Shown one piece after another: positions 1-64,000 of a stretch of 64,000 bases of DNA (positions within the stretch are counted from its first letter, which is position 1; every line of letters begins with the position of its first letter). The notes below the pieces were generated by a model. It was given only the letters and a program-made list of their open reading frames with translations, did not search any database and had not been told where the DNA came from. The stretch comes from Sphaerolaimus hirsutus (taxonomy: Eukaryota; Nematoda; Chromadorea; Monhysterida; Sphaerolaimidae), in NCBI GenBank assembly GCA_964036195.1, contig OZ038450.1, positions 3,598,701-3,662,700 of the forward strand, read 5' to 3'. The translations under genes and the position numbers were made by a program.

Positions 1-460
1 AATCATTTCAGTGGCTGCATTCAATGAATCAAACCAGACACAGATCTTTTGGTTGGTGTGAATTCATCGATTATTTTTCAAACGTTATGTGCATTTACTT
101 ATATCATTGGGGGGGGGGGTATTCAAGTGGTGAAATTATTTTTCCTCACTCATCTAACAGGGGGATTATTCAAGTGGGGGAATTATTCAAGTTGAGGAAT
201 TATTCAAGTTGAGGAATTATACAAGTTGGGGAATTATTCAAGTTGGGGAATTATTGAACTGGGGGAATTATTCAAGTTGGGAAATTATTCAAGCTGGTGA
301 ATTATTCAACTATTGTCCTTAATAAATAGGTAAATATTACATAATTAACTGTATTATTCATGTGTTCATAGTGATATCCAATTGTGAATAGTCACAACTC
401 ATTCACCCAAGCCATGATTCACTCACTCAACCATTCACAACTCATCACCGCTTCACGCAG
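1..460. repeat. Intronic sequence with a degenerate 16-17 bp tandem repeat
   Basis: No coding exon is visible here. Positions of about 120-305 are a run of imperfect units resembling AATTATTCAAGTTGGGG, differing by one or two bases each. The unit resembles part of the internal sequence of the 'green' inverted-repeat family found elsewhere in the window (for example 6868-6970), so the run may be an expanded piece of that element. The stretch ends at the acceptor CTTCACGCAG of the first cadherin exon at 461. Confidence 0.6.
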
Positions 461-3400
461 CTTCGCGAATACGTCGACGCCGACACGCAACCTTCAATAA
501 TGCTCAACGTTCAAGCGGGCGCCGGCCACCCCACGCCAACCTACAACTACACCCAGGTTGAGATAATCGTCGGTGATGTGAATGACAATGCTCCGGTTTT
601 TGAACTGGAACGACTTACTGCGGCTGTCGGCGAAATGCAACGAGTTGGACGGCCGTTTTTCATTGTTAGAGCCACTGATAAGGATTCTGGGAGGAATGGA
701 GAGATTACTTATAGGTGGGGCATGAGTTCTGTTGCATTTATTTACTATATACCATTTTGTTGACAAAATACTTAACTCTTGATCACTGTGTGTTGAAATC
801 TACCTATTATTATTCTTGTTAAAATATTTTTTTGTCACTCACACAAAGGAAACTTACCCCTGTGAGTCAAGTCAATAATCAACCAATCACGAAATTTTCC
901 ATGCCTAAATATTCAAACTCTGAGTGGCTTACCCCCCCTCAAAAAAAGCGAGCTACTTTTCACAAAGTCACCATCATTCTGTCTTCACAGCATTAAAAAC
1001 ACTTCCAAACTACCCACCCACCTAAAATACCACCCAAACACAGACTAGAATCCTCCAGTCCCCCTGGCCCCTTCGTTCTACGGCCACTCAGCGGAGAACT
1101 TCTACTCACCAGCAATTTAGACTACGAAACGCAACGTCAATACAACCTGTCTGTGGTGGCCCACGACGGAGGGATCCCGATCAAATCGGCCGCCATGCTG
1201 CTCACCGTGAACGTGCTCGACGAGAACGACAACGAGCCCGTGTTTGAGAAGGATGAGTATGATGTGGAGGTCCAGGAGAATGTGGAGATTATGCATAATG
1301 TGGTTAAGGTGAGGGGAGGGATTGGGTTGTTGGGTTTGTCATTTGTAGGGTTTTTTAGGTTGCATTTGTGGCAGTGGCTTTATTTTTGCGTTCACTTGTT
1401 TCAACTATTATACCGAGTGCACTGCATTCTTTGGGTAGAATCCTACCATAATTTGATGAATAAAATCTTGTGATAAATATTGTAATTAATCATTCCACAG
1501 TGAAACGAAATATAATGAGGAAAGAAATGTATAATTTTTGGCTCACTATTCAGATGGGTTATGGCAGATTTCCAAGTGGGATTTCCGCCGAGTTTACCTT
1601 GTTGACCGTTTCCGACGGGAATTATTCAAGGTATCTGGGCAAAAATGGAAAAACAAATTTCTACAGTGAAAAACCCACACATATGTGAAAATTTACCGCG
1701 ATTCCACGCCACTTTCAATCCAAAAACTCACCGCATCCAGGTAACCGCAACAGACAAGGACTCTGGCCGCTACGGGCGCATAACCTACCTGCTCACCGAG
1801 GAAAACAGCAGCCCCGACGGCCCCCAATTCGCAGTGTACGCGGACAGCGGCTGGGTCTACATCCGCCTACCCCTGGACAGAGAGACCCGCTCCATCCACA
1901 AACTGCGGGTGGTGGCGCGCGACGGTGGCGACCCGCAGCTCTCCGCCGCCAGCACGATCACCGTGCGCGTGTCCGACGTGAACGACAACAAGCCAAAGTG
2001 CGACAGTATCTCGCGGCTGTCGATCAGTGAGGCCGCGCCTGTTGGATCTTTGGTTGGGTCTATTAGTGCCCTGGATCCCGATTTAGGACCCAATGGCACA
2101 GTGCTGTACGCGCTGCAGAGACCTGAGCCTGTGGGAGGTTATGCGTTTCGGTTGGAGCCCAGCGGTGAGGATTGGTTTGAAAGAAATTTGTGGTGGTTTT
2201 GTAGGTTTGGAGGGTTTAATGATTCTGGTAAATAGTGCATATTGACTTTTAAAATAGTAATCTACTGAATTTTATGAACTGTAGCTGATAAAATAATCAT
2301 GCTGGGGATTGACGCGTTAAAAATTAGTATGAAAAGTATGCAAAAGCAAAAAAAAAGAGAATTAGTGATTTTGAATGAAAATTACGGCAATATTTCTCAA
2401 AAATAATCATTTTTACGTTTTCATGGGAAAAAGTATTTTACTCACGTTTACTCAATGTGTAAAAGTAAAAAATTTACTTTACGTTTTCTGTACTCACGCT
2501 GAGTAAAAAATAAATACTTTTAACAACTCTGCACCACCCATCACAATCCCCCAGGTCTGCTCTACACAACTCGCTCCCTAGACGCGGACACCGACTCAAC
2601 GCACACCCTAGCCGTAATCGCACGCGACTCCGGCCTCCCCACGCCGCTGCAATCGTCCTGCACGTGCACCGTGACCGTGCTCGACGAGAACGACAACGAG
2701 CCCTACTTCGTGCTGCCCCACGCCAGCAGGGTGCCCGTGGCCGGGTTCAAACCGGGTGCCAGGGGCGTCCAGCCCGGGCAGGAACTGGTGCAGGTCAGAG
2801 CGAATGATCCTGACGCGGGCGAGAATGGCACCGTGGTGTATGATATTGTGCCTGGTGGGTGCCTGGGTCATGTGTGGGGTGGAGTCATTGTTTTTATGCT
2901 TGTTTGTTTTGCTAGAATAGTTGTGATAATCTGTAAATTTGGCTGCAGTATCTATATTTACATTCTATATGGTAACTATTTACTGATCATGAAATATGTC
3001 CCAGACAGTAATTAGTCTGTTGAAAAAATAACCAATGTTTTTTTCAAGATATTATATGTATTTTTCAGTAGGCCACCCCCAACGGAGTGCTCTCAAACTG
3101 GAAGCTTAAAACCTTATTAGCATGCATTCCATACATATTCATATATAAATATATATATATATTTCAGGGTTCGCACTGTAAAAAAAGCCAAAACTCCCCG
3201 CAGACCGTTTCTCCGATCTCCTGTCAATCGATCGGCAAACGGGCGTTCTGCGAGCCGCTGCCGCCCTGTCCCCGTCCAGTTTGCGCACCAGTCTGGTCGA
3301 GGTTACGATCCGCGCATCGGATTTGGGCCACCCTGCAAAATCGGCCACCAAGCAATTGGTGCTGGAATTGCCCAGAGTCAGTGAGTACGGCTTTGAGGGT

Positions 3401-6400
3401 GCTGGAGTACAGGGTGGCTCGTGGCCCAGTGACAATGGCAATTCGGTGACCCAGATTCAGAGTGCTGATGACGCGATCAAGGTTCGTTTTGTCTCTTGTG
3501 ACGGTGACGGTCACTTGTGGTGTGACAAATGTTGCGTTTTAATCGGCCGGGTTTTAACACAGGTCGAGTTTGAAATATCCGAAGATGCCCCGATCGGACG
3601 CATGCTTGGAGCCGTCGATAAGACTAGAGCTGCAAAGGTACACTGGATTTGATTACGCTCTTAATTAAAAATCGAACTCCGCTGAATTGATACTGTGCGC
3701 GCATGTTTTATTTTTCACTGCAGCGTGCGAACTGTGCCTTTTTCATAACTCTTGTAAAGAACGCAAAAATTCATTGCTATCTACTTCAAGATTTCATGTT
3801 TAGATTTTAACAGCCAAAAAATCTTCCACAACTTTACACGAGTTGCCTGCGCAAGTAATACTTGGCATGGTGCCAATGCGAACTGTCCACGCACAATATC
3901 AATTCACTGAATCTTCACCAACAAGCATAGCCAATCTCCTGTCGCAGTCCGCCTCGCTGGACGTGTCGTCAGTGGACGCGTCGGCGGCGGCGGCGGAACT
4001 GTCGCTGTTGGCCGACGTGAGCTACGAAATCGTGGCCGGGAACTCACAGCGATTGTTTGAAGTTGACCGGGTCACCAGCGTGCTTTATCTGGCCAAGCCG
4101 CTCGACTACGAGACTGCGCCGGGGCATCATTTGAAGGTTGTTTTTATTGCTGAGAAAATTGTTTGATGTCTTTGGATGGCTTTGGATGTTTATTATCCAT
4201 ACAATCGCTGCTGAATACAGTTTTTGAACGGAGGTGAAATCAACAACAACAACAACATAAATAATTAAATCCAAAACCGCTCAAAAAGGTGAACCGCGTG
4301 GACGAGTCGCGGCCGGGGGCGCCCTTGCGCACCGCCTTCGACGTGACCGTGCTCGTGCTCGACGAGAACGACAACGCGCCCGTGTTCCCCCAGGATCCGG
4401 TCATTTTCTCCGTCGCTGAAAATGCCACCGTTAAACATGTCGGTTTTTTTAAAGTGGATTTTTTTAAGGTTGGGAATTTTTGTATATGGTTTCACACCAT
4501 TTTCAAATGCTAATTTGCGAAATCACGGTAAGTGGTGATGTATTTATTGTGTACTGCTCGCGACTTACAAACTTCCAGTTGGAGAGAAACATAGTGTGTT
4601 CGTAAACAAAAACAATATGATATGAGACATGTGATGAGGGTTCGATTCCCGCAGTTAACAGTGCAATTTTTGTACTATAGGACATGTATCCGCCACTGCA
4701 GTTTGGAATCATTTTTTTTCATCTCTCCAAATTGATCCCAAGCACTAGCCTCAAACCAACCCCTATATTAAGTAGCTAAATACACGACCACCAACATCCA
4801 AATAACCCCCCCCCCCAGCTAATAGCCCACTTCAACGCGTCCGATCTTGACGCGGGCGCGGCGGGCCGACTGCGCTACCGCATCACGTCCCTCTCCCCCG
4901 ATCACAGCGAGGCATTTCAATTGGACCCGGTCACGGGAGAGCTGCGCACCGCCGTCAGATTGGACCACGAGCAAGTCAGCGAGTATTTGCTGGTGGTCGC
5001 TGCGAGGGATCAGGCTGAGGAGGTGTTTTTTTGGCTTTTTTGAGTGGTTGGGTTGTATTCGGGTGGTTACGGTACTGGTGACTAGGTTGTCTAAAAGATT
5101 ACGGAAAAAGGAAAGTTGACACTCTACGTTATTCGAGGAAATGAATTATTTTTTAGTAAAGCAATGATACCAATGCTAATGAACATCAGCTGCATTTCCT
5201 CACTCAGCTAACATGGGGAGTGATTCGAGTGGGAACTTATTCTAGGATTTACCCATAACAATTCTTCGTCGCACACCAACAAAATATAACTCAATTAATC
5301 CCCCCCCCCCCTGGCAGGTGTCCAAACGGCGCGAGTCGACCGTTGCGGCGCGTGTTTACGTGACCGATATAAATGACAATCGGCCGGTAATCGTATCCGA
5401 CCCCGGCTGCACGGTTTTCGAAGATCACCCCGCAGGGCACCCATTTTTTCACGTTCTAGCCACCGACGCAGATAGCCACAGAAATGGATTGGTTTGTATA
5501 TTTTTTCGACCTTTTATTTTTTTGGTGGTTGATTTATGTACCTGGATGCAAATGTGTTCGATCGAATGCAGGTGAGCTACAAAATAGTGAGCGGCAACGA
5601 GATGGGTTACTTTGCGCTGAACCATACCACCGGCGCGCTGACGCTCGTCCGGCGGTTCGAACGCGGCTCGGCGAAAAGGCACGACTTGAAGGTGATTTGC
5701 AAATTTGGATACGACAAAATAAGATTTGGATACACGATATTTCACAGGGTCTTACATGACATGGATACATGACACATGACATTTTACAGGGTCTTTTGCA
5801 CTGTACAGGGACTTTTGCATCTTACAGGGTCTCTTAGTGGCGCCAGTAAACTCCCCACAAACCCGCTATTACACACAACTCCCCCCTAACCCCACAGATC
5901 ACGGTGTCGGACGCGGGCTCGCCCCCCCTGCACACGGAGCAGACTTTATCGGTCACGGTGCGGCCGGTTACCGACAACGCGCCGCGGTTCGCGCACTCGA
6001 TCTACACGGTGAACGTGTCCGAGGCGGCGCCGGTGAACACCGTCTTGGCCAGACTGGCTGCTACCAGTGGGAGGAGGCATGGTGGGTTTTATTTGGGGGT
6101 GGGGTTTGAATGGAAATTGTCATTTGAAATTGATGGAATCGAGTGATGTTTAATGTGTTGGTATTTATACAATGTGGCAGAATTAATGCAGTAACAAGAA
6201 GCTTGCATACCAAGGTGTCACCCTAATGATGACCCTTCGCATTAGGAATTTTCACTGGGCAATTATGATTTTACTAATTTGATTTTGCATACAAATTGTT
6301 ACTAGGTAATTTTGTAAATGTTGGGGTGATACTTGTAATGGATACAGAGTTGCGGTTTCCTTCCAACGAATAATGAAATTAAACTTTTGCTTAATGCTCG

Positions 6401-9400
6401 ATTTCACATATCATGATGCCCACTGACATAAATTTTTGGCGCTTTTTTAACCGCGATCTTGAAAATATAAGGCAGCGCTCATTACACAAGAAAAATGATC
6501 ACTTAGTGTGAATACTGAGCACTGAATGCAAATGAGTGTATGATTATAATCACCGGCGGAATTATTTTGATCCGACGTGACTCACTTCACATCAAAGTCG
6601 GGTCATGCCTAATGCGAATCGAAGGCCGCATCATTCTGATTGGCGGTGTGAAAATCAGCGAATCAAAAATAATCCTGATTCGTGTGATATTCATGCGCGA
6701 GCGATGCCTTTGCGCTGTAGTTGGTTCAGTTGTGACAACGTGGGAATGTGAATGTCCTTCGGAACATCATGGAATCAGATGTTCTGTTCTGAGTTTGGCA
6801 GTCAGTCGAGTAATCTGGGGGCATGTGAAATGTGATGTACTTTGTATGTATATCTACCATATGCCCTCGAATAAGTCCCCCGGGGAGTTATTTTTTTCTC
6901 ACGCTCACACGAGGGGGACTTATTCGATAGGGGGAGTTATTCGATGGAGAGTTTTTCGAGGATATACGGTACGTGTGATAAATACTCTTACAGATACTCT
7001 GTTACAACTTTCTATTCTCGGTACTATTTTTCGTAATGCCACGTTTCCACCTCTAATTACTGGAACACTTCATGCATTTGTGCATGTTCTGTCAATTGGA
7101 ATGCGGCCAGCCCAAGGTCACGGCAGTCATTGCGTATACTAATGACACAACAAGAATTTGAACACCCTTCTTGACAGGGACCATTTTCTTTCCAGAGCAG
7201 TCGGGAGAAGTTTGGAAATATAAAAAATTTCGCAAGGTGCAAAAAACAATACGTACTATTCTTCTGACGCAGTCGGGGCAGTCCTACACCCTGTAAAGTG
7301 TCAAATGTCAAGCAAATTGCTATACGAATTTGTCAAACGTCGTGCAAAATGTCAAAAGTTCAGTTGAAAAATATTCGTTTTTATTTGGCACTTTGCATGT
7401 CATTTCACACTTCACAGGGCCGCACCCTGACTGTCACACTCACACCCACACAATAACCCCCCTTTACCCCCCCCCCCACCGCACAGACGACTTGTCGCAC
7501 GAGGCGAGCCTGGTGTTCGTCCTGCCGCCGTCCGTGGGCGACGGCCAGTTCCGACTGCACGCCACCGACGGCACACTGCAATTGGCGCGCCGCTTGGACG
7601 CTGAGATACAGACGCTCTATGAGTTTACTGGTGTGTGGGATGCAGAGTGGAATGTGGATGTGTGTTTTGAGAGGGTGTTTGAGACGATTTGGGTTATTGT
7701 GCACTGGTAATAATTGTGATGTACACTATCTCATTGTTTTTGTTTCGTTCAGGTGCATATTCATTGTATTTCAGTCCAACAGCAATGAATGATTGTCAAT
7801 CCACTCAGGTGGCCTTGTGCCGGTACTCATCTAAGCCCGCTACTCATCTACACCTGCCACTCATCTAATTTTACCCACTACCCATCTGTACCCACTTCTC
7901 ATCTATACCTCCAAATTGTAGGGGGTATAGATGAGTAGTGGGCAGGTAGGTGTGTTTGCAGCAGTGCAGAATGGGGGATTAGTGGCAGCTGTTTAGATGA
8001 AGAGATTTTAATCGGTATGAGCAGTAAACATAAGCACATACAAAGCCGCAGTCTATGCTTTTGTGTTTGCTACCCATGCTGTGTAATCGCTGCTAATCCA
8101 CTAATCTTTTCATCTAATGCTGCCATTAATCCTCGGCACTGCTGCCACGAACACACCTAAATGCCCACCAATTATTCACCTATACCCCCCCCCCCCCAAT
8201 TTAGGGGAATATACCTGGTTGAGTAGCGGGTACAGATGAGAAGTGGGTAACAGTTGATGAGTAGCGGGAACAGATGGGAAGTGGGTAGCAGTAGATGAGT
8301 AGCGGGTTTAGATGAGTAGCGAACCCCACCCGCTCAGGTCCCAAATCCAGTAAGTGATTAAAAAACAGTATAAAATTTGAAGCACAAATCGTTTCTGACC
8401 TTCAATAATATAAATTTACAATGTAGATTGCTGTGAAAACTAGCCAAGTATCAAAGTTCATGATGAAGTGTGAAGTTACAAAGTGAATCACACTTCACAA
8501 CGCTTCACAACACATCACCGATCCTCACACAAACCCCACCCAGTCTACGCTCGCGACTCGGTCCACCCGTATCTATTCGACGCGGCCAAAGTGCTGATTC
8601 ACGTGGCCGACGAAAACGACAATTCGCCGCAATTTTCACCTGCCACCTGCGCGGCTATCCAAGTGCCGGAAAACACGGAAGTCGCCCAGTTGCATAAAGT
8701 GCTCGCGTATGATGCTGATGTCAGTTCGAACGAGGGCAATGTGAAGTATGAGTTGAGAGGTTGGTTTGGGAGGGGGGGGGGGTTGTGAGTTTTGGATGGT
8801 TGATGTTGGGTGGTGTTGAGTTGATATTTGTGAATTGGTTGTGATTGGGTTCGGGTTTCTGTTTTTGCTGAGACGGTCGAAGAAAATATGCGGCAAATGT
8901 CAAGTAGAAAAAATGGTTAAATTTATTTGACATGCAATTTGTAACTGCTGTTGATTCTTCAGCTATCCGACTTGTAACTGTACAAGATCCCGAAAAATTT
9001 CGAAACAAAAAAAAAATCCACTTTACCCTGAAAAATCTGCAACCTAACTCACCCTCCATTTTGAACCTACTTTTTCAAATACAGGCGGCGATGGCAAGTT
9101 TCACTTAGATCCAATCAGTGGGCGGCTGGCTTGCACAGCCCTCGATCGGGAAAAACGCAGCAACTACACCTTGCAGCTGGTTGCCAAAGATGCGGGTGGC
9201 AAAACCGATTCGTGTATGTTTTGTTTTGATGTTTTGGTTGAGTTTTTGTGGGAAAGATTCTAGAACTTTTGAGATATGAGGGAGAAATATGTGGAAACGA
9301 ATGGGAAATATGTGAAAACAAAAATCAATAATTAATACGAGGGAAAATACTTTTTATAGACGGAAATTATAGAAAAACGATTACTATTTTTAATGATATG

Positions 9401-12400
9401 CCATGACGTTTTCTCCCAGAGTTTCTAAAGCTTCAAGCCTTCAGGTATCAATTTTTCAAGTGGACAAGTGACAAGAAAAATGGTAAGAAAAGTTGCTAGT
9501 GACACGTGTTAACTAGTGACAAAGTAATTTTTGTTTAAATGTAAAATAGATTCACATGTTGCTTGTATAAGTACAGTTACTTATCAATTAGCTTTCCACA
9601 TATATCTTTACTTTGGTATCACTTACTCACTTATCTCCCTTGTCACTTCTTCCGCTTGTACAATTGGTCCCAGAAATTGGCTTTCACTTCACCTTGCAGG
9701 ATCTAGTCAAAAAGTTTCACAAAATTTCTCAGGCAATATTACGGTGCACGTTATCGACCAGGATGACAATGCGCCCATTTTCGAGCAGCAGTCATATGGT
9801 GCCGAAATCCCTGAAAATACTAGGATCGGCACTGTAATCCTGAAAGTCAAGGCAACTGACAAGGATCAAGGGTATGCGGGCGTTGTGAAATACAGCCTGG
9901 AGTCGAGCGAGGGTATCCAGGGCAAATTTGAAATTGACCCTGTGAACGGCGACGTGGCACTGATCAGGTGGGAAAATTAATGCCTTGATTATGTAAACTC
10001 GACGGACCGCAAAGCATGTTCAGAATCCTACCATAATTTGATGAATAAAACCTTGTGATAAATTTTGTAATTACTTATTCCACAGTAAAACGATTTATGG
10101 AGAAAAACTGTATTTTGGTTCATTTTTCAGATGGCTTATGGTATGTTTCCATACTAAGTGTGATGTCCGCAGAGTATACCTATTCACATGTATTACGATG
10201 TTAAAATAGATAAATCTACTCGAAAAATAACTCTAACTTTTTCAGACACCTTGATTATGAAGCGACAAAACAGCACAATTTCCGCGTGGTAGCCACCGAC
10301 GGCGGTCTTTCAACCCCACACGTGACAAAAGCCAACATCACAATCAGGGTCAGTGTCAACTTTTTCCCACTTGACACAAAAATGTCAAAAAAATCACTCC
10401 TACCACCTTTCAGGTACTTGACATAAATGACAACCCCCCAACATTCATCCAACAATCCCCCTACTATGTGGCTTTGCCCCTATCTCTGAGCGCTGGTGGG
10501 CGAGTTGCCAAAATCACAGCAATAGACCCTGATTCTCAAGGTGACAACTCAGAAGTGACTTATTCATTGAGCGACCCACATGGATTGTTCGTTGTCAATC
10601 CCACCACTGGGGTGGTCAGTGTTAGAAGGGCTTTGAAGGGGTCGCAAGTGCGGAACAGATTTCACTTGACTGTGACAGCTTCGGATAGGGGAACGCCCCC
10701 CTTGACGACAAAGTGCATTTTGGTGGTTTGTGGGGGGGTTTCTAGGTGTACTATAATGTAAAGTGTGTATTACCCCTTATTTATAGATTTATTTGCCATT
10801 TTCTGAAAAATAATATATTTTGGGAAACTTAATCCAAAACTGTATAGAAATAGGGCACCAAAATTTTTCTTTCATTCTCCTGAAAACGTGTTAAAATACA
10901 AACAAAAAATCATATCCATTTCCACCCATTTAGCTGCACGCCGAGGGCTCATCCCCCAGGGGCTTATTGCAATTTATCGACGGCGCTGACCGCGCTGTAA
11001 AATTGGAGAAAACGGTTCCTGAGGATACACTCGTTTCTACCGTAACCGCCCAGTACCAGAATGGTGAAAATGAACAGGAAATTGTTTACTCGATTGCCAG
11101 TGGGGACGATGAGGGCATTTTCAAAATCGATACCTGGAGCGGTACGTTTATTTTTAAATACCAGGTTGATAATTTGGTTGTTGTTTTAAACATAGATTTA
11201 TTCAGTGCGTAACAGTTAAAAAATGGACATCAGAATCCATAATCTCACACAGGCGATCTCCGAGTGGCGCTACCAGACCTTCTATCAACCACAAATCGCA
11301 AGAACATCACGCTCGTAATTTCCGCGGCACCATCAATAATCAGCCACGAACAGAACGACATAGACATGACCCTGAGTTATGCCAGGCTCACAGTCGTGCT
11401 GCACAGTGGGCGGAGTCCCGATTCCCAGCCGCAGTTTATGCAGCAGCGATATGTGAGCAGTGTGAGGGAGGCCCAGCACAGGGGCGCCTTTGTGGCACAG
11501 GTGACACTTTTGGGGGTACCTTTGATTGGTTGTATTGGGGTTGAGGGTTTCGTCGGTTATACTCGGCGACATCACACTTAGTATGGAAACCTACCATAAC
11601 CCATCTGAATAATGAACCATAGATTGTACAGTTTCTCATCATAATACAATATTCCGTTTTTACTATGGAAAATAAGTTATGTGAAATTATCACAAGATTT
11701 TATTCATGAAATTATGGTAGTATCCTGAGCATACTTTGCGGTCCGCAGCACACTTCACGATTCGTGCTAACGTATAACATATCATCTGCTTAGATAAATA
11801 AACCGAAAAATGTATTTTCATCACATCGCAGTAAATTTTGTGAACAATTTCTCAGGTGACTTTATTCTTCAAAATACGATAAGACTTTCCGTATAGCGTG
11901 CAATTCATTCACAAGAAACTCAATCCCAAAAATTCCATCCCAGGTGTCCGCCATGGACGCGGACTCGCCCGTCACGTACAGCATCATAGGCGGAAATGTC
12001 GACTCGGCATTCGCTATCGACCCCAGTGGAGTGGTGACCACGAATCAACAATTGGACAGGGAGATTATCGACGATTATGAATTGGATATCAGCGCCACTA
12101 GCGGCGCCAATGGAGCCAAGACGAAATTGAGTGTCACTGGTGGGTGAATTTTTGTTTGTAAAAAAATATTTGATGATTTTTTTCAGTGAGTGTGATGTCA
12201 GATCACACTGGGTGTTTAATTGAGAACCGTGGTAAGCGCTCAGTCATGTGAGAAAAGTTATGTAAAGTTTTAAATCACAGGTAAAGTGTAATAAAAATGG
12301 GTCAAATGCCCTGATTAGTGACAAGTTATGTGTCAGACACACTACACTACCTATTTATGACTTTTAAACCAAGAATTTCAAATGTCTGAAAATTGTCACT

Positions 12401-15400
12401 TGGCTGGGCACTTGACAATTCGTCACGAATAATCCTCATTTTGCAGTGATCGATGTAAACGACAATATGCCTTCATTCCCGCCTATGCACTCAGTGGTTG
12501 TCAGTGAAAGTTGGTTTACATGATATAAATACCGTATTTCCTCGAAATACCCCCAGGGGGTTTATTTTTTCTGAATGAGAATTTTGAGGGGGGTATTTCC
12601 AGTGGGGGGGGGGGTAATTCGAGGGAGGGGGGTTAATTATTTCGCCAGAATTGTTTTGAAATAGCAGTACTAATTTGTTGTGTGTAACGTACGCAGACGT
12701 AGAAAAATGCAACGATAATCGACAAGAAAAAGTGTTTATATACTTATATAAGTATGTAGATGGTATAAACGCTGTTCTAACGTAACATAGTCATTGTTTT
12801 AACGTGTGTTCTGCATTACCTGGACAGTAAACGGCATCTTTTGTGATGTACGTTCTGTTTACACTCAATTGGGGGGGGGGGTATTTAGAGGGGTGGTCTA
12901 TTAATTCATAGTGCCCATTTTGAGGGGGGTATTTCGAGGGGGGGGGGTAATTCGAGGAAATACGGTATGTATTTTGCAGTTTTGGCCTATTAACTGTGCT
13001 ACAAATTCTTAAAACAATTTTTCTATGCAGATACCCCAATTGGCTCAGAATTAACTATTCTCAGTGCAAATGATGTGGACAGTGGGCCTCCTTTACAGTA
13101 CACACTTTTAGAGGACCATGGAGGCACATTTTTCCTGCAGAGGTATTCTGGACGTCTGATTTTGGCCAGAAAGCTCGATTTTGAACAGAAAAATGCTTTT
13201 GAGCTCATGGTCGAGGTAAATAGTAAAATTGCTTGAAATTTTCAGACACTGAATATCATATCATATTCGATAATGTTCATTTACTGTTTAGGCCTCCGAC
13301 ACAATCCACACTGTGCGCGGCAGCATCTCCCTTGAAGTGCTAGATGAGAATGAACACGCGCCAATTTTTGACCAGCCATTTTACCGGGTTTCCGTACCGG
13401 AAAACACGCGTGCCGGTGTTTCACTGATTACGGTACAGGCTGTAGATGCCGACGGCAGCGAGAATAATAATGCGGTGCGGTATGAATTGCCGGCAGATTT
13501 TAATCCGCCTGGATGGAGGATTGATAGAAATTCTGGTAGGCTGTTCAGAACATTTTTCAAGATCTGTGCCACAAACCAACATTCTCATAAATACCAACAC
13601 GTCATACAATAATGCATATCAATTACCAGGTTCAATCTACACAAACAAAAGCGTCACCACAAAATCGCCATTGGACCGACTCGTCCAACTTGTGGTGCAT
13701 GCAGTGGATAACGGTGCACCGAGAGAGAAGAGATCGGTGGCTACGGTACAAATTACGGTAGTGAATGGCGAAGGGGAATTGGGTGCTGGCAGTCAGCCAA
13801 AATTCGACCACGACAGATACAAGTGAGTGGTGCTGAAGGTAGATAATAACATGGGGCTACTCCCAGACCCTGTGGAGTGTAAAGTAGTGTGTCAAATGTC
13901 ATGTAAAATTTCATGCAAATTCGTCAAATGTAAAGCAAAATTGCAAAAGTTCAGTCATAAAATATTTATATATTTTTCAATTTGCATTTTACGACATTTA
14001 ATATTTACTTCACAGGGGGTCGAGACTACCCCTTGCCTTACTTTATTGCTTTTTTCCTCTACAAATATAGTGCCGTCGCACAGATTCACTGTTTCTGAGG
14101 CGGCGCCGGTGCGCACTACCGTTGGTCGATTGGGTGTTCAATCACCACATTTGGCATCATTTCAACGCACTTCTGGCATGGTGCCAAGCAATGACAATTA
14201 TGAATTCCGAATTGAATCTGGCGATCCATCGAGACATTTTGATTTGAGCGCCGATGGCACAGTGAGCATTGCGAAGATGCTCGACAGAGAAACTGTCAGA
14301 GAGTATAGGTGCATTTTTTAAAGTGTTTTTATACTTACGTCTTCAGTTTATTGCAATTTGGGAGCTCTATTCTTCATCATGTCTAGTGATAACTTTTTTG
14401 TACCGTATTTCCTCGAAATATCTCCCGCAAAATCAGTACTATGAAAAAATACCCCCCTCAAAATCAGTACTATGAAAAAATACCCACCTCGAAATACCCC
14501 TCTCTCGACTAACCCCATCAAAATTTGCTACCTATTTAAAAACATAATCCCCCTGGGAGTATTTCGAGGAAATACGGTAGGTGATAAATGAAGCAACATT
14601 TAGAATTAGTAAGCGAGCGACGACTATATATGTAGGTATAATATTTAATATTTATATTTCCTCTACATAAATTCATACATTACAGCACCATTAACTTCAG
14701 TCATCAATTTGAGAAATTGCCACAAAATGACACCAAAAATCGCACAATCACCCCATGCAGACTGGTTGTATCGGTGTCGACTCGCTCGAACAGCATCACG
14801 AACTCGACCTGCGTGGTGCTCGTCATGGTCGAGGATTACAACGACAACGTGCCCGAATTCGACCAATCCGGATCCATGGAAGTGTCGATAAAGGAGAACA
14901 CTCCCGTGGGCACCACGCTTTACCACGTTTTTGCCCACGATGATGATGATGGCTTGAATGGACAGGTAATTTTTAGATTCCGGATTTTTTATTGGTTTAT
15001 GCGAAGGTTGAAAGATATTGGAAAAATGGTGCGGGGCCGTGTGTCATTCCAGCGCATTCAAAGGAGATTTATCAGTTTTTTAAAGTTTTAGTTGAAAGCT
15101 ATTGTGCGCAGGGCGGCGGGCCATTTTGTGCATATGTAGCGAAATGTAAAAATGATGCATAAATCATGCACTTTCTTTTAAAATGTAACATTTACATGCT
15201 GTATTGAAGAAAATACAAAAAATCACTAGTGTGCATGCACGCACTATTTTTCAGCCATAATTTCAAAAACTCATAAATCACCTTTAAATCAGAGTTGTGC
15301 AAATACTGGTATTTTTGGAAAACGTAAACGTAAACGTAAATACCTTTTCCAAATCGAAAGTATAAATACTAAAACGTAAGGTATTTTGAAAATACCGAGG

Positions 15401-18400
15401 AATACGTAAAAAAAAACGTAAACGTAAAAAATTTTACACGCAGTATTTGTCATTGTGCTTTGGAAAATACCATTATTTTCACCTTTAGATGGGTCAATCG
15501 CTCCATCTGGTCCACTTTCTGTTGCCAGTGTGGCCAACTGTAACAACTGTTCCAGACCCTGTAAAATGCCTTGTAAAATGTCAAATGGCATGCAAAGTGC
15601 CTAAAGTCATGAAAAATGCCCTGGAAGGTGGCAAATCTTTGCCATTTTGCTGGGCATTTTACATGAGTTTTGACATTCGCATGAAATTTTACATTTTACA
15701 GGGCATCCTACAGAGTCTGGGATTGGCACCAGAAGATGCACTCACCCTGCCAGTTTCAAAACGCGTGCTACTCACAGTTGTTGCAAGTGGTGTCGTCGGA
15801 ATTCATCACAAAAAAATTATAAACGCAAGGCTCCACAAGCAAACAAAAAGGTTTCTGTAGTCAGCATTTGAACACATTTATGAATAAATATGTACCCAGT
15901 ATTCCATGCGTAAGTGCAAGTGTGCAGTCACTTTTTGATACACCCCTTTTTTGTATGTATACATGTTACGTTTATGCAAAAACATAAGGATATTGTTGGC
16001 TGCAGGTTGTGCAGCCCATTTGAACACGTGCACGTGAGCACGATCACAAGTTTTTTTTACGTTTTCCCTAGTACCCGGGTATTTTGGTCAGGAAAACGTA
16101 ACAAAACGTAATGGTATTTTTGGAAAACGTAAACGTAAACGTAAGTATAAATACCCGAATAACCGGGTATTTCGGGTAAACGTAAATACGTTTTTCCAAC
16201 TCTGCTTTAAATGCATTTGAGTTTTCTAGAATGAGATGGTGTCAACTACAGTTGACAGAGACTAAAAGTGACCCATTTTAGGAAATTGAAATGTATTCAA
16301 AGCAGATTTATTAGTTTTTAAAGTTTTAGTTGAAAACTTTTGTGTGCAGAGCCATTTTGTGCATATGTAACGAACCAGTAAAATTGATACATGAATGATG
16401 TACTTCCTTTTTCAAATGTCACATTTACATCCTGTATTGATGAAAATACCAAAAATCACTAGTGTGCATGCACACACTAGTTTTCAACCAAAATGTCGAA
16501 AACTCATAAATCAACTTTGAATGCATTTGAGTTTTCTAGAATGGGGTGTAAGTCAACTTCAGTTGACAGAGATAAAAAATGACTCATTTTAAACAACTCA
16601 ACATCGTTCAAAGCTGATTTATGAGTTTTCGAAATTTTGGCTGAAAACTAGTGTGAGAAAGCACATTAACCAATCACTCTCGGCTCCTCACCAGACAACT
16701 TTTTTCTTTCAGGTTTTGTACTCAATCGTCTCCGGAAACGAACTGGACATCTTTACTTTGGACGAGACCACAGGAGTGTTGATCTTAGAGCGCCCAGTGA
16801 ACAGATACATGCGTTTACGCCCCACTCTGACAATCAAGGCAACCGACAGGCGAGTGAAAATTTGTATAACGAATGAATGTACCTATACTTGGCGGACATC
16901 ACACTTAGGTAGTATGGAAACCTAGTAAAAAAAAATATAATCCATCTGAAAAATGAACCAAAATGTATACAGTTTTTGTCATTATTTCGTTTTTACTATG
17001 GAATAAATTATTATAAAATTTATCACAAGGTATTTTTCTACCTAAGTGTGAACTGTGAGTATAACAAAAAAGTGTCAAAAAATATCATACAAAATCATCA
17101 TATACAAGTTACCAAAAAACCAACCCTCCCCCTTCAGAGGCGAGCCTCCCCAATATTCGGTGGCCACGCTGCACCTGCGCATACTAGCCGAAAACAACCA
17201 GCCCCCAATCCACCTGGCTCCCCTCCATCTGGCCCGGATCAGGGAAGACGCGCCCATTGGCACCGCCCTTTTCACAGTGCGCGCCACCGATCCCGACGAG
17301 GGCGACTTCGGCAAGGTGTCGTACACGTTGCACAGCACCAGCTTCGGCTCCGGCATGGGCTTGGTGCCTGTCACCGAGTTGTTCAGCGTGGATGAGTTGA
17401 CTGGGCAGGTGGTTACCAAGGCGCAGTTCGATTATGAACAGAGCTCTGGGTTTAGGTAAGTGTTTTCGTTTTGCATGGAGTTGATGTGGTTTGTGTTGTG
17501 TTGGGAAAGGTAGTAGACATCAATGTTCGCTGCTGTGCAAATTCCAGCAAAATAATAGTTATGCAAATTTGTAAACCCACAGAAAATTTGTATATCTACA
17601 TCACGTTTATCATTGTAACATACCTATCTGGGAGATTTTTTGTTTAAAAAATACCAGAAAATCTAATATTTTTGTATTTATATTATCCAGGATTTTCAAG
17701 ACATTGTGAATTATAAATTTATTTATTGTATGTTCTTTTGAGAGATTTTCTATGTCTTTGTTTAATTATAGTTTCCCAAATCACGGATTTTTTCAATGCT
17801 AATCACATTACATATTTACTCCTTATGTGCCAAATTCATCCCCGCATTGAAAACACACATTCCATCTAAATTCCGGACCTTCACAGATTTTCCATCCGCG
17901 CCACCGACGGCGGGGGCAAGTACGCGGACACATCGGGCCAGGTGCTCGTGCAGGGCGTGGACGAGTTCGCGCCCGAGTTCGCGCGCCAGCTGTACGTGTT
18001 CGACGTGCCGCTCGAGGGCAAGCCGGGCGACTTGGTGGGCACCGTCACCGCCACCGACCAGGACCAGGGCGCCGACGGACAGGTGCGACTGGGTCAATGT
18101 TTGGCTGGATTCCAAATTTCGATTTCGAAACATTGATTGAAAAGCGTCAGATAAATGGCGCCAGCAGTATTCCCTACTGCTCAGTGGCACTGCTAAAAAC
18201 ATGGCGCCTGATGCCAGTGTTTACTGTAAATCGGCGCCATCACTTTTGGCGCCAATGATTCCGTTTCACATAAGAATAAACGGCGTAACCCAAGCCATCC
18301 ACCTCGCAGATCCACTACTCGCTGGAGCACTACACGGACTACTTTCACATCAACACCGTCACCGGCGTGCTCACCATCCAGCGCAGCGTCAAGCCGCTTT

Positions 18401-21400
18401 ACAGAGTGCGCAATGTTGCGGATGTTGATTCTGAGGGTGGAGATGTTAAGGCCAGGGTGACTAGGGCTGCGGAACATTTGAGGAGTAGCAGCGGAGATGT
18501 GCAGCCGAAGGATGGCGTTTTTGTACAGGTTTGGTTTGAGTGATGTTTAGATTAGTGGTGGATTAATTTTCGTGTTTACTGAGGATGTTTATTAAAGTTA
18601 CAACAGACTGCTCACTTTTCTACTGTAACCCACCTGAATGAAAAAAACTTTGCAGTGATTTTTTCACCATTATACATTGGTTTCATTATCGATCATTTAG
18701 CACAAAATTTATTACACGCATTGATTCATGAAATAACGGTAAGATTTTATTCAGTAAAATTACTGTGTGTTTCAAATGGGTTGCAAAATCAGACAGCTAT
18801 TCAAAATGATTTTCATCCACACTCAAAACTTCCTCATTCAGGGCTTTTCTTTCACAAAACAAAAAACTTCCCTCACACCACATTCACTTTCCACCAACCC
18901 CAACCCAGGTCCTCCACGCGACCGTGCGCGCGGCCAGCGGGCCCCCAGGCGACCAGCGATCGAACTCGACTCAGGTGGAACTGCGCATCGGGCCGTTCGC
19001 CGCGGCGGGCACCAGGCCGGACGCGTTCAAGCTGAACATACACGTCATAACCGTCGTGTCCGTGGTGCTCGTCTTGTGCTTGGTGAGGTGGGATTTAGTA
19101 TGGCTATTTGATGATTGAGATTTGGGGTTTCAATTTGTTGAGTGATAAAATTCTAGCAAACTTTACTACCGTTTTTTCTTGAAATACTCCCTTGAGTTAC
19201 CCCCCCCCCTAGAAATGACCAATGTCTGAGTGAGCTGTGAAAATAATAACCCTCCCCTTGAATTACCCCCCCCCCAAAAAAAAAAATATTTGCTGGCGAA
19301 ATAACAAACCTGCTGGGGTTATTTCGAGGAAATACGGTAAATATTCTCGGTGAACCGATGTTCCCTGAGAATAGAGAATTCAATTCAATTCACTATAGAC
19401 TTTTCTCAGACTATACAAAGTCAAATGTCAAAGTAGTGAGAAGTAGCGCCTTGTCTGAAGGCACCTTAACACTTGGTGAATTTGGAAATGTCGATTACAA
19501 GGGCACTTCACTCTCAAGTTTCCCAAATGTCCAACAAACCCCAACAACCCCCCAGATCCTAATCCTGGTCTGTCTGGTGTGCATGCTGCGCAACGGTCGC
19601 AACGGCAAAGGCTCGAATACCCCGTCGGTGAGCGCGCGCGGCTCCGCGTGCGCCAACAACAACGCCGTTTTTATGGGATCTTCCAAGCGCGCGTCCAAAA
19701 GAGACACCGCCAGGGCTGGTCGGTTTCGGTGTTTATGTTGTCATAATTCACAATTTTTGAATGAAAACTCATTATGAAACATCTCAAACTCGAACCTACC
19801 GTACCGCACGCGCAGCGTCATCGATTTCCGGTGCGGTGTGCACTTGCGGTGAGCTGCAACGCGATCAGCAGTACCAGCAGCAGCCGGGCACCGGAGCCAG
19901 GGCGCAGTTTGTGTCGGTGCCGGGCGCGCATCGCCACTTGCCCGGCTGCTCGCACGCCAGAAAGGAATTGCCCCCTGGTCCGGGCCCGGCCAGAAATGGC
20001 AGTATGGTGGGTGCAAATGGACTGTTTCTTTTCAATGATAATTCACCCCTCGAATAATTCCTCATTTAGGCATCTGATAAATTTGTTGTGTATAATTAAT
20101 TTGAACAAAAGTGACATGTTGTTTTATAGCATGATAGAAGAATGTTTGAAAATTTCACGAAATAATTATTCCCCCTCTTGGATTGATTCCCCTCAAAAAA
20201 GTATGACGAAAAAAATTCCCCGGGGGTATTATTCAGGCAAAAACGATATTTACAATATGAATAAAAACCTGAAAAATCCATTTCTCTCATCAGACGAACG
20301 GGTCGTGCGGCCACACCCGGCCGCTTTTATCCACCAGCCAGCAGCAGGGCAAATCGAAGGCGAGACACCGGTTGCCGCCGGCGCCGCTGCCGCCCCGCGT
20401 GCCCAGCGACGAGCACTTCGCCCAGCACAGGAACGGCGCCCCGGGCCACAACGGCACCCACGCCCAGCCCTATTCCATGTCGAACTTGAGCAGCGCCAGA
20501 GATAGTGCGCTTTCGCAGCACGATAAACTGGAGGATAGGATGGCCGCTAGCCATCCAGATTCTGGTGGGTTTGTGGAGATTTGCAAAATGGTAGAGAAAT
20601 GGATCCACAAAAATTCCGTCTGTCTAGTGGAGTTATTTTTGTCATCCAGATGTCACTTACACAGACCCTGTAAAATTGCAAACAAGTCTGCCATTTTCTA
20701 TGATTTTTGACACTTCGCATGGAATTTGAAATTTGACAGGGAATCCCCACTACTCAATAAATACCACAGAATAAAAATCACGCATTCCCTCCCCCCAGGC
20801 ATCCACGTGATGGCCGACAATGACGAGCTGGCATCGATCGCCTCGGACCTGCCATCCACCAACGACTACCTCACCAGTTTGGGGGTTACACTCGTTCCCA
20901 CGGGCGGGCAGAACAACCGATACGGCTACCATAACCCATCAGCGGGGGTCTACGAACCCCCCAGGGTACTGAGTGCCCCCAAGCCGCCCGTCACGCACCA
21001 CAACAATAACCACAACGTGAATAGAGTGGTGGCCTTTGGCACCGCCGAGTATGTGGACGCCTCAAATGGTGGCCACAAAAATGGCAATTTGGTCAACGGA
21101 AATGGCGAGAGTATGAGCGATGTGCACGATTTTATCTACTCTAAAGTGAATGAAGTGCTGGCCGAGGGCGAAGGGGACAGAGCTGGCACCAGCAGGTTAG
21201 ATTGGGCCACCAAAAATCTCTGTTGCGTCATTTGCTCAACACCGAATGCCAACAGACACACTAGTTTACCAACATGAAATGTTCGACCATTTTGGTAAAC
21301 TGTTTTGTCAGTAAACAGGTAAACAGTTTACTAAAATGGTCGAGCATTTCATGTTGGTAAACTAGTGTTTGTGAGCCAAATGTGTACCAAAATGTATCGT

Positions 21401-21947
21401 CACACTCCTTGCCAGACCGCTGCCGGACACGCTGGTGCACCCCTCTGCGCTGCGGCAACACGCGGGCGCGCGGCCCAGCGACCAGCTGCCGCCCTTGGAC
21501 GCCCGCCCGCTGGCGCCCCCGTCCTACCAGCCGCTGACGCAGGTGTTCAGCGAGATCAGCAAAATGCGGCAGGACACGTTGCGGCGGCAGAAACGGCCTT
21601 GCGGCGGCGCCGGCGACCCGACTGCAGCTGCGCACGGCGGCGGGGCGACGCTGCACCCCCCTGCGCCGGTGAGCCGCGCGCGCACCAGCCTGGCCGCGTC
21701 CACGTGCAGCGGCGCGTCGCAGCAGCAGCAGCGCGCCAGCGTCGCCTCGTCCAACGGGCAGCCGAACGTGTGGCTGCCGAACTTCGCGGCGACGCCGAGC
21801 GACGGCCCCAGCAGACGGACCACCGTCGACACGATCGGCACGCGGCACGAGCGCGGCGACAGCGGCACCAGGCTGTCCGACGGCACCGACGGGTCCGCCT
21901 CGTACGCGCACCAGCAGAGCGCCGACCAAATCGAGATCAGGATCTGA
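461..21947 (+). CDS. Dachsous-type cadherin, 3' part (37 exons)
   Basis: Large calcium-dependent adhesion receptor; Dachsous cadherins bind Fat cadherins in planar polarity and growth control. Exons read by splice signal and phase: 461-714, 1059-1308, 1741-2164, 2555-2854, 3204-3481, 3563-3637, about 3843-4136, 4289-4438, 4819-5022, 5318-5491, 5572-5691, 5898-6081, 7487-7630, 8544-8759, 9085-9213, 9733-9967, 10246-10348, 10414-10725, 10934-11141, 11253-11500, 11944-12139, 12447-12509, 13031-13215, 13292-13535, 13630-13822, 14084-14308, 14686-14965, 16713-16849, 17138-17455, 17887-18082, 18310-18528, 18909-19082, 19556-19718, 19816-20006, 20294-20564, 20799-21195, 21416-21947. Phases join at every junction; only the start of the seventh exon is doubtful. 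About 18 cadherin repeats run straight into one membrane segment with no EGF or laminin-G domains, which favours Dachsous over Fat. The stop is TGA at 21945. The first exon starts mid-repeat, so the gene continues upstream of the window. Family assignment is confident; orthology to Dachsous is an inference. Confidence 0.85.
1434..1600. mobile_element. Short non-autonomous element, 'accataatttgatga' family, copy 1
   Basis: The stretch with CTACCATAATTTGATGAATA, a GTGATAAAT block, TTCCACAGT and a final TCAGATGGGTTATGG recurs at 10018-10180 in the same orientation. It recurs inverted at 11568-11746 and 16895-17040, and partly at 18610-18755. No coding capacity is present, so it is probably a MITE-type element that has spread through the cadherin introns. 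Confidence 0.6.
2165..2554. repeat. Cadherin intron with an 'acttttactc' repeat
   Basis: The intron holds an AT-rich block (about 2330-2535) built from words such as ACTCACGTTTACTC and TAAAAGTAAAAAATTTAC and ending TACTTTTAACAACTCT. Closely related blocks occur at 23430-23560, 32660-32775, 43195-43680 and 43815-44190. It looks like a non-autonomous repeat with imperfect internal inverted symmetry. Confidence 0.5.
5738..5850 (+). mobile_element. Introner-like element, 3' fragment in a cadherin intron
   Basis: Words such as CACAGGGTCTTACATGACAT and GACATTTTACAGGGTCTTTT match the 3' half of the palindromic family that forms introns in the BTB gene. Only part of the element is present, inside intron 5692-5897, and it does not define the splice sites here. 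Confidence 0.55.
6082..7486 (+). other. Long cadherin intron, no gene seen
   Basis: A 1.4-kb intron between phase-1 junctions. It contains a 'green' inverted repeat at about 6868-6970 (CTCGAATAAGTCCCCC against GGGGGACTTATTCGA, ending GATATACGGTA) and an introner-like element at about 7270-7437. The remainder (6140-6860) shows nothing coding on either strand. Confidence 0.6.
7270..7437 (+). mobile_element. Introner-like palindromic element in a cadherin intron
   Basis: It begins GGGGCAGTCCTACACCCTG, has GTGTCAAATGTCA on the left arm and GGCACTTTGCATGTCATTT on the right arm, and ends CACAGGGCCGCACCCTGACTG. It is the same family as the elements at 28347-28513 and 41198-41488, but sits inside a larger intron rather than forming it. 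Confidence 0.65.
7807..8338. repeat. Foldback element with 'actcatcta' sub-repeats
   Basis: The left arm (about 7815-7920) has several units like CGCTACTCATCTACACCTGC. The right arm (about 8215-8335) carries their reverse complement (GATGAGTAGCGGG, GATGAGAAGTGGG). The outer ends CCACTCAGG and CCCGCTCAGG suggest a possible flanking duplication. The middle (7930-8200) is itself partly self-complementary. It lies wholly inside cadherin intron 7631-8543 and has no coding capacity. Confidence 0.65.
10018..10180. mobile_element. Short non-autonomous element, 'accataatttgatga' family, copy 2
   Basis: Same order of words as at 1434-1600: CCTACCATAATTTGATGAAT, a GTGATAAATTTTGTAATTA block, TTCCACAGTAAAACG and TTCAGATGGCTTATGG. 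It lies in cadherin intron 9968-10245. Confidence 0.6.
11568..11746. mobile_element. Short non-autonomous element, 'accataatttgatga' family, inverted copy
   Basis: The reverse complement of the 10018-10180 copy: ACATCACACTTAGTATGGAA at the left, TTATCACAAGATTTTATTCAT toward the right, then a GCGGTCCGCAG edge. It lies in cadherin intron 11501-11943. Confidence 0.6.
12528..12968. mobile_element. 'Green' inverted-repeat element (ACCGTATTTCCTCGAAATAC ends)
   Basis: Starts ACCGTATTTCCTCGAAATAC followed by a C-rich tract, and ends with a G-rich tract and GGTAATTCGAGGAAATACGG. Internal poly-G/poly-C tracts with TAATTCGAG occur at 12600-12640 and 12870-12950. The same terminal sequences are at 14402-14580, 19165-19335 and 44527-44722. 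More diverged (ATATTCTCGAATA) versions are at 6868-6970, 22303-22615 and 31529-31840. Non-autonomous. Confidence 0.7.
13850..14036 (+). mobile_element. Introner-like palindromic element in a cadherin intron
   Basis: Left end GGGCTACTCCCAGACCCTG with GTGTCAAATGTCATG; right end TCACAGGGGGTCGAGACTACCCC. It starts about 25 bases inside the donor at 13823 and ends before the acceptor at 14083, so most of intron 13823-14083 is this element. Confidence 0.65.
14402..14580. mobile_element. 'Green' inverted-repeat element, short copy
   Basis: Starts ACCGTATTTCCTCGAAATAT and ends GTATTTCGAGGAAATACGG, with C-rich spacer copies of AAAATCAGTACTATGAAAAA repeated twice at about 14435-14475. It lies in cadherin intron 14309-14685. 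Confidence 0.7.
14966..16712 (+). other. Long cadherin intron with three repeat types
   Basis: A 1.75-kb intron with no coding exon. It contains an introner-like element (about 15530-15735), AT-rich 'GTAAACGTAAATACC' blocks at 15300-15450 and 16050-16205, and two related copies (about 15050-15290 and 16265-16660) of a sequence with AAATCACTAGTGTGCATGCA and a TCATAAATCA word. The two copies flank the other repeats. Confidence 0.55.
15530..15735 (+). mobile_element. Introner-like palindromic element in a cadherin intron
   Basis: Left arm TTCCAGACCCTGTAAAATGC and AAAGTCATGAAAAATGCCC; right arm ATTTTACATGAGTTTTGACA and a final AGTCTGGGATTGGCACCAG. It is not positioned at a splice site. Confidence 0.6.
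17456..17886 (+). other. Cadherin intron with nothing recognised
   Basis: A 431-bp AT-rich intron, GTAAGT to CTTCACAG. I see no repeat of the other families, no coding pattern and no RNA gene. Confidence 0.5.
18909..19718 (+). other. Cadherin transmembrane segment split by an intron
   Basis: Exon 18909-19082 ends with a hydrophobic run (HVITVVSVVLVLCL) and exon 19556-19718 continues it (ILILVCLVCML), followed by a basic stop-transfer stretch (RNGRNGK). Intron 19083-19555 interrupts the single membrane span. The intron contains a 'green' family inverted repeat (19165-19335). This fixes the orientation: everything upstream is extracellular and everything downstream is cytoplasmic. Confidence 0.8.
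19165..19335. mobile_element. 'Green' inverted-repeat element
   Basis: Starts TACCGTTTTTTCTTGAAATA with C tracts and ends GGTTATTTCGAGGAAATACG. The left end has drifted more than the right. It lies in the intron that splits the cadherin membrane segment. Confidence 0.65.
20650..20750 (+). mobile_element. Introner-like element, short copy
   Basis: ACACAGACCCTGTAAAATTG at the left and TTTTGACACTTCGCATGGAA, GACAGGGAATCCCC at the right. It is a compact copy of about 100 bp inside cadherin intron 20565-20798. Confidence 0.55.
21257..21373. mobile_element. Near-perfect hairpin element
   Basis: ACACTAGTTTACCAACATGA at the left is repeated in reverse complement at the right (TCATGTTGGTAAACTAGTGT). 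The arms run on through GAAATG(C/T)TCGACCATTTT and meet near 21310. It is about 115 bp long, inside the last cadherin intron (21196-21415), with no coding capacity. Confidence 0.7.
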
Positions 21948-23183
21948 TTGAGACTTTTGTGATCGTTTTTCGGTGATTTTGTGCGCGAGCTTTTGTATTT
22001 TCGAGTCAAAAATGATTGTTATGGCGTGAAATTTTATCGCCTGTTGTGCCAGCTCATTCTGTAGACTTTTTTTCCTATCGTAGCGCGAAAACATTCACAG
22101 AATGTTCCCTTCCACGTTTAAATATGATATTCGTGCTAGATCTCTTTCGCACACATTTCTGTCTTTTTCATTCTGACGTTTTCGTTTTTCTAAAATCGCC
22201 ACAGATGTTGGTTTGATGGTTGCATGTTCAGTGTTCACTTACGAACTGTGATTCTGCCATATTTCTTGGAGTTTGTGAAATTGTGTAAAAAAATAGGTAA
22301 CTACCGTATATTCTCGAATATGTCCTCGGGTTTTCGACAGAGTTTCTTTTACTGGGGTGTTATTCGAGGGGTGGAGTTATTTTCGCCAGAATATAAGGTT
22401 AAATGCATGATCGATATACTGTATGAATGGTATTAGATTAACTGCATGAAACCTATACATATAAATCGATAGTGAACATCAGTTGCAAAAGAATACATGC
22501 TTTTAAAGAACTTTAAAAGCGGAATGACTTTCTCGATGGGTTGGGGTTTTTTCCTCAACCAGCCAAGAGGGGGGGGAGTTTTTCGAGGGGGCCCCTATTC
22601 GAGGATATACGATATTATCGATGTGTACATATACAGATAATAAAGCCAACTAAAAAAGCGCATCCGTGATTGCACAATGTCGAAAAGGCACCGCACATTC
22701 GCACTTGGAAGACATAAAAACTCTGACCCTGCTCACTGGCGACGAAAACAACGCACTTGACACACGAACGCCACTTCGACAACTGAACGGAACGGACTCG
22801 GATCCAAGCCGCGGCTAACCGACTGGCATTTTCTCGAAGAAACCCAGGCCGCAAATTTACATTGTACGTGAGGCGCCCGACACCCGGCCCCAAACCCTGT
22901 AACATGTCGAATGTCTTGCAAAGTGTCAAAAGTCTTGTAAAATGTGATGCAAAGTGTTGAAATTCATGTAAAATGCCCTGGAAAACGTCAAATGGCATGC
23001 AAAGTGTCAAAAGTCATGTCAAATGCAAGCGGTCCAGTAAAACAATTCCCATTTTACGGGTCATTTTGCTTATGTTTTCGACCCTTCGCAATACATTGGA
23101 CTTTTTACAAGGTCCGGAAGTGGCCCCCGAGTGTGCACTCACTCTCGGCTTGCATTCCACCCGACTCCGCCCCCAGCAGCGCG
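21948..23183 (+). other. Interval between cadherin stop and BTB gene start
   Basis: It contains the cadherin 3' untranslated sequence (no clear AATAAA seen), a diverged 'green' inverted repeat at about 22303-22615, a GC-rich stretch at 22640-22885 conserved in copy 2 (possible promoter or 5' untranslated exon of the BTB gene), and an introner-like element at about 22885-23130 immediately before the BTB start. The last element may form a 5' untranslated intron. This is inference from position only. Confidence 0.45.
22885..23130 (+). mobile_element. Introner-like palindromic element upstream of the BTB start, copy 1
   Basis: Left end CGGCCCCAAACCCTGTAACA with repeats of GTGTCAAAAGTC; right end TTTTTACAAGGTCCGGAAGTGGCCCCCGAG. 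It is matched at 32110-32356 in the duplicate block. It lies 54 bases before the proposed ATG at 23184. Confidence 0.65.
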
Positions 23184-26100
23184 ATGTCGCTGGCGAGCAA
23201 GGAGCGCCGGTCGTCGTGCACCAGCGCCGCGTCGAGCGTGGCCGACAGCGAGCCGCACGTGTACACGCACCGCATCTTGGCCGCCGACCTGGACCCCTAC
23301 TCGCCCCTGCTGCTCAGGTCGCCCAGGATCGTCCGCAGGGGACCCGTGGCCCAGTTTCTCACTAATCTGTATAGGAGTGTGCGTTGGGGCATTTTGGTGA
23401 TCGGGGTTGAGTGGACCAAGTGACCACAGTTGTAAAAAATACATTTACTTTAAAAATATGTACACTCAAGTACTGCATAAATACATTTATGTTTCTTTCG
23501 AAAAAGTACCCTTACTCACCTTTATGTGTACTTTGTGGAAGTACCCGAATACAAAAAAAACATATTTAAGAAAAATATTTGTGATATGTAGCAATTTGAC
23601 AGCGCTTTTAGCACCATCAGACAAGGCAAGCAATGAAAAAACCCGAACCAAAGCCAACTTAGAAACACCCTCTTTAAAACAAGCCGTGAACCCCCTCATT
23701 TCTGGCCAGGCGCAGCACGCGGGCACGGCGGACGTCCGGCTGCTGCACCCGTCGCTGCCGCAGCCCATCCACGCGCATTCGCTGGTCCTCTGCGCCTACT
23801 CGGAACACCTGAAGCAGCGCGTCGAGGCCGCCCAGGGGCCAGTCCCACACCCTGTAGAAGACCCTGTCAAGTGTAGAAGACCCTGTGAAATGTTATGTGT
23901 CATGTAAAAAAAACATGTAAAATGTCATGTGTCTTATTGATGTGAAGTCCTGTCATGTGAAATCTTATTGTATCGTATCCAAATCTTATCCTTTTATCCC
24001 AATCTTATGTCCAGAAGTAATTTCAATTCAATTAAGTTTACTTGGCTCGGACCTCACGAGTCTAATGCAAGTAAAATAACACAACACATTGAACATCCAT
24101 CGGTTACTCCTACATGGCGGCCTTACACAGGTGAGTTTTTTGAACGACATGTGAACATATGTATACCAACAGCCGGCGGCATCTAAGTTACTTAATATGA
24201 ACTTAAAAATTGGTGGCGACAAGAATTGAAAAATCTAAACGTGTCCTAAGCACTGAGAATGAACGCGGCAAACAACATTGCCAGTAGCACCGAAATAACA
24301 CTCTAACACCCCACGACCCGGGTTTGAACTGCTCACATAAAACGGTGAGCCACACAACTGCTTAGAAAAAGAAAAAAAACGCAATAAAAAGCAGAATAAA
24401 GAACTACATTCACACGAGATGTATCATACAGAAGTTGTGCACTTTGTCCGCAAATCCTTAACTTTTGTTTCTTTCCGGTTTCCGATAAATTCACAATTTT
24501 CCCAAAATGTTGTTGACTTTGAATGTCCATATTGCATACGGTTTTTGAGCTTTTCCAGAATTTCCAATTATTTGCCAGAAGAAAATGAAAAATCCCAATT
24601 GCACAGTTTTGCAGACTTTATATATCCTCTTTGAACATCATTTACTGGAGATCTCCTAAGTTTACCCGTCATAGAAGAGATTGTCTGTTTCATACCACAT
24701 CGTTTCATCATTGACCAAATCATAAATATTGTGTCGCAAAACTCGTATCCACTTCACTTTATCTACACTATTGCTACATCTTTGTACATTGCAATGCACA
24801 TGGTGGCTGAGATCTGCTGGCTCACCCTCACTGGTGCGGCGTCCCGCTCGCGAACGATAAACCGTCACAGCGTTCTGCCTCCCCAGCGAGGACACCAGAC
24901 AGTATCTCCAAGTATTCCGATGCTTGGATACGCATTTTGTGGCACACTGCGGCATCAAACACATTACTAGGAATCTGTCTCTCAATATTATGGGGAATTT
25001 GTCGTGAATTCAAAGCGGCCGCTGCCTCGGATGTAGAGAGCATCTCTCCACACCGTCGGCTGCAGCAGTCTTCACTGAGCGACCTCACCCAGGCGTTGCG
25101 CCAGAGTGTCACCGTCGGATGTTGGCACTGTCCCAAGTAATGGGACAGTGTCATCCAAAATGACCACCCTAGTGCTTCGCATAATGGACAGTTAATCCAT
25201 TGCCTAGTGTTGTTGTGCCTAAAGCGTACTTGTTGTATTTTTGGAAGCCACCCATGTCTCCCCGCGAACCATGTGTGTTCATTTGTTTGTAATGTTTCTG
25301 GTAATAGTGGTGTTATCTCGTCTAGCACTTGATTTTCTTTTTGTACACTTCTTTGCCCTGTTGTCCTAGATTTCAAGCCCACTTCCCAGCTGTAGTGTTT
25401 ACATGCGGTTAGTATCTCGTTTTTAGAACAGTTTTGCAAATTTTCTAAGCCTACTTCCCTCCTTGCTCCTATTGCACGCCCCCGTGGTGAATTTTTCCTC
25501 ATTGAGCCCGCGTTCCCCCGTTGAGTTTGTGCCCCCCATATTCTTGCTGCTAGTTTAGTTGTTCCCGAGGCTTTGTTAGATCCTAGATAGTCGTTGTATC
25601 TGATCACATTATACTTGTACCAACACTCCATGGTTCTAATGTCCCAGTCTATCCCTAACAGCTTGTTTGAAATGTTTCTCCCCACCCCGCCCAGCTGTCG
25701 GTACAGCCCTAATTGTAAGGCTGTCATTTGTTTCAGCGTCGTTTTTGATATCCCAGTTATTTCACTTCCGTACATTACTGTACTTGCCACATACGCCCCC
25801 CAGAGCATATTCAGTGCCCATATCTGCCGTCTGCTGTGTCTTCCAACCTCCCTAGCCAGGAATCTGCCTTTTGTGAGTTTGTCCATGTAGCCGTTTTTCT
25901 GCGCCTGAAAAGGGTCTCGTCCGCTACTTAGCTTAATTCCCAGGTATTTTGTTTCATCACATTCTTTGATAACTTGTTTGTTCCCATCGAGACCAATCCC
26001 CAGTTCCCAGTTCCTGTTTGGATCTGCCTTTCTTCTGAAATGCATTACCATACTTTTCTGTTCGCTTATCCCAACTCCCCACTCGTAGCTCCAGTCCGTG

Positions 26101-28697
26101 AACGTGTCCATTACGCACTGCAGGTCGTGATCGTTGTTTGCCATCAATACGACGTCATCTACAAAAAACCCTGCCGGTATTTTTCTACCCCCTAGTTTTG
26201 CTCCTATTCCTAGTCGTTCCAGTTTTGTCCGCAAGTCCGCCATGTACAGGACGTATAGCGTGGGACTTAAGCAGCAGCCCTGTCGCACCCCTAGAGGGTA
26301 GTCTAAGTTTTCTGTGCTGACGTCGTTGTATTGTAAGTAGCATTGTTGACCTGTGTATGTGCCTTTTATGGCAGTACACAGTTTCTTGCCATACCCGTAA
26401 TCTCTCAATTTGACCCACAAGCGATCTCTGTTCACTCTATCGAAGGCTTTGACTGCATCCACGAAGCAGGCTGACAGTTTGTTTGTCTCTGCCAGTAAGT
26501 AAGATTCGGATATAAAATAATAAGATTTGTGCATGATGTAATAAGATGTGGGCACACATGACACCTTATATACAGGGTCTTTAACACTGTACAGTGTCAT
26601 TTACAGGGTGTGGGACTGCCGCCCAGTACGACTGGCCCCAGCGGCAGTTCGACGTGCGCCTGGCCGCGCTCAAATGTGACGCGACGGGCGCCGGCGCGGC
26701 CGAGGCCGACCTCGCCGCTGGCGGTGTTGATGGACAGGCGCTGCAGGCGGTCGTCGGGTTCATGTACACGGGAGAGATCAGAGTCAGCTTGGACAACTTG
26801 GCATGGTGTGTGCCTGGCCTCATTTAGCGATGAAATCGCGCCATTTGAGGGTGCCGAGAAGCGCCGCACCACATGGCACCACATTTATAACATGCCCCAT
26901 ATACCCCTTGCCCCTAGCTAGACGCTTTTCCATCACTATTTCCGTGCCAATGTGCGACACAACTGCCCACTATCGCAATCGCCCGCAGCCTGTACGGGGC
27001 GGCGGCGTCGCTGCAGGTGCGCGCGCTGCTCGACGCGCTCGACAGCTACATGTTCGCCGTGTGCGCGCCCCGCTACCACCGGCTCGGCGGGTCCAGGCAC
27101 CTGCTCGTGTGCGCCAACGCGCTGCTGCAGGACGTGGCGCCCAGTTTGGTGCAGGAACAGGTCGGCTTGCCAGGGGTACTCCGAGACCGTGTAAATGCCC
27201 TGTAAAATGTCAAATTACATGCAAAGTGTAAAAAGTCATGTAAAATACCTGTAAAACTGGTTTGTTATTTTGCCCGGCATTTTTTATGAGTTTTGATACT
27301 TTGCACGGGATACAGAGCCACCAAACAGTTCCGATGCCAAATGTTAACCCATCCCATTAAGAAAAAGATGACAAAATTGACATTTTGCGAGACATTTGGC
27401 ACTTGATTTTACACTTCCCAGGCGCGTGCGTGACTTACCGCAACCCAACGTCCTTCGATCAGGTGTACGGGTCGCTGTCGATGCGCATGGGCAGCCTGCA
27501 AGAGTCTGGCCTGCTGTCGCAGCTGTCTGGCGCGGCGCTGCTGGCGCTGCTCGTGCGCGACGACCTGCCGCTCAGCGAGGCGGCCGTGTTCGCCGTCATC
27601 GTAGATTGGCTCATTGCCAACCCACTGGACGCGGTCAATTACAGGCGCGCGCTCACTAAGAGGATCAGGTTCAGACTGATGAACGCTCAGGGTTCGTTTT
27701 TTCAAGTGTTTCGGGTCAAGTTCTGGGCTTTTGTCTACTTCGAAAAACGGGGGAAGAAAACTAAAACGGAAAGTGTGACACCAAAACGGGAAACATTACA
27801 AGTTGCTTATGAATCTGGCTCCCGAAAAGTTTCAAACTCCCAGAAAGCTGCTTTTCGCACGCGCAGACAAGCAGTTGGCAATGGACTACCTCAAAAAGAA
27901 AAACGTCCAGCCATGGCCTCTGCTCGAGAAGCTCATGGGACGCTCGAACAAGCCCCATCAAACTTTGTAATATTTTACATGTCATTTTACCCTTACCACA
28001 CATTGTCAATTGCGAAATTGTGACATTGTAACATCTGAGACCCGATAAAATGCTCTGTAAAATGTAAATTTTTTCATTTTTGACAGGTCATCTGACATCG
28101 TTCATGACATTTCACATGACTTATAACATTTTGCATGACATTTTACAGGGCATTTTACAAATCCTGGGAGTGGCCTCTGGGCCAGTCTCGCAACTTGTCA
28201 AATATCAAATGTCACGTGAAATGCAATAGAATATATTTACCTACACACTTGTTACACTCACCATTACTCCAAACACGCAGCGCACAAGAACCTTCCGTTG
28301 GCGCGCATCAGCCGCGGCCGCGCCAGGCAGCGCCCTGTGCACCCAGGAGCCACTCCCAGACCTTGTAAAAGGCCCTGTAAAATGTCAAATGTCATGCAAA
28401 GTGTTTGGGCAAACACGTTTGCCATTTTGCAGGGCATTTTCCATGACTTTTGACACTTTGCATGACATTTGACATTTTACAGGGTCTTTTACAGTAACTG
28501 GGACTGCGCCCAGACGCGCGCTCTCGGAGCCGCCGCGCGGCGAGTCGCAGTCGCGCCGCTACGTGCGCTCGGACACGTCGGTGCTGCCGCACAACGACAG
28601 CCCCGGCGCCGTGCGCGTGCACCGCCTCCAGTTGACCTGCCCCAGCGGCGAGAAGTTGCCCCAGGCACCGAGTTCGCACTGCCCCGTGGGGAGTTTG
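23184..28697 (+). CDS. BTB-BACK protein gene, copy 1 (incomplete)
   Basis: BTB-BACK proteins commonly act as substrate adaptors for cullin-3 ubiquitin ligases. Proposed exons: 23184-23378, 23710-23835, 26627-26805, 26989-27173, 27422-27690, 27803-27966, 28281-28346, 28514-28697. The BTB fold is seen as TADVRLL, then AHSLVLCAYSEHLKQ, ALQAVVGFMYTGEI and LYGAAASLQVRALLDAL. The BACK region is seen as LSEAAVFAVIVDWLIAN and RIRFRLMN. All junction phases agree only if introns 2, 4, 5 and 7 start with GG or GA instead of GT. Intron 2 is swollen to 2.8 kb by a LINE. The model runs into a foldback element and the N gap, so the C-terminal exons present after copy 2 are missing here. Nearly identical to copy 2. 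Confidence 0.7.
24021..24827 (-). other. LINE 3' untranslated region
   Basis: 807 bp between the reverse transcriptase stop and the element's 3' terminus. No second frame of convincing length is seen, and no poly(A) tail. Confidence 0.6.
24828..26496 (-). CDS. LINE reverse transcriptase, C-terminal part
   Basis: The open frame covers reverse transcriptase from motif A to the C-terminus of the second LINE protein. Visible motifs are VDAVKAFDRVNRDRLW (motif A), PLGVRQGCCLSPTLY (motif B), GFFVDDVVLMANN (motif C, with FVDD in place of the usual YADD) and a C-terminal zinc-binding-like CPLC...HYLGQC. There is no stop or frame break over about 556 codons, which agrees with a recent insertion. The frame happens to stay open for about 35 codons into flanking sequence, which is not part of the element. 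The endonuclease and 5' half are missing. The clade cannot be assigned with confidence. Confidence 0.85.
27174..27421 (+). mobile_element. Introner-like element forming BTB intron 4, copy 1
   Basis: It starts GGGTACTCCGAGACCGTGTA, a drifted version of the family start, and continues with TGTAAAATGTCAAATTACATG. The right part contains the inverted words CATTTTGCGAGACATTTGGC and ends ACTTCCCAG. CCAG occurs at both edges. Reading phase requires the intron to begin at GGG. The same intron in copy 2 is 33919-34167. Confidence 0.6.
28027..28190 (+). mobile_element. Introner-like element inside BTB intron 6, copy 1
   Basis: Left GAGACCCGATAAAATGCTCT, right GACATTTTACAGGGCATTTT and CCTGGGAGTGGCCTCTGG. 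It fills the middle of intron 27967-28280 but not its ends. The duplicate is at about 34773-34936. Confidence 0.6.
28347..28513 (+). mobile_element. Introner-like element forming BTB intron 7, copy 1
   Basis: A 167-bp intron that is a near-complete palindrome. It starts GAGCCACTCCCAGACCTTGT, then AAAATGTCAAATGTCATGCA, with the inverse words on the right, and ends TAACTGGGACTGCGCCCAG. The exon before it ends GCACCCAG and the intron ends GCGCCCAG, an 8-bp near-identical direct repeat. Reading phase between exons 7 and 8 is kept only if the 5' splice site is GA. Confidence 0.75.
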
Positions 28698-28794
28698 GTA
28701 GACGCTCATCACTGCCTCTGCTATCGATATGTGTTGTGTAGTTGGCACTTGATATAAGCATACTAGCAGGATTCTCCTCCGGACCTTCGGTCCG

Positions 28795-29790
28795 CTTTTG
28801 CAGCATTCTAAACACCTTCCCGGACAACTTCACCACCCATTTTTTTATTTCACTTAGAATGCAATATCTCCATCCATAGGGGTGTTATAAAGCTGAAACT
28901 TTGTATATATAAAGTTGTAAAACCCCTCTACTCCTCAACAATGGGGGAGGTGCGGCGACTCACTACAGGGTGGGTCGCCCTATATGCAACAATTTTTTTT
29001 TGGCGTTTTTGGTGTCCCAAACAAGTTCACCACCCACTTGATTGGCTACACTACAAGAGCCATATCTCCAGCTGTGATGGCGGTATAACGCTGAAATTTG
29101 GGGGATGTCTTGCCAACAACCCCCCTCACAATACACCAGTGGGGCGGCTGCCAACGACCCACTAAAGCATGGGTCACTGCATATAATTTTGACCATTTTC
29201 TAAAAACACCCAAGTGTCCCAAAACAAGTTTATCACCCAACTGCATTGAAAAAATGTTGCAACAACATACCTAATATAAAACTGAATTGGGTTGGAACAC
29301 TATTTCAGCCAAAAAAAATTTTTTCAGTAGGGCACCCACCCTGTCCCATAAACGGTAGAATGAAAATTTCACTTTAAACCATTTTTTTGTTTCATACTTA
29401 CAAAGTTGGTTTACAAAGTTCACTAAAGAATGGTCTAAGGTTCAAAGTTATGTGAACAACATAACCTCTAAAATGCCTCCATAAGGAAATTTACTTGGGG
29501 TGAATTCTATGATGTCATTTCAGGAACAAAATTTGACACAATTTTCACTTTTTCATTCACCCCAAATAAATTTCCTTATGGAAGCATTTTAGAGGTTATG
29601 TTGTTTACATAACTTTGAATGTTAGACCCTCCCCTAGTGAACTTTGTAAACCAACTTTTTAAGTGTGATACAAAAAATGGGTTTAAAGTGAAATTTTCAG
29701 TCTGCTGTTTATGGGACAGGGTGGGTGCCCTACTGAAAAAAATTTAATGAGCAGAACTAGGGTTCAAATCTGATTCAATTTTATATCAGG
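28795..29790. mobile_element. Foldback element, left part, cut by the N gap (copy 1)
   Basis: Matches 35548-36546, the left arm and inner palindrome of the complete element in copy 2. It starts CATTCTAAACACCTTCCCGG. The right arm would lie in or beyond the N run. Confidence 0.8.
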
Positions 29791-29990
29791 NNNNNNNNNN
29801 NNNNNNNNNNNNNNNNNNNNNNNNNNNNNNNNNNNNNNNNNNNNNNNNNNNNNNNNNNNNNNNNNNNNNNNNNNNNNNNNNNNNNNNNNNNNNNNNNNNN
29901 NNNNNNNNNNNNNNNNNNNNNNNNNNNNNNNNNNNNNNNNNNNNNNNNNNNNNNNNNNNNNNNNNNNNNNNNNNNNNNNNNNNNNNNNNN
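29791..29990. other. Assembly gap, 200 N
   Basis: Exactly 200 N, a size often used as a placeholder, so the true distance is unknown. It falls at the end of the duplicated block and in the middle of a palindrome, a place where assemblers commonly fail. Confidence 0.98.
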
Positions 29991-30720
29991 TATGCTGTTT
30001 CAAAATGATAATTTCATACAAGAGTTTGCATTATTTTCTTCTGTGGGAAATTTAATTTAGGATACAGATAAGCTGAGCTAAATGGTATCTTCAGGTTATT
30101 CTGATCATTTTAGGTGTTCATTGGTAAAAATCGGCTGAGAAATGGTCGAGATATGGTGTTTTGAATTTCAACGCATTGACCTCCATGCGGTTATTTATGT
30201 GGATGAGAGGCGAAAGTTTGAAGTGCTATAACTTTTGATCGGAGAGAGATATCGATCTCATTCTTTCGGTATGGTGTTTCTCTCGATCAGGAGTATAAGA
30301 TAGCATGTTCAACAAAATAAATTTTATGTAAATTTTGCATTTCGAAATCCGGCCAAATCGATATATACACAATTTGGTATCGCCTATTTGACCTCAGAAA
30401 TGAACTCTCCAGTCATTTGTGATCATTTTAAAAGTTAAATGACTAAAATCGCTTCACAAATAGTCAAATTATTGACGTGCAAAGTTTACGTGTTCTGGGC
30501 GACACCTAAAAAAATCAAAAAATTTACTTTTTTTCAGACCCACCTTATCTCCGGTCAGGGGGGTCGTAGGAAAACGCCTTTGATTTTCATGTTAGCCCCG
30601 ACCTGAAACCTTATTATACTCAAATATAAACAATTTTCGCCCAGCGGTTCCCGAGATATAAACACGTGCCGGCAGGTTAGACCCCCCCCCTAAAATGCTA
30701 CCCCCGATTTCAGCTATGCT
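29991..30720. other. Unique sequence between gap and second block
   Basis: About 730 bp with no convincing exon. Words such as GAGAGAGATATCGATCTCATTC and a C-rich tract at 30685 give no family assignment. The sequence does not match anything else in the window that I can see, and ends abruptly at the duplication junction. Confidence 0.5.
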
Positions 30721-31173
30721 TTGGACGCCCGCCCGCTGGCGCCTCCGTCCTACCAGCCGCTGACGCAGGTGTTCAGCGAGATCAGCAAAATGCGGCAGGA
30801 CACGTTGCGGCGGCAGAAACGGCCTTGCGGCGGCGCCGGCGACCCGACTGCAGCTGCGCACGGCGGCGGGGCGACGCTGCACCCCCCTGCGCCAGTGAGC
30901 CGCGCGCGCACCAGCCTGGCCGCGTCCACGTGCAGCGGCGCGTCGCAGCAGCAGCAGCGCGCCAGCATCGCTTCGTCCAACGGGCAGCCGAACGTGTGGC
31001 TGCCGAACTTCGCGGCGACGCCGAGCGACGGCCCCAGCAGACGGACCACCGTCGACACGATCGGCACGCGGCACGAGCGCGGCGACAGCGGCACCAGGCT
31101 GTCCGACGGCACCGACGGGTCCGCCTCGTACGCGCACCAGCAAAGCGCCGACCAAATCGAGATCAGGATCTGA
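30721..31173 (+). pseudogene. Duplicated 3' fragment of the cadherin last exon
   Basis: The last 150 codons and TGA stop of the cadherin tail are repeated here, with a few substitutions (for example Val to Ile near 30965). There is no acceptor in front: the sequence upstream of 30721 is unrelated. The fragment cannot be spliced as in the parent gene and is either a duplication remnant or an allelic contig end. Confidence 0.8.
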
Positions 31174-32109
31174 TTGAGACTTTTGTGATCGTTTTTCGGT
31201 GATTTTGTGCGCGAGCTTTTGTATTTTCGAGTCAAAAATGATTGTTATGGCGTGAAATTTTATCGCCTGTTGTGCCAGCTCATTCTGTAGACTTTTTTTC
31301 CTATCGTAGCGCGAAAACATTCACAGAATGTTCCCTTCCACGTTTAAATATGATATTCGTGCTAGATCTCTTTCGCACACATTTCTGTCTTTTTCATTCT
31401 GACGTTTTCGTTTTTCTAAAATCGCCACAGATGTTGGTTTGATGGTTGCATGTTCAGTGTTCACTTACGAACTGTGATTCTGCCATATTTCTTGGAGTTT
31501 GTGAAATTGTGTAAAAAAATAGGTAACTACCGTATATTCTCGAATATGTCCTCGGGTTTTCGACATAGTTTCTTTTACTGGGGTGTTATTCGAGGGGTGG
31601 AGTTATTTTCGCCAGAATATAAGGTTAAATGCATGATCGATATACTGTATGAATGGTATTAGATTAACTGCATGAAAATATAAATCGATAGTGAACATCA
31701 GTTGCAAAAGAATACATGCTTTTAAAGAACTTTAAAAGCGGAATGACTTTCTCGATGGGTTGGGGTTTTTTCCTCAACCAGCCAAGAGGGGGGGGGGGGG
31801 GGAGTTTTTCGAGGGGGCCCCTATTCGAGGATATACGATATTATCGATGTGTACATATACAGATAATAAAGCCAACTAAAAAAGCGCATCCGTGATTGCA
31901 CAATGTCGAAAAGGCACCGCACATCCGCACTTGGAAGACATAAAAACTCTGACCCGGCGCACTGGCGACGAAAACAACACACTTGACACACGAACGCCAC
32001 TTCGACAACTGAACGGAACGGACTCGGATCCAACCCGCGGCTAACCGACTGGCATTTTCTCGAAGAAGCCCAGGCCGCAAATTTACATTGTACGTGAGGC
32101 GCCCGACAC

Positions 32110-32356
32110 CCGGCCCCAAAACCCTGTAAAATGTCGAATGTCTTGCAAAGTGTCAAAAGTCTTGTAAAATGTGATGCAAAGTGTTGAAATTCATGTAAAA
32201 TGCCCTGGAAAACGTCAAATAGCATGCAAAGTGTCAAAAGTCATGTAAAATGCAAACGGTCCAGTAAAACAAATCCCATTTTACGGGTCATTTTGCTTAT
32301 GTTTTCGACCCTTCGCAATACATTGGACTTTTTACAAGGTCCGGAAGTGGCCCCCG
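32110..32356 (+). mobile_element. Introner-like element upstream of the BTB start, copy 2
   Basis: Duplicate of 22885-23130, with the same ends and a few substitutions. Confidence 0.65.
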
Positions 32357-32410
32357 AGTGTGCACTCACTCTCGGCTTGCATTCCACCCGACTCCGCCCC
32401 CAGCAGCGCG

Positions 32411-35400
32411 ATGTCGCTGGCGAGCAAGGAGCGCCGGTCGTCGTGCACCAGCGCCGCGTCGAGCGTGGCCGACAGCGAGCCGCACGTGTACACGCACCGC
32501 ATCTTGGCCGCCGACCTGGACCCCTACTCGCGCCTGCTGCTCAGGTCGCCCAGGATCGTCCGCAGGGGACCCGTGGCCCAGTTTCTCACTAATCTGTATA
32601 GGAGTGTGCGTTGGGGCATTTTGGTGATCGGGGTTGAGTGGACCAAGTGACCACAGTTGTAAAAAAATACATTTACTTTAAAAATATGTACACTCAAGTA
32701 CTGCATAAATACATTTACGTTTCTTTCGAAAAAGTACCCTTACTCACCTTTATGTGTACTTTGTGAAAGTACCCGAATACAAAAAAAACATATTTGAGAA
32801 AAATATTTGTGATATGTAGCAATGTTACAGCGCTTTTAGCACCATCAGACAAGGCAAGCAATGAAAAAACCCGAACCAAAGCCAACTTGGAAACACCCCC
32901 TTTAAAACAAGCCGTGAACCCCCTCATTTCTGGCCAGGCGCAGCACGCGGGCACGGCGGACGTCCGGCTGCTGCACCCGTCGCTGCCGCAGCCCATGCAC
33001 GCGCACTCGCTGGTCCTCTGCGCACACTCGGAACACCTGAAGCAGCGCGTCGAGGCCGCCCAGGGGCCAGTTTCGCACCCTGTGGAAGACCCTGTCAAGT
33101 GTAAAAGACCCTGTGAAATGTTATGTGTCATGTAAAAAAACATGTAAAATGTCATGTGTCTTATTGATGTGAAGTCCTGTCATGTGAAATCTTATTGTAT
33201 CGTATCCAAATCTTATCCTTTTATCCCAATCTTATGTCCAGAAGTAAGATTCGGATATAAAATAATAAGATTTGTGCATGATGTAGTAAGATGTGGGTAC
33301 ACATGACACCTTATATACAGGGTCTTTCACACTGTACAGTGTCATTTACAGGGTGTGGGACTGCCGCCCAGTACGACTGGCCCCAGCGGCAGTTCGACGT
33401 GCGCCTGGCCGCGCTCAAATGTGACGCGACGGGCGCCGGCGCGGCCGAGGCCGACCTCGCCGCTGGCGGTGTTGATGGACTGGCGCTGCAGGCGGTCGTC
33501 GGGTTCATGTACACGGGAGAGATCAGAGTCAGCTTGGACAACTTGGCATGGTGTGTGCCTGGCCTCATTTAGCGATGAAATCGCGCCATTTGAGGGTGCC
33601 GAGAAGCGCCGCACCACATGGCACCACATTTATAAAGTGCCCCATATCCCCCTTGCCCCTAGCTAGACGCTTTTCCATCACTATTTCCGTGCCAATGTGC
33701 AACACAACAGCCCACTATCGCAATCGCCCGCAGCCTGTACGGGGCGGCGGCGTCGCTGCAGGTGCGCGCGCTGCTCGACGCGCTCGACAGCTACATGTTC
33801 GCCGTGTGCGCGCCCCGCTACCACCGGCTCGGCGGGTCCAGGCACCTGCTCGTGTGCGCCAACGCGCTGCTGCAGGACGTGGCGCCCAGTTTGGTGCAGG
33901 AACAGGTCGGCTTGCCAGGGGTACTCCGAGACCGTGTCAAGTGCTCTGTAAAATGTCAAATTACATGCAAAGTGTAAAAAGTCATGTAAAATGCCTGTAA
34001 AACTTGTTTGTCAATTTGCCCGGCATTTTTTATGAGTTTTGATACTTTGCACGGGATACAGAGCCACCAAACAGTTCCGATGCCAAATGTTAACCCATCC
34101 CATTAAGAAAAAGATGACAAAATTGACATTTTGCGAGACATTTGGCACTTGATTTTACACTTCCCAGGCGCGTGCGTGACTTACCGCAACCCAACGTCCT
34201 TCGATCAGGTGTACGGGTCGCTGTCGATGCGCATGGGCAGCCTGCAAGAGTCTGGCCTGCTGTCGCAGCTGTCTGGCGCGGCGCTGCTGGCGCTGCTCGT
34301 GCGCGACGACCTGCCGCTCAGCGAGGCGGCCGTGTTCGCCGTCATCGTAGATTGGCTCATTGCCAACCCACTGGACGCGGTCAATTACAGGCGCGCGCTC
34401 ACTAAGAGGATCAGGTTCAGACTGATGAACGCTCAGGGTTCGTTTTTTCAAGTGTTTCGGGTCAAGTTCTGGGCTTTTGTCTACTTCGAAAAACGGGGGA
34501 AGAAAACTAAAACGGAAAGTGTGACACCAAAACGGGAAACATTACAAGTTGCTTATGAATCTGGCTCCCGAAAAGTTTCAAACTCCCAGAAAGCTGCTTT
34601 TCGCACGCGCAGACAAGCAGTTGGCAATGGACTACCTCAAAAAGAAAAACGTCCAGCCATGGCCTCTGCTCGAGAAGCTCATGGGACGCTCGAACAAGCC
34701 CCATCAAACTTTGTAATATTTTACATGTCATTTTACCCTTACCACACATTGTCAATTGCGAAATTGTGACATTGTAACATCTGAGACCCGATAAAATGCT
34801 CTGTAAAATGTAAATTTTTTCATTTTTGACAGGTCATCTGACATCGTTCATGACATTTCACATGACTTATAACATTTTGCATGACATTTTACAGGGCATT
34901 TTACAAATCCTGGGAGTGGCCTCTGGGCCAGTCTCGCAACTTGTCAAATATCAAATGTCACGTGAAATGCAATAGAATATATTTACCTACACACTTGTTA
35001 CACTCACCATTACTCCAAACACGCAGCGCACAAGAACCTTCCGTTGGCGCGCATCAGCCGCGGCCGCGCCAGGCAGCGCCCTGTGCACCCAGGAGCCACT
35101 CCCAGACCTTGTAAAAGGCCCTGTAAAATGTCAAATGTCATGCAAAGTGTTTGGGCAAACACGTTTGCCATTTTGCAGGGCATTTTCCATGACTTTTGAC
35201 ACTTTGCATGACATTTGACATTTTACAGGGTCTTTTACAGTAACTGGGACTGCTCCCAGACGCGCGCTCTCGGAGCCGCCGCGCGGCGAGTCGCAGTCGC
35301 GCCGCTACGTGCGCTCGGACACGTCGGTGCTGCCGCACAACGACAGCCCCGGCGCCGTGCGCGTGCACCGCCTCCAGTTGACCTGCCCCAGCGGCGAGAA

Positions 35401-38400
35401 GTTGCCCCAGGCACCGAGTTCGCATTGCCCCGTGGGGAGTTTGGTAGACGCTCATCACTGCCTCTGCTATCGATATGTGTTGTGTAGTTGGCACTTGATA
35501 TAAGCATACTAGCAGGATTCTCCTCCGGACCTTCGGTCCGCTTTTGCAGCATTCTAAACACCTTCCCGGACAAGTTCACCACCCATTTTTTTATTTCACT
35601 TAGAATGCAATATCTCCATCCATAGGGGTGTTATAAAGCTGAAACTTTGTATATATAAAGTTGTAAGACCCCTCTACTCCTCAACAATGGGGGAGGTGCG
35701 GCGACTCACTACAGGGTGGGTCGCCCTATATGCAACACTTTTTTTTGGCGTTTTTGGTGTCCCAAACAAGTTCACCACCCACTTGATTGGCTACACTACG
35801 AGAGCCATATCTCCAGCTGTGATGGCGGTATAACGCTGAAATTTGGGGGATGTCTTGCCAACAACCCCCCTCACAATACACCAGTGGGGCGGCTGCCAAC
35901 GACCCACTAAAGCATGGGTCACTGCATATAATTTTGACCATTTTCTAAAAACACCCAAGTGTCCCAAAACAAGTTTATCACCCAACTGCATTGAAAAAAT
36001 GTTGCAACAACATACCTAATATAAAACTGAATTGGGTTGGAACACTATTTCAGCCAAAAAAATTTTTTTCAGTAGGGCACCCACCCTGTCCCATAAACGG
36101 TAGAATGAAAATTTCACTTTAAACCATTTTTTTGTTTCATACTTACAAAGTTGGTTTACAAAGTTCACTAAAGAATGGTCTAAGGTTCAAAGTTATGTGA
36201 ACAACATAACCTCTAAAATGCCTCCATAAGGAAATTTACTTGGGGTGAATTCTATGATGTCAAAATGATGTCATTTCAGGAACAAAATTTGACACAATTT
36301 TCACTTTTTCATTCACCCCAAATAAATTTCCTTATGGAAGCATTTTAGAGGTTATGTTGTTTACATAACTTTGAATGTTAGACCCTCCCCTAGTGAACTT
36401 TGTAAACCAACTTTTTAAGTGTGATACAAAAAATGGGTTTAAAGTGAAATTTTCAGTCTGCTGTTTATGGGACAGGGTGGGTGCCCTACTGAAAAAAATT
36501 TAATGAGCAGAACTAGGGTTCAAATCTGATTCAATTTTATATCAGGTATGTTCTCACAACATTTTTTTGTAATGCAGATGGGTGGCAAACTTGTTTGGGA
36601 CACTTGGGCCGTTCTTAAAAAAATTATCAACTTTATATGCAGTGACTCATGCTTTAGTGGGTCGTTGGCAGCCGCCCCACTGGTGTATTGTGAGAAGGGT
36701 TGTTGGCAAGACATCCCCCAAATTTCAGCTTTCTACCGCCCTCACAGCTGGAGATAGAGCCTTCAAAGTGTAGCTAATCAAGTGGGTGGTGAACTTGCTT
36801 GGGACACCAAAAACGCCACAAAAAATTGTTGCATATAGGGCGACCCACCCTGTAGTGAGTCGCCGCACCTCCCCCAATTGTTGGGGAGTAGACGGGTCTT
36901 ACAACTTTATATATACAAAGTTGCAGCCTTATAACACCCCCATGGACGGAGATATTGTGTTCGAAGTGAAATAAAAAATGGGTGGTGAACTTGTCCGGGA
37001 AGGTGTTTATAATGCTTTTTATCGCAAAAGTAACTAGGTCGAGCTCGAACAGCAAGTCAGACCGTGTTTTTTTGCGTCGCTCCTAACCTCGGTTCTTTTT
37101 GATTGAAATTTCAGAGAAAAAAGCCGCCTACAATTTCCGATACCGAAGCCACAACAGTCACCGTGGCTGGAAATTCCCTAGCTAAAAGATTTCAAGTGAG
37201 CAGTGAGCGTTCGCCCATTCCCCACGCGGGGCAGTGTCAACACCGGCGCAGGGCAACGTGCAGTCGATGCGCTTGGCGGGCCTCTCGCCCGAGTCCCTGT
37301 GCGAGATCAACGCGCTGCCGGACGTGTTCGCCAGCGCCAGCGACGGCGGCCCCGCCAGTCCCGGTGCCTCTCTCAGACCCTGCAAAATGCCCTGTAAAAT
37401 GTCATGTGTTAGGCAAGGTGTCTCGAGTCATATAAAATGCTCTGTAAGATGGATTTTACAGGGCATTTTACATGACTTTAGACACTGCATGACATCCGAC
37501 ATTTGACAGGGCATTTCACATGACTTTAGATTTAGACAGTTTGCATGACATCTGACACTTACATGGTATTTTACAGGGTCTGGGACTGCCCCCAGGACAG
37601 CAGTTTTTGGACGAAGCTGGCCGCTCGCCAAGGTCCCTTATGGATTTGGCTCAGTACAGCGACCTGCCTTTGGTGTCCGATGACGATGTCGTGCAGATCG
37701 ATACTGGCAAGGTTTGAGACTGATTTGCTGTGTATTTGTGTTGAGTTGAACTTGATAAACGTTGTGAAGACCGTATAATTCAGAATAGGTAGGTTGTTCC
37801 TTTTAGTCTATGCTTTTACTGGTCGAATACTGGAAACACTCACAAAATTTATGAACTGGTATTTAATCGTTTATCAAAATTCGTGACAATTACAGCCGAT
37901 CAAATTGATCAGCGGAAGGTAAAATGTTTTACCAATTTTAGCTGGGGGTCAATTTACGGTAGATATAATCAAGGCAATAAAAAGCACCTACACTCCACAA
38001 AAGTTATCTTGTGGTCGCGCGCAGGCGGACACGGTGCGCACTGCGTACGGCGTGGACAGCGACAGCGCCGTGTGTCTGTGGGCGCTGGACGACCGGTCGC
38101 TCTACGACCTGGCCAAGGTGCCCGACCTGCCCCTCAAGGCCGCCGACGGCTCCGAGCTGCCCGCAGAATCTGCGCCCAAAAAAGTTTGACATTTAGTGGT
38201 TCTTTTTTGTTTCGCTTTAGGACATGCAATGGTCGACTCGACTCAAGTGTGTCAAAGTTTCAAATTTCCAGTAAAGTGTCTAAAAAATGCTTGAGTTAAA
38301 CTTTGACGAACTTTGAACATTCCTTCAACGACAACAACTCAATCACAGATAGTGGTGAAGCGGCGGCACCGAGTCGGCCGCGAGTACTCCCCTGACGAGA

Positions 38401-38543
38401 TTCGCGAATTGGCTCAGTACAAGGACCTGCCAGACACGGCCACCGGCGGCGTGCCCGGCAACGAGCCCACCAACGCGGCCGGGGCTGTGTGCCCGCACGG
38501 CTGCAACTGCGCCAGGCGCGACCGCGGCGGCACCGCGGTCTAG
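32411..38543 (+). CDS. BTB-BACK protein with C-terminal repeat tail, complete model
   Basis: Probable cullin-3 adaptor-type protein without kelch repeats. Proposed exons: 32411-32605, 32938-33063, 33372-33550, 33734-33918, 34168-34436, 34549-34712, 35027-35092, 35260-35443, 37115-37195, 37252-37363, 37596-37711, 38025-38183, 38349-38543. They total 2,031 bp with every phase joining: 676 residues and a TAG stop. The BTB domain covers about residues 70-185 and the BACK domain about 190-330. Then comes a Lys/Arg-rich linker and a low-complexity tail. In the tail, four successive exons each carry one copy of a short motif: SPESLCEINALPD, SPRSLMDLAQYSDLP, DRSLYDLAKVPDLP and SPDEIRELAQYKDLP. The start is the first ATG with a coding-like frame (MSLASKERRS). 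Joining the BTB part to the 37115 exons rests on phase and orientation. Several introns are introner-like. I cannot name an orthologue. Confidence 0.7.
33064..33371 (+). mobile_element. Introner-like element forming BTB intron 2, copy 2 (empty of LINE)
   Basis: A 308-bp intron that starts GGGCCAGTTTCGCACCCTGT and ends ACAGGGTGTGGGACTGCCGCCCAG. GCCGCCCAG is present at both edges. The centre has TCCAAATCTTAT facing TAAGATTCGGATA. This is the pre-insertion form of 23836-26626. Confidence 0.75.
33919..34167 (+). mobile_element. Introner-like element forming BTB intron 4, copy 2
   Basis: Same structure as 27174-27421: begins GGGTACTCCGAGACCGTGTC and ends ACTTCCCAG. Confidence 0.6.
34773..34936 (+). 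mobile_element. Introner-like element inside BTB intron 6, copy 2
   Basis: Duplicate of about 28027-28190. Confidence 0.6.
35093..35259 (+). mobile_element. Introner-like element forming BTB intron 7, copy 2
   Basis: A 167-bp duplicate of 28347-28513. It starts GAGCCACTCCCAGACCTTGT and ends GGGACTGCTCCCAG. The one base that differs in the last eight (T for G) lies in the putative target duplication. Confidence 0.75.
35548..37017. mobile_element. Complete nested foldback element, about 1.47 kb
   Basis: Outer ends CATTCTAAACACCTTCCCGG and the reverse complement of CATTATAAACACCTTCCCGG lie at about 35548 and 37017. The arms of about 500 bp share blocks such as GGCGACTCACTACAGGGTGG and GGGTCGTTGGCAGCCGCCCC. 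An inner palindrome (about 36072-36493) is bounded by GGCACCCACCCTGTCCCATA and its inverse. No coding frame is present. It lies in the phase-0 intron 35444-37114 of the BTB gene. Confidence 0.8.
37364..37595 (+). mobile_element. Introner-like element forming a BTB-tail intron
   Basis: The intron begins GTGCCTCTCTCAGACCCTGC and ends ACAGGGTCTGGGACTGCCCCCAG. Inside are AAAATGCCCTGTAAAATGTC and the inverse CATTTTACATGACTTTAGAC. This copy provides a normal GT donor and AG acceptor, both contributed by the element's inverted ends. Confidence 0.8.
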
Positions 38544-38574
38544 TAGCGCCGTCGACTTGAAAATACTCGTGGAA

Positions 38575-38822
38575 GGCTGGTGCCACTTTCAGACCCTGTA
38601 AAACGCCCTGGAAGATGTAAAATGTAACGAAAAGTGTAAAAAGTCGTTTCCGTTCCGCCAGACAGCCTCGTCCGAAAGTCGAAAGCCGAAAGTCAACGGA
38701 TGTTTGTCATTTTGCAAGGCAGTTTACACAACTTTTGACATTTTATATGACTTTGACATTTGGCATGACATTTGACATTTTACACGGCATTTTACAGGGT
38801 CTGATAGTGCCCCGTGGAAACT
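38575..38822 (+). mobile_element. Introner-like element 3' of the BTB gene
   Basis: Left GGTGCCACTTTCAGACCCTG then TAAAACGCCCTGGAAGATG; right ACATTTTACACGGCATTTTA and CAGGGTCTGATAGTGCCCC. It starts about 30 bases after the stop codon, so it is untranslated or intergenic. Confidence 0.65.
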
Positions 38823-39517
38823 TGCAGTGAAGGTTTACTAGTGTCGATGATAAATGAAACGTGATTCCTCTGGTGAAGTGTGAAAAACTGATCAATTTCG
38901 AAATTTGGATGTCTATTTCTAGACCAAATGATGACTCTAATAAATCCAATGTGAAAATGATGTCCTTTGAAGAGTTTGAGTACCTCGGGAACGAACAGCT
39001 GCAAACACGAAACAAGCTGAAATGTTGACGGCATGGTGCTCCGCATCGCTCCGGTACATTTTTTTGTGTGTGAATGTCATAAGTTATGATTACCAATTAG
39101 GTAGAGAAAGGTAGCTTTTTCCAACTGCATAAAATTTGTTTTCACAATATTTACATGTCTCTAGTAGTGTCGGGTATCGGGTTCGGATAGTGGAGTTGGG
39201 TTCATGTTTCGGGATTTCTGTTCACAAAAATGTGCGGGTATCGGGTTCAGGTCGGGTCGGGTTCCCAACCCTAATGTGGTCGGCAATCCATTTCAGCGGG
39301 CTAGGCGAAATTCATTCTAACATTCCAGCGCTCAATAAACTTTCTACATTTTCGTTTTTCATTTCATTTAGCCATCAACGAAATGACAGAATCATATCAC
39401 CGTTGTCAAAATATCAGCCTCTTTTTTCATTCTGGGGCCATTCTCGCAAGTGGACAAGGACTCTTGACTTTATTCTTGACTTATCACTTTACTCTTTACT
39501 TTACCACTTGCGGGACC

Positions 39518-39798
39518 AGCACCAGGGGGCAGTCCCAAAGTGTCAGTTGTGTATCCAAATATTATGTTTGTATATCCAAATCTTGTGTTTGTGTATCCAA
39601 ATCTTATGTTTGTGTATCCAAATCTTACATTTGTGTATCCAAATCTTGTGTTTGTATATCCAAATCTTATGTTCAACATACACAAGCACAACTGCCCTCG
39701 GTGCTGATTCCACAAGTGGCAAAGTTAAGAGTCAAGTTAAAAGTCAAGAGCAAAGTCAAGAGTAAAGTATTTGTCAACTTGCGGGACTGGCCCCTGCT
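39518..39798. mobile_element. Introner-like element with an expanded internal repeat
   Basis: Ends GGGGGCAGTCCCAAAGTGTC and TTGCGGGACTGGCCCCTGC. The inside has about six tandem units of GTATATCCAAATCTTATGTT (39550-39680), then GTCAAGAGTAAAG units. The 'ATCCAAATCTTAT' core is shared with the elements at 33064-33371 and 40425-40722. Confidence 0.6.
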
Positions 39799-39814
39799 CT
39801 GATAGCATTTCTGA

Positions 39815-42800
39815 TTACGCATTTTTCCTGCGGCGCTTACGCTTCTTTTTACGCCTGCGAACGTAATTATTTCGGAATATTTCACCTGAACATCAGGGTT
39901 AATAAAAGTACTATACTTCTGGAAATGTAAATTTAAAATGTTTTGAATTTACTGACTTCCAAAAACTTAAAAGGTTGAATAAATACAACGTTTGATCACA
40001 AAAGTGACTTGCAAGATTAGACATGAAAAAGACAAAAAACAGCAAAGTGCGCGGCCAGGTGGCAGTCTCACTGGGGGCAGCCCTGTCATGTAAATTGCAT
40101 GCAAAGTGTCAAAAGTCATGTAAAATACACTGAAAAACGACACAGGGCATTTTACACGTTTTTCACACCTTGCATGATATTTGAGACCTTACAGGACACT
40201 TAACACTGTCTGGGAGTGGCACCAATGGGTTAAAAGGTGACATCGAGTATGTACAGACCTGCCCTCAACGGAGGAGCCGCGGCGGACGGCGCGCGGCAGC
40301 CGATCAGAATCTGAATCAGATTCCAATTCCTCCTCTTGCTCCTCCTCCTCGTCCTGTGGGAGGATGTGAAAGATGAAGTGTAAAAGGTTCACCCAATTGG
40401 CACTACGCGCACTTTCTGTCAACTGGGGGCACTCCAATATCCTGTAAAAGACCCTGTAAAATGTCATGTGTCATGTAAAAGACCGTGGAAAGTGTCAAAT
40501 GTCAGGTAAAAAGCCCTGTAAAGTGTCGTGTGTATCCAAATCTTATTTCATCGTATCCAAATATTATTTTTGTATCCAAATCTTATGTCAAAAAGTAAGA
40601 TTTGGATACAAAAAAAACATAAGATTTGGAACGATAAAATGAGATTTGGATACACGTAACACTTTATAGGGTCTTTTACATGACACATGACATTTTACAG
40701 GGTCCGGGAGTTGCACCTGGTTTCTGGTCAGTTCACATTTTAGTTGACGGGTCGTAGGAAACTTAAATGTGCACATGCGGCAAAGTTTACGATTTTGTTT
40801 ATTTTGGTATCTGCATCTGAACATCACTCCGCAACCCGTCAACTAAAATCTAGTTGACGCCCGACCGATGTCATTCCCAAATAGTGTGTGTAAGATCATA
40901 GTGAGGATCGTAAGATGTGTAATAATGAAACTTTCACAAAAATCTAGTACGGTCACCGATTACCCGAGTTGAAAACTCTACATTGAGTAACAGCAAAAAA
41001 TCCTCTTTTACACGCGGCAAACGGTAAACCTGAAAGTCGTCAGCATTAGCGAGGCCCAATTTGAGTGCCCTGAGTTTCTGCAGCGTGGACCGCATGCGTT
41101 TCCGCTTAGCGAACTGCCTGAGGGCTTCTTGGGACGGCTCGGCGTTCACAACCAGCACCGGGTGGAAAGCGATCAGGGGGGCGGGCACCCACAGACCCTG
41201 GAAAAAGCCCTGTCAAGTGTCAAATGTCATGGAAAGTGTCAAATGTCATGCAAAGAGTCAAATGTCATGGAAAGAGTCAAATGTCATGCAAAGAGTCAAA
41301 TGTCATGCAAACTGTTTCCAGGGCATGTAAAATGTAAAATGAACTGAAAAATGGCAAAAGGCCATTTGATAGGCCATTTTTCATGACTTTGGACACTTTA
41401 CATTTTACAAGTCATTTACACGACTTTTAGACACTTTGGATGTCATTTCACATTTGACAAGGCATTTTCCAGTGTCCATGAGTGCCACCAGAACGTTGGC
41501 GCTGCCTGCGGACGCCCCACCGCTAGACTGCGTTCTCATCGCTGGCGGAGTTTTTGGGATGGATTCTGGGAGGTTGAAGGAATGGTCGAGACGGTGTAGA
41601 TTTTGGTGTAAATTGGTTTTTATGTGGAAAGCGCCTTCTCGCACTAGTTTACAACCGATATTTGAAAAATAAATACCTATGTCAGCTTTGAACACTTGAC
41701 CGAACGCTTTCAACCATGGGAAAAGTCTACCTAGATAATTGGAAGAATCTAAATAACACACCCACCCAGCCACAAACGCTAGTCAATGGCCAAAATTTCC
41801 GAACTAATAAATCGGTTTTAAACATATTAGAGTTAACTAGAATGAACTATTTTTAACTCCGTCTACTGTGTCTGACCGGCACCTCATTCCAGCGAACTCA
41901 AATGCTTTCAGCATTTGAAGCTGATTTTGAAAAGTTGAAAAGGGGTACCAGCGGCCGTGTTAGACGACGAGCCTCTGCCAATCGGTGTCTTGGCGTTGGC
42001 GTCAGTGGCTACTGGCGTTGGCGTTGGCGTAGCCTTGGGTGCATCTGCTGGCGCCACCGGGGATGGCGGGGCTGTCGGGGCGGGCGGGTTGATGTCGGGC
42101 GACCCGACGCAGTTCATCTGCCCGAACAGCTCCAACTGAGCGCAGATTTATGCCACATTTTATACGGCTGCAAGTTTTCTGATATTCAGCAACCGTTTTT
42201 TCGTATTTTGTGTAATTTTGCCGTTTGTTGTTTTGACGTACGTTCCCCATCATCCTAATCACAGTTGGACGACTTTGGCACCTTTGAGGGCGGTCCGAAA
42301 CCCTGTAAAGTGAAGTGTCAAATGTCATGTAAAATGTCAATCAAAACAAAACAGAAAAGATTATATTACTGAACTTTGCATGACAATTGACACATTCATG
42401 ACATTTTACACGGAATTGGCACCTGGGGCCTAACGATGGCAAATAAGAATTCGAAAATTTGAAAACGCATTCAAATTTCTTTGAATTTCTAGAATTTTGA
42501 AATCAGGGGTTAAAAGTCACTTTTTCTGACACTACTTTGCCATCGTTACAGGGCCACATTCAATATTCACCTCCAAGCTCTCGTAGCCGGCGGGACACAG
42601 CACGGGCGTCTTGCGTCTGTCCTGGGGGCAGTCCCAAACCCTGTAAAAGACCCTGTTAAGTGTAAAAAACCCTGGAAATGTCTTATGTCATGTCATGTAG
42701 AAGACAATGTAAGATGTCACGCGTATCCAAATCTTATTGTATCGTATCCAAATCTTATGTCCAAAAATAAGATTTGGATACAAAAATATTTGGATATGAT

Positions 42801-45800
42801 ACAATAAGATTTGGAAACACATGACACTTTACAGGGTATTTTACATGACATCTGACATTTTACAGGGTATTTTACATGACACGTGACATTTTACATGTCT
42901 TTTACACTTTACAGGTTTTTCACTTACACGGGTCTTTCACTGGGTCTGGGACTGGCACCTGGCGGACGCCCTGCTCGTGCATCCACATGCCGGCGACGAG
43001 CAGGCCGGCGCCGGTGAGGAACAACAGCGCGGGCAGGATCAGCAGCGCCGTGGACACCCTCGACCAGTTGGTCACCTGCTCGCTGTCCCACCTGCGGCGG
43101 CGGGGGGGGGGGGGGGGGGTCGATTCCCGCGAGTGGAGATTAAACAGCTGATTGAGAAGTGACAAGTGAAATGGTGAGAAAAGCACATTTGTTAAAATGT
43201 ACATACATTTACTCTAAAAATACGCGTACGCGAGTACGCGGTAAATACATTTACATATACTTTTGAAAAAAGTAATGTACTCACTTTTACGAGTACATTT
43301 TAAAAGTACACGCGTACGGAGAAAATGTATTTTTGTTGCTAAAATCACAATTTTCTGTTGCTAAAAAAAGAAAATATAGAAGAAATCATATCATTTTTCT
43401 AAAAAATACTATATGATCACTAAAAAACGACATCTATTATGCCTTTCAGAGTAAAACTGACACTCTCACATGTAAAAAGTAGTAGCTTTTACATTTTTCA
43501 GGGGAAAAGTACTCGCTTTTACATTTTCCTGGGAAAAAAGTATTTCACTCACATTTACGCATGAGTACGGGTAAAAAAAGTATTTTACATTTTCTATACT
43601 TTGTGGTGAGTAAAAAAAAAATACTTACATTTACATATACTTTTGAAAAATTCTAACAACTCTGGAGAAAAGGTTAAAAGCGAGGTGAGAAGTAAAAACT
43701 TAAACGCGATGTAATTTTAGAAGTGTAAAGTTAAAAAAAGAGTAAAACGTTTAGTTCACTTTTAACTTTTTACTTGTCAAATGGTTTCCCTTCTCTACTC
43801 GCGGAGTTGGCACCAGAGTTGTTAAAAGTACTGAATTTTTTAAGTATTTATTTTTTACTTTTACTCATGAGTAAGCGTGTGTAAATTAGTTTAGTCCCCA
43901 GAAAACGTAAAAGTGAGTATTTTTGAGAGATTTTGCCCCAATTTTCACACTTTTTAACTATCAAATTCATTCGTTAATTGTGTTTTTGCCTATTTTTGTA
44001 CTATTTTGGATATTTGGTCCCTATTTTTAACTTTTGTGTTCTATTTTCCTTTATGCCTTAAAAAGTCAGTTTGAAATACGTTTTCTGTACTCGCGTACAT
44101 TCGAAAAGTACGCGAGTAAGTGAGTACCGGTATTTTTTTCGGGGGGAAACGTAAACGTATTTAAGCAGTTCGAGGATTAATATTTATCGAGTAAACGTAA
44201 CTATGGTTAGCACCGGCAATGGATCAGGGTTAAGCCAATGTAAGCAAATGACACACTGCGGCTGCCATTTTAGTTGACACGAATTTCGGATGTCAACTAG
44301 TATCTGTGGGTCCATTGTGGCCGCATCCATCAAATTCGTGAATTCATATGAGTCGTTTCAGTCTGAGTGATCGACCAACCTCGTGGCATCGCGGAAAGCC
44401 AACGGACTCCAAAGTGAAATGTGCTTATCACGGGAACTATCTCGGTTCAAGGGCTCATGTTCCGCCAGCGCGAGATTTAATTAGCCCAACGTGTTTTTTT
44501 ATCGGTCGGTCCCATTGTTATAGGTTACCGTATTCCCTCGAATTACCCCCTTGAATTCACCCCCACGCAATACCCCTCAACGTCTGCGTGTGTCGAGCTC
44601 CATAAAATTTCTGGCGAAACAATAGACCCCCCTCGAAAAAGTCCGCCCTCGGATCAATCCCCCACACCCTCAAAATTTGCTGGCGAAATAATACACCCCT
44701 TGGGGTATTTCGACGAAATACGGTGTCTTTTAAATTTTATACTGCCTTATTCAATGTACTTTTGATTGCCAGCGAAGCTGCCAATCGGGTGACAAATTCA
44801 CATTCAGAGGAGTGGCAGAAAGTGTAATTGGTGAAAAAAGGTAAAGTGCATTGTCAACTTGCGGAATTGATCCCAGATCGGTGTCAGATATTTTACGTTT
44901 TTACTAATTTTACTATTTTCCGTCTTTACCACAAAAATACGCCACTCGTCGAATTTTGCCGCGGCAGAGAATTGCAAATTCCGGTCCCTTTGCGCTTCCA
45001 CTTGCGTGCTTAATTAAATAAATAATTGGTTTTATGGTACGGGGATGTTTACACGCAAATCAGGAACGGCGCCAGTACCCCTTGGGGTCCTGACAGTTCC
45101 TGAGGACGGACACGGCAACTTACCAATCCCTTTCGTAACTGCTGCCAGCGGTTTACTTCGATTAATTGTTAAAAAGCCGTAATTAATGAAAAGCCGAAAT
45201 TAATAAAATTCAAATTAAAATTCAAGCAGTTAGTATGCTTCAGGGGGACCAAGTTGGTTTCACGGGAACTTTATTTAGCGATATAGTCAGAGTCAATTTC
45301 ACAATAGCTCAAGTGAGTCGTATAGCCTCTAGTGGGTGAAAAAATGTAAAATCAGCGCGTTTTATAATCACCAAAATCTACCATAAATGAAATGAATACT
45401 AAATCAAAGACACAACAATTAACCATAATAAGCGAAATGATAAGGCAAATTCAATGATCACTGGAAAACCGTAAACATAGCGTACCAGGCACAGGTAAAT
45501 TAATTAAATGCGGGGAAAAATCTAATTAAATAAAAACGGGTACAAATATGAATTAAACCGAGCGTAAAGTAACTGTAATTACCAATGACGTAATTAAAAT
45601 ACAATTTATCTCGTAGGTGAGTGTCGAGAACTGGGTTTCTATTCAGAGGTTACGGTACAGTCGAGAGCAGGTGGTGTGACACGTGTTATCAACCTGCGCC
45701 CCTTTAGGTGGAAAATATTTTTATAGCGCGCCCGACCAAGGCCACAGAAAGAACGCTCATTTGCGGGGGTTGTTCAAGGTTATTGCATTGCCGGGTAAGG

Positions 45801-48800
45801 GTTGGAAACTTCGGGCCTGAACACACGCCACAAGACACTAGCACTTATGAGTTCACCAATCACCCTGGGTGATGGGAATAATTAATTGGCACTGCTGTGC
45901 TCTTCACTGTAAACTGTGCTCTGCATGTGTCTTGCAGTCGCATGCCGACAATAATTGCTGTTTGCCACTTTTCCACCCATTACCTAGTCCTAAATAAAAA
46001 TGCACTTGGTCGGGGAATTTTCTGAATGTTATCTATCGGGGCGCCTAAGCATTTAACAGAGTCAACACCTGTTAGCTTAACTAGAAACATAAAAACCTTT
46101 CTAAATCATTCCCAGACACTGCACCCTTTTAACTAAAATGTAAACTTGATAAAAACCTAATAATTATGACGTTCGACAGTACATATTGGGAAAATGCAAA
46201 AAGAAAAAACGAGAGTAATCACTCAATTAACTCATAATGTGGGTAACCTAATTAGCTTAATTAATGAATCACTAAAATAAAAATTAAAAATTAGCGTCAC
46301 ATGGGAAGTAATTAAATAATTAACGGAAAAGAAACAATTAATAAATTCATGGCCGCAGTAGTGTCCATTCGGGCGTACCGTCCTGGGGCTGCGGCTTCGT
46401 TGGCGGTTTTGCAGTGCACAGCGAACCGCACGTTCACTGTGACTTCCCTGTGCACCGCGGGTCGTCATTCGGTCGCACATGGTCGTTCTCGAGTCGTCGG
46501 AGTGTCTGCGCAAAATTGTCGTTACGTTTTTACGCATGATTAGTTAGCCATATTTCTACCTACAATCCCACCAGCCATTAATTTTTTACCTCCGGGCTAA
46601 AAACGACATGTTCAGAAAAAGTGTTTTTGCACCGTTTTTTGATTATTCAAAAGTCATGCCTTCTCTGCATTTTTCGGTGGACGGCTGCGGCAGTCACATG
46701 CCCTGGGGGTGCAAATATGGCTCGTCTTCATTTGAATTATGGCATCAGCTTTCTGCCGTGCCGGCTTTTTGTGCTCGAAACTTCGAAATTTTGGTTCCCG
46801 CTCAGGGCTCGATGTGAGAAAAAGTTTTTTCTTTTGGAAACTAATTAATCAGACTACTAATCTGTGTTATTTCACAGCATCGTGCCACTGTTGGATGGGC
46901 AGTTTGGGATCAACATTCAAGTTACCTGCTCGACCGACATGTCGCAGTCCGTGCGTGTGAAAATTGATCGTCGACAAGATTTTCTAATTGTTTTCATGGA
47001 ATATTAACAAGTATGTTTTTTGTTTGCTGATTATTTTTTGTTACAGAGTTGTCTGTTTCTCCTGATGACAAAAGTTGTGCATAAATTATTACACCTTAAA
47101 ATTTTTATAATTGACTTAGGCAAAAATTGTTTCGTATCAATTTTCACAATTACCATTTTCCATGTGGTGTTCTACCTGTTGCGCTGGAGCTTCCTCCGGT
47201 GGCAGTGGGATGGCCTCGACCGCGTCGTGGTGCTCGGGCGGCGGCGAGGGGGGCTCGGCTACGTTCTGCAGTGCCATGGCCGCCATGTCGTTGCTAATGG
47301 GGGAATATTCTTCATTAGGGCGGTAAACTGGTTCGACAACGGGCACCACTTCCTCCAACACCGGCACACCCTCCTCCCGCGCGTCTGCGGAGGAGTCAGA
47401 GCCCGCGGTGGCGGTTTCAATGTCAGACAAACATTCCGCCTGCAGTTCTTCTTCGAGGGCCGGGTATCTGTCCGGTTCGACTAGTTCTTTCAAGTCGGCC
47501 CGCGGGCGCCATTCCGGAGGCCAAAATCCCAACACGTTTCCCCAAATTTGGCCTGACTCGTAAGAGTAAATCCGGTCGGCTTTGTGCTCGACCGTCAGAA
47601 ACCGGTGGAAAAAGGTTGACCACAACATGGTCTCGGCGTTGGCCACCACGATGCGCACACATTTGGCGCGGGAGGTGGCTACGTTTCCCCGGGGCAACTC
47701 CGCTACAAATCCAACTCTACCGTACGCCTTCTTGGGATCGGCATCCAGCTGGGCGGAGTCGGTTGGCGGGCTGCCGCGCACGCAGGAAATGATGACCACT
47801 TCCGCTTCCCGGGCCTGTGCTTTGTCGGCAGTAATTATGCGGGTGGCCCAGTAGGCCGCGTCGTGTTCTGTATGGGCTACTAGTCGACTAATTAGGGCGC
47901 GCGCCTGCGCCGCATAAAAACACACAATTAGCAAACTAGCGGGATCTGTGAGATCTGCCCAGGGCAGGGTGGGATCTTCTTTCACCGTGGCCACGAGGTA
48001 GTCGTACAGGTGCAGGATGATGCGCAGCTCCTTCTTGTTGATAATGGACATGCCCTCTTTTGATTCGCAGCCCTGGTGCACCAACGTTGACGACAGCATG
48101 ACGCCATCCTCGAAGTCGCCAGGCGCGGGCAACATAGTGGCGCCGTGCGCTGCGGTGTCGTTGTAGGCGCGTAGCAGTCCGTTGTACGCCGCCACTGAGT
48201 TGGCCTGAATGAGCTGGCGATGCCCGCGGAACACTGTTTCCAAGTGAACCACGGGGCATAATTGGTATTGTGTGAGCCTATCAATGAGGGTGGGGTCGGG
48301 TTTCAGGACAGGCTCCACCCAGTCTTGCACGCGAATCATACGCGTCAATTGTTTACTGTCTCCAAATAGAAGTAGCATGCCGTTCACTGGGAGCTGAGCC
48401 GCCTGAACCACGCTAATTACTGCAGCGTCAGACGCCAAAGACGCTTCGTCAATAATTACTGCACACGCAGTCACACTTTTTATACGGGCGTCGTGGGCGG
48501 AGTCTAAAGTGACATGGATTTGACCGGGCTGCACCACCTCCAAGAACACCCGGTGCAGCCTGACCGTAGCCCTGACATATTTAGACAGCGCCCTACGTAG
48601 CACCTTACCCCAAAATCCCTGATCAGCTAAACTAGCCTCACCAGCCCGGGCGCCCGCCACGCCTGCCTCGAAGTCATCGAATGGCTGCTCGTCTCCATCG
48701 TCGGCGGTGAGAAAGGGCACCTGTTCGGTCAGCTGCGCGCGTATGACGGCGTCGTCCGTGCAGTTGTTGATGATTTCGTCCACCAGTTCGTAGTCCTTCT

Positions 48801-51800
48801 TGGCGCCGTCGTACTTTTCCAGCGCTGCCGTCCATTCGGGGCTGAGGCGGACGATGTTGTGGCCGGTTCGCTGTGCTAGGGTGTGCAGGGTTGGCAATTG
48901 GGTCGCGGGGGTGGTGTTATAAGTGGGGTCAGTTTCCCACATGGGACTCAAAACGCGCACCGGAAATGCCGCTCTTAATTTCAAAAACTCTTCAAAACCC
49001 TCCAGTTTTTGCATTTCAGAAAATGGCGTATCAGCCATGGCGGTCCATTTCGCGCGTTCCCGCAATAAAACTTCTAAAGCCCCAAAAATATCCCGCTGCC
49101 CTAATTTATTCAGATTGGTCAGGGCCCTGCGCGCGCCTTCGTCGGCCGCCGAGTTGACCGTGCACGTGATGAGCGTCGAATGGTATTTGGCGTTCGGCTG
49201 CTTGTCCGATGGCAAGTCGGAGCCCGCGCGCACCCTGGGTCTCGGGTTATAATAATTATAGCCGCGTGAGCACACATACGCCAGTTGATTTTGTGTGGTC
49301 GTCTTCCCGGACCCGAAAGGCGAGTCACACATAATCAAAAGGGGTTTGCGCATTCGCACGGCTGTGATCACAGCTCCTAAAACTTCTACCTGTCCCTGCT
49401 GCGGTAGAAACTCACCTAATTTGGCCTGAATCATCTGTTCGTTTTTTCCTCTGAACAGTGATTCGTACAACTCATTAGCCTCGCGGCTAATTAGCGCCCA
49501 GTCAGTTTCGTCATCCAGCAGACGCAAATTCAATATCACTGCTAATTGGATTTGTGCCTCCAGGGTGAGTACTTTTGAGCCCTGCACTACTTTTGGCACC
49601 CAGCCGACCGGCGCTTTGTTCAAGGCGGCTTGCAGCGACCGCATGGTTCGGTCGTAATTGGGCGAGTCGTTCGAGCCGCGCACCATGTATCTTCCACTCT
49701 CCAGGGTTCGGGGCAGTGCTGATTGCGACGCCGCCATGTCCAACTTCGCACGCAGCATTGTAGTGGTTGGCTCTGATTCCACGCTGGTAATTCTGACTGA
49801 TAGATTGGGGCTGCCCGCCGCTGGTTTGTCTTCGTCCGGTCTGGCCAGCACCAAGCTCAACACCGACATGGGCGTCGCCTGGTTCAACAGCTGTGTCTGC
49901 GTGTTCACCTGCTCCAGCAAACGCACGCGCTGCTCTTCTGGTCCTTCGAAAGTGTCAGCTTGCAATTCTTCTGGGTCCGGGCGGCGCACCATAATATCGC
50001 ATGCAGTGCCCTGCGGCGTGTGCTCCCAGGACACATGTGCGCACACATCCGTTGCGCGTTTCGCACAAAACCGCAAAAATGACTCGTTATAGCAATGGGA
50101 AGCTGCTAAAATGCCCAATTTATACCTGAGAAACGCGTCCATGTTGTCTCGGTTTTCTGTGTCTGGCTGGATGCCCGTTGTGCTGATATCCTCGGCCGTG
50201 GCGACCTGCAGCCCGTACGCATGGCCGTAGAATTCGTCGCCAAACACGTCCAGATCATTCAAGTCGTGATACTCGACATGGGCCAGCCCCAACTGTCCCG
50301 CACTCAAATTTTCCACCCTACTGTCACTTACATATTCTCTGTGTAAGATGACCAACTTTTCCGGCCCGGCATCGCCCCGCTCCGTAGCGCCCAGCGGTTC
50401 CAGATTTTTGTAATTCGACGGCGTGAAGGCCGCTCGCAGCCGCGCTGTTTTCCAGTCGCTCGTGTAGGGCTGGTAGCCGGAAGTGTCGCCGCGCGTCAAT
50501 GTACGTGCCGCTTGAGTGACGCGCCGCGTGCCCTGCGTACTCACGACCACGGGGGCGGCAACGTTTAAGGGGCACTTTGTCTGATTACCCCATATCGCGA
50601 CGCCGGTAAACTCCCAGTACCGGGGATTTTCTATTTTTTGTGCGATTGCGGTCGCCGAGAAACGCATCCCGTGGCGCACCAGGGGCAGGAACATCGAGGG
50701 GTGTTGTTTCTGAATTCTCGCGCACAAATCCACCAGCTGGGTGGTCCGCTTGTCCCTAGCCGCCTTGGCCCGCTTATTCGAATAATAAAAATACGGATAG
50801 GCTTCATCCGCATTCACCCACTGCTCGTTTTCGCTGAGTATCGCCATCGTCTGCTCAGAAATTCTCACATGGCACTGATACTCAACATGCCCGTCGGCGC
50901 CCGAGTCAATATACACCCTATCTACCCAACCTTCAAATTTCCCTCTGCTGGGGTAGATTTCCGGTCCATTTTGCATCTGCTGCGCGCGGTAAAGTTGTCG
51001 CGGGGGAATGGTTCCGCCGCCGCAGGCACCATGTGTATTTGTCTCCTTGGATTTAATGGGCGGGGCGTCTGCACCTTCAAATGGGCGTTTGCGAGAGGCC
51101 GAAGCCATTATAATTATAATAATGTGATAAAATAATTAATTGCGAAGTTTTATGAACGGGGAAAGTAACAAGAACTCGTGCGGTCCAGTTGCCCGTGGGC
51201 AAAAGGGGTGCACGAGCTTCCTAAAAACACACACACTTTCACACACACTTCATACCTGTTGTACCTGGTTTCGTGTTGTTTGACGCGACGGCGATGATCG
51301 TAACGGCTAATTAATCAGCTAATTAATCAATTTTAGTCGTCGCCGTATAATTCACTGTAAGAAGGGGGAATTAAACATTCACTGGTTGCCTTGCAACGAT
51401 CTGCATGAACTACATAAATTTTCTTATTAATATTGTTGAATAAAGTCACTAATGGGTGGGCATAATCAATGCACTCATACGGGCCGATAAAGCGAGGCGC
51501 GAATTTCTTACTAGGGGCCGTCAACTGAGTAATACGCGGCGTGTATACGCGTACCGCTTGCCCGTGTTGCACATTCAATCGGCGCGCACGGCGATTGGCG
51601 TAAAATTGCTCTTTTTGCTGCGCCTTTGCTAAAGCGGTGTGCGCTGCTTCGCGTGCTGTGGTCAGACGCGCGCCTAATTCATTTATAAGAGCGCGCTTAT
51701 GCGGCAATGAGGGCAATGCCTCGTTGTCAGGGGGAGGCTCGATCATACGCTCCCACATGGACGCAGCAGGCTTGCCAAATAGCAACGCATAGGGGGTGGT

Positions 51801-54800
51801 TTGCAAGGAAGGGTGTTTCGATGTATTGTACGCGTGTACAGCGGCGCCTAAATGTATGTCCCAATCGTCATGTGTACGATTTACGTAGTGTGATACTATT
51901 TCCATCAGAACACCATTCCTACGTTCCACCATTCCGTTGCTCTTGGGGGTGTACGCAAATGATGTATGTTGGGTCGCGTTCAAATATTGTAGAAGCTTGG
52001 CAAAAGTGCCCTCGGTAAAGCTAGGGGCGTTATCACTGAGTATAATGGCCGGCACACTAAATATAGGCAAAATGTGCAACAGAAATGCAAATGATACTGT
52101 GTCTTGTTTTATGTCGGGAACGGGCACAGCAATTCCAAAACGTGTGCACTGATCAACAAATACTAACACATGTCGGTTTCTGCGTTTCGTGGTTAGTAAA
52201 GGTCCTATTGCGTCTACCGCTATCACATCACCTGGCCTTTTGGCTACCTGGCGGCACACCATTTGAGTTCGCATTGCCGCTCTGAGACCTTTCTTGGCGT
52301 TGCACGAAGGGCAGGTGGCAACCCAGCGCGCACTTTCTGGCCGCATTCCTGGAAACCACGCGAATTCCTGTAATCTTTCAAATGTTTTTATTATTCCTAA
52401 ATGGCCCGCCGTAGGGTGATTGTGAGCTAATTCTAACACGAATGGAACTAATTCCGACGGAATACATACGGGGTCGTATAATTGTATACCTGGTATTTGG
52501 GACGTTCCCGCCTGGCGACGTAACAAACCGTATTGGTCAATAAAATACGGCGCGGCGCTGTAAAAATTATCTGCGCGACACACTTCTATAGTTGTGGCTA
52601 TGTACGGTTCTTCTGCTTGTAGTCGCTTCAATTTGTCAACCGAAGTCATTGGAGGTAGTGCCATAATCGTACTGCGCTTGTTTACACTCGTCAAACCCGG
52701 AACAACTTCATTTCCGGCTCCTGAACCACCAGCCATTGTTCCGGTTCCAGGCGCTTCCGCATTCCGCTGCCGCTCTCGCAGCCCGGGTGACTCCGCCTCT
52801 TTTCGCCCGCGCGTCCGGTCGCTGATTGGTCGCAGTAACTCCGCCTCCTCGTTTACGCTGATTGGCTGGTACGCTGTCCTGCTTGCCGCAGCTACCGTAA
52901 CCTGCTTATCGTGCGGGATAGCGATTTCACGGCACGTAACTTGTGCGAACTGCTCAAAAGCCTCATCCAGGTCCTTTTTCTCGTCGAATACCACTGGTGC
53001 GTCTTGTCTTCTGGATAATGCATCTGCTAATTCGTTGCTTTTTCCCCGCAAATGCTTGAACGTGATTTGATACGGCGTAATTGCTAAAGCGAATTTGTGC
53101 AGCATGGCGTGCGGGGTAGTCTCTAAATTAGGATTCTTTACCCACGAAATACTCTTGGCGTCAGTCCAGACTTCAAAGGGCCGTCCCGCCAGATAACAAT
53201 GCCAATTACGTATGCTTTTGTAGATTGCACACGCTTCCAGGGAAATCGCTGGCCATTTGCTTTGGGTTGCACCTAACTTCCGGCTGTAAAAGGCACATGC
53301 ATGTAGTATTTTCTCGTCCTCTGCTCGTTGTGCTAGCACGCCTGCAACAGCAATTTTAGAGGCGTCCGTGATAATTATAAACATACGTTTAGGATCGGGA
53401 AATTGCAGACATGGGCTTCCTAACAATGCTTCCTTGAGCTTATGGAAAGCTTCCAGTGCCTTGGGTTTCGATGTCAAATCCACCGGGGTGTCGCTATTGT
53501 AATTTTCTCTTGGTCCCGTACGCGTGAGATTTGACAAGGGTACAGCTAGCTCTGCGCATCTGTGAATCATGCGTCTGAAAAAACCGATAGCTCCCAGGAA
53601 TCCTTTTACCTCTTTTACGGTAGTGGGTACCGGCCAGTCCTGAATTATGTGCCGTTTATCATCTGGTACGCACACGCCGTCACGGCCAATCATAAATCCT
53701 AGAAAGCGTACAGCTGTGACGCGTGCGAAAAAACACTTTTTCGGACTAATTTTGAAATTATTCCTAATTAGTCTTTCTAACACCTGTCCTATGTCATATA
53801 AATGTGTTTCCCAGGTTGCACTATAAATCAGTAAATCGTCGATGTATAATAATACATTTCGATGTATTAAACCGGCCATAGCTAATTCAAAACAGCGCTG
53901 CGCTAAACTAGGTGAGCATTTTAATCCCATGGGTAAACGTTTCAGTTGAAATTGTCCAAAAACGTTTCTGAATGACGTGATGTGTCGATCATCTGGATGC
54001 AAAGCAATGTTATAGAAAGCTTGGTTTATGTCAGCACTGCTAAAAATACTTGCAGCTACATAAAGATTCGACTGTTTCATCTAAGCGGGGTAATGGGAAT
54101 TGGGGAGCGTGCAAAACAGCGTTCAGGCGTCTGTAATCAATTACCATCCGCTTCGATCCATCCGGTTTGGATACCACCAACGTGGGGGCACAATACGGGC
54201 TCGTACTGGGCTCCACGATGTCGTGCTCGATGAGGCATCTCAAATGATTTTCTAAGTATTGCTGATCATCCAGACTCAACCGGTACATTCTGCATGCAAT
54301 TGGCTTTTTGTCCACCAATTGCAACCGGTAGTCCACTAACTCGCTGTAGCCGATGTCATACTTGTGTCGGGCAAAAGCTTCTTTGTACTGCAAAATCACC
54401 TTTTTCAGTTCCTCTCTGCGTTCGTCCGTCAATGTTTCTGGCACGGTAAATTCCATCACGTGTCCATCTGGACATGCAACTTGCAGTGGAGGTCCTAATT
54501 TGTCTTTGGCTACTTTGGGGGGAGGTTCAGTCGCTTGAACCTGCCGACACACATCTCTGTCATAACACTGCTTCACCCATTCAGCGGGGGGGTCTCCAGG
54601 TTTCACTTTCAGCACGCAATCCACTGGTTCGACCACCGCAATACGCTGTCCTACCTGTAGCACTACAGGCTGGTTTCGTACGTTTGCACATCTCACCTGA
54701 AACACAGGGGCACTAGTTTCATAGGCCGCTGAAGCAGCCATAACGCCACAGCGTTCACCTACCGTATCCAATCCCATGACCGTAAATAACTTTTCATCCA

Positions 54801-57800
54801 TGGGGGCAGATAACTTTGCGGTCACTAACGCTTCATGTCTAGCCTGAACTTCTATTTTTTCGTTCACAATAGCGTAGATTCTGCGCTGCTGCACTTCCGG
54901 GTCGGGATTGTCAAAGGGAATTATCGCGTTAGCCGTAGGGATTCGTAGTTCTCTTGCAGGTAGGTCTACTACCATGTGCCGCAGGACGTCTGCGCCAATT
55001 AAAATTTCACCTGCTAATCCGTTCACTGCCTGAAACACAATCCCGAAGGTGTGGTTTCCCATGGTTACCGGTGTTTCCATCTGTCCCAATACCAAAAGTT
55101 TCGAGTCTGCTGCACACCTGAGGGCTCCAATAGGTGAAACTTCATCATGCTTAGTAGCCTTTTCCTTGTGCCGCATCAGCACGTCTCTGTTGCATAATGA
55201 GCGCATGGCGCCTGTGTCCAGTAGACATCTCCGATATTCTCTCCCGTCAATGGTTATGGTAATGGATGGGCTGTAGTACACATGCACAATCTCTTCACGT
55301 CGATTGGCTACTTGATGGATGTTGTCTCTTTCTTCCGTCGAGAAAGTGATCATGCACACCGATTCTTCTTCCAGATCGCATTTTCTGTTGATACTGTATT
55401 GTATAGCGGGAAAACGACGCGCGCCCGTGAGTGCGGGCATGCCACTTGGCATTCCCACACACGGGTTAATTACCGTTCTTACCTTTACCTGTTCGCTAGG
55501 GTGGTCCTCAGCCAATTCGACAATGATATTGGACTTTTCTTCTGTCTTTGGTCGCCTTTTGATTTTTTCCTTTGCCCTGTTCACCAAAGTCACGGCCGTT
55601 TCCGGCGCTGCAGCCATGAGCGCGGCTAGTAAATACTGCATGGTGACCAGTGCACATATCAGATAGATCCATACTTGTAGCCAGGTGCGCCAGGTGTCAA
55701 AATCCCACCATCCCAGCGCTAATACCGATTTTGCCAAGGTTCGATGTCTTTGCATGTGTGATTCCACTCTCGGCTCCGCCCCCTGCGTAATTTGCCGCAC
55801 GATTGAATATGCATGCCATACGTCATTCAGGGTGGTCGTCGGCAATAATTCTGACAAGTTGTACATAGTCGTGGCGGCAAAAATCTGATGATGCACATCC
55901 CTGACTTTTTCCTGTTGCCATTTCTGCGGAAAACTGTGTGTGTTATACATAGGTAAATGTTCCAGGCCGCCGACTTCCGGTAGATATTTGTACCACTGTC
56001 CATTTAACATTACCACACGATTGTGCGCATTGGTGCATGAGCCCGGGATCGCTTGAAAATGCAAAATGTTTGTCAACCTATTCATGTGCAACGTCACATT
56101 CTGCCCGTGTACACTAACTTGCACAGGTACTGTTTCGTAGCATTCTGGAGACTTCTTCTCTTTCATGATCTCGTATGTTTTTACCGCAAAACATTTGTGA
56201 ACCAAAAATCCGTCCGGCGCGGGTTTGGCAATTATTTCATTATCATTCATGTACCAGCGGGCTGTCGTAGTGGCGTGTTCACTCATAGCCAGGCGCACAA
56301 ATTCTTGGAAGTGTTGCACATTCTTGCAGGTGGCTACGGCCTGTGCACGCATGGTTTGCTCTGCTGTTTCGTATACTGCCTGCATGCTGGCTGCTAATTG
56401 GCCTGCGCTCACTATTCCCAGCGTGGGTCGACCTTGCGCTCGTTTTTGTCTGACGCTTCGAATCACTGCCTTCTCAAATGGCGCCACTACAATATCCTGG
56501 TCCGATTTCCATAATTTAATGCCGCATGACTCAACCTCTTCATGGGCTCTGAAAGACAATGATAGCGTATGATCATCGGCTAGCCAGATATCCTGTCTAA
56601 TGCGTCCATGCATTTCACGCCATTTTTCATAAGGGCATTCCGCCTTCGGGTTCGGTTTCCATGTTAATTGACTGCCGTCTTCTAGGGTGCATGCACCCAT
56701 TTCATAATTGCACTTACTAACATCACCCAGCGTGCTTTGCATGGTGTTGGCTCCATATCTCATTCGTACTTCCCCTCGAAACAGCCCACAGTGTGGCGTC
56801 GTTTCACTCACCCATTTGCAACAGTACAGTCCATGTCCTGAGTAGCTAACATTGGTGGGGTATTGAGTGTCCCATGCGTTGTCCAAATCACTCACAGGGG
56901 TCATGGGCCCATCGTTGCACTTGTGATATTTAATCATGCCTTCGCACTCGGCGGCGCCCACAGATCGGGGGTTAGAATCAAACTTTTCCAGCGTGACGTC
57001 GCCCCAGAAGTTCTGATACGTCTTTGCCGTTCTGATAGAGGCCACACACCTGTGTGCTGCCGCACGATATTCTACCATATTTCGCTTGTAGATTGTCAAT
57101 GTCAATTTTCGTGGCCGTTCTAATGACGCCGTAGTGTCAACAATAGCCGTGCAATTGGGTAGGGGGGGGTACGTGTATAAATCGTAGTGATCCGTCAAGT
57201 CACTGCAGAGCAGTGGGAACGAGGGCATGGTAGTCGCGCCCGCGCCCGGCAAAAAGGCTAATCCCATTATAATTAACCCAACTGCCAATACGAAAAACAG
57301 CGACTGTGCGACCTGAGGCATGTAGGGGGGTTCTGAATATGCGCGCGGCGCGGGGCGCACCCCTTCCTCAGTAGACAGAAAACCCATATACCTGTCTACC
57401 TGGTTGCTGGAGCCAGTACGTGGCGGCAGGGCGGCCGGCGTGGCGTACAAAAACGGGTCCAGGCTGATGTTCATGAGCACATCCAGGGGCACCTCAGTCA
57501 GCGTGTCCGAGTGGTCGTCTGCAGGGCAATTAGGCCACAACGTACAGTCCGTTTCTCTCAAATCATGCATTCCAATCCTGCGTAGAAAGGCCAGCCAAGT
57601 AGTTCGAAACAAGTAACCTTTTTCAGTTCGCATGTATGCCCACGGTTTGATCCAGAATTCCCGCTCCTGCGCGAGCACATGCATTCCAGTAGTGCGCTGC
57701 TGCTCTTCGGGTGACTCTGGAACCAGTTCGTCAGGTTCCTCATCCTCTAATTCCAAGCCTTGCATCACAGGGATTAATTTATTAACAGGACGTATCATCA

Positions 57801-60800
57801 TGCAGCGATCATCTTCGCGCACATGCATGGTCATTCCAGTCGTACTGGACACTCGCGTGGGGTTCAGCGACTCTACGTGGGGGTTACTTACCTGTACCGG
57901 TTGCATGTTATATTGTTGCATGCGCCCATCCGGTCCCATAGCCATCCAGTTAGCTGGCGGCGTTTGATAAGCCATCATTTGCGGTTGCATGTTCATATCG
58001 CCAGCCCTCTGTACCGTCTGCGCTGGTTGTACAGGCATCGGCTGCGCTGGCTGCCACTGCGGATATGCGTATTGCATGGGCACCATACCTGGCTGCATCG
58101 CTTGGGCTTGATTATTTCCCTGATAGCCACCACGTTGTCCTCCGCCGCGCCCACGTCCATTTCCTCTGGATGCTCCGCCGCCGCGGCTCCTTTTGAAATA
58201 CTGTTCCCTTTGTTCTGGGGTTAGTTTGGGGCACTCATATCTGATATGCTCTTCAGAGCCACATTCCCAACATCCTTTGTCAAATTTTCGTGGGGGCAAT
58301 TTAGGGGGGTCCCTATTCAATCCCAAAAGTTTACCTTCCAACGCGCCCAGTTGCGCTAATTTCTTCGCTATCTCTTGGTGCACAGAGTCGAATTTGGCAA
58401 CACTCTCAGTCATTTTCTGTTCCATTGTTTCTAACGTCTTGTCGGCCTGGGACGGCAGTCCAGCCATGGCGGGCATGTTTAGCGCCATCAACCTGTCCAT
58501 TACCTTGTCTGTAGCGCTGGCAACCACATCCTGTTTGGATTTTTCTCCCTTATTCTGGCTCTGTTCTGCTTCCAGAAAGCTTTCTTGTACGCGTGCGTTG
58601 TCAACCATCTCTTTCCAAGTGATAGACGCCGTGACAGGTACATTGCGCCGAATTTCATTTCTCAGCCCTCCATGAAATTTTATCATGCATGTGTCACCTC
58701 GTTTTTCATGACCCATGCCGGGATAGGCGCGTTTTATCAACTTTTCCAAACGTACCGCCCATTCCAGTACCGACTCATCTGCGCCCTGTCGCGTCTCAAA
58801 AATCTCTCTCTGTGCATGATGTTTGTCATTCGGATTTTCATAGAACTTTTCCAGTGCTTGCATCATGTCCTTGTAGTTCAGGTCGCGCAATTCTCTGTAC
58901 CGCGTGTTGAAAATGGCTCTGGCACTGCCCTTCAGAAACAATTTCACCAGCGGCTTCCGCTCCTGTAATTTTATGCGCAGCGCATCACATACCGTGTCCC
59001 AGCTCCTTCTCCAGTCCCTGAAACCCTCATTTGGCTTGCCGCGAAAATATCCACATTGTTGTGCTAAGGCTGTGATGACTGCCGCATTACTTTGCTCTAA
59101 TTGCCAATTTTGTCCCGGGTCTGTGGGCCGCGCCACTTCAGATGTAGCCGACGAGCTCCTGGAGGATGCTGGCGAACGGGATCGAGCGCGCCGCTGTGTA
59201 ACAGTTCTCACCTGGTTCGTTCCAGCTGCCGACGGGGGCGCCGCTGGTACCGTTGATGACTGTAAAGGCGCTGCTTGACCATTGGTCAGCACTATTGGCT
59301 GCTGGCCACTGACCGGTGAATTTCCTCCCAGCGTCGCATTTTGATTTTGTAGGGCTTGATTATGCTGCTGGTACGCCGTCGTCAGGTCAACTATATCATC
59401 GCCATGTAAGCTGTGGTGCTCTTCGAATTCCCTCAAGTAATGTTCCACCCTAGGTACCTCATTGACTGGGTCACTTCCCCATAAATTCATAGCAGTTTTA
59501 ATTAGCGCCACCATACGCAAATCCCCTGGTTCACCATTCTGCGAGAAAGCACCAACCGGTCTCGCCTGACTCATCATGTTTGCCCATTTCTTCGCCGCTG
59601 CACATGCCTTTTTAGGTGTCCATTGTGCACAGGTTGGCGTTGTTTGCACCGGGTCCAGATCCATTATGGTAGCTTGGTAAATTAAGTCCGCATTAGTGAC
59701 CTTTGCGTACCTGTCTTCCAGCGCCGGAGCCGCCGTCTGGTTCGCGCCGTTGTTTGTCATTCTGCTTGCGGGGCTGCTAATAACTATCACGGGGGGATTA
59801 CTTGAAATTTCAGTCTTAATTAACTGGCGTCTAGCCTTTGCAGTTGCGCTCTGCGATCTCGACTGGTCGCTCGATAAATTCCGACTGCTGTTACCTGACA
59901 CGTCTCTCGGCGTCGAAGTGCTCTTCGGTGGGCTTAACTGCAGCGCCGGGGAAGTGTCTCCGCTCTGCGCCTCTGTCTCCAGTAATTCCGCTACGGTATT
60001 TTCAATCACGGGAAATTGATCTGCAGTAGCTCCCAGCTCAGCTGCAATCAAAGGGTAATCACGTTGAATTGACGGCTGCCCTAGAGGCTTGCTGTCACCA
60101 ACGTATCCGTCTGAACCGACTTCAGAACCCGATCACACTCCAGGCGATATGGATGAGCTGCCCGCGCTCCAACCCAGTGTCCTCCGAAGCTTAGACCACT
60201 TACCTGTCTTTCCTGCTTCCTTTCCTGCAGCTTGTCTGCTTGTCCCAGGCGCTTCTTCAGTTTCTGCGCTGGACGTTAGCTGCCGTGCCGCTGCCGGTAC
60301 AGCTGGCGTCTTCCACTGACTAAAACTGTCTGGCGCAGGCCCTGCGCCTTCAACCGTTGATAATCTGATTACCGGGGTGTCCTCAGCTGTCTGTCCAGAC
60401 CAGCGTTGACTTTCACTCTCCTCTAGCGCTTCCGGCGCCTCTGTTTCAGGGTTAACCGAATCGTTCGACTCACTGTCTCCTGCTTGACTCTCAGCTGCAG
60501 CAAGTTGTGCGTCCACTTCTTGCCCAGCCTTCTGTTGTCGCGCGCGCCTTCGTGCTTGTTTTTGCTTCTCCAACGCAGCGTGCCAAACTTGTTCTATGGT
60601 GTCCCCTTGTAAGCTTGCTGGCCCCCTCGATCTCAATTCCCTTTGGGGTGACTCGTTATCCGTGAAGCCGTTTTTTGTAGAGGCGTTGATCAGGCGCCCC
60701 AGACAGAAAACTTTATGGCTTGCTTAGGAAACCACTCGCTACGCTACCAGTTGTCAGATATTTTACGTTTTTACTAATTTTACTATTTTCCGTCTTTACC

Positions 60801-62618
60801 ACAAAAATACGCCACCCGTCGAATTTTGCCGCGGCAGAGAATTGCAAATTCCGGTCCCTTTGCGCTTCCACTTGCGTGCTTAATTAAATAAATAATTGGT
60901 TTTATGGTACGGGGATGTTTACACGCAAATCAGGAACGGCGCCAGTACCCCTTGGGGTCCTGACAGTTCCTGAGGACGGACACGGCAACTTACCAATCCC
61001 TTTCGTAACTGCTGCCAGCGGTTTACTTCGATTAATTGTTAAAAAGCCGTAATTAATGAAAAGCCGAAATTAATAAAATTCAAATTAAAATTCAAGCAGT
61101 TAGTATGCTTCAGGGGGACCAAGTTGGTTTCACGGGAACTTTATTTAGCGATATAGTCAGAGTCAATTTCACAATAGCTCAAGTGAGTCGTATAGCCTCT
61201 AGTGGGTGAAAAAATGTAAAATCAGCGCGTTTTATAATCACCAAAATCTACCATAAATGAAATGAATACTAAATCAAAGACACAACAATTAACCATAATA
61301 AGCGAAATGATAAGGCAAATTCAATGATCACTGGAAAACCGTAAACATAGCGTACCAGGCACAGGTAAATTAATTAAATGCGGGGAAAAATCTAATTAAA
61401 TAAAAACGGGTACAAATATGAATTAAACCGAGCGTAAAGTAACTGTAATTACCAATGACGTAATTAAAATACAATTTATCTCGTAGGTGAGTGTCGAGAA
61501 CTGGGTTTCTATTCAGAGGTTACGGTACAGTCAAGAGCAGGTGGTGTGACACGTGTTATCAACCTGCGCCCCTTTAGGTGGAAAATATTTTTATAGCACG
61601 CCCGACCAAGGCCACAGAAAGAACGCTCATTTGCGGGGGTTGTTCAAGGTTATTGCATTGCCGGGTAAGGGTTGGAAACTTCGGGCCTGAACACACGCCA
61701 CAAGACACTAGCACTTATGAGTTCACCAATCACCCTGGGTGATGGGAATAATTAATTGGCACTGCTGTGCTCTTCACTGTAAACTGTGCTCTGCATGTGT
61801 CTTGCAGTCGCATGCCGACAATAATTGCCGTTTGCCACTTTTCCACCCATTACCTAGTCCTAAATAAAAATGCACTTGGTCGGGGAATTTTCTGAATGTT
61901 ATCTATCGGGGCGCCTAAGCATTTAACAGAGTCAACACCTGTTAGCTTAACTAGAAACATAAAAACCTTTCTAAATCATTCCCAGACACTGCACCCTTTT
62001 AACTAAAATGTAAACTTGATAAAAACCTAATAATTATGACGTTCGACAGTACATATTGGGAAAATGCAAAAAGAAAAAACGAGAGTAATCACTCAATTAA
62101 CTCATAATGCGGGTAACCTAATTAGCTTAATTAATGAATCACTAAAATAAAAATTAAAAATTAGCGTCACATGGGAAGTAATTAAATAATTAACGGAAAA
62201 GAAACAATTAATAAATTCATGGCCGCAGTAGTGTCCATTCGGGCGTACCGTCCTGGGGCTGCGGCTTCGTTGGCGGTTTTGCAGTGCACAGCGAACCGCA
62301 CGTTCACTGTGACTTCCCTGTGCACCGCGGGTCGTCATTCGGTCGCACATGGTCGTTCTCGAGTCGTCGGAGTGTCTGCGCAAAATTGTCGTTACGTTTT
62401 TACGCATGATTAGTTAGCCATATTTCTACCTACATCGGTACATTGACTCGAGTGCCGTATAATTTCACATATTCATTTGTCAACCCACCAGATCGACCTA
62501 AAAACCCATCGGGTAAAATAAATCTCGTAAATACATCGTGGGCGAAATGGGCTATCGAAAAGCCTGGCAAAAAGGACAAGAAAATCGTGAGACCCAAAAC
62601 AGCTTCCAGCCGTCGCAT
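39815..62618 (-). CDS. Two-membrane-segment protein gene, first coding exon interrupted by an LTR element
   Basis: I do not recognise this gene. Minus-strand exons: 62618-62435 continuing after the retroelement at 44877-44859, then 43091-42959, 42621-42571, 42135-41949, 41565-41489, 41197-41030, 40353-40259, 39854-39815. With the 17.5-kb element and one 4-bp target duplicate removed, all phases join and give 954 bp: 317 residues and TAA. The protein starts MRRLEAVLGLTIFLSFLPGF (signal anchor). A loop of about 45 residues follows, then a second hydrophobic span (STALLILPALLFLTGAGLLV), a Pro/Ala/Thr-rich linker, a basic helix (ALRQFAKRKRMRSTLQKLRA), a Glu/Asp-rich stretch and a terminal RRKKKRKRRRKNA. 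Introns 1, 3 and 5 onward hold introner-like elements. As assembled the first exon is split, so this allele is probably broken. The joined model is inference from phase and motif continuity. Confidence 0.65.
40065..40230. mobile_element. Introner-like element within the last intron of the minus-strand gene
   Basis: Ends TCACTGGGGGCAGCCCTGTC and TGTCTGGGAGTGGCACCAATG, with GTGTCAAAAGTCATG words inside. It sits within intron 40258-39855 but does not reach either splice site. Confidence 0.6.
40425..40722. mobile_element. Introner-like element with a TCCAAATCTTAT core
   Basis: Left CTGGGGGCACTCCAATATCC, right ATTTTACAGGGTCCGGGAGT then TGCACCTGG. The central words TATCCAAATCTTATG and AAGATTTGGATAC face each other. 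It lies within intron 41029-40354. Confidence 0.65.
41198..41488 (-). mobile_element. Introner-like element forming an intron of the minus-strand gene
   Basis: Read on the minus strand, the intron starts GTGGCACTCATGGACACTGG and ends in TTTTTCCAG before GGTCTGTGGG. Internal tandem words GTCAAATGTCATG(C/G)AAAG (41215-41310) mark an expansion. The last 21 bases of the element's inverted end would be translated if the AG is used. An excision after CCCCCCTG would also keep frame and would remove the whole element. Confidence 0.7.
42282..42420 (-). mobile_element. Introner-like element within a composite intron
   Basis: On the minus strand: GGTGCCAATTCCGTGTAAAA, the facing words TGTCAATTGTCATGCAAAG and TACATGACATTTGACAC, then ACAGGGTTTCGGACCGCC. 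It lies in intron 42570-42136 next to another palindrome at 42428-42556. Confidence 0.65.
42428..42556. mobile_element. Short palindromic element, CTAACGATGGCAAA ends
   Basis: Left GGCCTAACGATGGCAAAT and right TTTGCCATCGTTACAGGGCC are inverted repeats around about 100 bp of AT-rich sequence. It is not the introner-like family. Only one copy was seen. Confidence 0.55.
42622..42958 (-). mobile_element. Introner-like element forming an intron of the minus-strand gene
   Basis: On the minus strand it starts GTGCCAGTCCCAGACCCAGT directly after exon sequence GTCCGCCAG. It ends ACAGGGTTTGGGACTGCCCCCAG directly before GACAGACGCAAG. Both splice sites are therefore supplied by the inverted ends, phase is 0 on both sides, and the core has facing TCCAAATCTTAT words. 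Confidence 0.8.
43092..44858 (-). other. First intron of the minus-strand gene, rich in 'acttttactc' repeats
   Basis: A 1.77-kb intron. A G17-like homopolymer at about 43103-43119 lies next to the acceptor. Two blocks of the TACTTTTACTC type are at 43195-43680 and 43815-44190, facing each other in part. A 'green' inverted-repeat element is at 44527-44722. I see no coding exon. Confidence 0.6.
44527..44722. mobile_element. 'Green' inverted-repeat element
   Basis: Starts TTACCGTATTCCCTCGAATT with C tracts and ends GGGGTATTTCGACGAAATAC. It has the internal word AATTTGCTGGCGAAATAATA, shared with copies at 12640 and 19290. Confidence 0.65.
44882..46564 (-). repeat. 3' LTR of the giant retroelement
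   Basis: 1,683 bp, TG...CA ends on both strands. On the element strand a TATAAAAA box lies at 45725-45718 after a GC-rich GCGCGC and an AATAAA at 45275-45270, giving a plausible U3-R-U5 order. It differs from the other LTR near 44946, 45664, 45727, 45969 and 46240. Confidence 0.93.
46565..47136 (-). other. Element sequence between helicase stop and 3' LTR
   Basis: About 570 bp with no convincing frame on the element strand. The purine-biased GGCTGGTGGGAT next to the LTR is a weak candidate polypurine tract. Confidence 0.45.
47137..51108 (-). CDS. Superfamily 1 (Upf1/Dna2-like) helicase encoded inside the LTR element
   Basis: An intact frame of 1,323 codons starting at ATG 51108 (MASASRKRPFEG, with a nuclear-signal-like SRKRP). 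Helicase motifs: I, PFGSGKTTTQNQLA (about residue 598); II, AVIIDEASLASD (about 884); III, GMLLLFGDSKQL; a VFRGHRQ motif; VVIISCVRGS; and VI, NVATSRAKCVRIV (about 1140). These are the motifs of SF1 RNA/DNA helicases of the Upf1/Dna2/NAM7 group. The first about 580 residues match no domain I recognise. It lies 224 bp downstream of integrase, on the same strand, inside both LTRs, so it belongs to the element. A subgenomic or spliced message is likely needed to express it. A role in replication, RNA decay evasion or integration is speculative. Confidence 0.88.
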   Translation of the reverse strand: MASASRKRPFEGADAPPIKSKETNTHGACGGGTIPPRQLYRAQQMQNGPEIYPSRGKFEGWVDRVYIDSGADGHVEYQCHVRISEQTMAILSENEQWVNADEAYPYFYYSNKRAKAARDKRTTQLVDLCARIQKQHPSMFLPLVRHGMRFSATAIAQKIENPRYWEFTGVAIWGNQTKCPLNVAAPVVVSTQGTRRVTQAARTLTRGDTSGYQPYTSDWKTARLRAAFTPSNYKNLEPLGATERGDAGPEKLVILHREYVSDSRVENLSAGQLGLAHVEYHDLNDLDVFGDEFYGHAYGLQVATAEDISTTGIQPDTENRDNMDAFLRYKLGILAASHCYNESFLRFCAKRATDVCAHVSWEHTPQGTACDIMVRRPDPEELQADTFEGPEEQRVRLLEQVNTQTQLLNQATPMSVLSLVLARPDEDKPAAGSPNLSVRITSVESEPTTTMLRAKLDMAASQSALPRTLESGRYMVRGSNDSPNYDRTMRSLQAALNKAPVGWVPKVVQGSKVLTLEAQIQLAVILNLRLLDDETDWALISREANELYESLFRGKNEQMIQAKLGEFLPQQGQVEVLGAVITAVRMRKPLLIMCDSPFGSGKTTTQNQLAYVCSRGYNYYNPRPRVRAGSDLPSDKQPNAKYHSTLITCTVNSAADEGARRALTNLNKLGQRDIFGALEVLLRERAKWTAMADTPFSEMQKLEGFEEFLKLRAAFPVRVLSPMWETDPTYNTTPATQLPTLHTLAQRTGHNIVRLSPEWTAALEKYDGAKKDYELVDEIINNCTDDAVIRAQLTEQVPFLTADDGDEQPFDDFEAGVAGARAGEASLADQGFWGKVLRRALSKYVRATVRLHRVFLEVVQPGQIHVTLDSAHDARIKSVTACAVIIDEASLASDAAVISVVQAAQLPVNGMLLLFGDSKQLTRMIRVQDWVEPVLKPDPTLIDRLTQYQLCPVVHLETVFRGHRQLIQANSVAAYNGLLRAYNDTAAHGATMLPAPGDFEDGVMLSSTLVHQGCESKEGMSIINKKELRIILHLYDYLVATVKEDPTLPWADLTDPASLLIVCFYAAQARALISRLVAHTEHDAAYWATRIITADKAQAREAEVVIISCVRGSPPTDSAQLDADPKKAYGRVGFVAELPRGNVATSRAKCVRIVVANAETMLWSTFFHRFLTVEHKADRIYSYESGQIWGNVLGFWPPEWRPRADLKELVEPDRYPALEEELQAECLSDIETATAGSDSSADAREEGVPVLEEVVPVVEPVYRPNEEYSPISNDMAAMALQNVAEPPSPPPEHHDAVEAIPLPPEEAPAQQVEHHMENGNCEN
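51333..54041 (-). CDS. Retroelement RT, RNase H and integrase
   Basis: About 900 codons continuing pol in another frame after the break at 54042-54046. RT shows SSADINQAFYNIAL, RLPMGLKCSPS and the catalytic LLYIDDLLIYS (about 53835). RNase H shows FIIITDASKIAVAGVLAQ (about 53380) and a later WTDAKSI. Integrase shows a zinc-binding HNHPTAGH...CPSC (about 52430-52300), catalytic Asp in VDAIGPL (about 52210), Asp in LSDNAPSF (about 52035) and Glu in SNGMVERRNGV (about 51930). The C-terminus ends at TAG 51335-51333. The domain order places the element with Ty3/Gypsy rather than Copia. No other stops are seen, so only the single break separates this part from the upstream frame. Confidence 0.9.
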   Translation of the reverse strand, partial: SSADINQAFYNIALHPDDRHITSFRNVFGQFQLKRLPMGLKCSPSLAQRCFELAMAGLIHRNVLLYIDDLLIYSATWETHLYDIGQVLERLIRNNFKISPKKCFFARVTAVRFLGFMIGRDGVCVPDDKRHIIQDWPVPTTVKEVKGFLGAIGFFRRMIHRCAELAVPLSNLTRTGPRENYNSDTPVDLTSKPKALEAFHKLKEALLGSPCLQFPDPKRMFIIITDASKIAVAGVLAQRAEDEKILHACAFYSRKLGATQSKWPAISLEACAIYKSIRNWHCYLAGRPFEVWTDAKSISWVKNPNLETTPHAMLHKFALAITPYQITFKHLRGKSNELADALSRRQDAPVVFDEKKDLDEAFEQFAQVTCREIAIPHDKQVTVAAASRTAYQPISVNEEAELLRPISDRTRGRKEAESPGLRERQRNAEAPGTGTMAGGSGAGNEVVPGLTSVNKRSTIMALPPMTSVDKLKRLQAEEPYIATTIEVCRADNFYSAAPYFIDQYGLLRRQAGTSQIPGIQLYDPVCIPSELVPFVLELAHNHPTAGHLGIIKTFERLQEFAWFPGMRPESARWVATCPSCNAKKGLRAAMRTQMVCRQVAKRPGDVIAVDAIGPLLTTKRRNRHVLVFVDQCTRFGIAVPVPDIKQDTVSFAFLLHILPIFSVPAIILSDNAPSFTEGTFAKLLQYLNATQHTSFAYTPKSNGMVERRNGVLMEIVSHYVNRTHDDWDIHLGAAVHAYNTSKHPSLQTTPYALLFGKPAASMWERMIEPPPDNEALPSLPHKRALINELGARLTTAREAAHTALAKAQQKEQFYANRRARRLNVQHGQAVRVYTPRITQLTAPSKKFAPRFIGPYECIDYAHPLVTLFNNINKKIYVVHADRCKATSECLIPPSYSELYGDD
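54040..60132 (-). CDS. Retroelement gag, env-like module, protease and RT start, one frame
   Basis: A single open frame of about 2,030 codons. Counting from 60051: a gag capsid region at about 334-497 (motifs YFRGKPNEGFRDW, LFLKGSARAIF, GADESVLEWAVRLEKLI), a CCHC zinc knuckle at about 592 (CWECGSEEHIRYEC), an Arg/Gly-rich stretch at about 620-645 and a Gln/Met/Pro-rich stretch. Then comes an env-like unit: hydrophobic signal at 912-940, Cys-rich ectodomain with several N-glycosylation sites, a furin-type site (RQKR) near 1203 followed by a mildly hydrophobic run, and a membrane anchor at about 1454-1478. Then an aspartic protease (LLDTGAMRSL near 1610, ILIGADVL) and the start of RT. The frame stops inside RT at an A5 run (54042-54046). 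Putting env between gag and protease without a stop implies membrane insertion and processing of a polyprotein, or splicing. Confidence 0.85.
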   Translation of the reverse strand, partial: SGSEVGSDGYVGDSKPLGQPSIQRDYPLIAAELGATADQFPVIENTVAELLETEAQSGDTSPALQLSPPKSTSTPRDVSGNSSRNLSSDQSRSQSATAKARRQLIKTEISSNPPVIVISSPASRMTNNGANQTAAPALEDRYAKVTNADLIYQATIMDLDPVQTTPTCAQWTPKKACAAAKKWANMMSQARPVGAFSQNGEPGDLRMVALIKTAMNLWGSDPVNEVPRVEHYLREFEEHHSLHGDDIVDLTTAYQQHNQALQNQNATLGGNSPVSGQQPIVLTNGQAAPLQSSTVPAAPPSAAGTNQVRTVTQRRARSRSPASSRSSSATSEVARPTDPGQNWQLEQSNAAVITALAQQCGYFRGKPNEGFRDWRRSWDTVCDALRIKLQERKPLVKLFLKGSARAIFNTRYRELRDLNYKDMMQALEKFYENPNDKHHAQREIFETRQGADESVLEWAVRLEKLIKRAYPGMGHEKRGDTCMIKFHGGLRNEIRRNVPVTASITWKEMVDNARVQESFLEAEQSQNKGEKSKQDVVASATDKVMDRLMALNMPAMAGLPSQADKTLETMEQKMTESVAKFDSVHQEIAKKLAQLGALEGKLLGLNRDPPKLPPRKFDKGCWECGSEEHIRYECPKLTPEQREQYFKRSRGGGASRGNGRGRGGGQRGGYQGNNQAQAMQPGMVPMQYAYPQWQPAQPMPVQPAQTVQRAGDMNMQPQMMAYQTPPANWMAMGPDGRMQQYNMQPVQVSNPHVESLNPTRVSSTTGMTMHVREDDRCMMIRPVNKLIPVMQGLELEDEEPDELVPESPEEQQRTTGMHVLAQEREFWIKPWAYMRTEKGYLFRTTWLAFLRRIGMHDLRETDCTLWPNCPADDHSDTLTEVPLDVLMNISLDPFLYATPAALPPRTGSSNQVDRYMGFLSTEEGVRPAPRAYSEPPYMPQVAQSLFFVLAVGLIIMGLAFLPGAGATTMPSFPLLCSDLTDHYDLYTYPPLPNCTAIVDTTASLERPRKLTLTIYKRNMVEYRAAAHRCVASIRTAKTYQNFWGDVTLEKFDSNPRSVGAAECEGMIKYHKCNDGPMTPVSDLDNAWDTQYPTNVSYSGHGLYCCKWVSETTPHCGLFRGEVRMRYGANTMQSTLGDVSKCNYEMGACTLEDGSQLTWKPNPKAECPYEKWREMHGRIRQDIWLADDHTLSLSFRAHEEVESCGIKLWKSDQDIVVAPFEKAVIRSVRQKRAQGRPTLGIVSAGQLAASMQAVYETAEQTMRAQAVATCKNVQHFQEFVRLAMSEHATTTARWYMNDNEIIAKPAPDGFLVHKCFAVKTYEIMKEKKSPECYETVPVQVSVHGQNVTLHMNRLTNILHFQAIPGSCTNAHNRVVMLNGQWYKYLPEVGGLEHLPMYNTHSFPQKWQQEKVRDVHHQIFAATTMYNLSELLPTTTLNDVWHAYSIVRQITQGAEPRVESHMQRHRTLAKSVLALGWWDFDTWRTWLQVWIYLICALVTMQYLLAALMAAAPETAVTLVNRAKEKIKRRPKTEEKSNIIVELAEDHPSEQVKVRTVINPCVGMPSGMPALTGARRFPAIQYSINRKCDLEEESVCMITFSTEERDNIHQVANRREEIVHVYYSPSITITIDGREYRRCLLDTGAMRSLCNRDVLMRHKEKATKHDEVSPIGALRCAADSKLLVLGQMETPVTMGNHTFGIVFQAVNGLAGEILIGADVLRHMVVDLPARELRIPTANAIIPFDNPDPEVQQRRIYAIVNEKIEVQARHEALVTAKLSAPMDEKLFTVMGLDTVGERCGVMAASAAYETSAPVFQVRCANVRNQPVVLQVGQRIAVVEPVDCVLKVKPGDPPAEWVKQCYDRDVCRQVQATEPPPKVAKDKLGPPLQVACPDGHVMEFTVPETLTDERREELKKVILQYKEAFARHKYDIGYSELVDYRLQLVDKKPIACRMYRLSLDDQQYLENHLRCLIEHDIVEPSTSPYCAPTLVVSKPDGSKRMVIDYRRLNAVLHAPQFPLPRLDETVESLCSCKYF
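55620..57330 (-). other. Env-like glycoprotein module inside the polyprotein frame
   Basis: Visible layout: an internal signal-type hydrophobic segment (about 57316-57235), roughly 500 residues with many cysteines and sequons (NCT, NVS, NVT, NLS), one basic cleavage-type site about halfway (near 56445), and a C-terminal membrane span (about 55690-55620) followed by a Lys/Arg-rich tail. This is the usual plan of a class of viral fusion glycoproteins, but I cannot assign a family (baculovirus F-like, phlebovirus Gc-like and others would need profile searches). Described only as an old or recent genomic copy. Confidence 0.65.
60133..60636 (-). CDS. Retroelement gag N-terminal segment, ending at an in-frame TGA
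   Basis: About 167 codons (open further upstream to about 60720) of charged, Ala/Glu/Gln/Ser-rich sequence resembling a disordered gag N-terminus. It has a basic cluster (KQKQARRRARQQKAGQ) followed by an acidic region. No ATG is present in the frame, so initiation must be non-AUG or by splicing, or the start is lost. The stop TGA at 60135-60133 is in the same frame as the long downstream frame, with no intervening stop, so readthrough would fuse the two. The context after the stop is TCG. Confidence 0.6.
   Translation of the reverse strand: MRSRGPASLQGDTIEQVWHAALEKQKQARRRARQQKAGQEVDAQLAAAESQAGDSESNDSVNPETEAPEALEESESQRWSGQTAEDTPVIRLSTVEGAGPAPDSFSQWKTPAVPAAARQLTSSAETEEAPGTSRQAAGKEAGKTGKWSKLRRTLGWSAGSSSISPGV
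60637..60751 (-). other. Leader and candidate primer-binding site
   Basis: Immediately inside the 5' LTR the element strand reads AC then TGGTAGCGTAGCGAG. A TGG start two bases after the LTR is typical of a tRNA-primed minus-strand start; I cannot assign the tRNA. A reading frame continuous with gag opens after a TAA about 30 bases in but shows no ATG. Confidence 0.45.
60752..62434 (-). repeat. 5' LTR of the giant retroelement
   Basis: 1,683 bp and almost identical to 44882-46564. The TATAAAAA box is at 61595-61588 and AATAAA at 61145-61140. A frame of 101 codons starting ATGCGTAAAAACG (62407-62102) is intact in both LTRs but Arg-rich and without a recognised domain. Confidence 0.93.
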
Positions 62619-64000
62619 TTCAGCAAGTTTTTTCCACAAAAACTTCTTTAGGTATATTTCATTTGTGAAGCGTAGCGGGTCGATTTAACGCATTTTCAAT
62701 TAGATAAATGGGAAATATGAAGCTGGGTTTTCGTGTCGCGCTAATGGTCCCGATTAATAAAAATGCAATAATTTGCGTGGCCTTCGGCGCCTTTGTCATT
62801 AATAATAAAAATTGTTTATATGGTGTATTTAATTAGCCTAACAAAGGGCAACTTTTGAGCCTCGTGACGGTCGTCAAGTAACTCGAACTTTTACTATCGA
62901 TGTCAAACCAATTCTTTTATGTCACATCAGTATAATATCATGCAGTTAATACTTATTATCAGTTTTTCAACCCTGAATTTTAGACTGCCAAAATTGCCTG
63001 TTGTATTGTTTGCCCCATGTACATTTATTTGATGAAGTTTGCAGTATTTAGTGCAGCTTTCGATATAACGCGTCGCATTGAATATTTATATGGGTATACA
63101 TTGTAATATTTGCCTAATCGGAACGATGGCTAAGACTGAAAATGTCAATATGGTCAATCTATGGATAATTACAGCTATTAGTATGCAGCAGCTATGTCAC
63201 GCGGCCTTGCAGATCCCTTTCCAGCATCAAGCCAAATATGAAGGTGCTTCTCGGGGCAGGCCTATTACCACCAAGTGGTCAAGTGACAAGAAAACTGGAA
63301 AATTTGATATTTTGGCTGTTCAATGACTAGTCAAGTGACAAGTCACTTTTGTGAAAAATGTGAAAAGTCCAATTTACAAAAAAAATTGTCACTTGACAGC
63401 ACTTGTCATTGAACAGCAAAAATATCAAATTTTCGAGTTTTCTTGTCACTTGACCACTTGCAAAAGTAACAAAAAAAAAAAAATTTTTCTAAAATCAAAA
63501 TCAAAAAGACAATTACCTATTATGCCGCGGGGGGTGGGGGGAGTATGTCACAATCCCAGCGCGCACATGACCGCCACAAACATCAACCTGCCAAGCATAT
63601 CTGCCCGGTACGCACATAGCATCAGCCATGTGCGTACCGGGCAGATGTGCGTGGCGGGTTCAATTTTGTGCGTAAAGCCGGATTTACAGCATAACGATCA
63701 ATAGGATGTGATGCGACAAATTCAACATCGCCACAAAGACAATTATTAAAAAACCGTAAGAGCTACGGTTTTCAAAATTGACATGTGACAAGAACGCACT
63801 CGTGTCTATATTGTGTTCAAATTTTTTTGAAAAATATGCAGTGGTTGTCGAGATATTGATCATTCAACCAATTTTGCGGCGATTTTGCGGCAATTTGTCG
63901 GTGGACATATACATACATATTTGATGGCCGACAAATATCGCTGCAAAATTGGTTGAATGATCAATATCTCGACAACCACTGCATATTTAAAAAAAAATTA
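62619..64000. other. Upstream of the minus-strand gene: no gene, several palindromes
   Basis: Possible promoter side of the minus-strand gene. Three hairpins are visible. At 63273-63462, CAAGTGGTCAAGTGACAAGA faces TCTTGTCACTTGACCACTTG. At 63595-63645, ATCTGCCCGGTACGCACAT faces its inverse. At 63837-63985, GCAGTGGTTGTCGAGATATT faces AATATCTCGACAACCACTGC. No coding pattern was found. Confidence 0.55.

What the first reader, a model, noticed from the sequence alone, without database searches (positions are those of the whole stretch)
44882..62434. A 17.5-kb LTR retroelement that carries its own SF1 helicase
Between two almost identical 1,683-bp LTRs and a 4-bp target duplication lies a full Ty3/Gypsy-type gag-pol, followed on the same strand by an intact 1,323-codon Upf1/Dna2-like helicase with all core motifs. 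Helicases are standard in Helitrons and many RNA viruses, but I know of no ordinary LTR retrotransposon group that encodes one. Because the helicase frame is intact while the LTRs are nearly identical, it was probably under selection as part of a moving element and not trapped by chance.
Basis: partly seen in the sequence, partly recalled or inferred. Interest (0 to 1): 0.93.

Follow-up and report, generated by a model that had tools for sequence, protein, structure and literature searches.

The report
Retrovirus-like element carrying its own helicase
An animal genome carries many copies of a large retrovirus-like jumping element that has, besides the usual genes and a virus-type envelope gene, its own helicase gene, which natural selection has kept intact, although retroviruses are thought to borrow helicases from their host.

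Summary
LTRs 44882-46564 and 60752-62434 (1,683 bp, 5 mismatches, no gaps; TSD TCGG) bound a minus-strand Ty3/Gypsy element. ORF3 (47137-51108, 1,323 codons) is a Upf1-like SF1 helicase (Pfam AAA_12). It is no one-off capture. Of 615 candidates in this animal's own 348-Mb genome, the 35 scored are all full length and gap-free, 34 of 35 lack internal stops, and pooled pN/pS is 0.049. The 14 LTR pairs among 40 scored LTRs all contain it at the same offset. 47 of 50 scored RT/integrase copies have it just downstream. Host UPF1 exons are only 27% identical to it. ORF1 holds a Monjiviricetes-type fusion glycoprotein in frame between gag and protease (the order of planarian Burro elements). And the pol frame changes by +1 inside RT at AAG-TAT-TTT-TAG-C (17 of 17 copies examined); ORF2 is 915-919 aa in 50 of 50, so this is family-wide, probably programmed frameshifting. 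Best reading: an env-bearing Ty3/Gypsy endogenous-retrovirus-like family whose helicase is an ordinary, selected gene, probably read from spliced mRNA and acting on the element's own RNA. The molecular role is inferred. Novelty: new variant of a known kind.

The parts
60752..62434 (-). 5' LTR (element is on the minus strand); TATAAA at LTR positions 840 and 1199, AATAAA at 1290; last ATG at 61254 (LTR position 1181)
44882..46564 (-). 3' LTR, 5 of 1,683 positions differ from the 5' LTR
44878..44881 (.). target-site duplication TCGG (left)
62435..62438 (.). target-site duplication TCGG (right)
60732..60749 (-). candidate primer-binding site, TGG... two bases after the 5' LTR; tRNA not identified
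   Evidence: sequence; assignment inferred
59761..61253 (-). 1,493 nt without a single ATG, from the LTR to the gag ATG (mean 25 in 2,000 mononucleotide shuffles, minimum 11): the predicted 5' untranslated leader
60203..60203 (-). predicted splice donor (CAG|GTAAGT) in the leader, tied best in the element; first intron base given
   Evidence: prediction only
57891..57891 (-). second predicted splice donor, tied best (CAG|GTAAGT), between gag and env
   Evidence: prediction only
54040..60051 (-). ORF1 (2,003 codons from TTG; first ATG 59760): gag - env - protease - start of RT
58708..58947 (-). Retrotrans_gag domain (ORF1 aa 369-448); CCHC knuckle at aa 593-609
55482..57387 (-). env-like glycoprotein region: hydrophobic segment at aa 910-942, furin-type RQKR at aa 1201, 4 N-glycosylation motifs, hydrophobic segment at aa 1457-1483; Monjiviricetes_fusion match ORF1 aa 1103-1360
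54976..55263 (-). aspartyl protease region (DTGA at ORF1 aa 1612), Pfam below cut-off
54039..54051 (-). AAG TAT TTT TAG C: end of ORF1 and switch to the +1 frame of ORF2, just before the catalytic RT motif; identical in 17 of 17 copies examined
51333..54080 (-). ORF2 (915 aa): rest of RT, RNase H, integrase with zinc domain
   Evidence: open frame 915 aa in 48 and 919 aa in 2 of 50 scored copies
51354..51354 (-). best-scoring predicted splice acceptor of the element (CCCCCTTCTTACAG|), 246 nt before the helicase ATG; CTTACAG found in 34 of 35 copies
   Evidence: prediction only, and it lies inside ORF2 coding sequence
47137..51108 (-). ORF3: 1,323-aa Upf1-like SF1 helicase; aa 1-540 match no Pfam family, helicase core about aa 590-1160
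47635..48291 (-). AAA_12 (Upf1-like C-terminal helicase) domain, ORF3 aa 940-1158
46565..47136 (-). 572-bp tail between helicase and 3' LTR; gap-rich among copies

Best explanation
This is one copy of a multi-copy, env-bearing Ty3/Gypsy endogenous-retrovirus-like family, order LTR - gag - env - protease - RT | +1 shift | RT - RNase H - integrase - helicase - LTR. SHOWN: the helicase is a regular gene of the family, at the same place in nearly all copies examined, and under strong purifying selection while the element multiplied. SHOWN: the frame switch inside RT is a family trait. INFERRED: genomic RNA starts near LTR position 1,230 and is scanned through an ATG-free leader to the gag ATG. Ribosomes shift +1 at UUU-UAG-C to make the rest of Pol. 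The helicase is read as the first ATG, or nearly so, of a spliced mRNA (leader donor 60203 to acceptor 51354 or 51220), as retroviral env is. INFERRED, least certain: the helicase is a Upf1-like RNA translocase that works on the element's own long, stop-containing, multi-gene RNA. It would remodel RNA-protein complexes for export, packaging or reverse transcription, or shield the RNA from nonsense-mediated decay or silencing, which retroviruses such as HIV-1 leave to host helicases.
For: Own-genome search: 35 of 35 scored helicase copies (615 candidates) full length at about 99% aa. Aligned: 0 gaps in 3,972 nt in 35 of 35, 34 of 35 without internal stop (the one stop is at codon 1,321 of 1,323), variable sites by codon position 94/42/389, pN/pS 0.049 at pS 0.077. 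In the flanks of the 34 other copies, 33 tails and all 33 matched LTR parts carry gaps, up to 22 and 26. The last third of ORF2 gives 0.069 (30 gapless copies); env gives 0.060 (6 sequences) and the helicase of the 7 copies sampled for that 0.039. Motifs III and VI are identical in 35 of 35. PF13087 search: 148 of 150 scored hits (454 candidates) are of the element type; 91 of those 148 lie in open frames of at least 1,323 aa. 14 of 14 LTR pairs hold the domain at one offset; 47 of 50 ORF2 copies have it next to them. ATG-free leader of 1,493 nt. RT frame switch: 50 of 50 scored copies; site identical in 17 of 17, variation upstream of the overlap at ORF1 third positions in 8 of 11 sites and downstream at ORF2 third positions in 2 of 2.
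Against: No transcript, protein or second species was examined. Splice sites are predictions: in ten mononucleotide shuffles of the element, one reached the best donor score (12.5) and six reached the best acceptor score (10.8), so only their positions speak for them. Helicase codon use differs from the other genes (GC3 0.65 against 0.45-0.53; RSCU correlation with ORF2 0.18, with env 0.52), which could mean a younger arrival. Single-sequence structure predictions of env and helicase core failed (mean pLDDT 39.6 and 33.1), so fold and activity are unconfirmed. One of 35 copies has E888 of motif II changed to K. Scored copies are the best candidates only, so decayed copies are under-represented and pN/pS may be biased low. 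Selection shows that the gene matters to the element, not what it does. The copies are close relatives, some probably allelic contigs, so counts are not independent events.
Confidence: 0.75

Rival explanations
1. One-off capture or nested insertion: a host or foreign helicase gene was trapped by chance between the LTRs of a single copy.
For: Helicase composition differs from the rest of the element.
Against: Found with ORF2 end and tail in 35 of 35 loci, in 14 of 14 LTR pairs and next to 47 of 50 ORF2 copies; host UPF1 exons only 27% identical; pN/pS 0.049.
Confidence: 0.01
2. The helicase is a passenger spread by one very recent burst, too young to have decayed.
For: Window LTRs differ at 5 of 1,683 positions; some copies are nearly identical.
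Against: Copies differ by up to 4.5% in the helicase (median 2.1%), with 389 of 525 variable sites at third codon positions and mean pS 0.077. Non-coding flanks carry gaps while the helicase has none.
Confidence: 0.03
3. The helicase serves the host (for example as an antiviral or silencing factor, as proposed for insect retroelement helicases) and is kept by host selection rather than element selection.
For: PMC6338049 (passages) argues this for viral SF1 helicases in insect retroelements.
Against: Constraint is spread over many dispersed copies and is as strong as in the parts of pol and env measured, which fits selection during element replication; host selection would be expected on one or a few loci.
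Confidence: 0.07
4. The +1 frame change in RT is an inherited defect, and these copies are moved in trans by helpers that were not sampled.
For: A frame switch inside a catalytic domain is unusual; only the 50 best of 2,271 candidates were scored.
Against: ORF2 downstream of the switch has no internal stop in 48 of 50 copies and its last third shows pN/pS 0.069; the 13-nt site is invariant in 17 of 17 and the third-position pattern changes frame there.
Confidence: 0.1

Closest known systems
Burro giant Gypsy-like elements of planarians (PMC6431247; passages and section 7)
   Same: Ty3/Gypsy pol; fusion glycoprotein of mononegavirus type in frame between gag and protease, described there as the first such case; very large element; extra domains beyond gag-pol
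   Different: Burro elements exceed 30 kb with a polyprotein of about 4,900-5,100 aa carrying MATH/TRAF, BIR, BCL2, ankyrin, dUTPase or midasin-like domains; Pfam shows none of these in ORF1 here at E 0.01, and no SF1 helicase gene is described in the section read
Viral SF1 helicases in insect retroelements (Lazareva 2015 PMC4686597; Morozov 2017 PMC5563155; passages)
   Same: an SF1 helicase domain carried by retroelements, with motifs preserved
   Different: helicases of plus-strand RNA virus type, mostly in LINEs; among LTR elements only ORFs fused to Ty1/Copia RNase H or integrase in two insects; here a separate Upf1-like gene in a complete Ty3/Gypsy family
Bdelloid rotifer LTR elements with enzymatic ORF3 (PMC5408684; passages)
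   Same: an extra enzymatic ORF after pol in retrovirus-like elements; one lineage has env from negative-strand RNA viruses
   Different: ORF3s are GDSL esterase, DEDDy exonuclease or env-like; no helicase gene in the passages seen
Anakin (Bel-Pao element with chuvirus glycoprotein; PMC10084718 passages)
   Same: LTR element that captured a glycoprotein of negative-strand RNA viruses
   Different: Bel-Pao, not Ty3/Gypsy; that survey found no clear Gypsy capture; helicase not mentioned in the passages seen
Cer1 with CERV (PMC10309623; passages)
   Same: LTR element with an accessory protein made from spliced mRNA, needed for export of unspliced genomic RNA: a working analogy
   Different: CERV is not described as a helicase (0 occurrences of the word); Cer1 gRNA is about 8.4 kb and has no stop between gag and pol
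Host UPF1 / Sen1 / IGHMBP2 helicases
   Same: AAA_12 domain; PDB best matches Sen1-type helicase and UPF1 (Sen1 label partly recalled, the record says 5'-3' RNA helicase-like); NCBIfam IGHMBP2 family, below its cut-off
   Different: 27% identity to host UPF1 over 96 aa; N-terminal 540 aa match no Pfam family

Membership tests
Ty3/Gypsy (Metaviridae) LTR retrotransposon | two LTRs with TG..CA ends and 4-6 bp TSD | tested here: met
   TGT...ACA, TSD TCGG
Ty3/Gypsy (Metaviridae) LTR retrotransposon | order protease - RT - RNase H - integrase | tested here: met
   (protease below Pfam cut-off but with DTGA); RT/RNase H/integrase proteins as hits
Ty3/Gypsy (Metaviridae) LTR retrotransposon | RT/integrase phylogeny within the clade | not tested
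   no tree was built; only domain order and database hits
Burro-like elements | env in frame between gag and pol | tested here: met
   env at the same offset in 6 of 6 further copies fetched
Burro-like elements | accessory MATH/BIR/BCL2/ankyrin/dUTPase domains in ORF1 | tested here: not met
   no such Pfam domain in ORF1 at E 0.01 or in its pieces at E 1
Burro-like elements | common descent by RT | not testable with these tools
   Burro sequences not held; so 'arranged like Burro', not 'a Burro'
Errantivirus (gypsy of Drosophila) | env as separate ORF downstream of pol | tested here: not met
   env lies inside ORF1 upstream of protease; ORF3 is a helicase; defining feature recalled, and stated for other gypsy-like elements in PMC6431247
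Upf1-like SF1 helicase | AAA_12 match over cut-off and SF1 motifs | tested here: met
   AAA_12 88.1 bits against 27; motifs; AAA_11 below cut-off (21.7 against 27)
UPF1 proper | N-terminal CH zinc domain (recalled) | tested here: not met
   aa 1-540 match no Pfam family at E 10
Viral SF1 helicase (alphavirus-like, as in insect retroelements) | Viral_helicase1 over cut-off | tested here: not met
   14.7 bits against 21
Monjiviricetes-type viral fusion glycoprotein | Pfam match over cut-off | tested here: met
   29.2 bits against 27, E 3e-7
Monjiviricetes-type viral fusion glycoprotein | class III fold (recalled) | tested here: inconclusive
   single-sequence model failed, pLDDT 39.6

The most novel reading that the evidence does not exclude
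A retrovirus-like lineage that made a helicase one of its essential replication genes: a Upf1-like translocase that lets a genomic RNA of about 15 kb, with in-frame env, a stop codon inside the RT gene and very long downstream sequence, escape decay and be copied, together with an RT that exists only after a programmed +1 frameshift inside its catalytic domain.
Probability: 0.35. Interest if true: 0.92.

Novelty: new variant of a known kind. Interest (0 to 1): 0.82.

Why it matters
HIV-1 encodes no helicase and exploits cellular ones (PMC3484045, start of abstract in a search listing). Here a retrovirus-like family has a helicase gene of its own, and selection has kept it at pN/pS 0.05. That makes a standing question testable: which step of retroelement replication is limited by helicase supply, and does a long stop-containing genomic RNA need its own Upf1-like protein against decay? 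The gag-env-pol order, described in planarian Burro elements as a first case, gains another example. A conserved frame switch inside RT would be an unusual site for recoding.

Tried and rejected
Protein searches of the helicase and of env among 5.8 billion proteins gave no hit at E 0.001; viral contig scans for pol, helicase and env gave none. ORF2 gave 20 proteins, some of fungi; too remote to place the element, so no tree was built. AlphaFold2 of env and helicase core as single sequences failed; no fold search was run on them. Rfam and tRNA scans of the window: nothing; the primer tRNA stays unknown. PDB search of env: only chance-level hits. Considered and dropped: chance capture, one recent burst, and 'RT broken in this copy' (my first reading, overturned). 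A survey of env families (PF24664) and of env open frames in the own genome was asked many times and never answered. (Troyka; abstract, first of five parts and passages of PMC12440569) showed a different lineage (CG..CG ends, 3-bp TSD, no env).
Full report
OBSERVATION. The window holds one LTR element from 44882 to 62434 on the minus strand. Its LTRs (44882-46564, 60752-62434) are 1,683 bp each with 5 mismatches, all transitions, and no gap. Four-base duplications TCGG flank it. Three long ORFs lie inside in the order ORF1 (60051-54040), ORF2 (54080-51333), ORF3 (51108-47137). BLAST of the window against itself shows no second copy in the window.

GENES. ORF1 carries a Retrotrans_gag domain, a CCHC knuckle (below cut-off) and, further on, a protease region with DTGA whose Pfam matches stay below cut-off. 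Between gag and protease, in the same frame, sits a glycoprotein: Pfam Monjiviricetes_fusion at 29.2 bits against a cut-off of 27, between two strongly hydrophobic segments, with an RQKR site and four N-glycosylation motifs. ORF2 carries the rest of RT, RNase H, the integrase zinc domain and the integrase core. ORF3 carries AAA_12 at 88.1 bits against 27; its nearest solved structures are a Sen1-type helicase and UPF1, and the NCBIfam match, below cut-off, is the IGHMBP2 family. The alphavirus-like profile Viral_helicase1 stays below its cut-off (14.7 against 21). The first 540 residues match no Pfam family.

COPIES. The helicase search scored 35 of 615 candidates: all are full length at about 99% aa identity, 34 of 35 without internal stop; the one stop is at codon 1,321 of 1,323. 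The order ORF2 end, spacer, helicase, tail, LTR was read from coordinates in 8 loci (in one of them, L007, without an LTR match and with a shortened tail); in all 35 loci the first four are found within the 7-kb stretch, and the LTR part in 34 of 35. The PF13087 search scored 150 of 454 candidates. The two best are exon pieces of host UPF1 (177.7 and 146.6 bits); the other 148, at 89.7-97.8 bits over nearly the same profile range, are of the element type (that all 148 are element copies is inferred from score and range). Of these 148, 91 lie in open frames of at least 1,323 aa, 99 of at least 1,300, and 36 of under 1,000. The LTR search scored 40 of 665 candidates: 14 pairs (the window's included) and 12 single LTRs. 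12 of 14 pairs are spaced 15,863-15,884 bp and two 16,567 and 19,213; 14 of 14 contain one helicase domain 2,740-2,768 bp from the outer end of the 3' LTR. Of the 12 single LTRs, 3 have a helicase hit of the capped list nearby and 9 do not; whether these are solo LTRs was not checked. The ORF2 search scored 50 of 2,271 candidates: 47 of 50 have a helicase domain of the capped list within 3.8 kb downstream, 2 have it farther off, 1 has none listed. Scored sets are the best candidates only, so decayed copies are under-represented, and a few contigs look allelic (two identical helicases on short contigs).

SELECTION. Among the 35 copies the helicase has no gap in 3,972 nt, 525 variable sites at codon positions 1/2/3 = 94/42/389, pairwise distance median 2.1% and maximum 4.5%, and pooled pN/pS 0.049 (aa 1-555: 0.055; 556-1200: 0.039; 1201-1323: 0.067). 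The last third of ORF2 gives 0.069 (30 copies without gaps; 5 with gaps left out). For env, 6 further copies were fetched; one with a 1-base gap was left out, giving 6 sequences with the window, one of them with an internal stop: 0.060. The helicase of the 7 copies sampled, the left-out one included, gives 0.039. Of 1,323 residues, 1,221 are invariant in 35 copies. Motifs III and VI are identical in all; one copy each departs at a residue of motif I, motif II (E888K) and the putative Ia and IV; motif V varies at 1091 (I in the window copy, V in 34) and 1107 (V in 23, I in 12). Selection on the helicase is thus at least as strong as on the parts of pol and env measured. Against a long common history stands its codon use: GC3 0.65 against 0.45-0.53 and a low RSCU correlation with ORF2.

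FRAME SWITCH. I first took the ORF1/ORF2 junction for a defect of this copy. It is not: the ORF2 frame is exactly 915 aa in 48 and 919 aa in 2 of 50 scored copies, 48 of 50 without internal stop. In 16 further copies plus the window, 201 nt around the junction align without a gap and AAG-TAT-TTT-TAG-C is identical in 17 of 17. Variation upstream of the overlap falls at ORF1 third positions in 8 of 11 sites, downstream at ORF2 third positions in 2 of 2, with 1 variable site in the overlap. ORF2 lies in the +1 frame and the switch comes just before the catalytic RT motif SADINQAF (motif recalled). A slip of a P-site UUU by one base at a stop codon is the classical kind of +1 recoding (recalled); the function is inferred.

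EXPRESSION MODEL (inferred). From 61253 to 59761, that is from 17 nt upstream of an LTR TATAAA at position 1199 to the gag ATG, there is no ATG in 1,493 nt; mononucleotide shuffles give 25 on average and never fewer than 11 in 2,000. The two best splice donors of the element lie in this leader (60203) and between gag and env (57891); the best acceptor (51354) lies at the very end of ORF2, 246 nt before the helicase ATG, and a second (51220) lies in the spacer. With the first acceptor one short upstream ATG at 51253 would precede the helicase ATG, with the second none. The motif of the first is present in 34 of 35 copies, of the second in 28 of 35, and no ATG lies in the 120 nt before the helicase ATG in 35 of 35. 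Scores alone are not above shuffles: one of ten reached the donor score and six of ten the acceptor score. And 51354 lies in coding sequence, so its conservation is not independent proof.

MECHANISM. Shown: a helicase gene that is a regular part of the family and kept by selection. Inferred: it acts on the element's own nucleic acid or RNA-protein complexes. The genomic RNA would be about 15 kb with a stop codon inside pol and kilobases of sequence behind it, which is the kind of RNA that nonsense-mediated decay attacks (recalled); a Upf1-like protein could act as competitor, or as the helicase that HIV-1 takes from the host. An export role, as CERV has in Cer1 (passages of PMC10309623), is equally open. 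Discordant identities of env and helicase between the same copies (for example 94.8% against 98.4%) hint at recombination among copies.

KNOWN SYSTEMS. Env in frame between gag and pol was described for planarian Burro elements as the first such case (PMC6431247, section 7); the present ORF1 has the same order but none of the Burro accessory domains that Pfam can show. Viral SF1 helicase domains are known in insect LINEs and, fused to Ty1/Copia protein domains, in two insects (PMC5563155, PMC6338049; passages). Ten searches of an open-licence full-text library, judged by their listings and the passages read, showed no Ty3/Gypsy element with a separate Upf1-like helicase gene; subscription papers and repeat libraries were not searched, so published or listed relatives outside this library are quite possible.

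VERDICT. The finding is real and the main interpretation is supported by the copy survey. It is a new variant of a known kind: an env-bearing Ty3/Gypsy endogenous-retrovirus-like family with its own selected Upf1-like helicase gene, a Burro-like gene order and a conserved frame switch inside RT.

Noticed in passing
window 21495-24020 / 30721-33247 and 26492-29790 / 33238-36546: A segmental duplication (98.0% and 98.9% identity). In the second copy the two blocks meet with a 10-base overlap, so 24021-26491, which holds most of an RT ORF (24828-26600, RVT_1), looks like an insertion into the first copy with a short target duplication.
   Followed up: partly
window 35548-37016 and 29270-29790: Long stretches matching their own reverse complement (87.6% over 1,479 columns; 82.6% over 523), large palindrome-like repeats.
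   Followed up: no
window about 1000-3650: Open stretches with text like DENDNEP and ATDKDSGRYG, by eye exons of a cadherin-repeat gene; not tested with profiles.
   Followed up: no
G000:C6:7580792 and G000:C6:7596669: Two helicase copies on one strand 15,877 bp apart, the length of one LTR-plus-interior unit: probably tandem elements sharing an LTR.
   Followed up: no
G000:C1:18526834-18534238: Two ORF2 copies 4,660 bp apart on one strand, the upstream one without a helicase directly behind it: a rearranged copy.
   Followed up: no
L042 (G000:C65) and L043 (G000:C14): Nearly the same UPF1 exon on a 90-kb contig and on a chromosome-size contig: probably allelic or duplicated assembly, so copy numbers from short contigs may double-count.
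   Followed up: partly
env pieces L036-L041 against helicase copies L003, L009, L026, L012, L017, L022: Env and helicase identities between the same copies disagree (env 94.8%, helicase 98.4% for window against L003), as expected from template-switching recombination among copies.
   Followed up: partly
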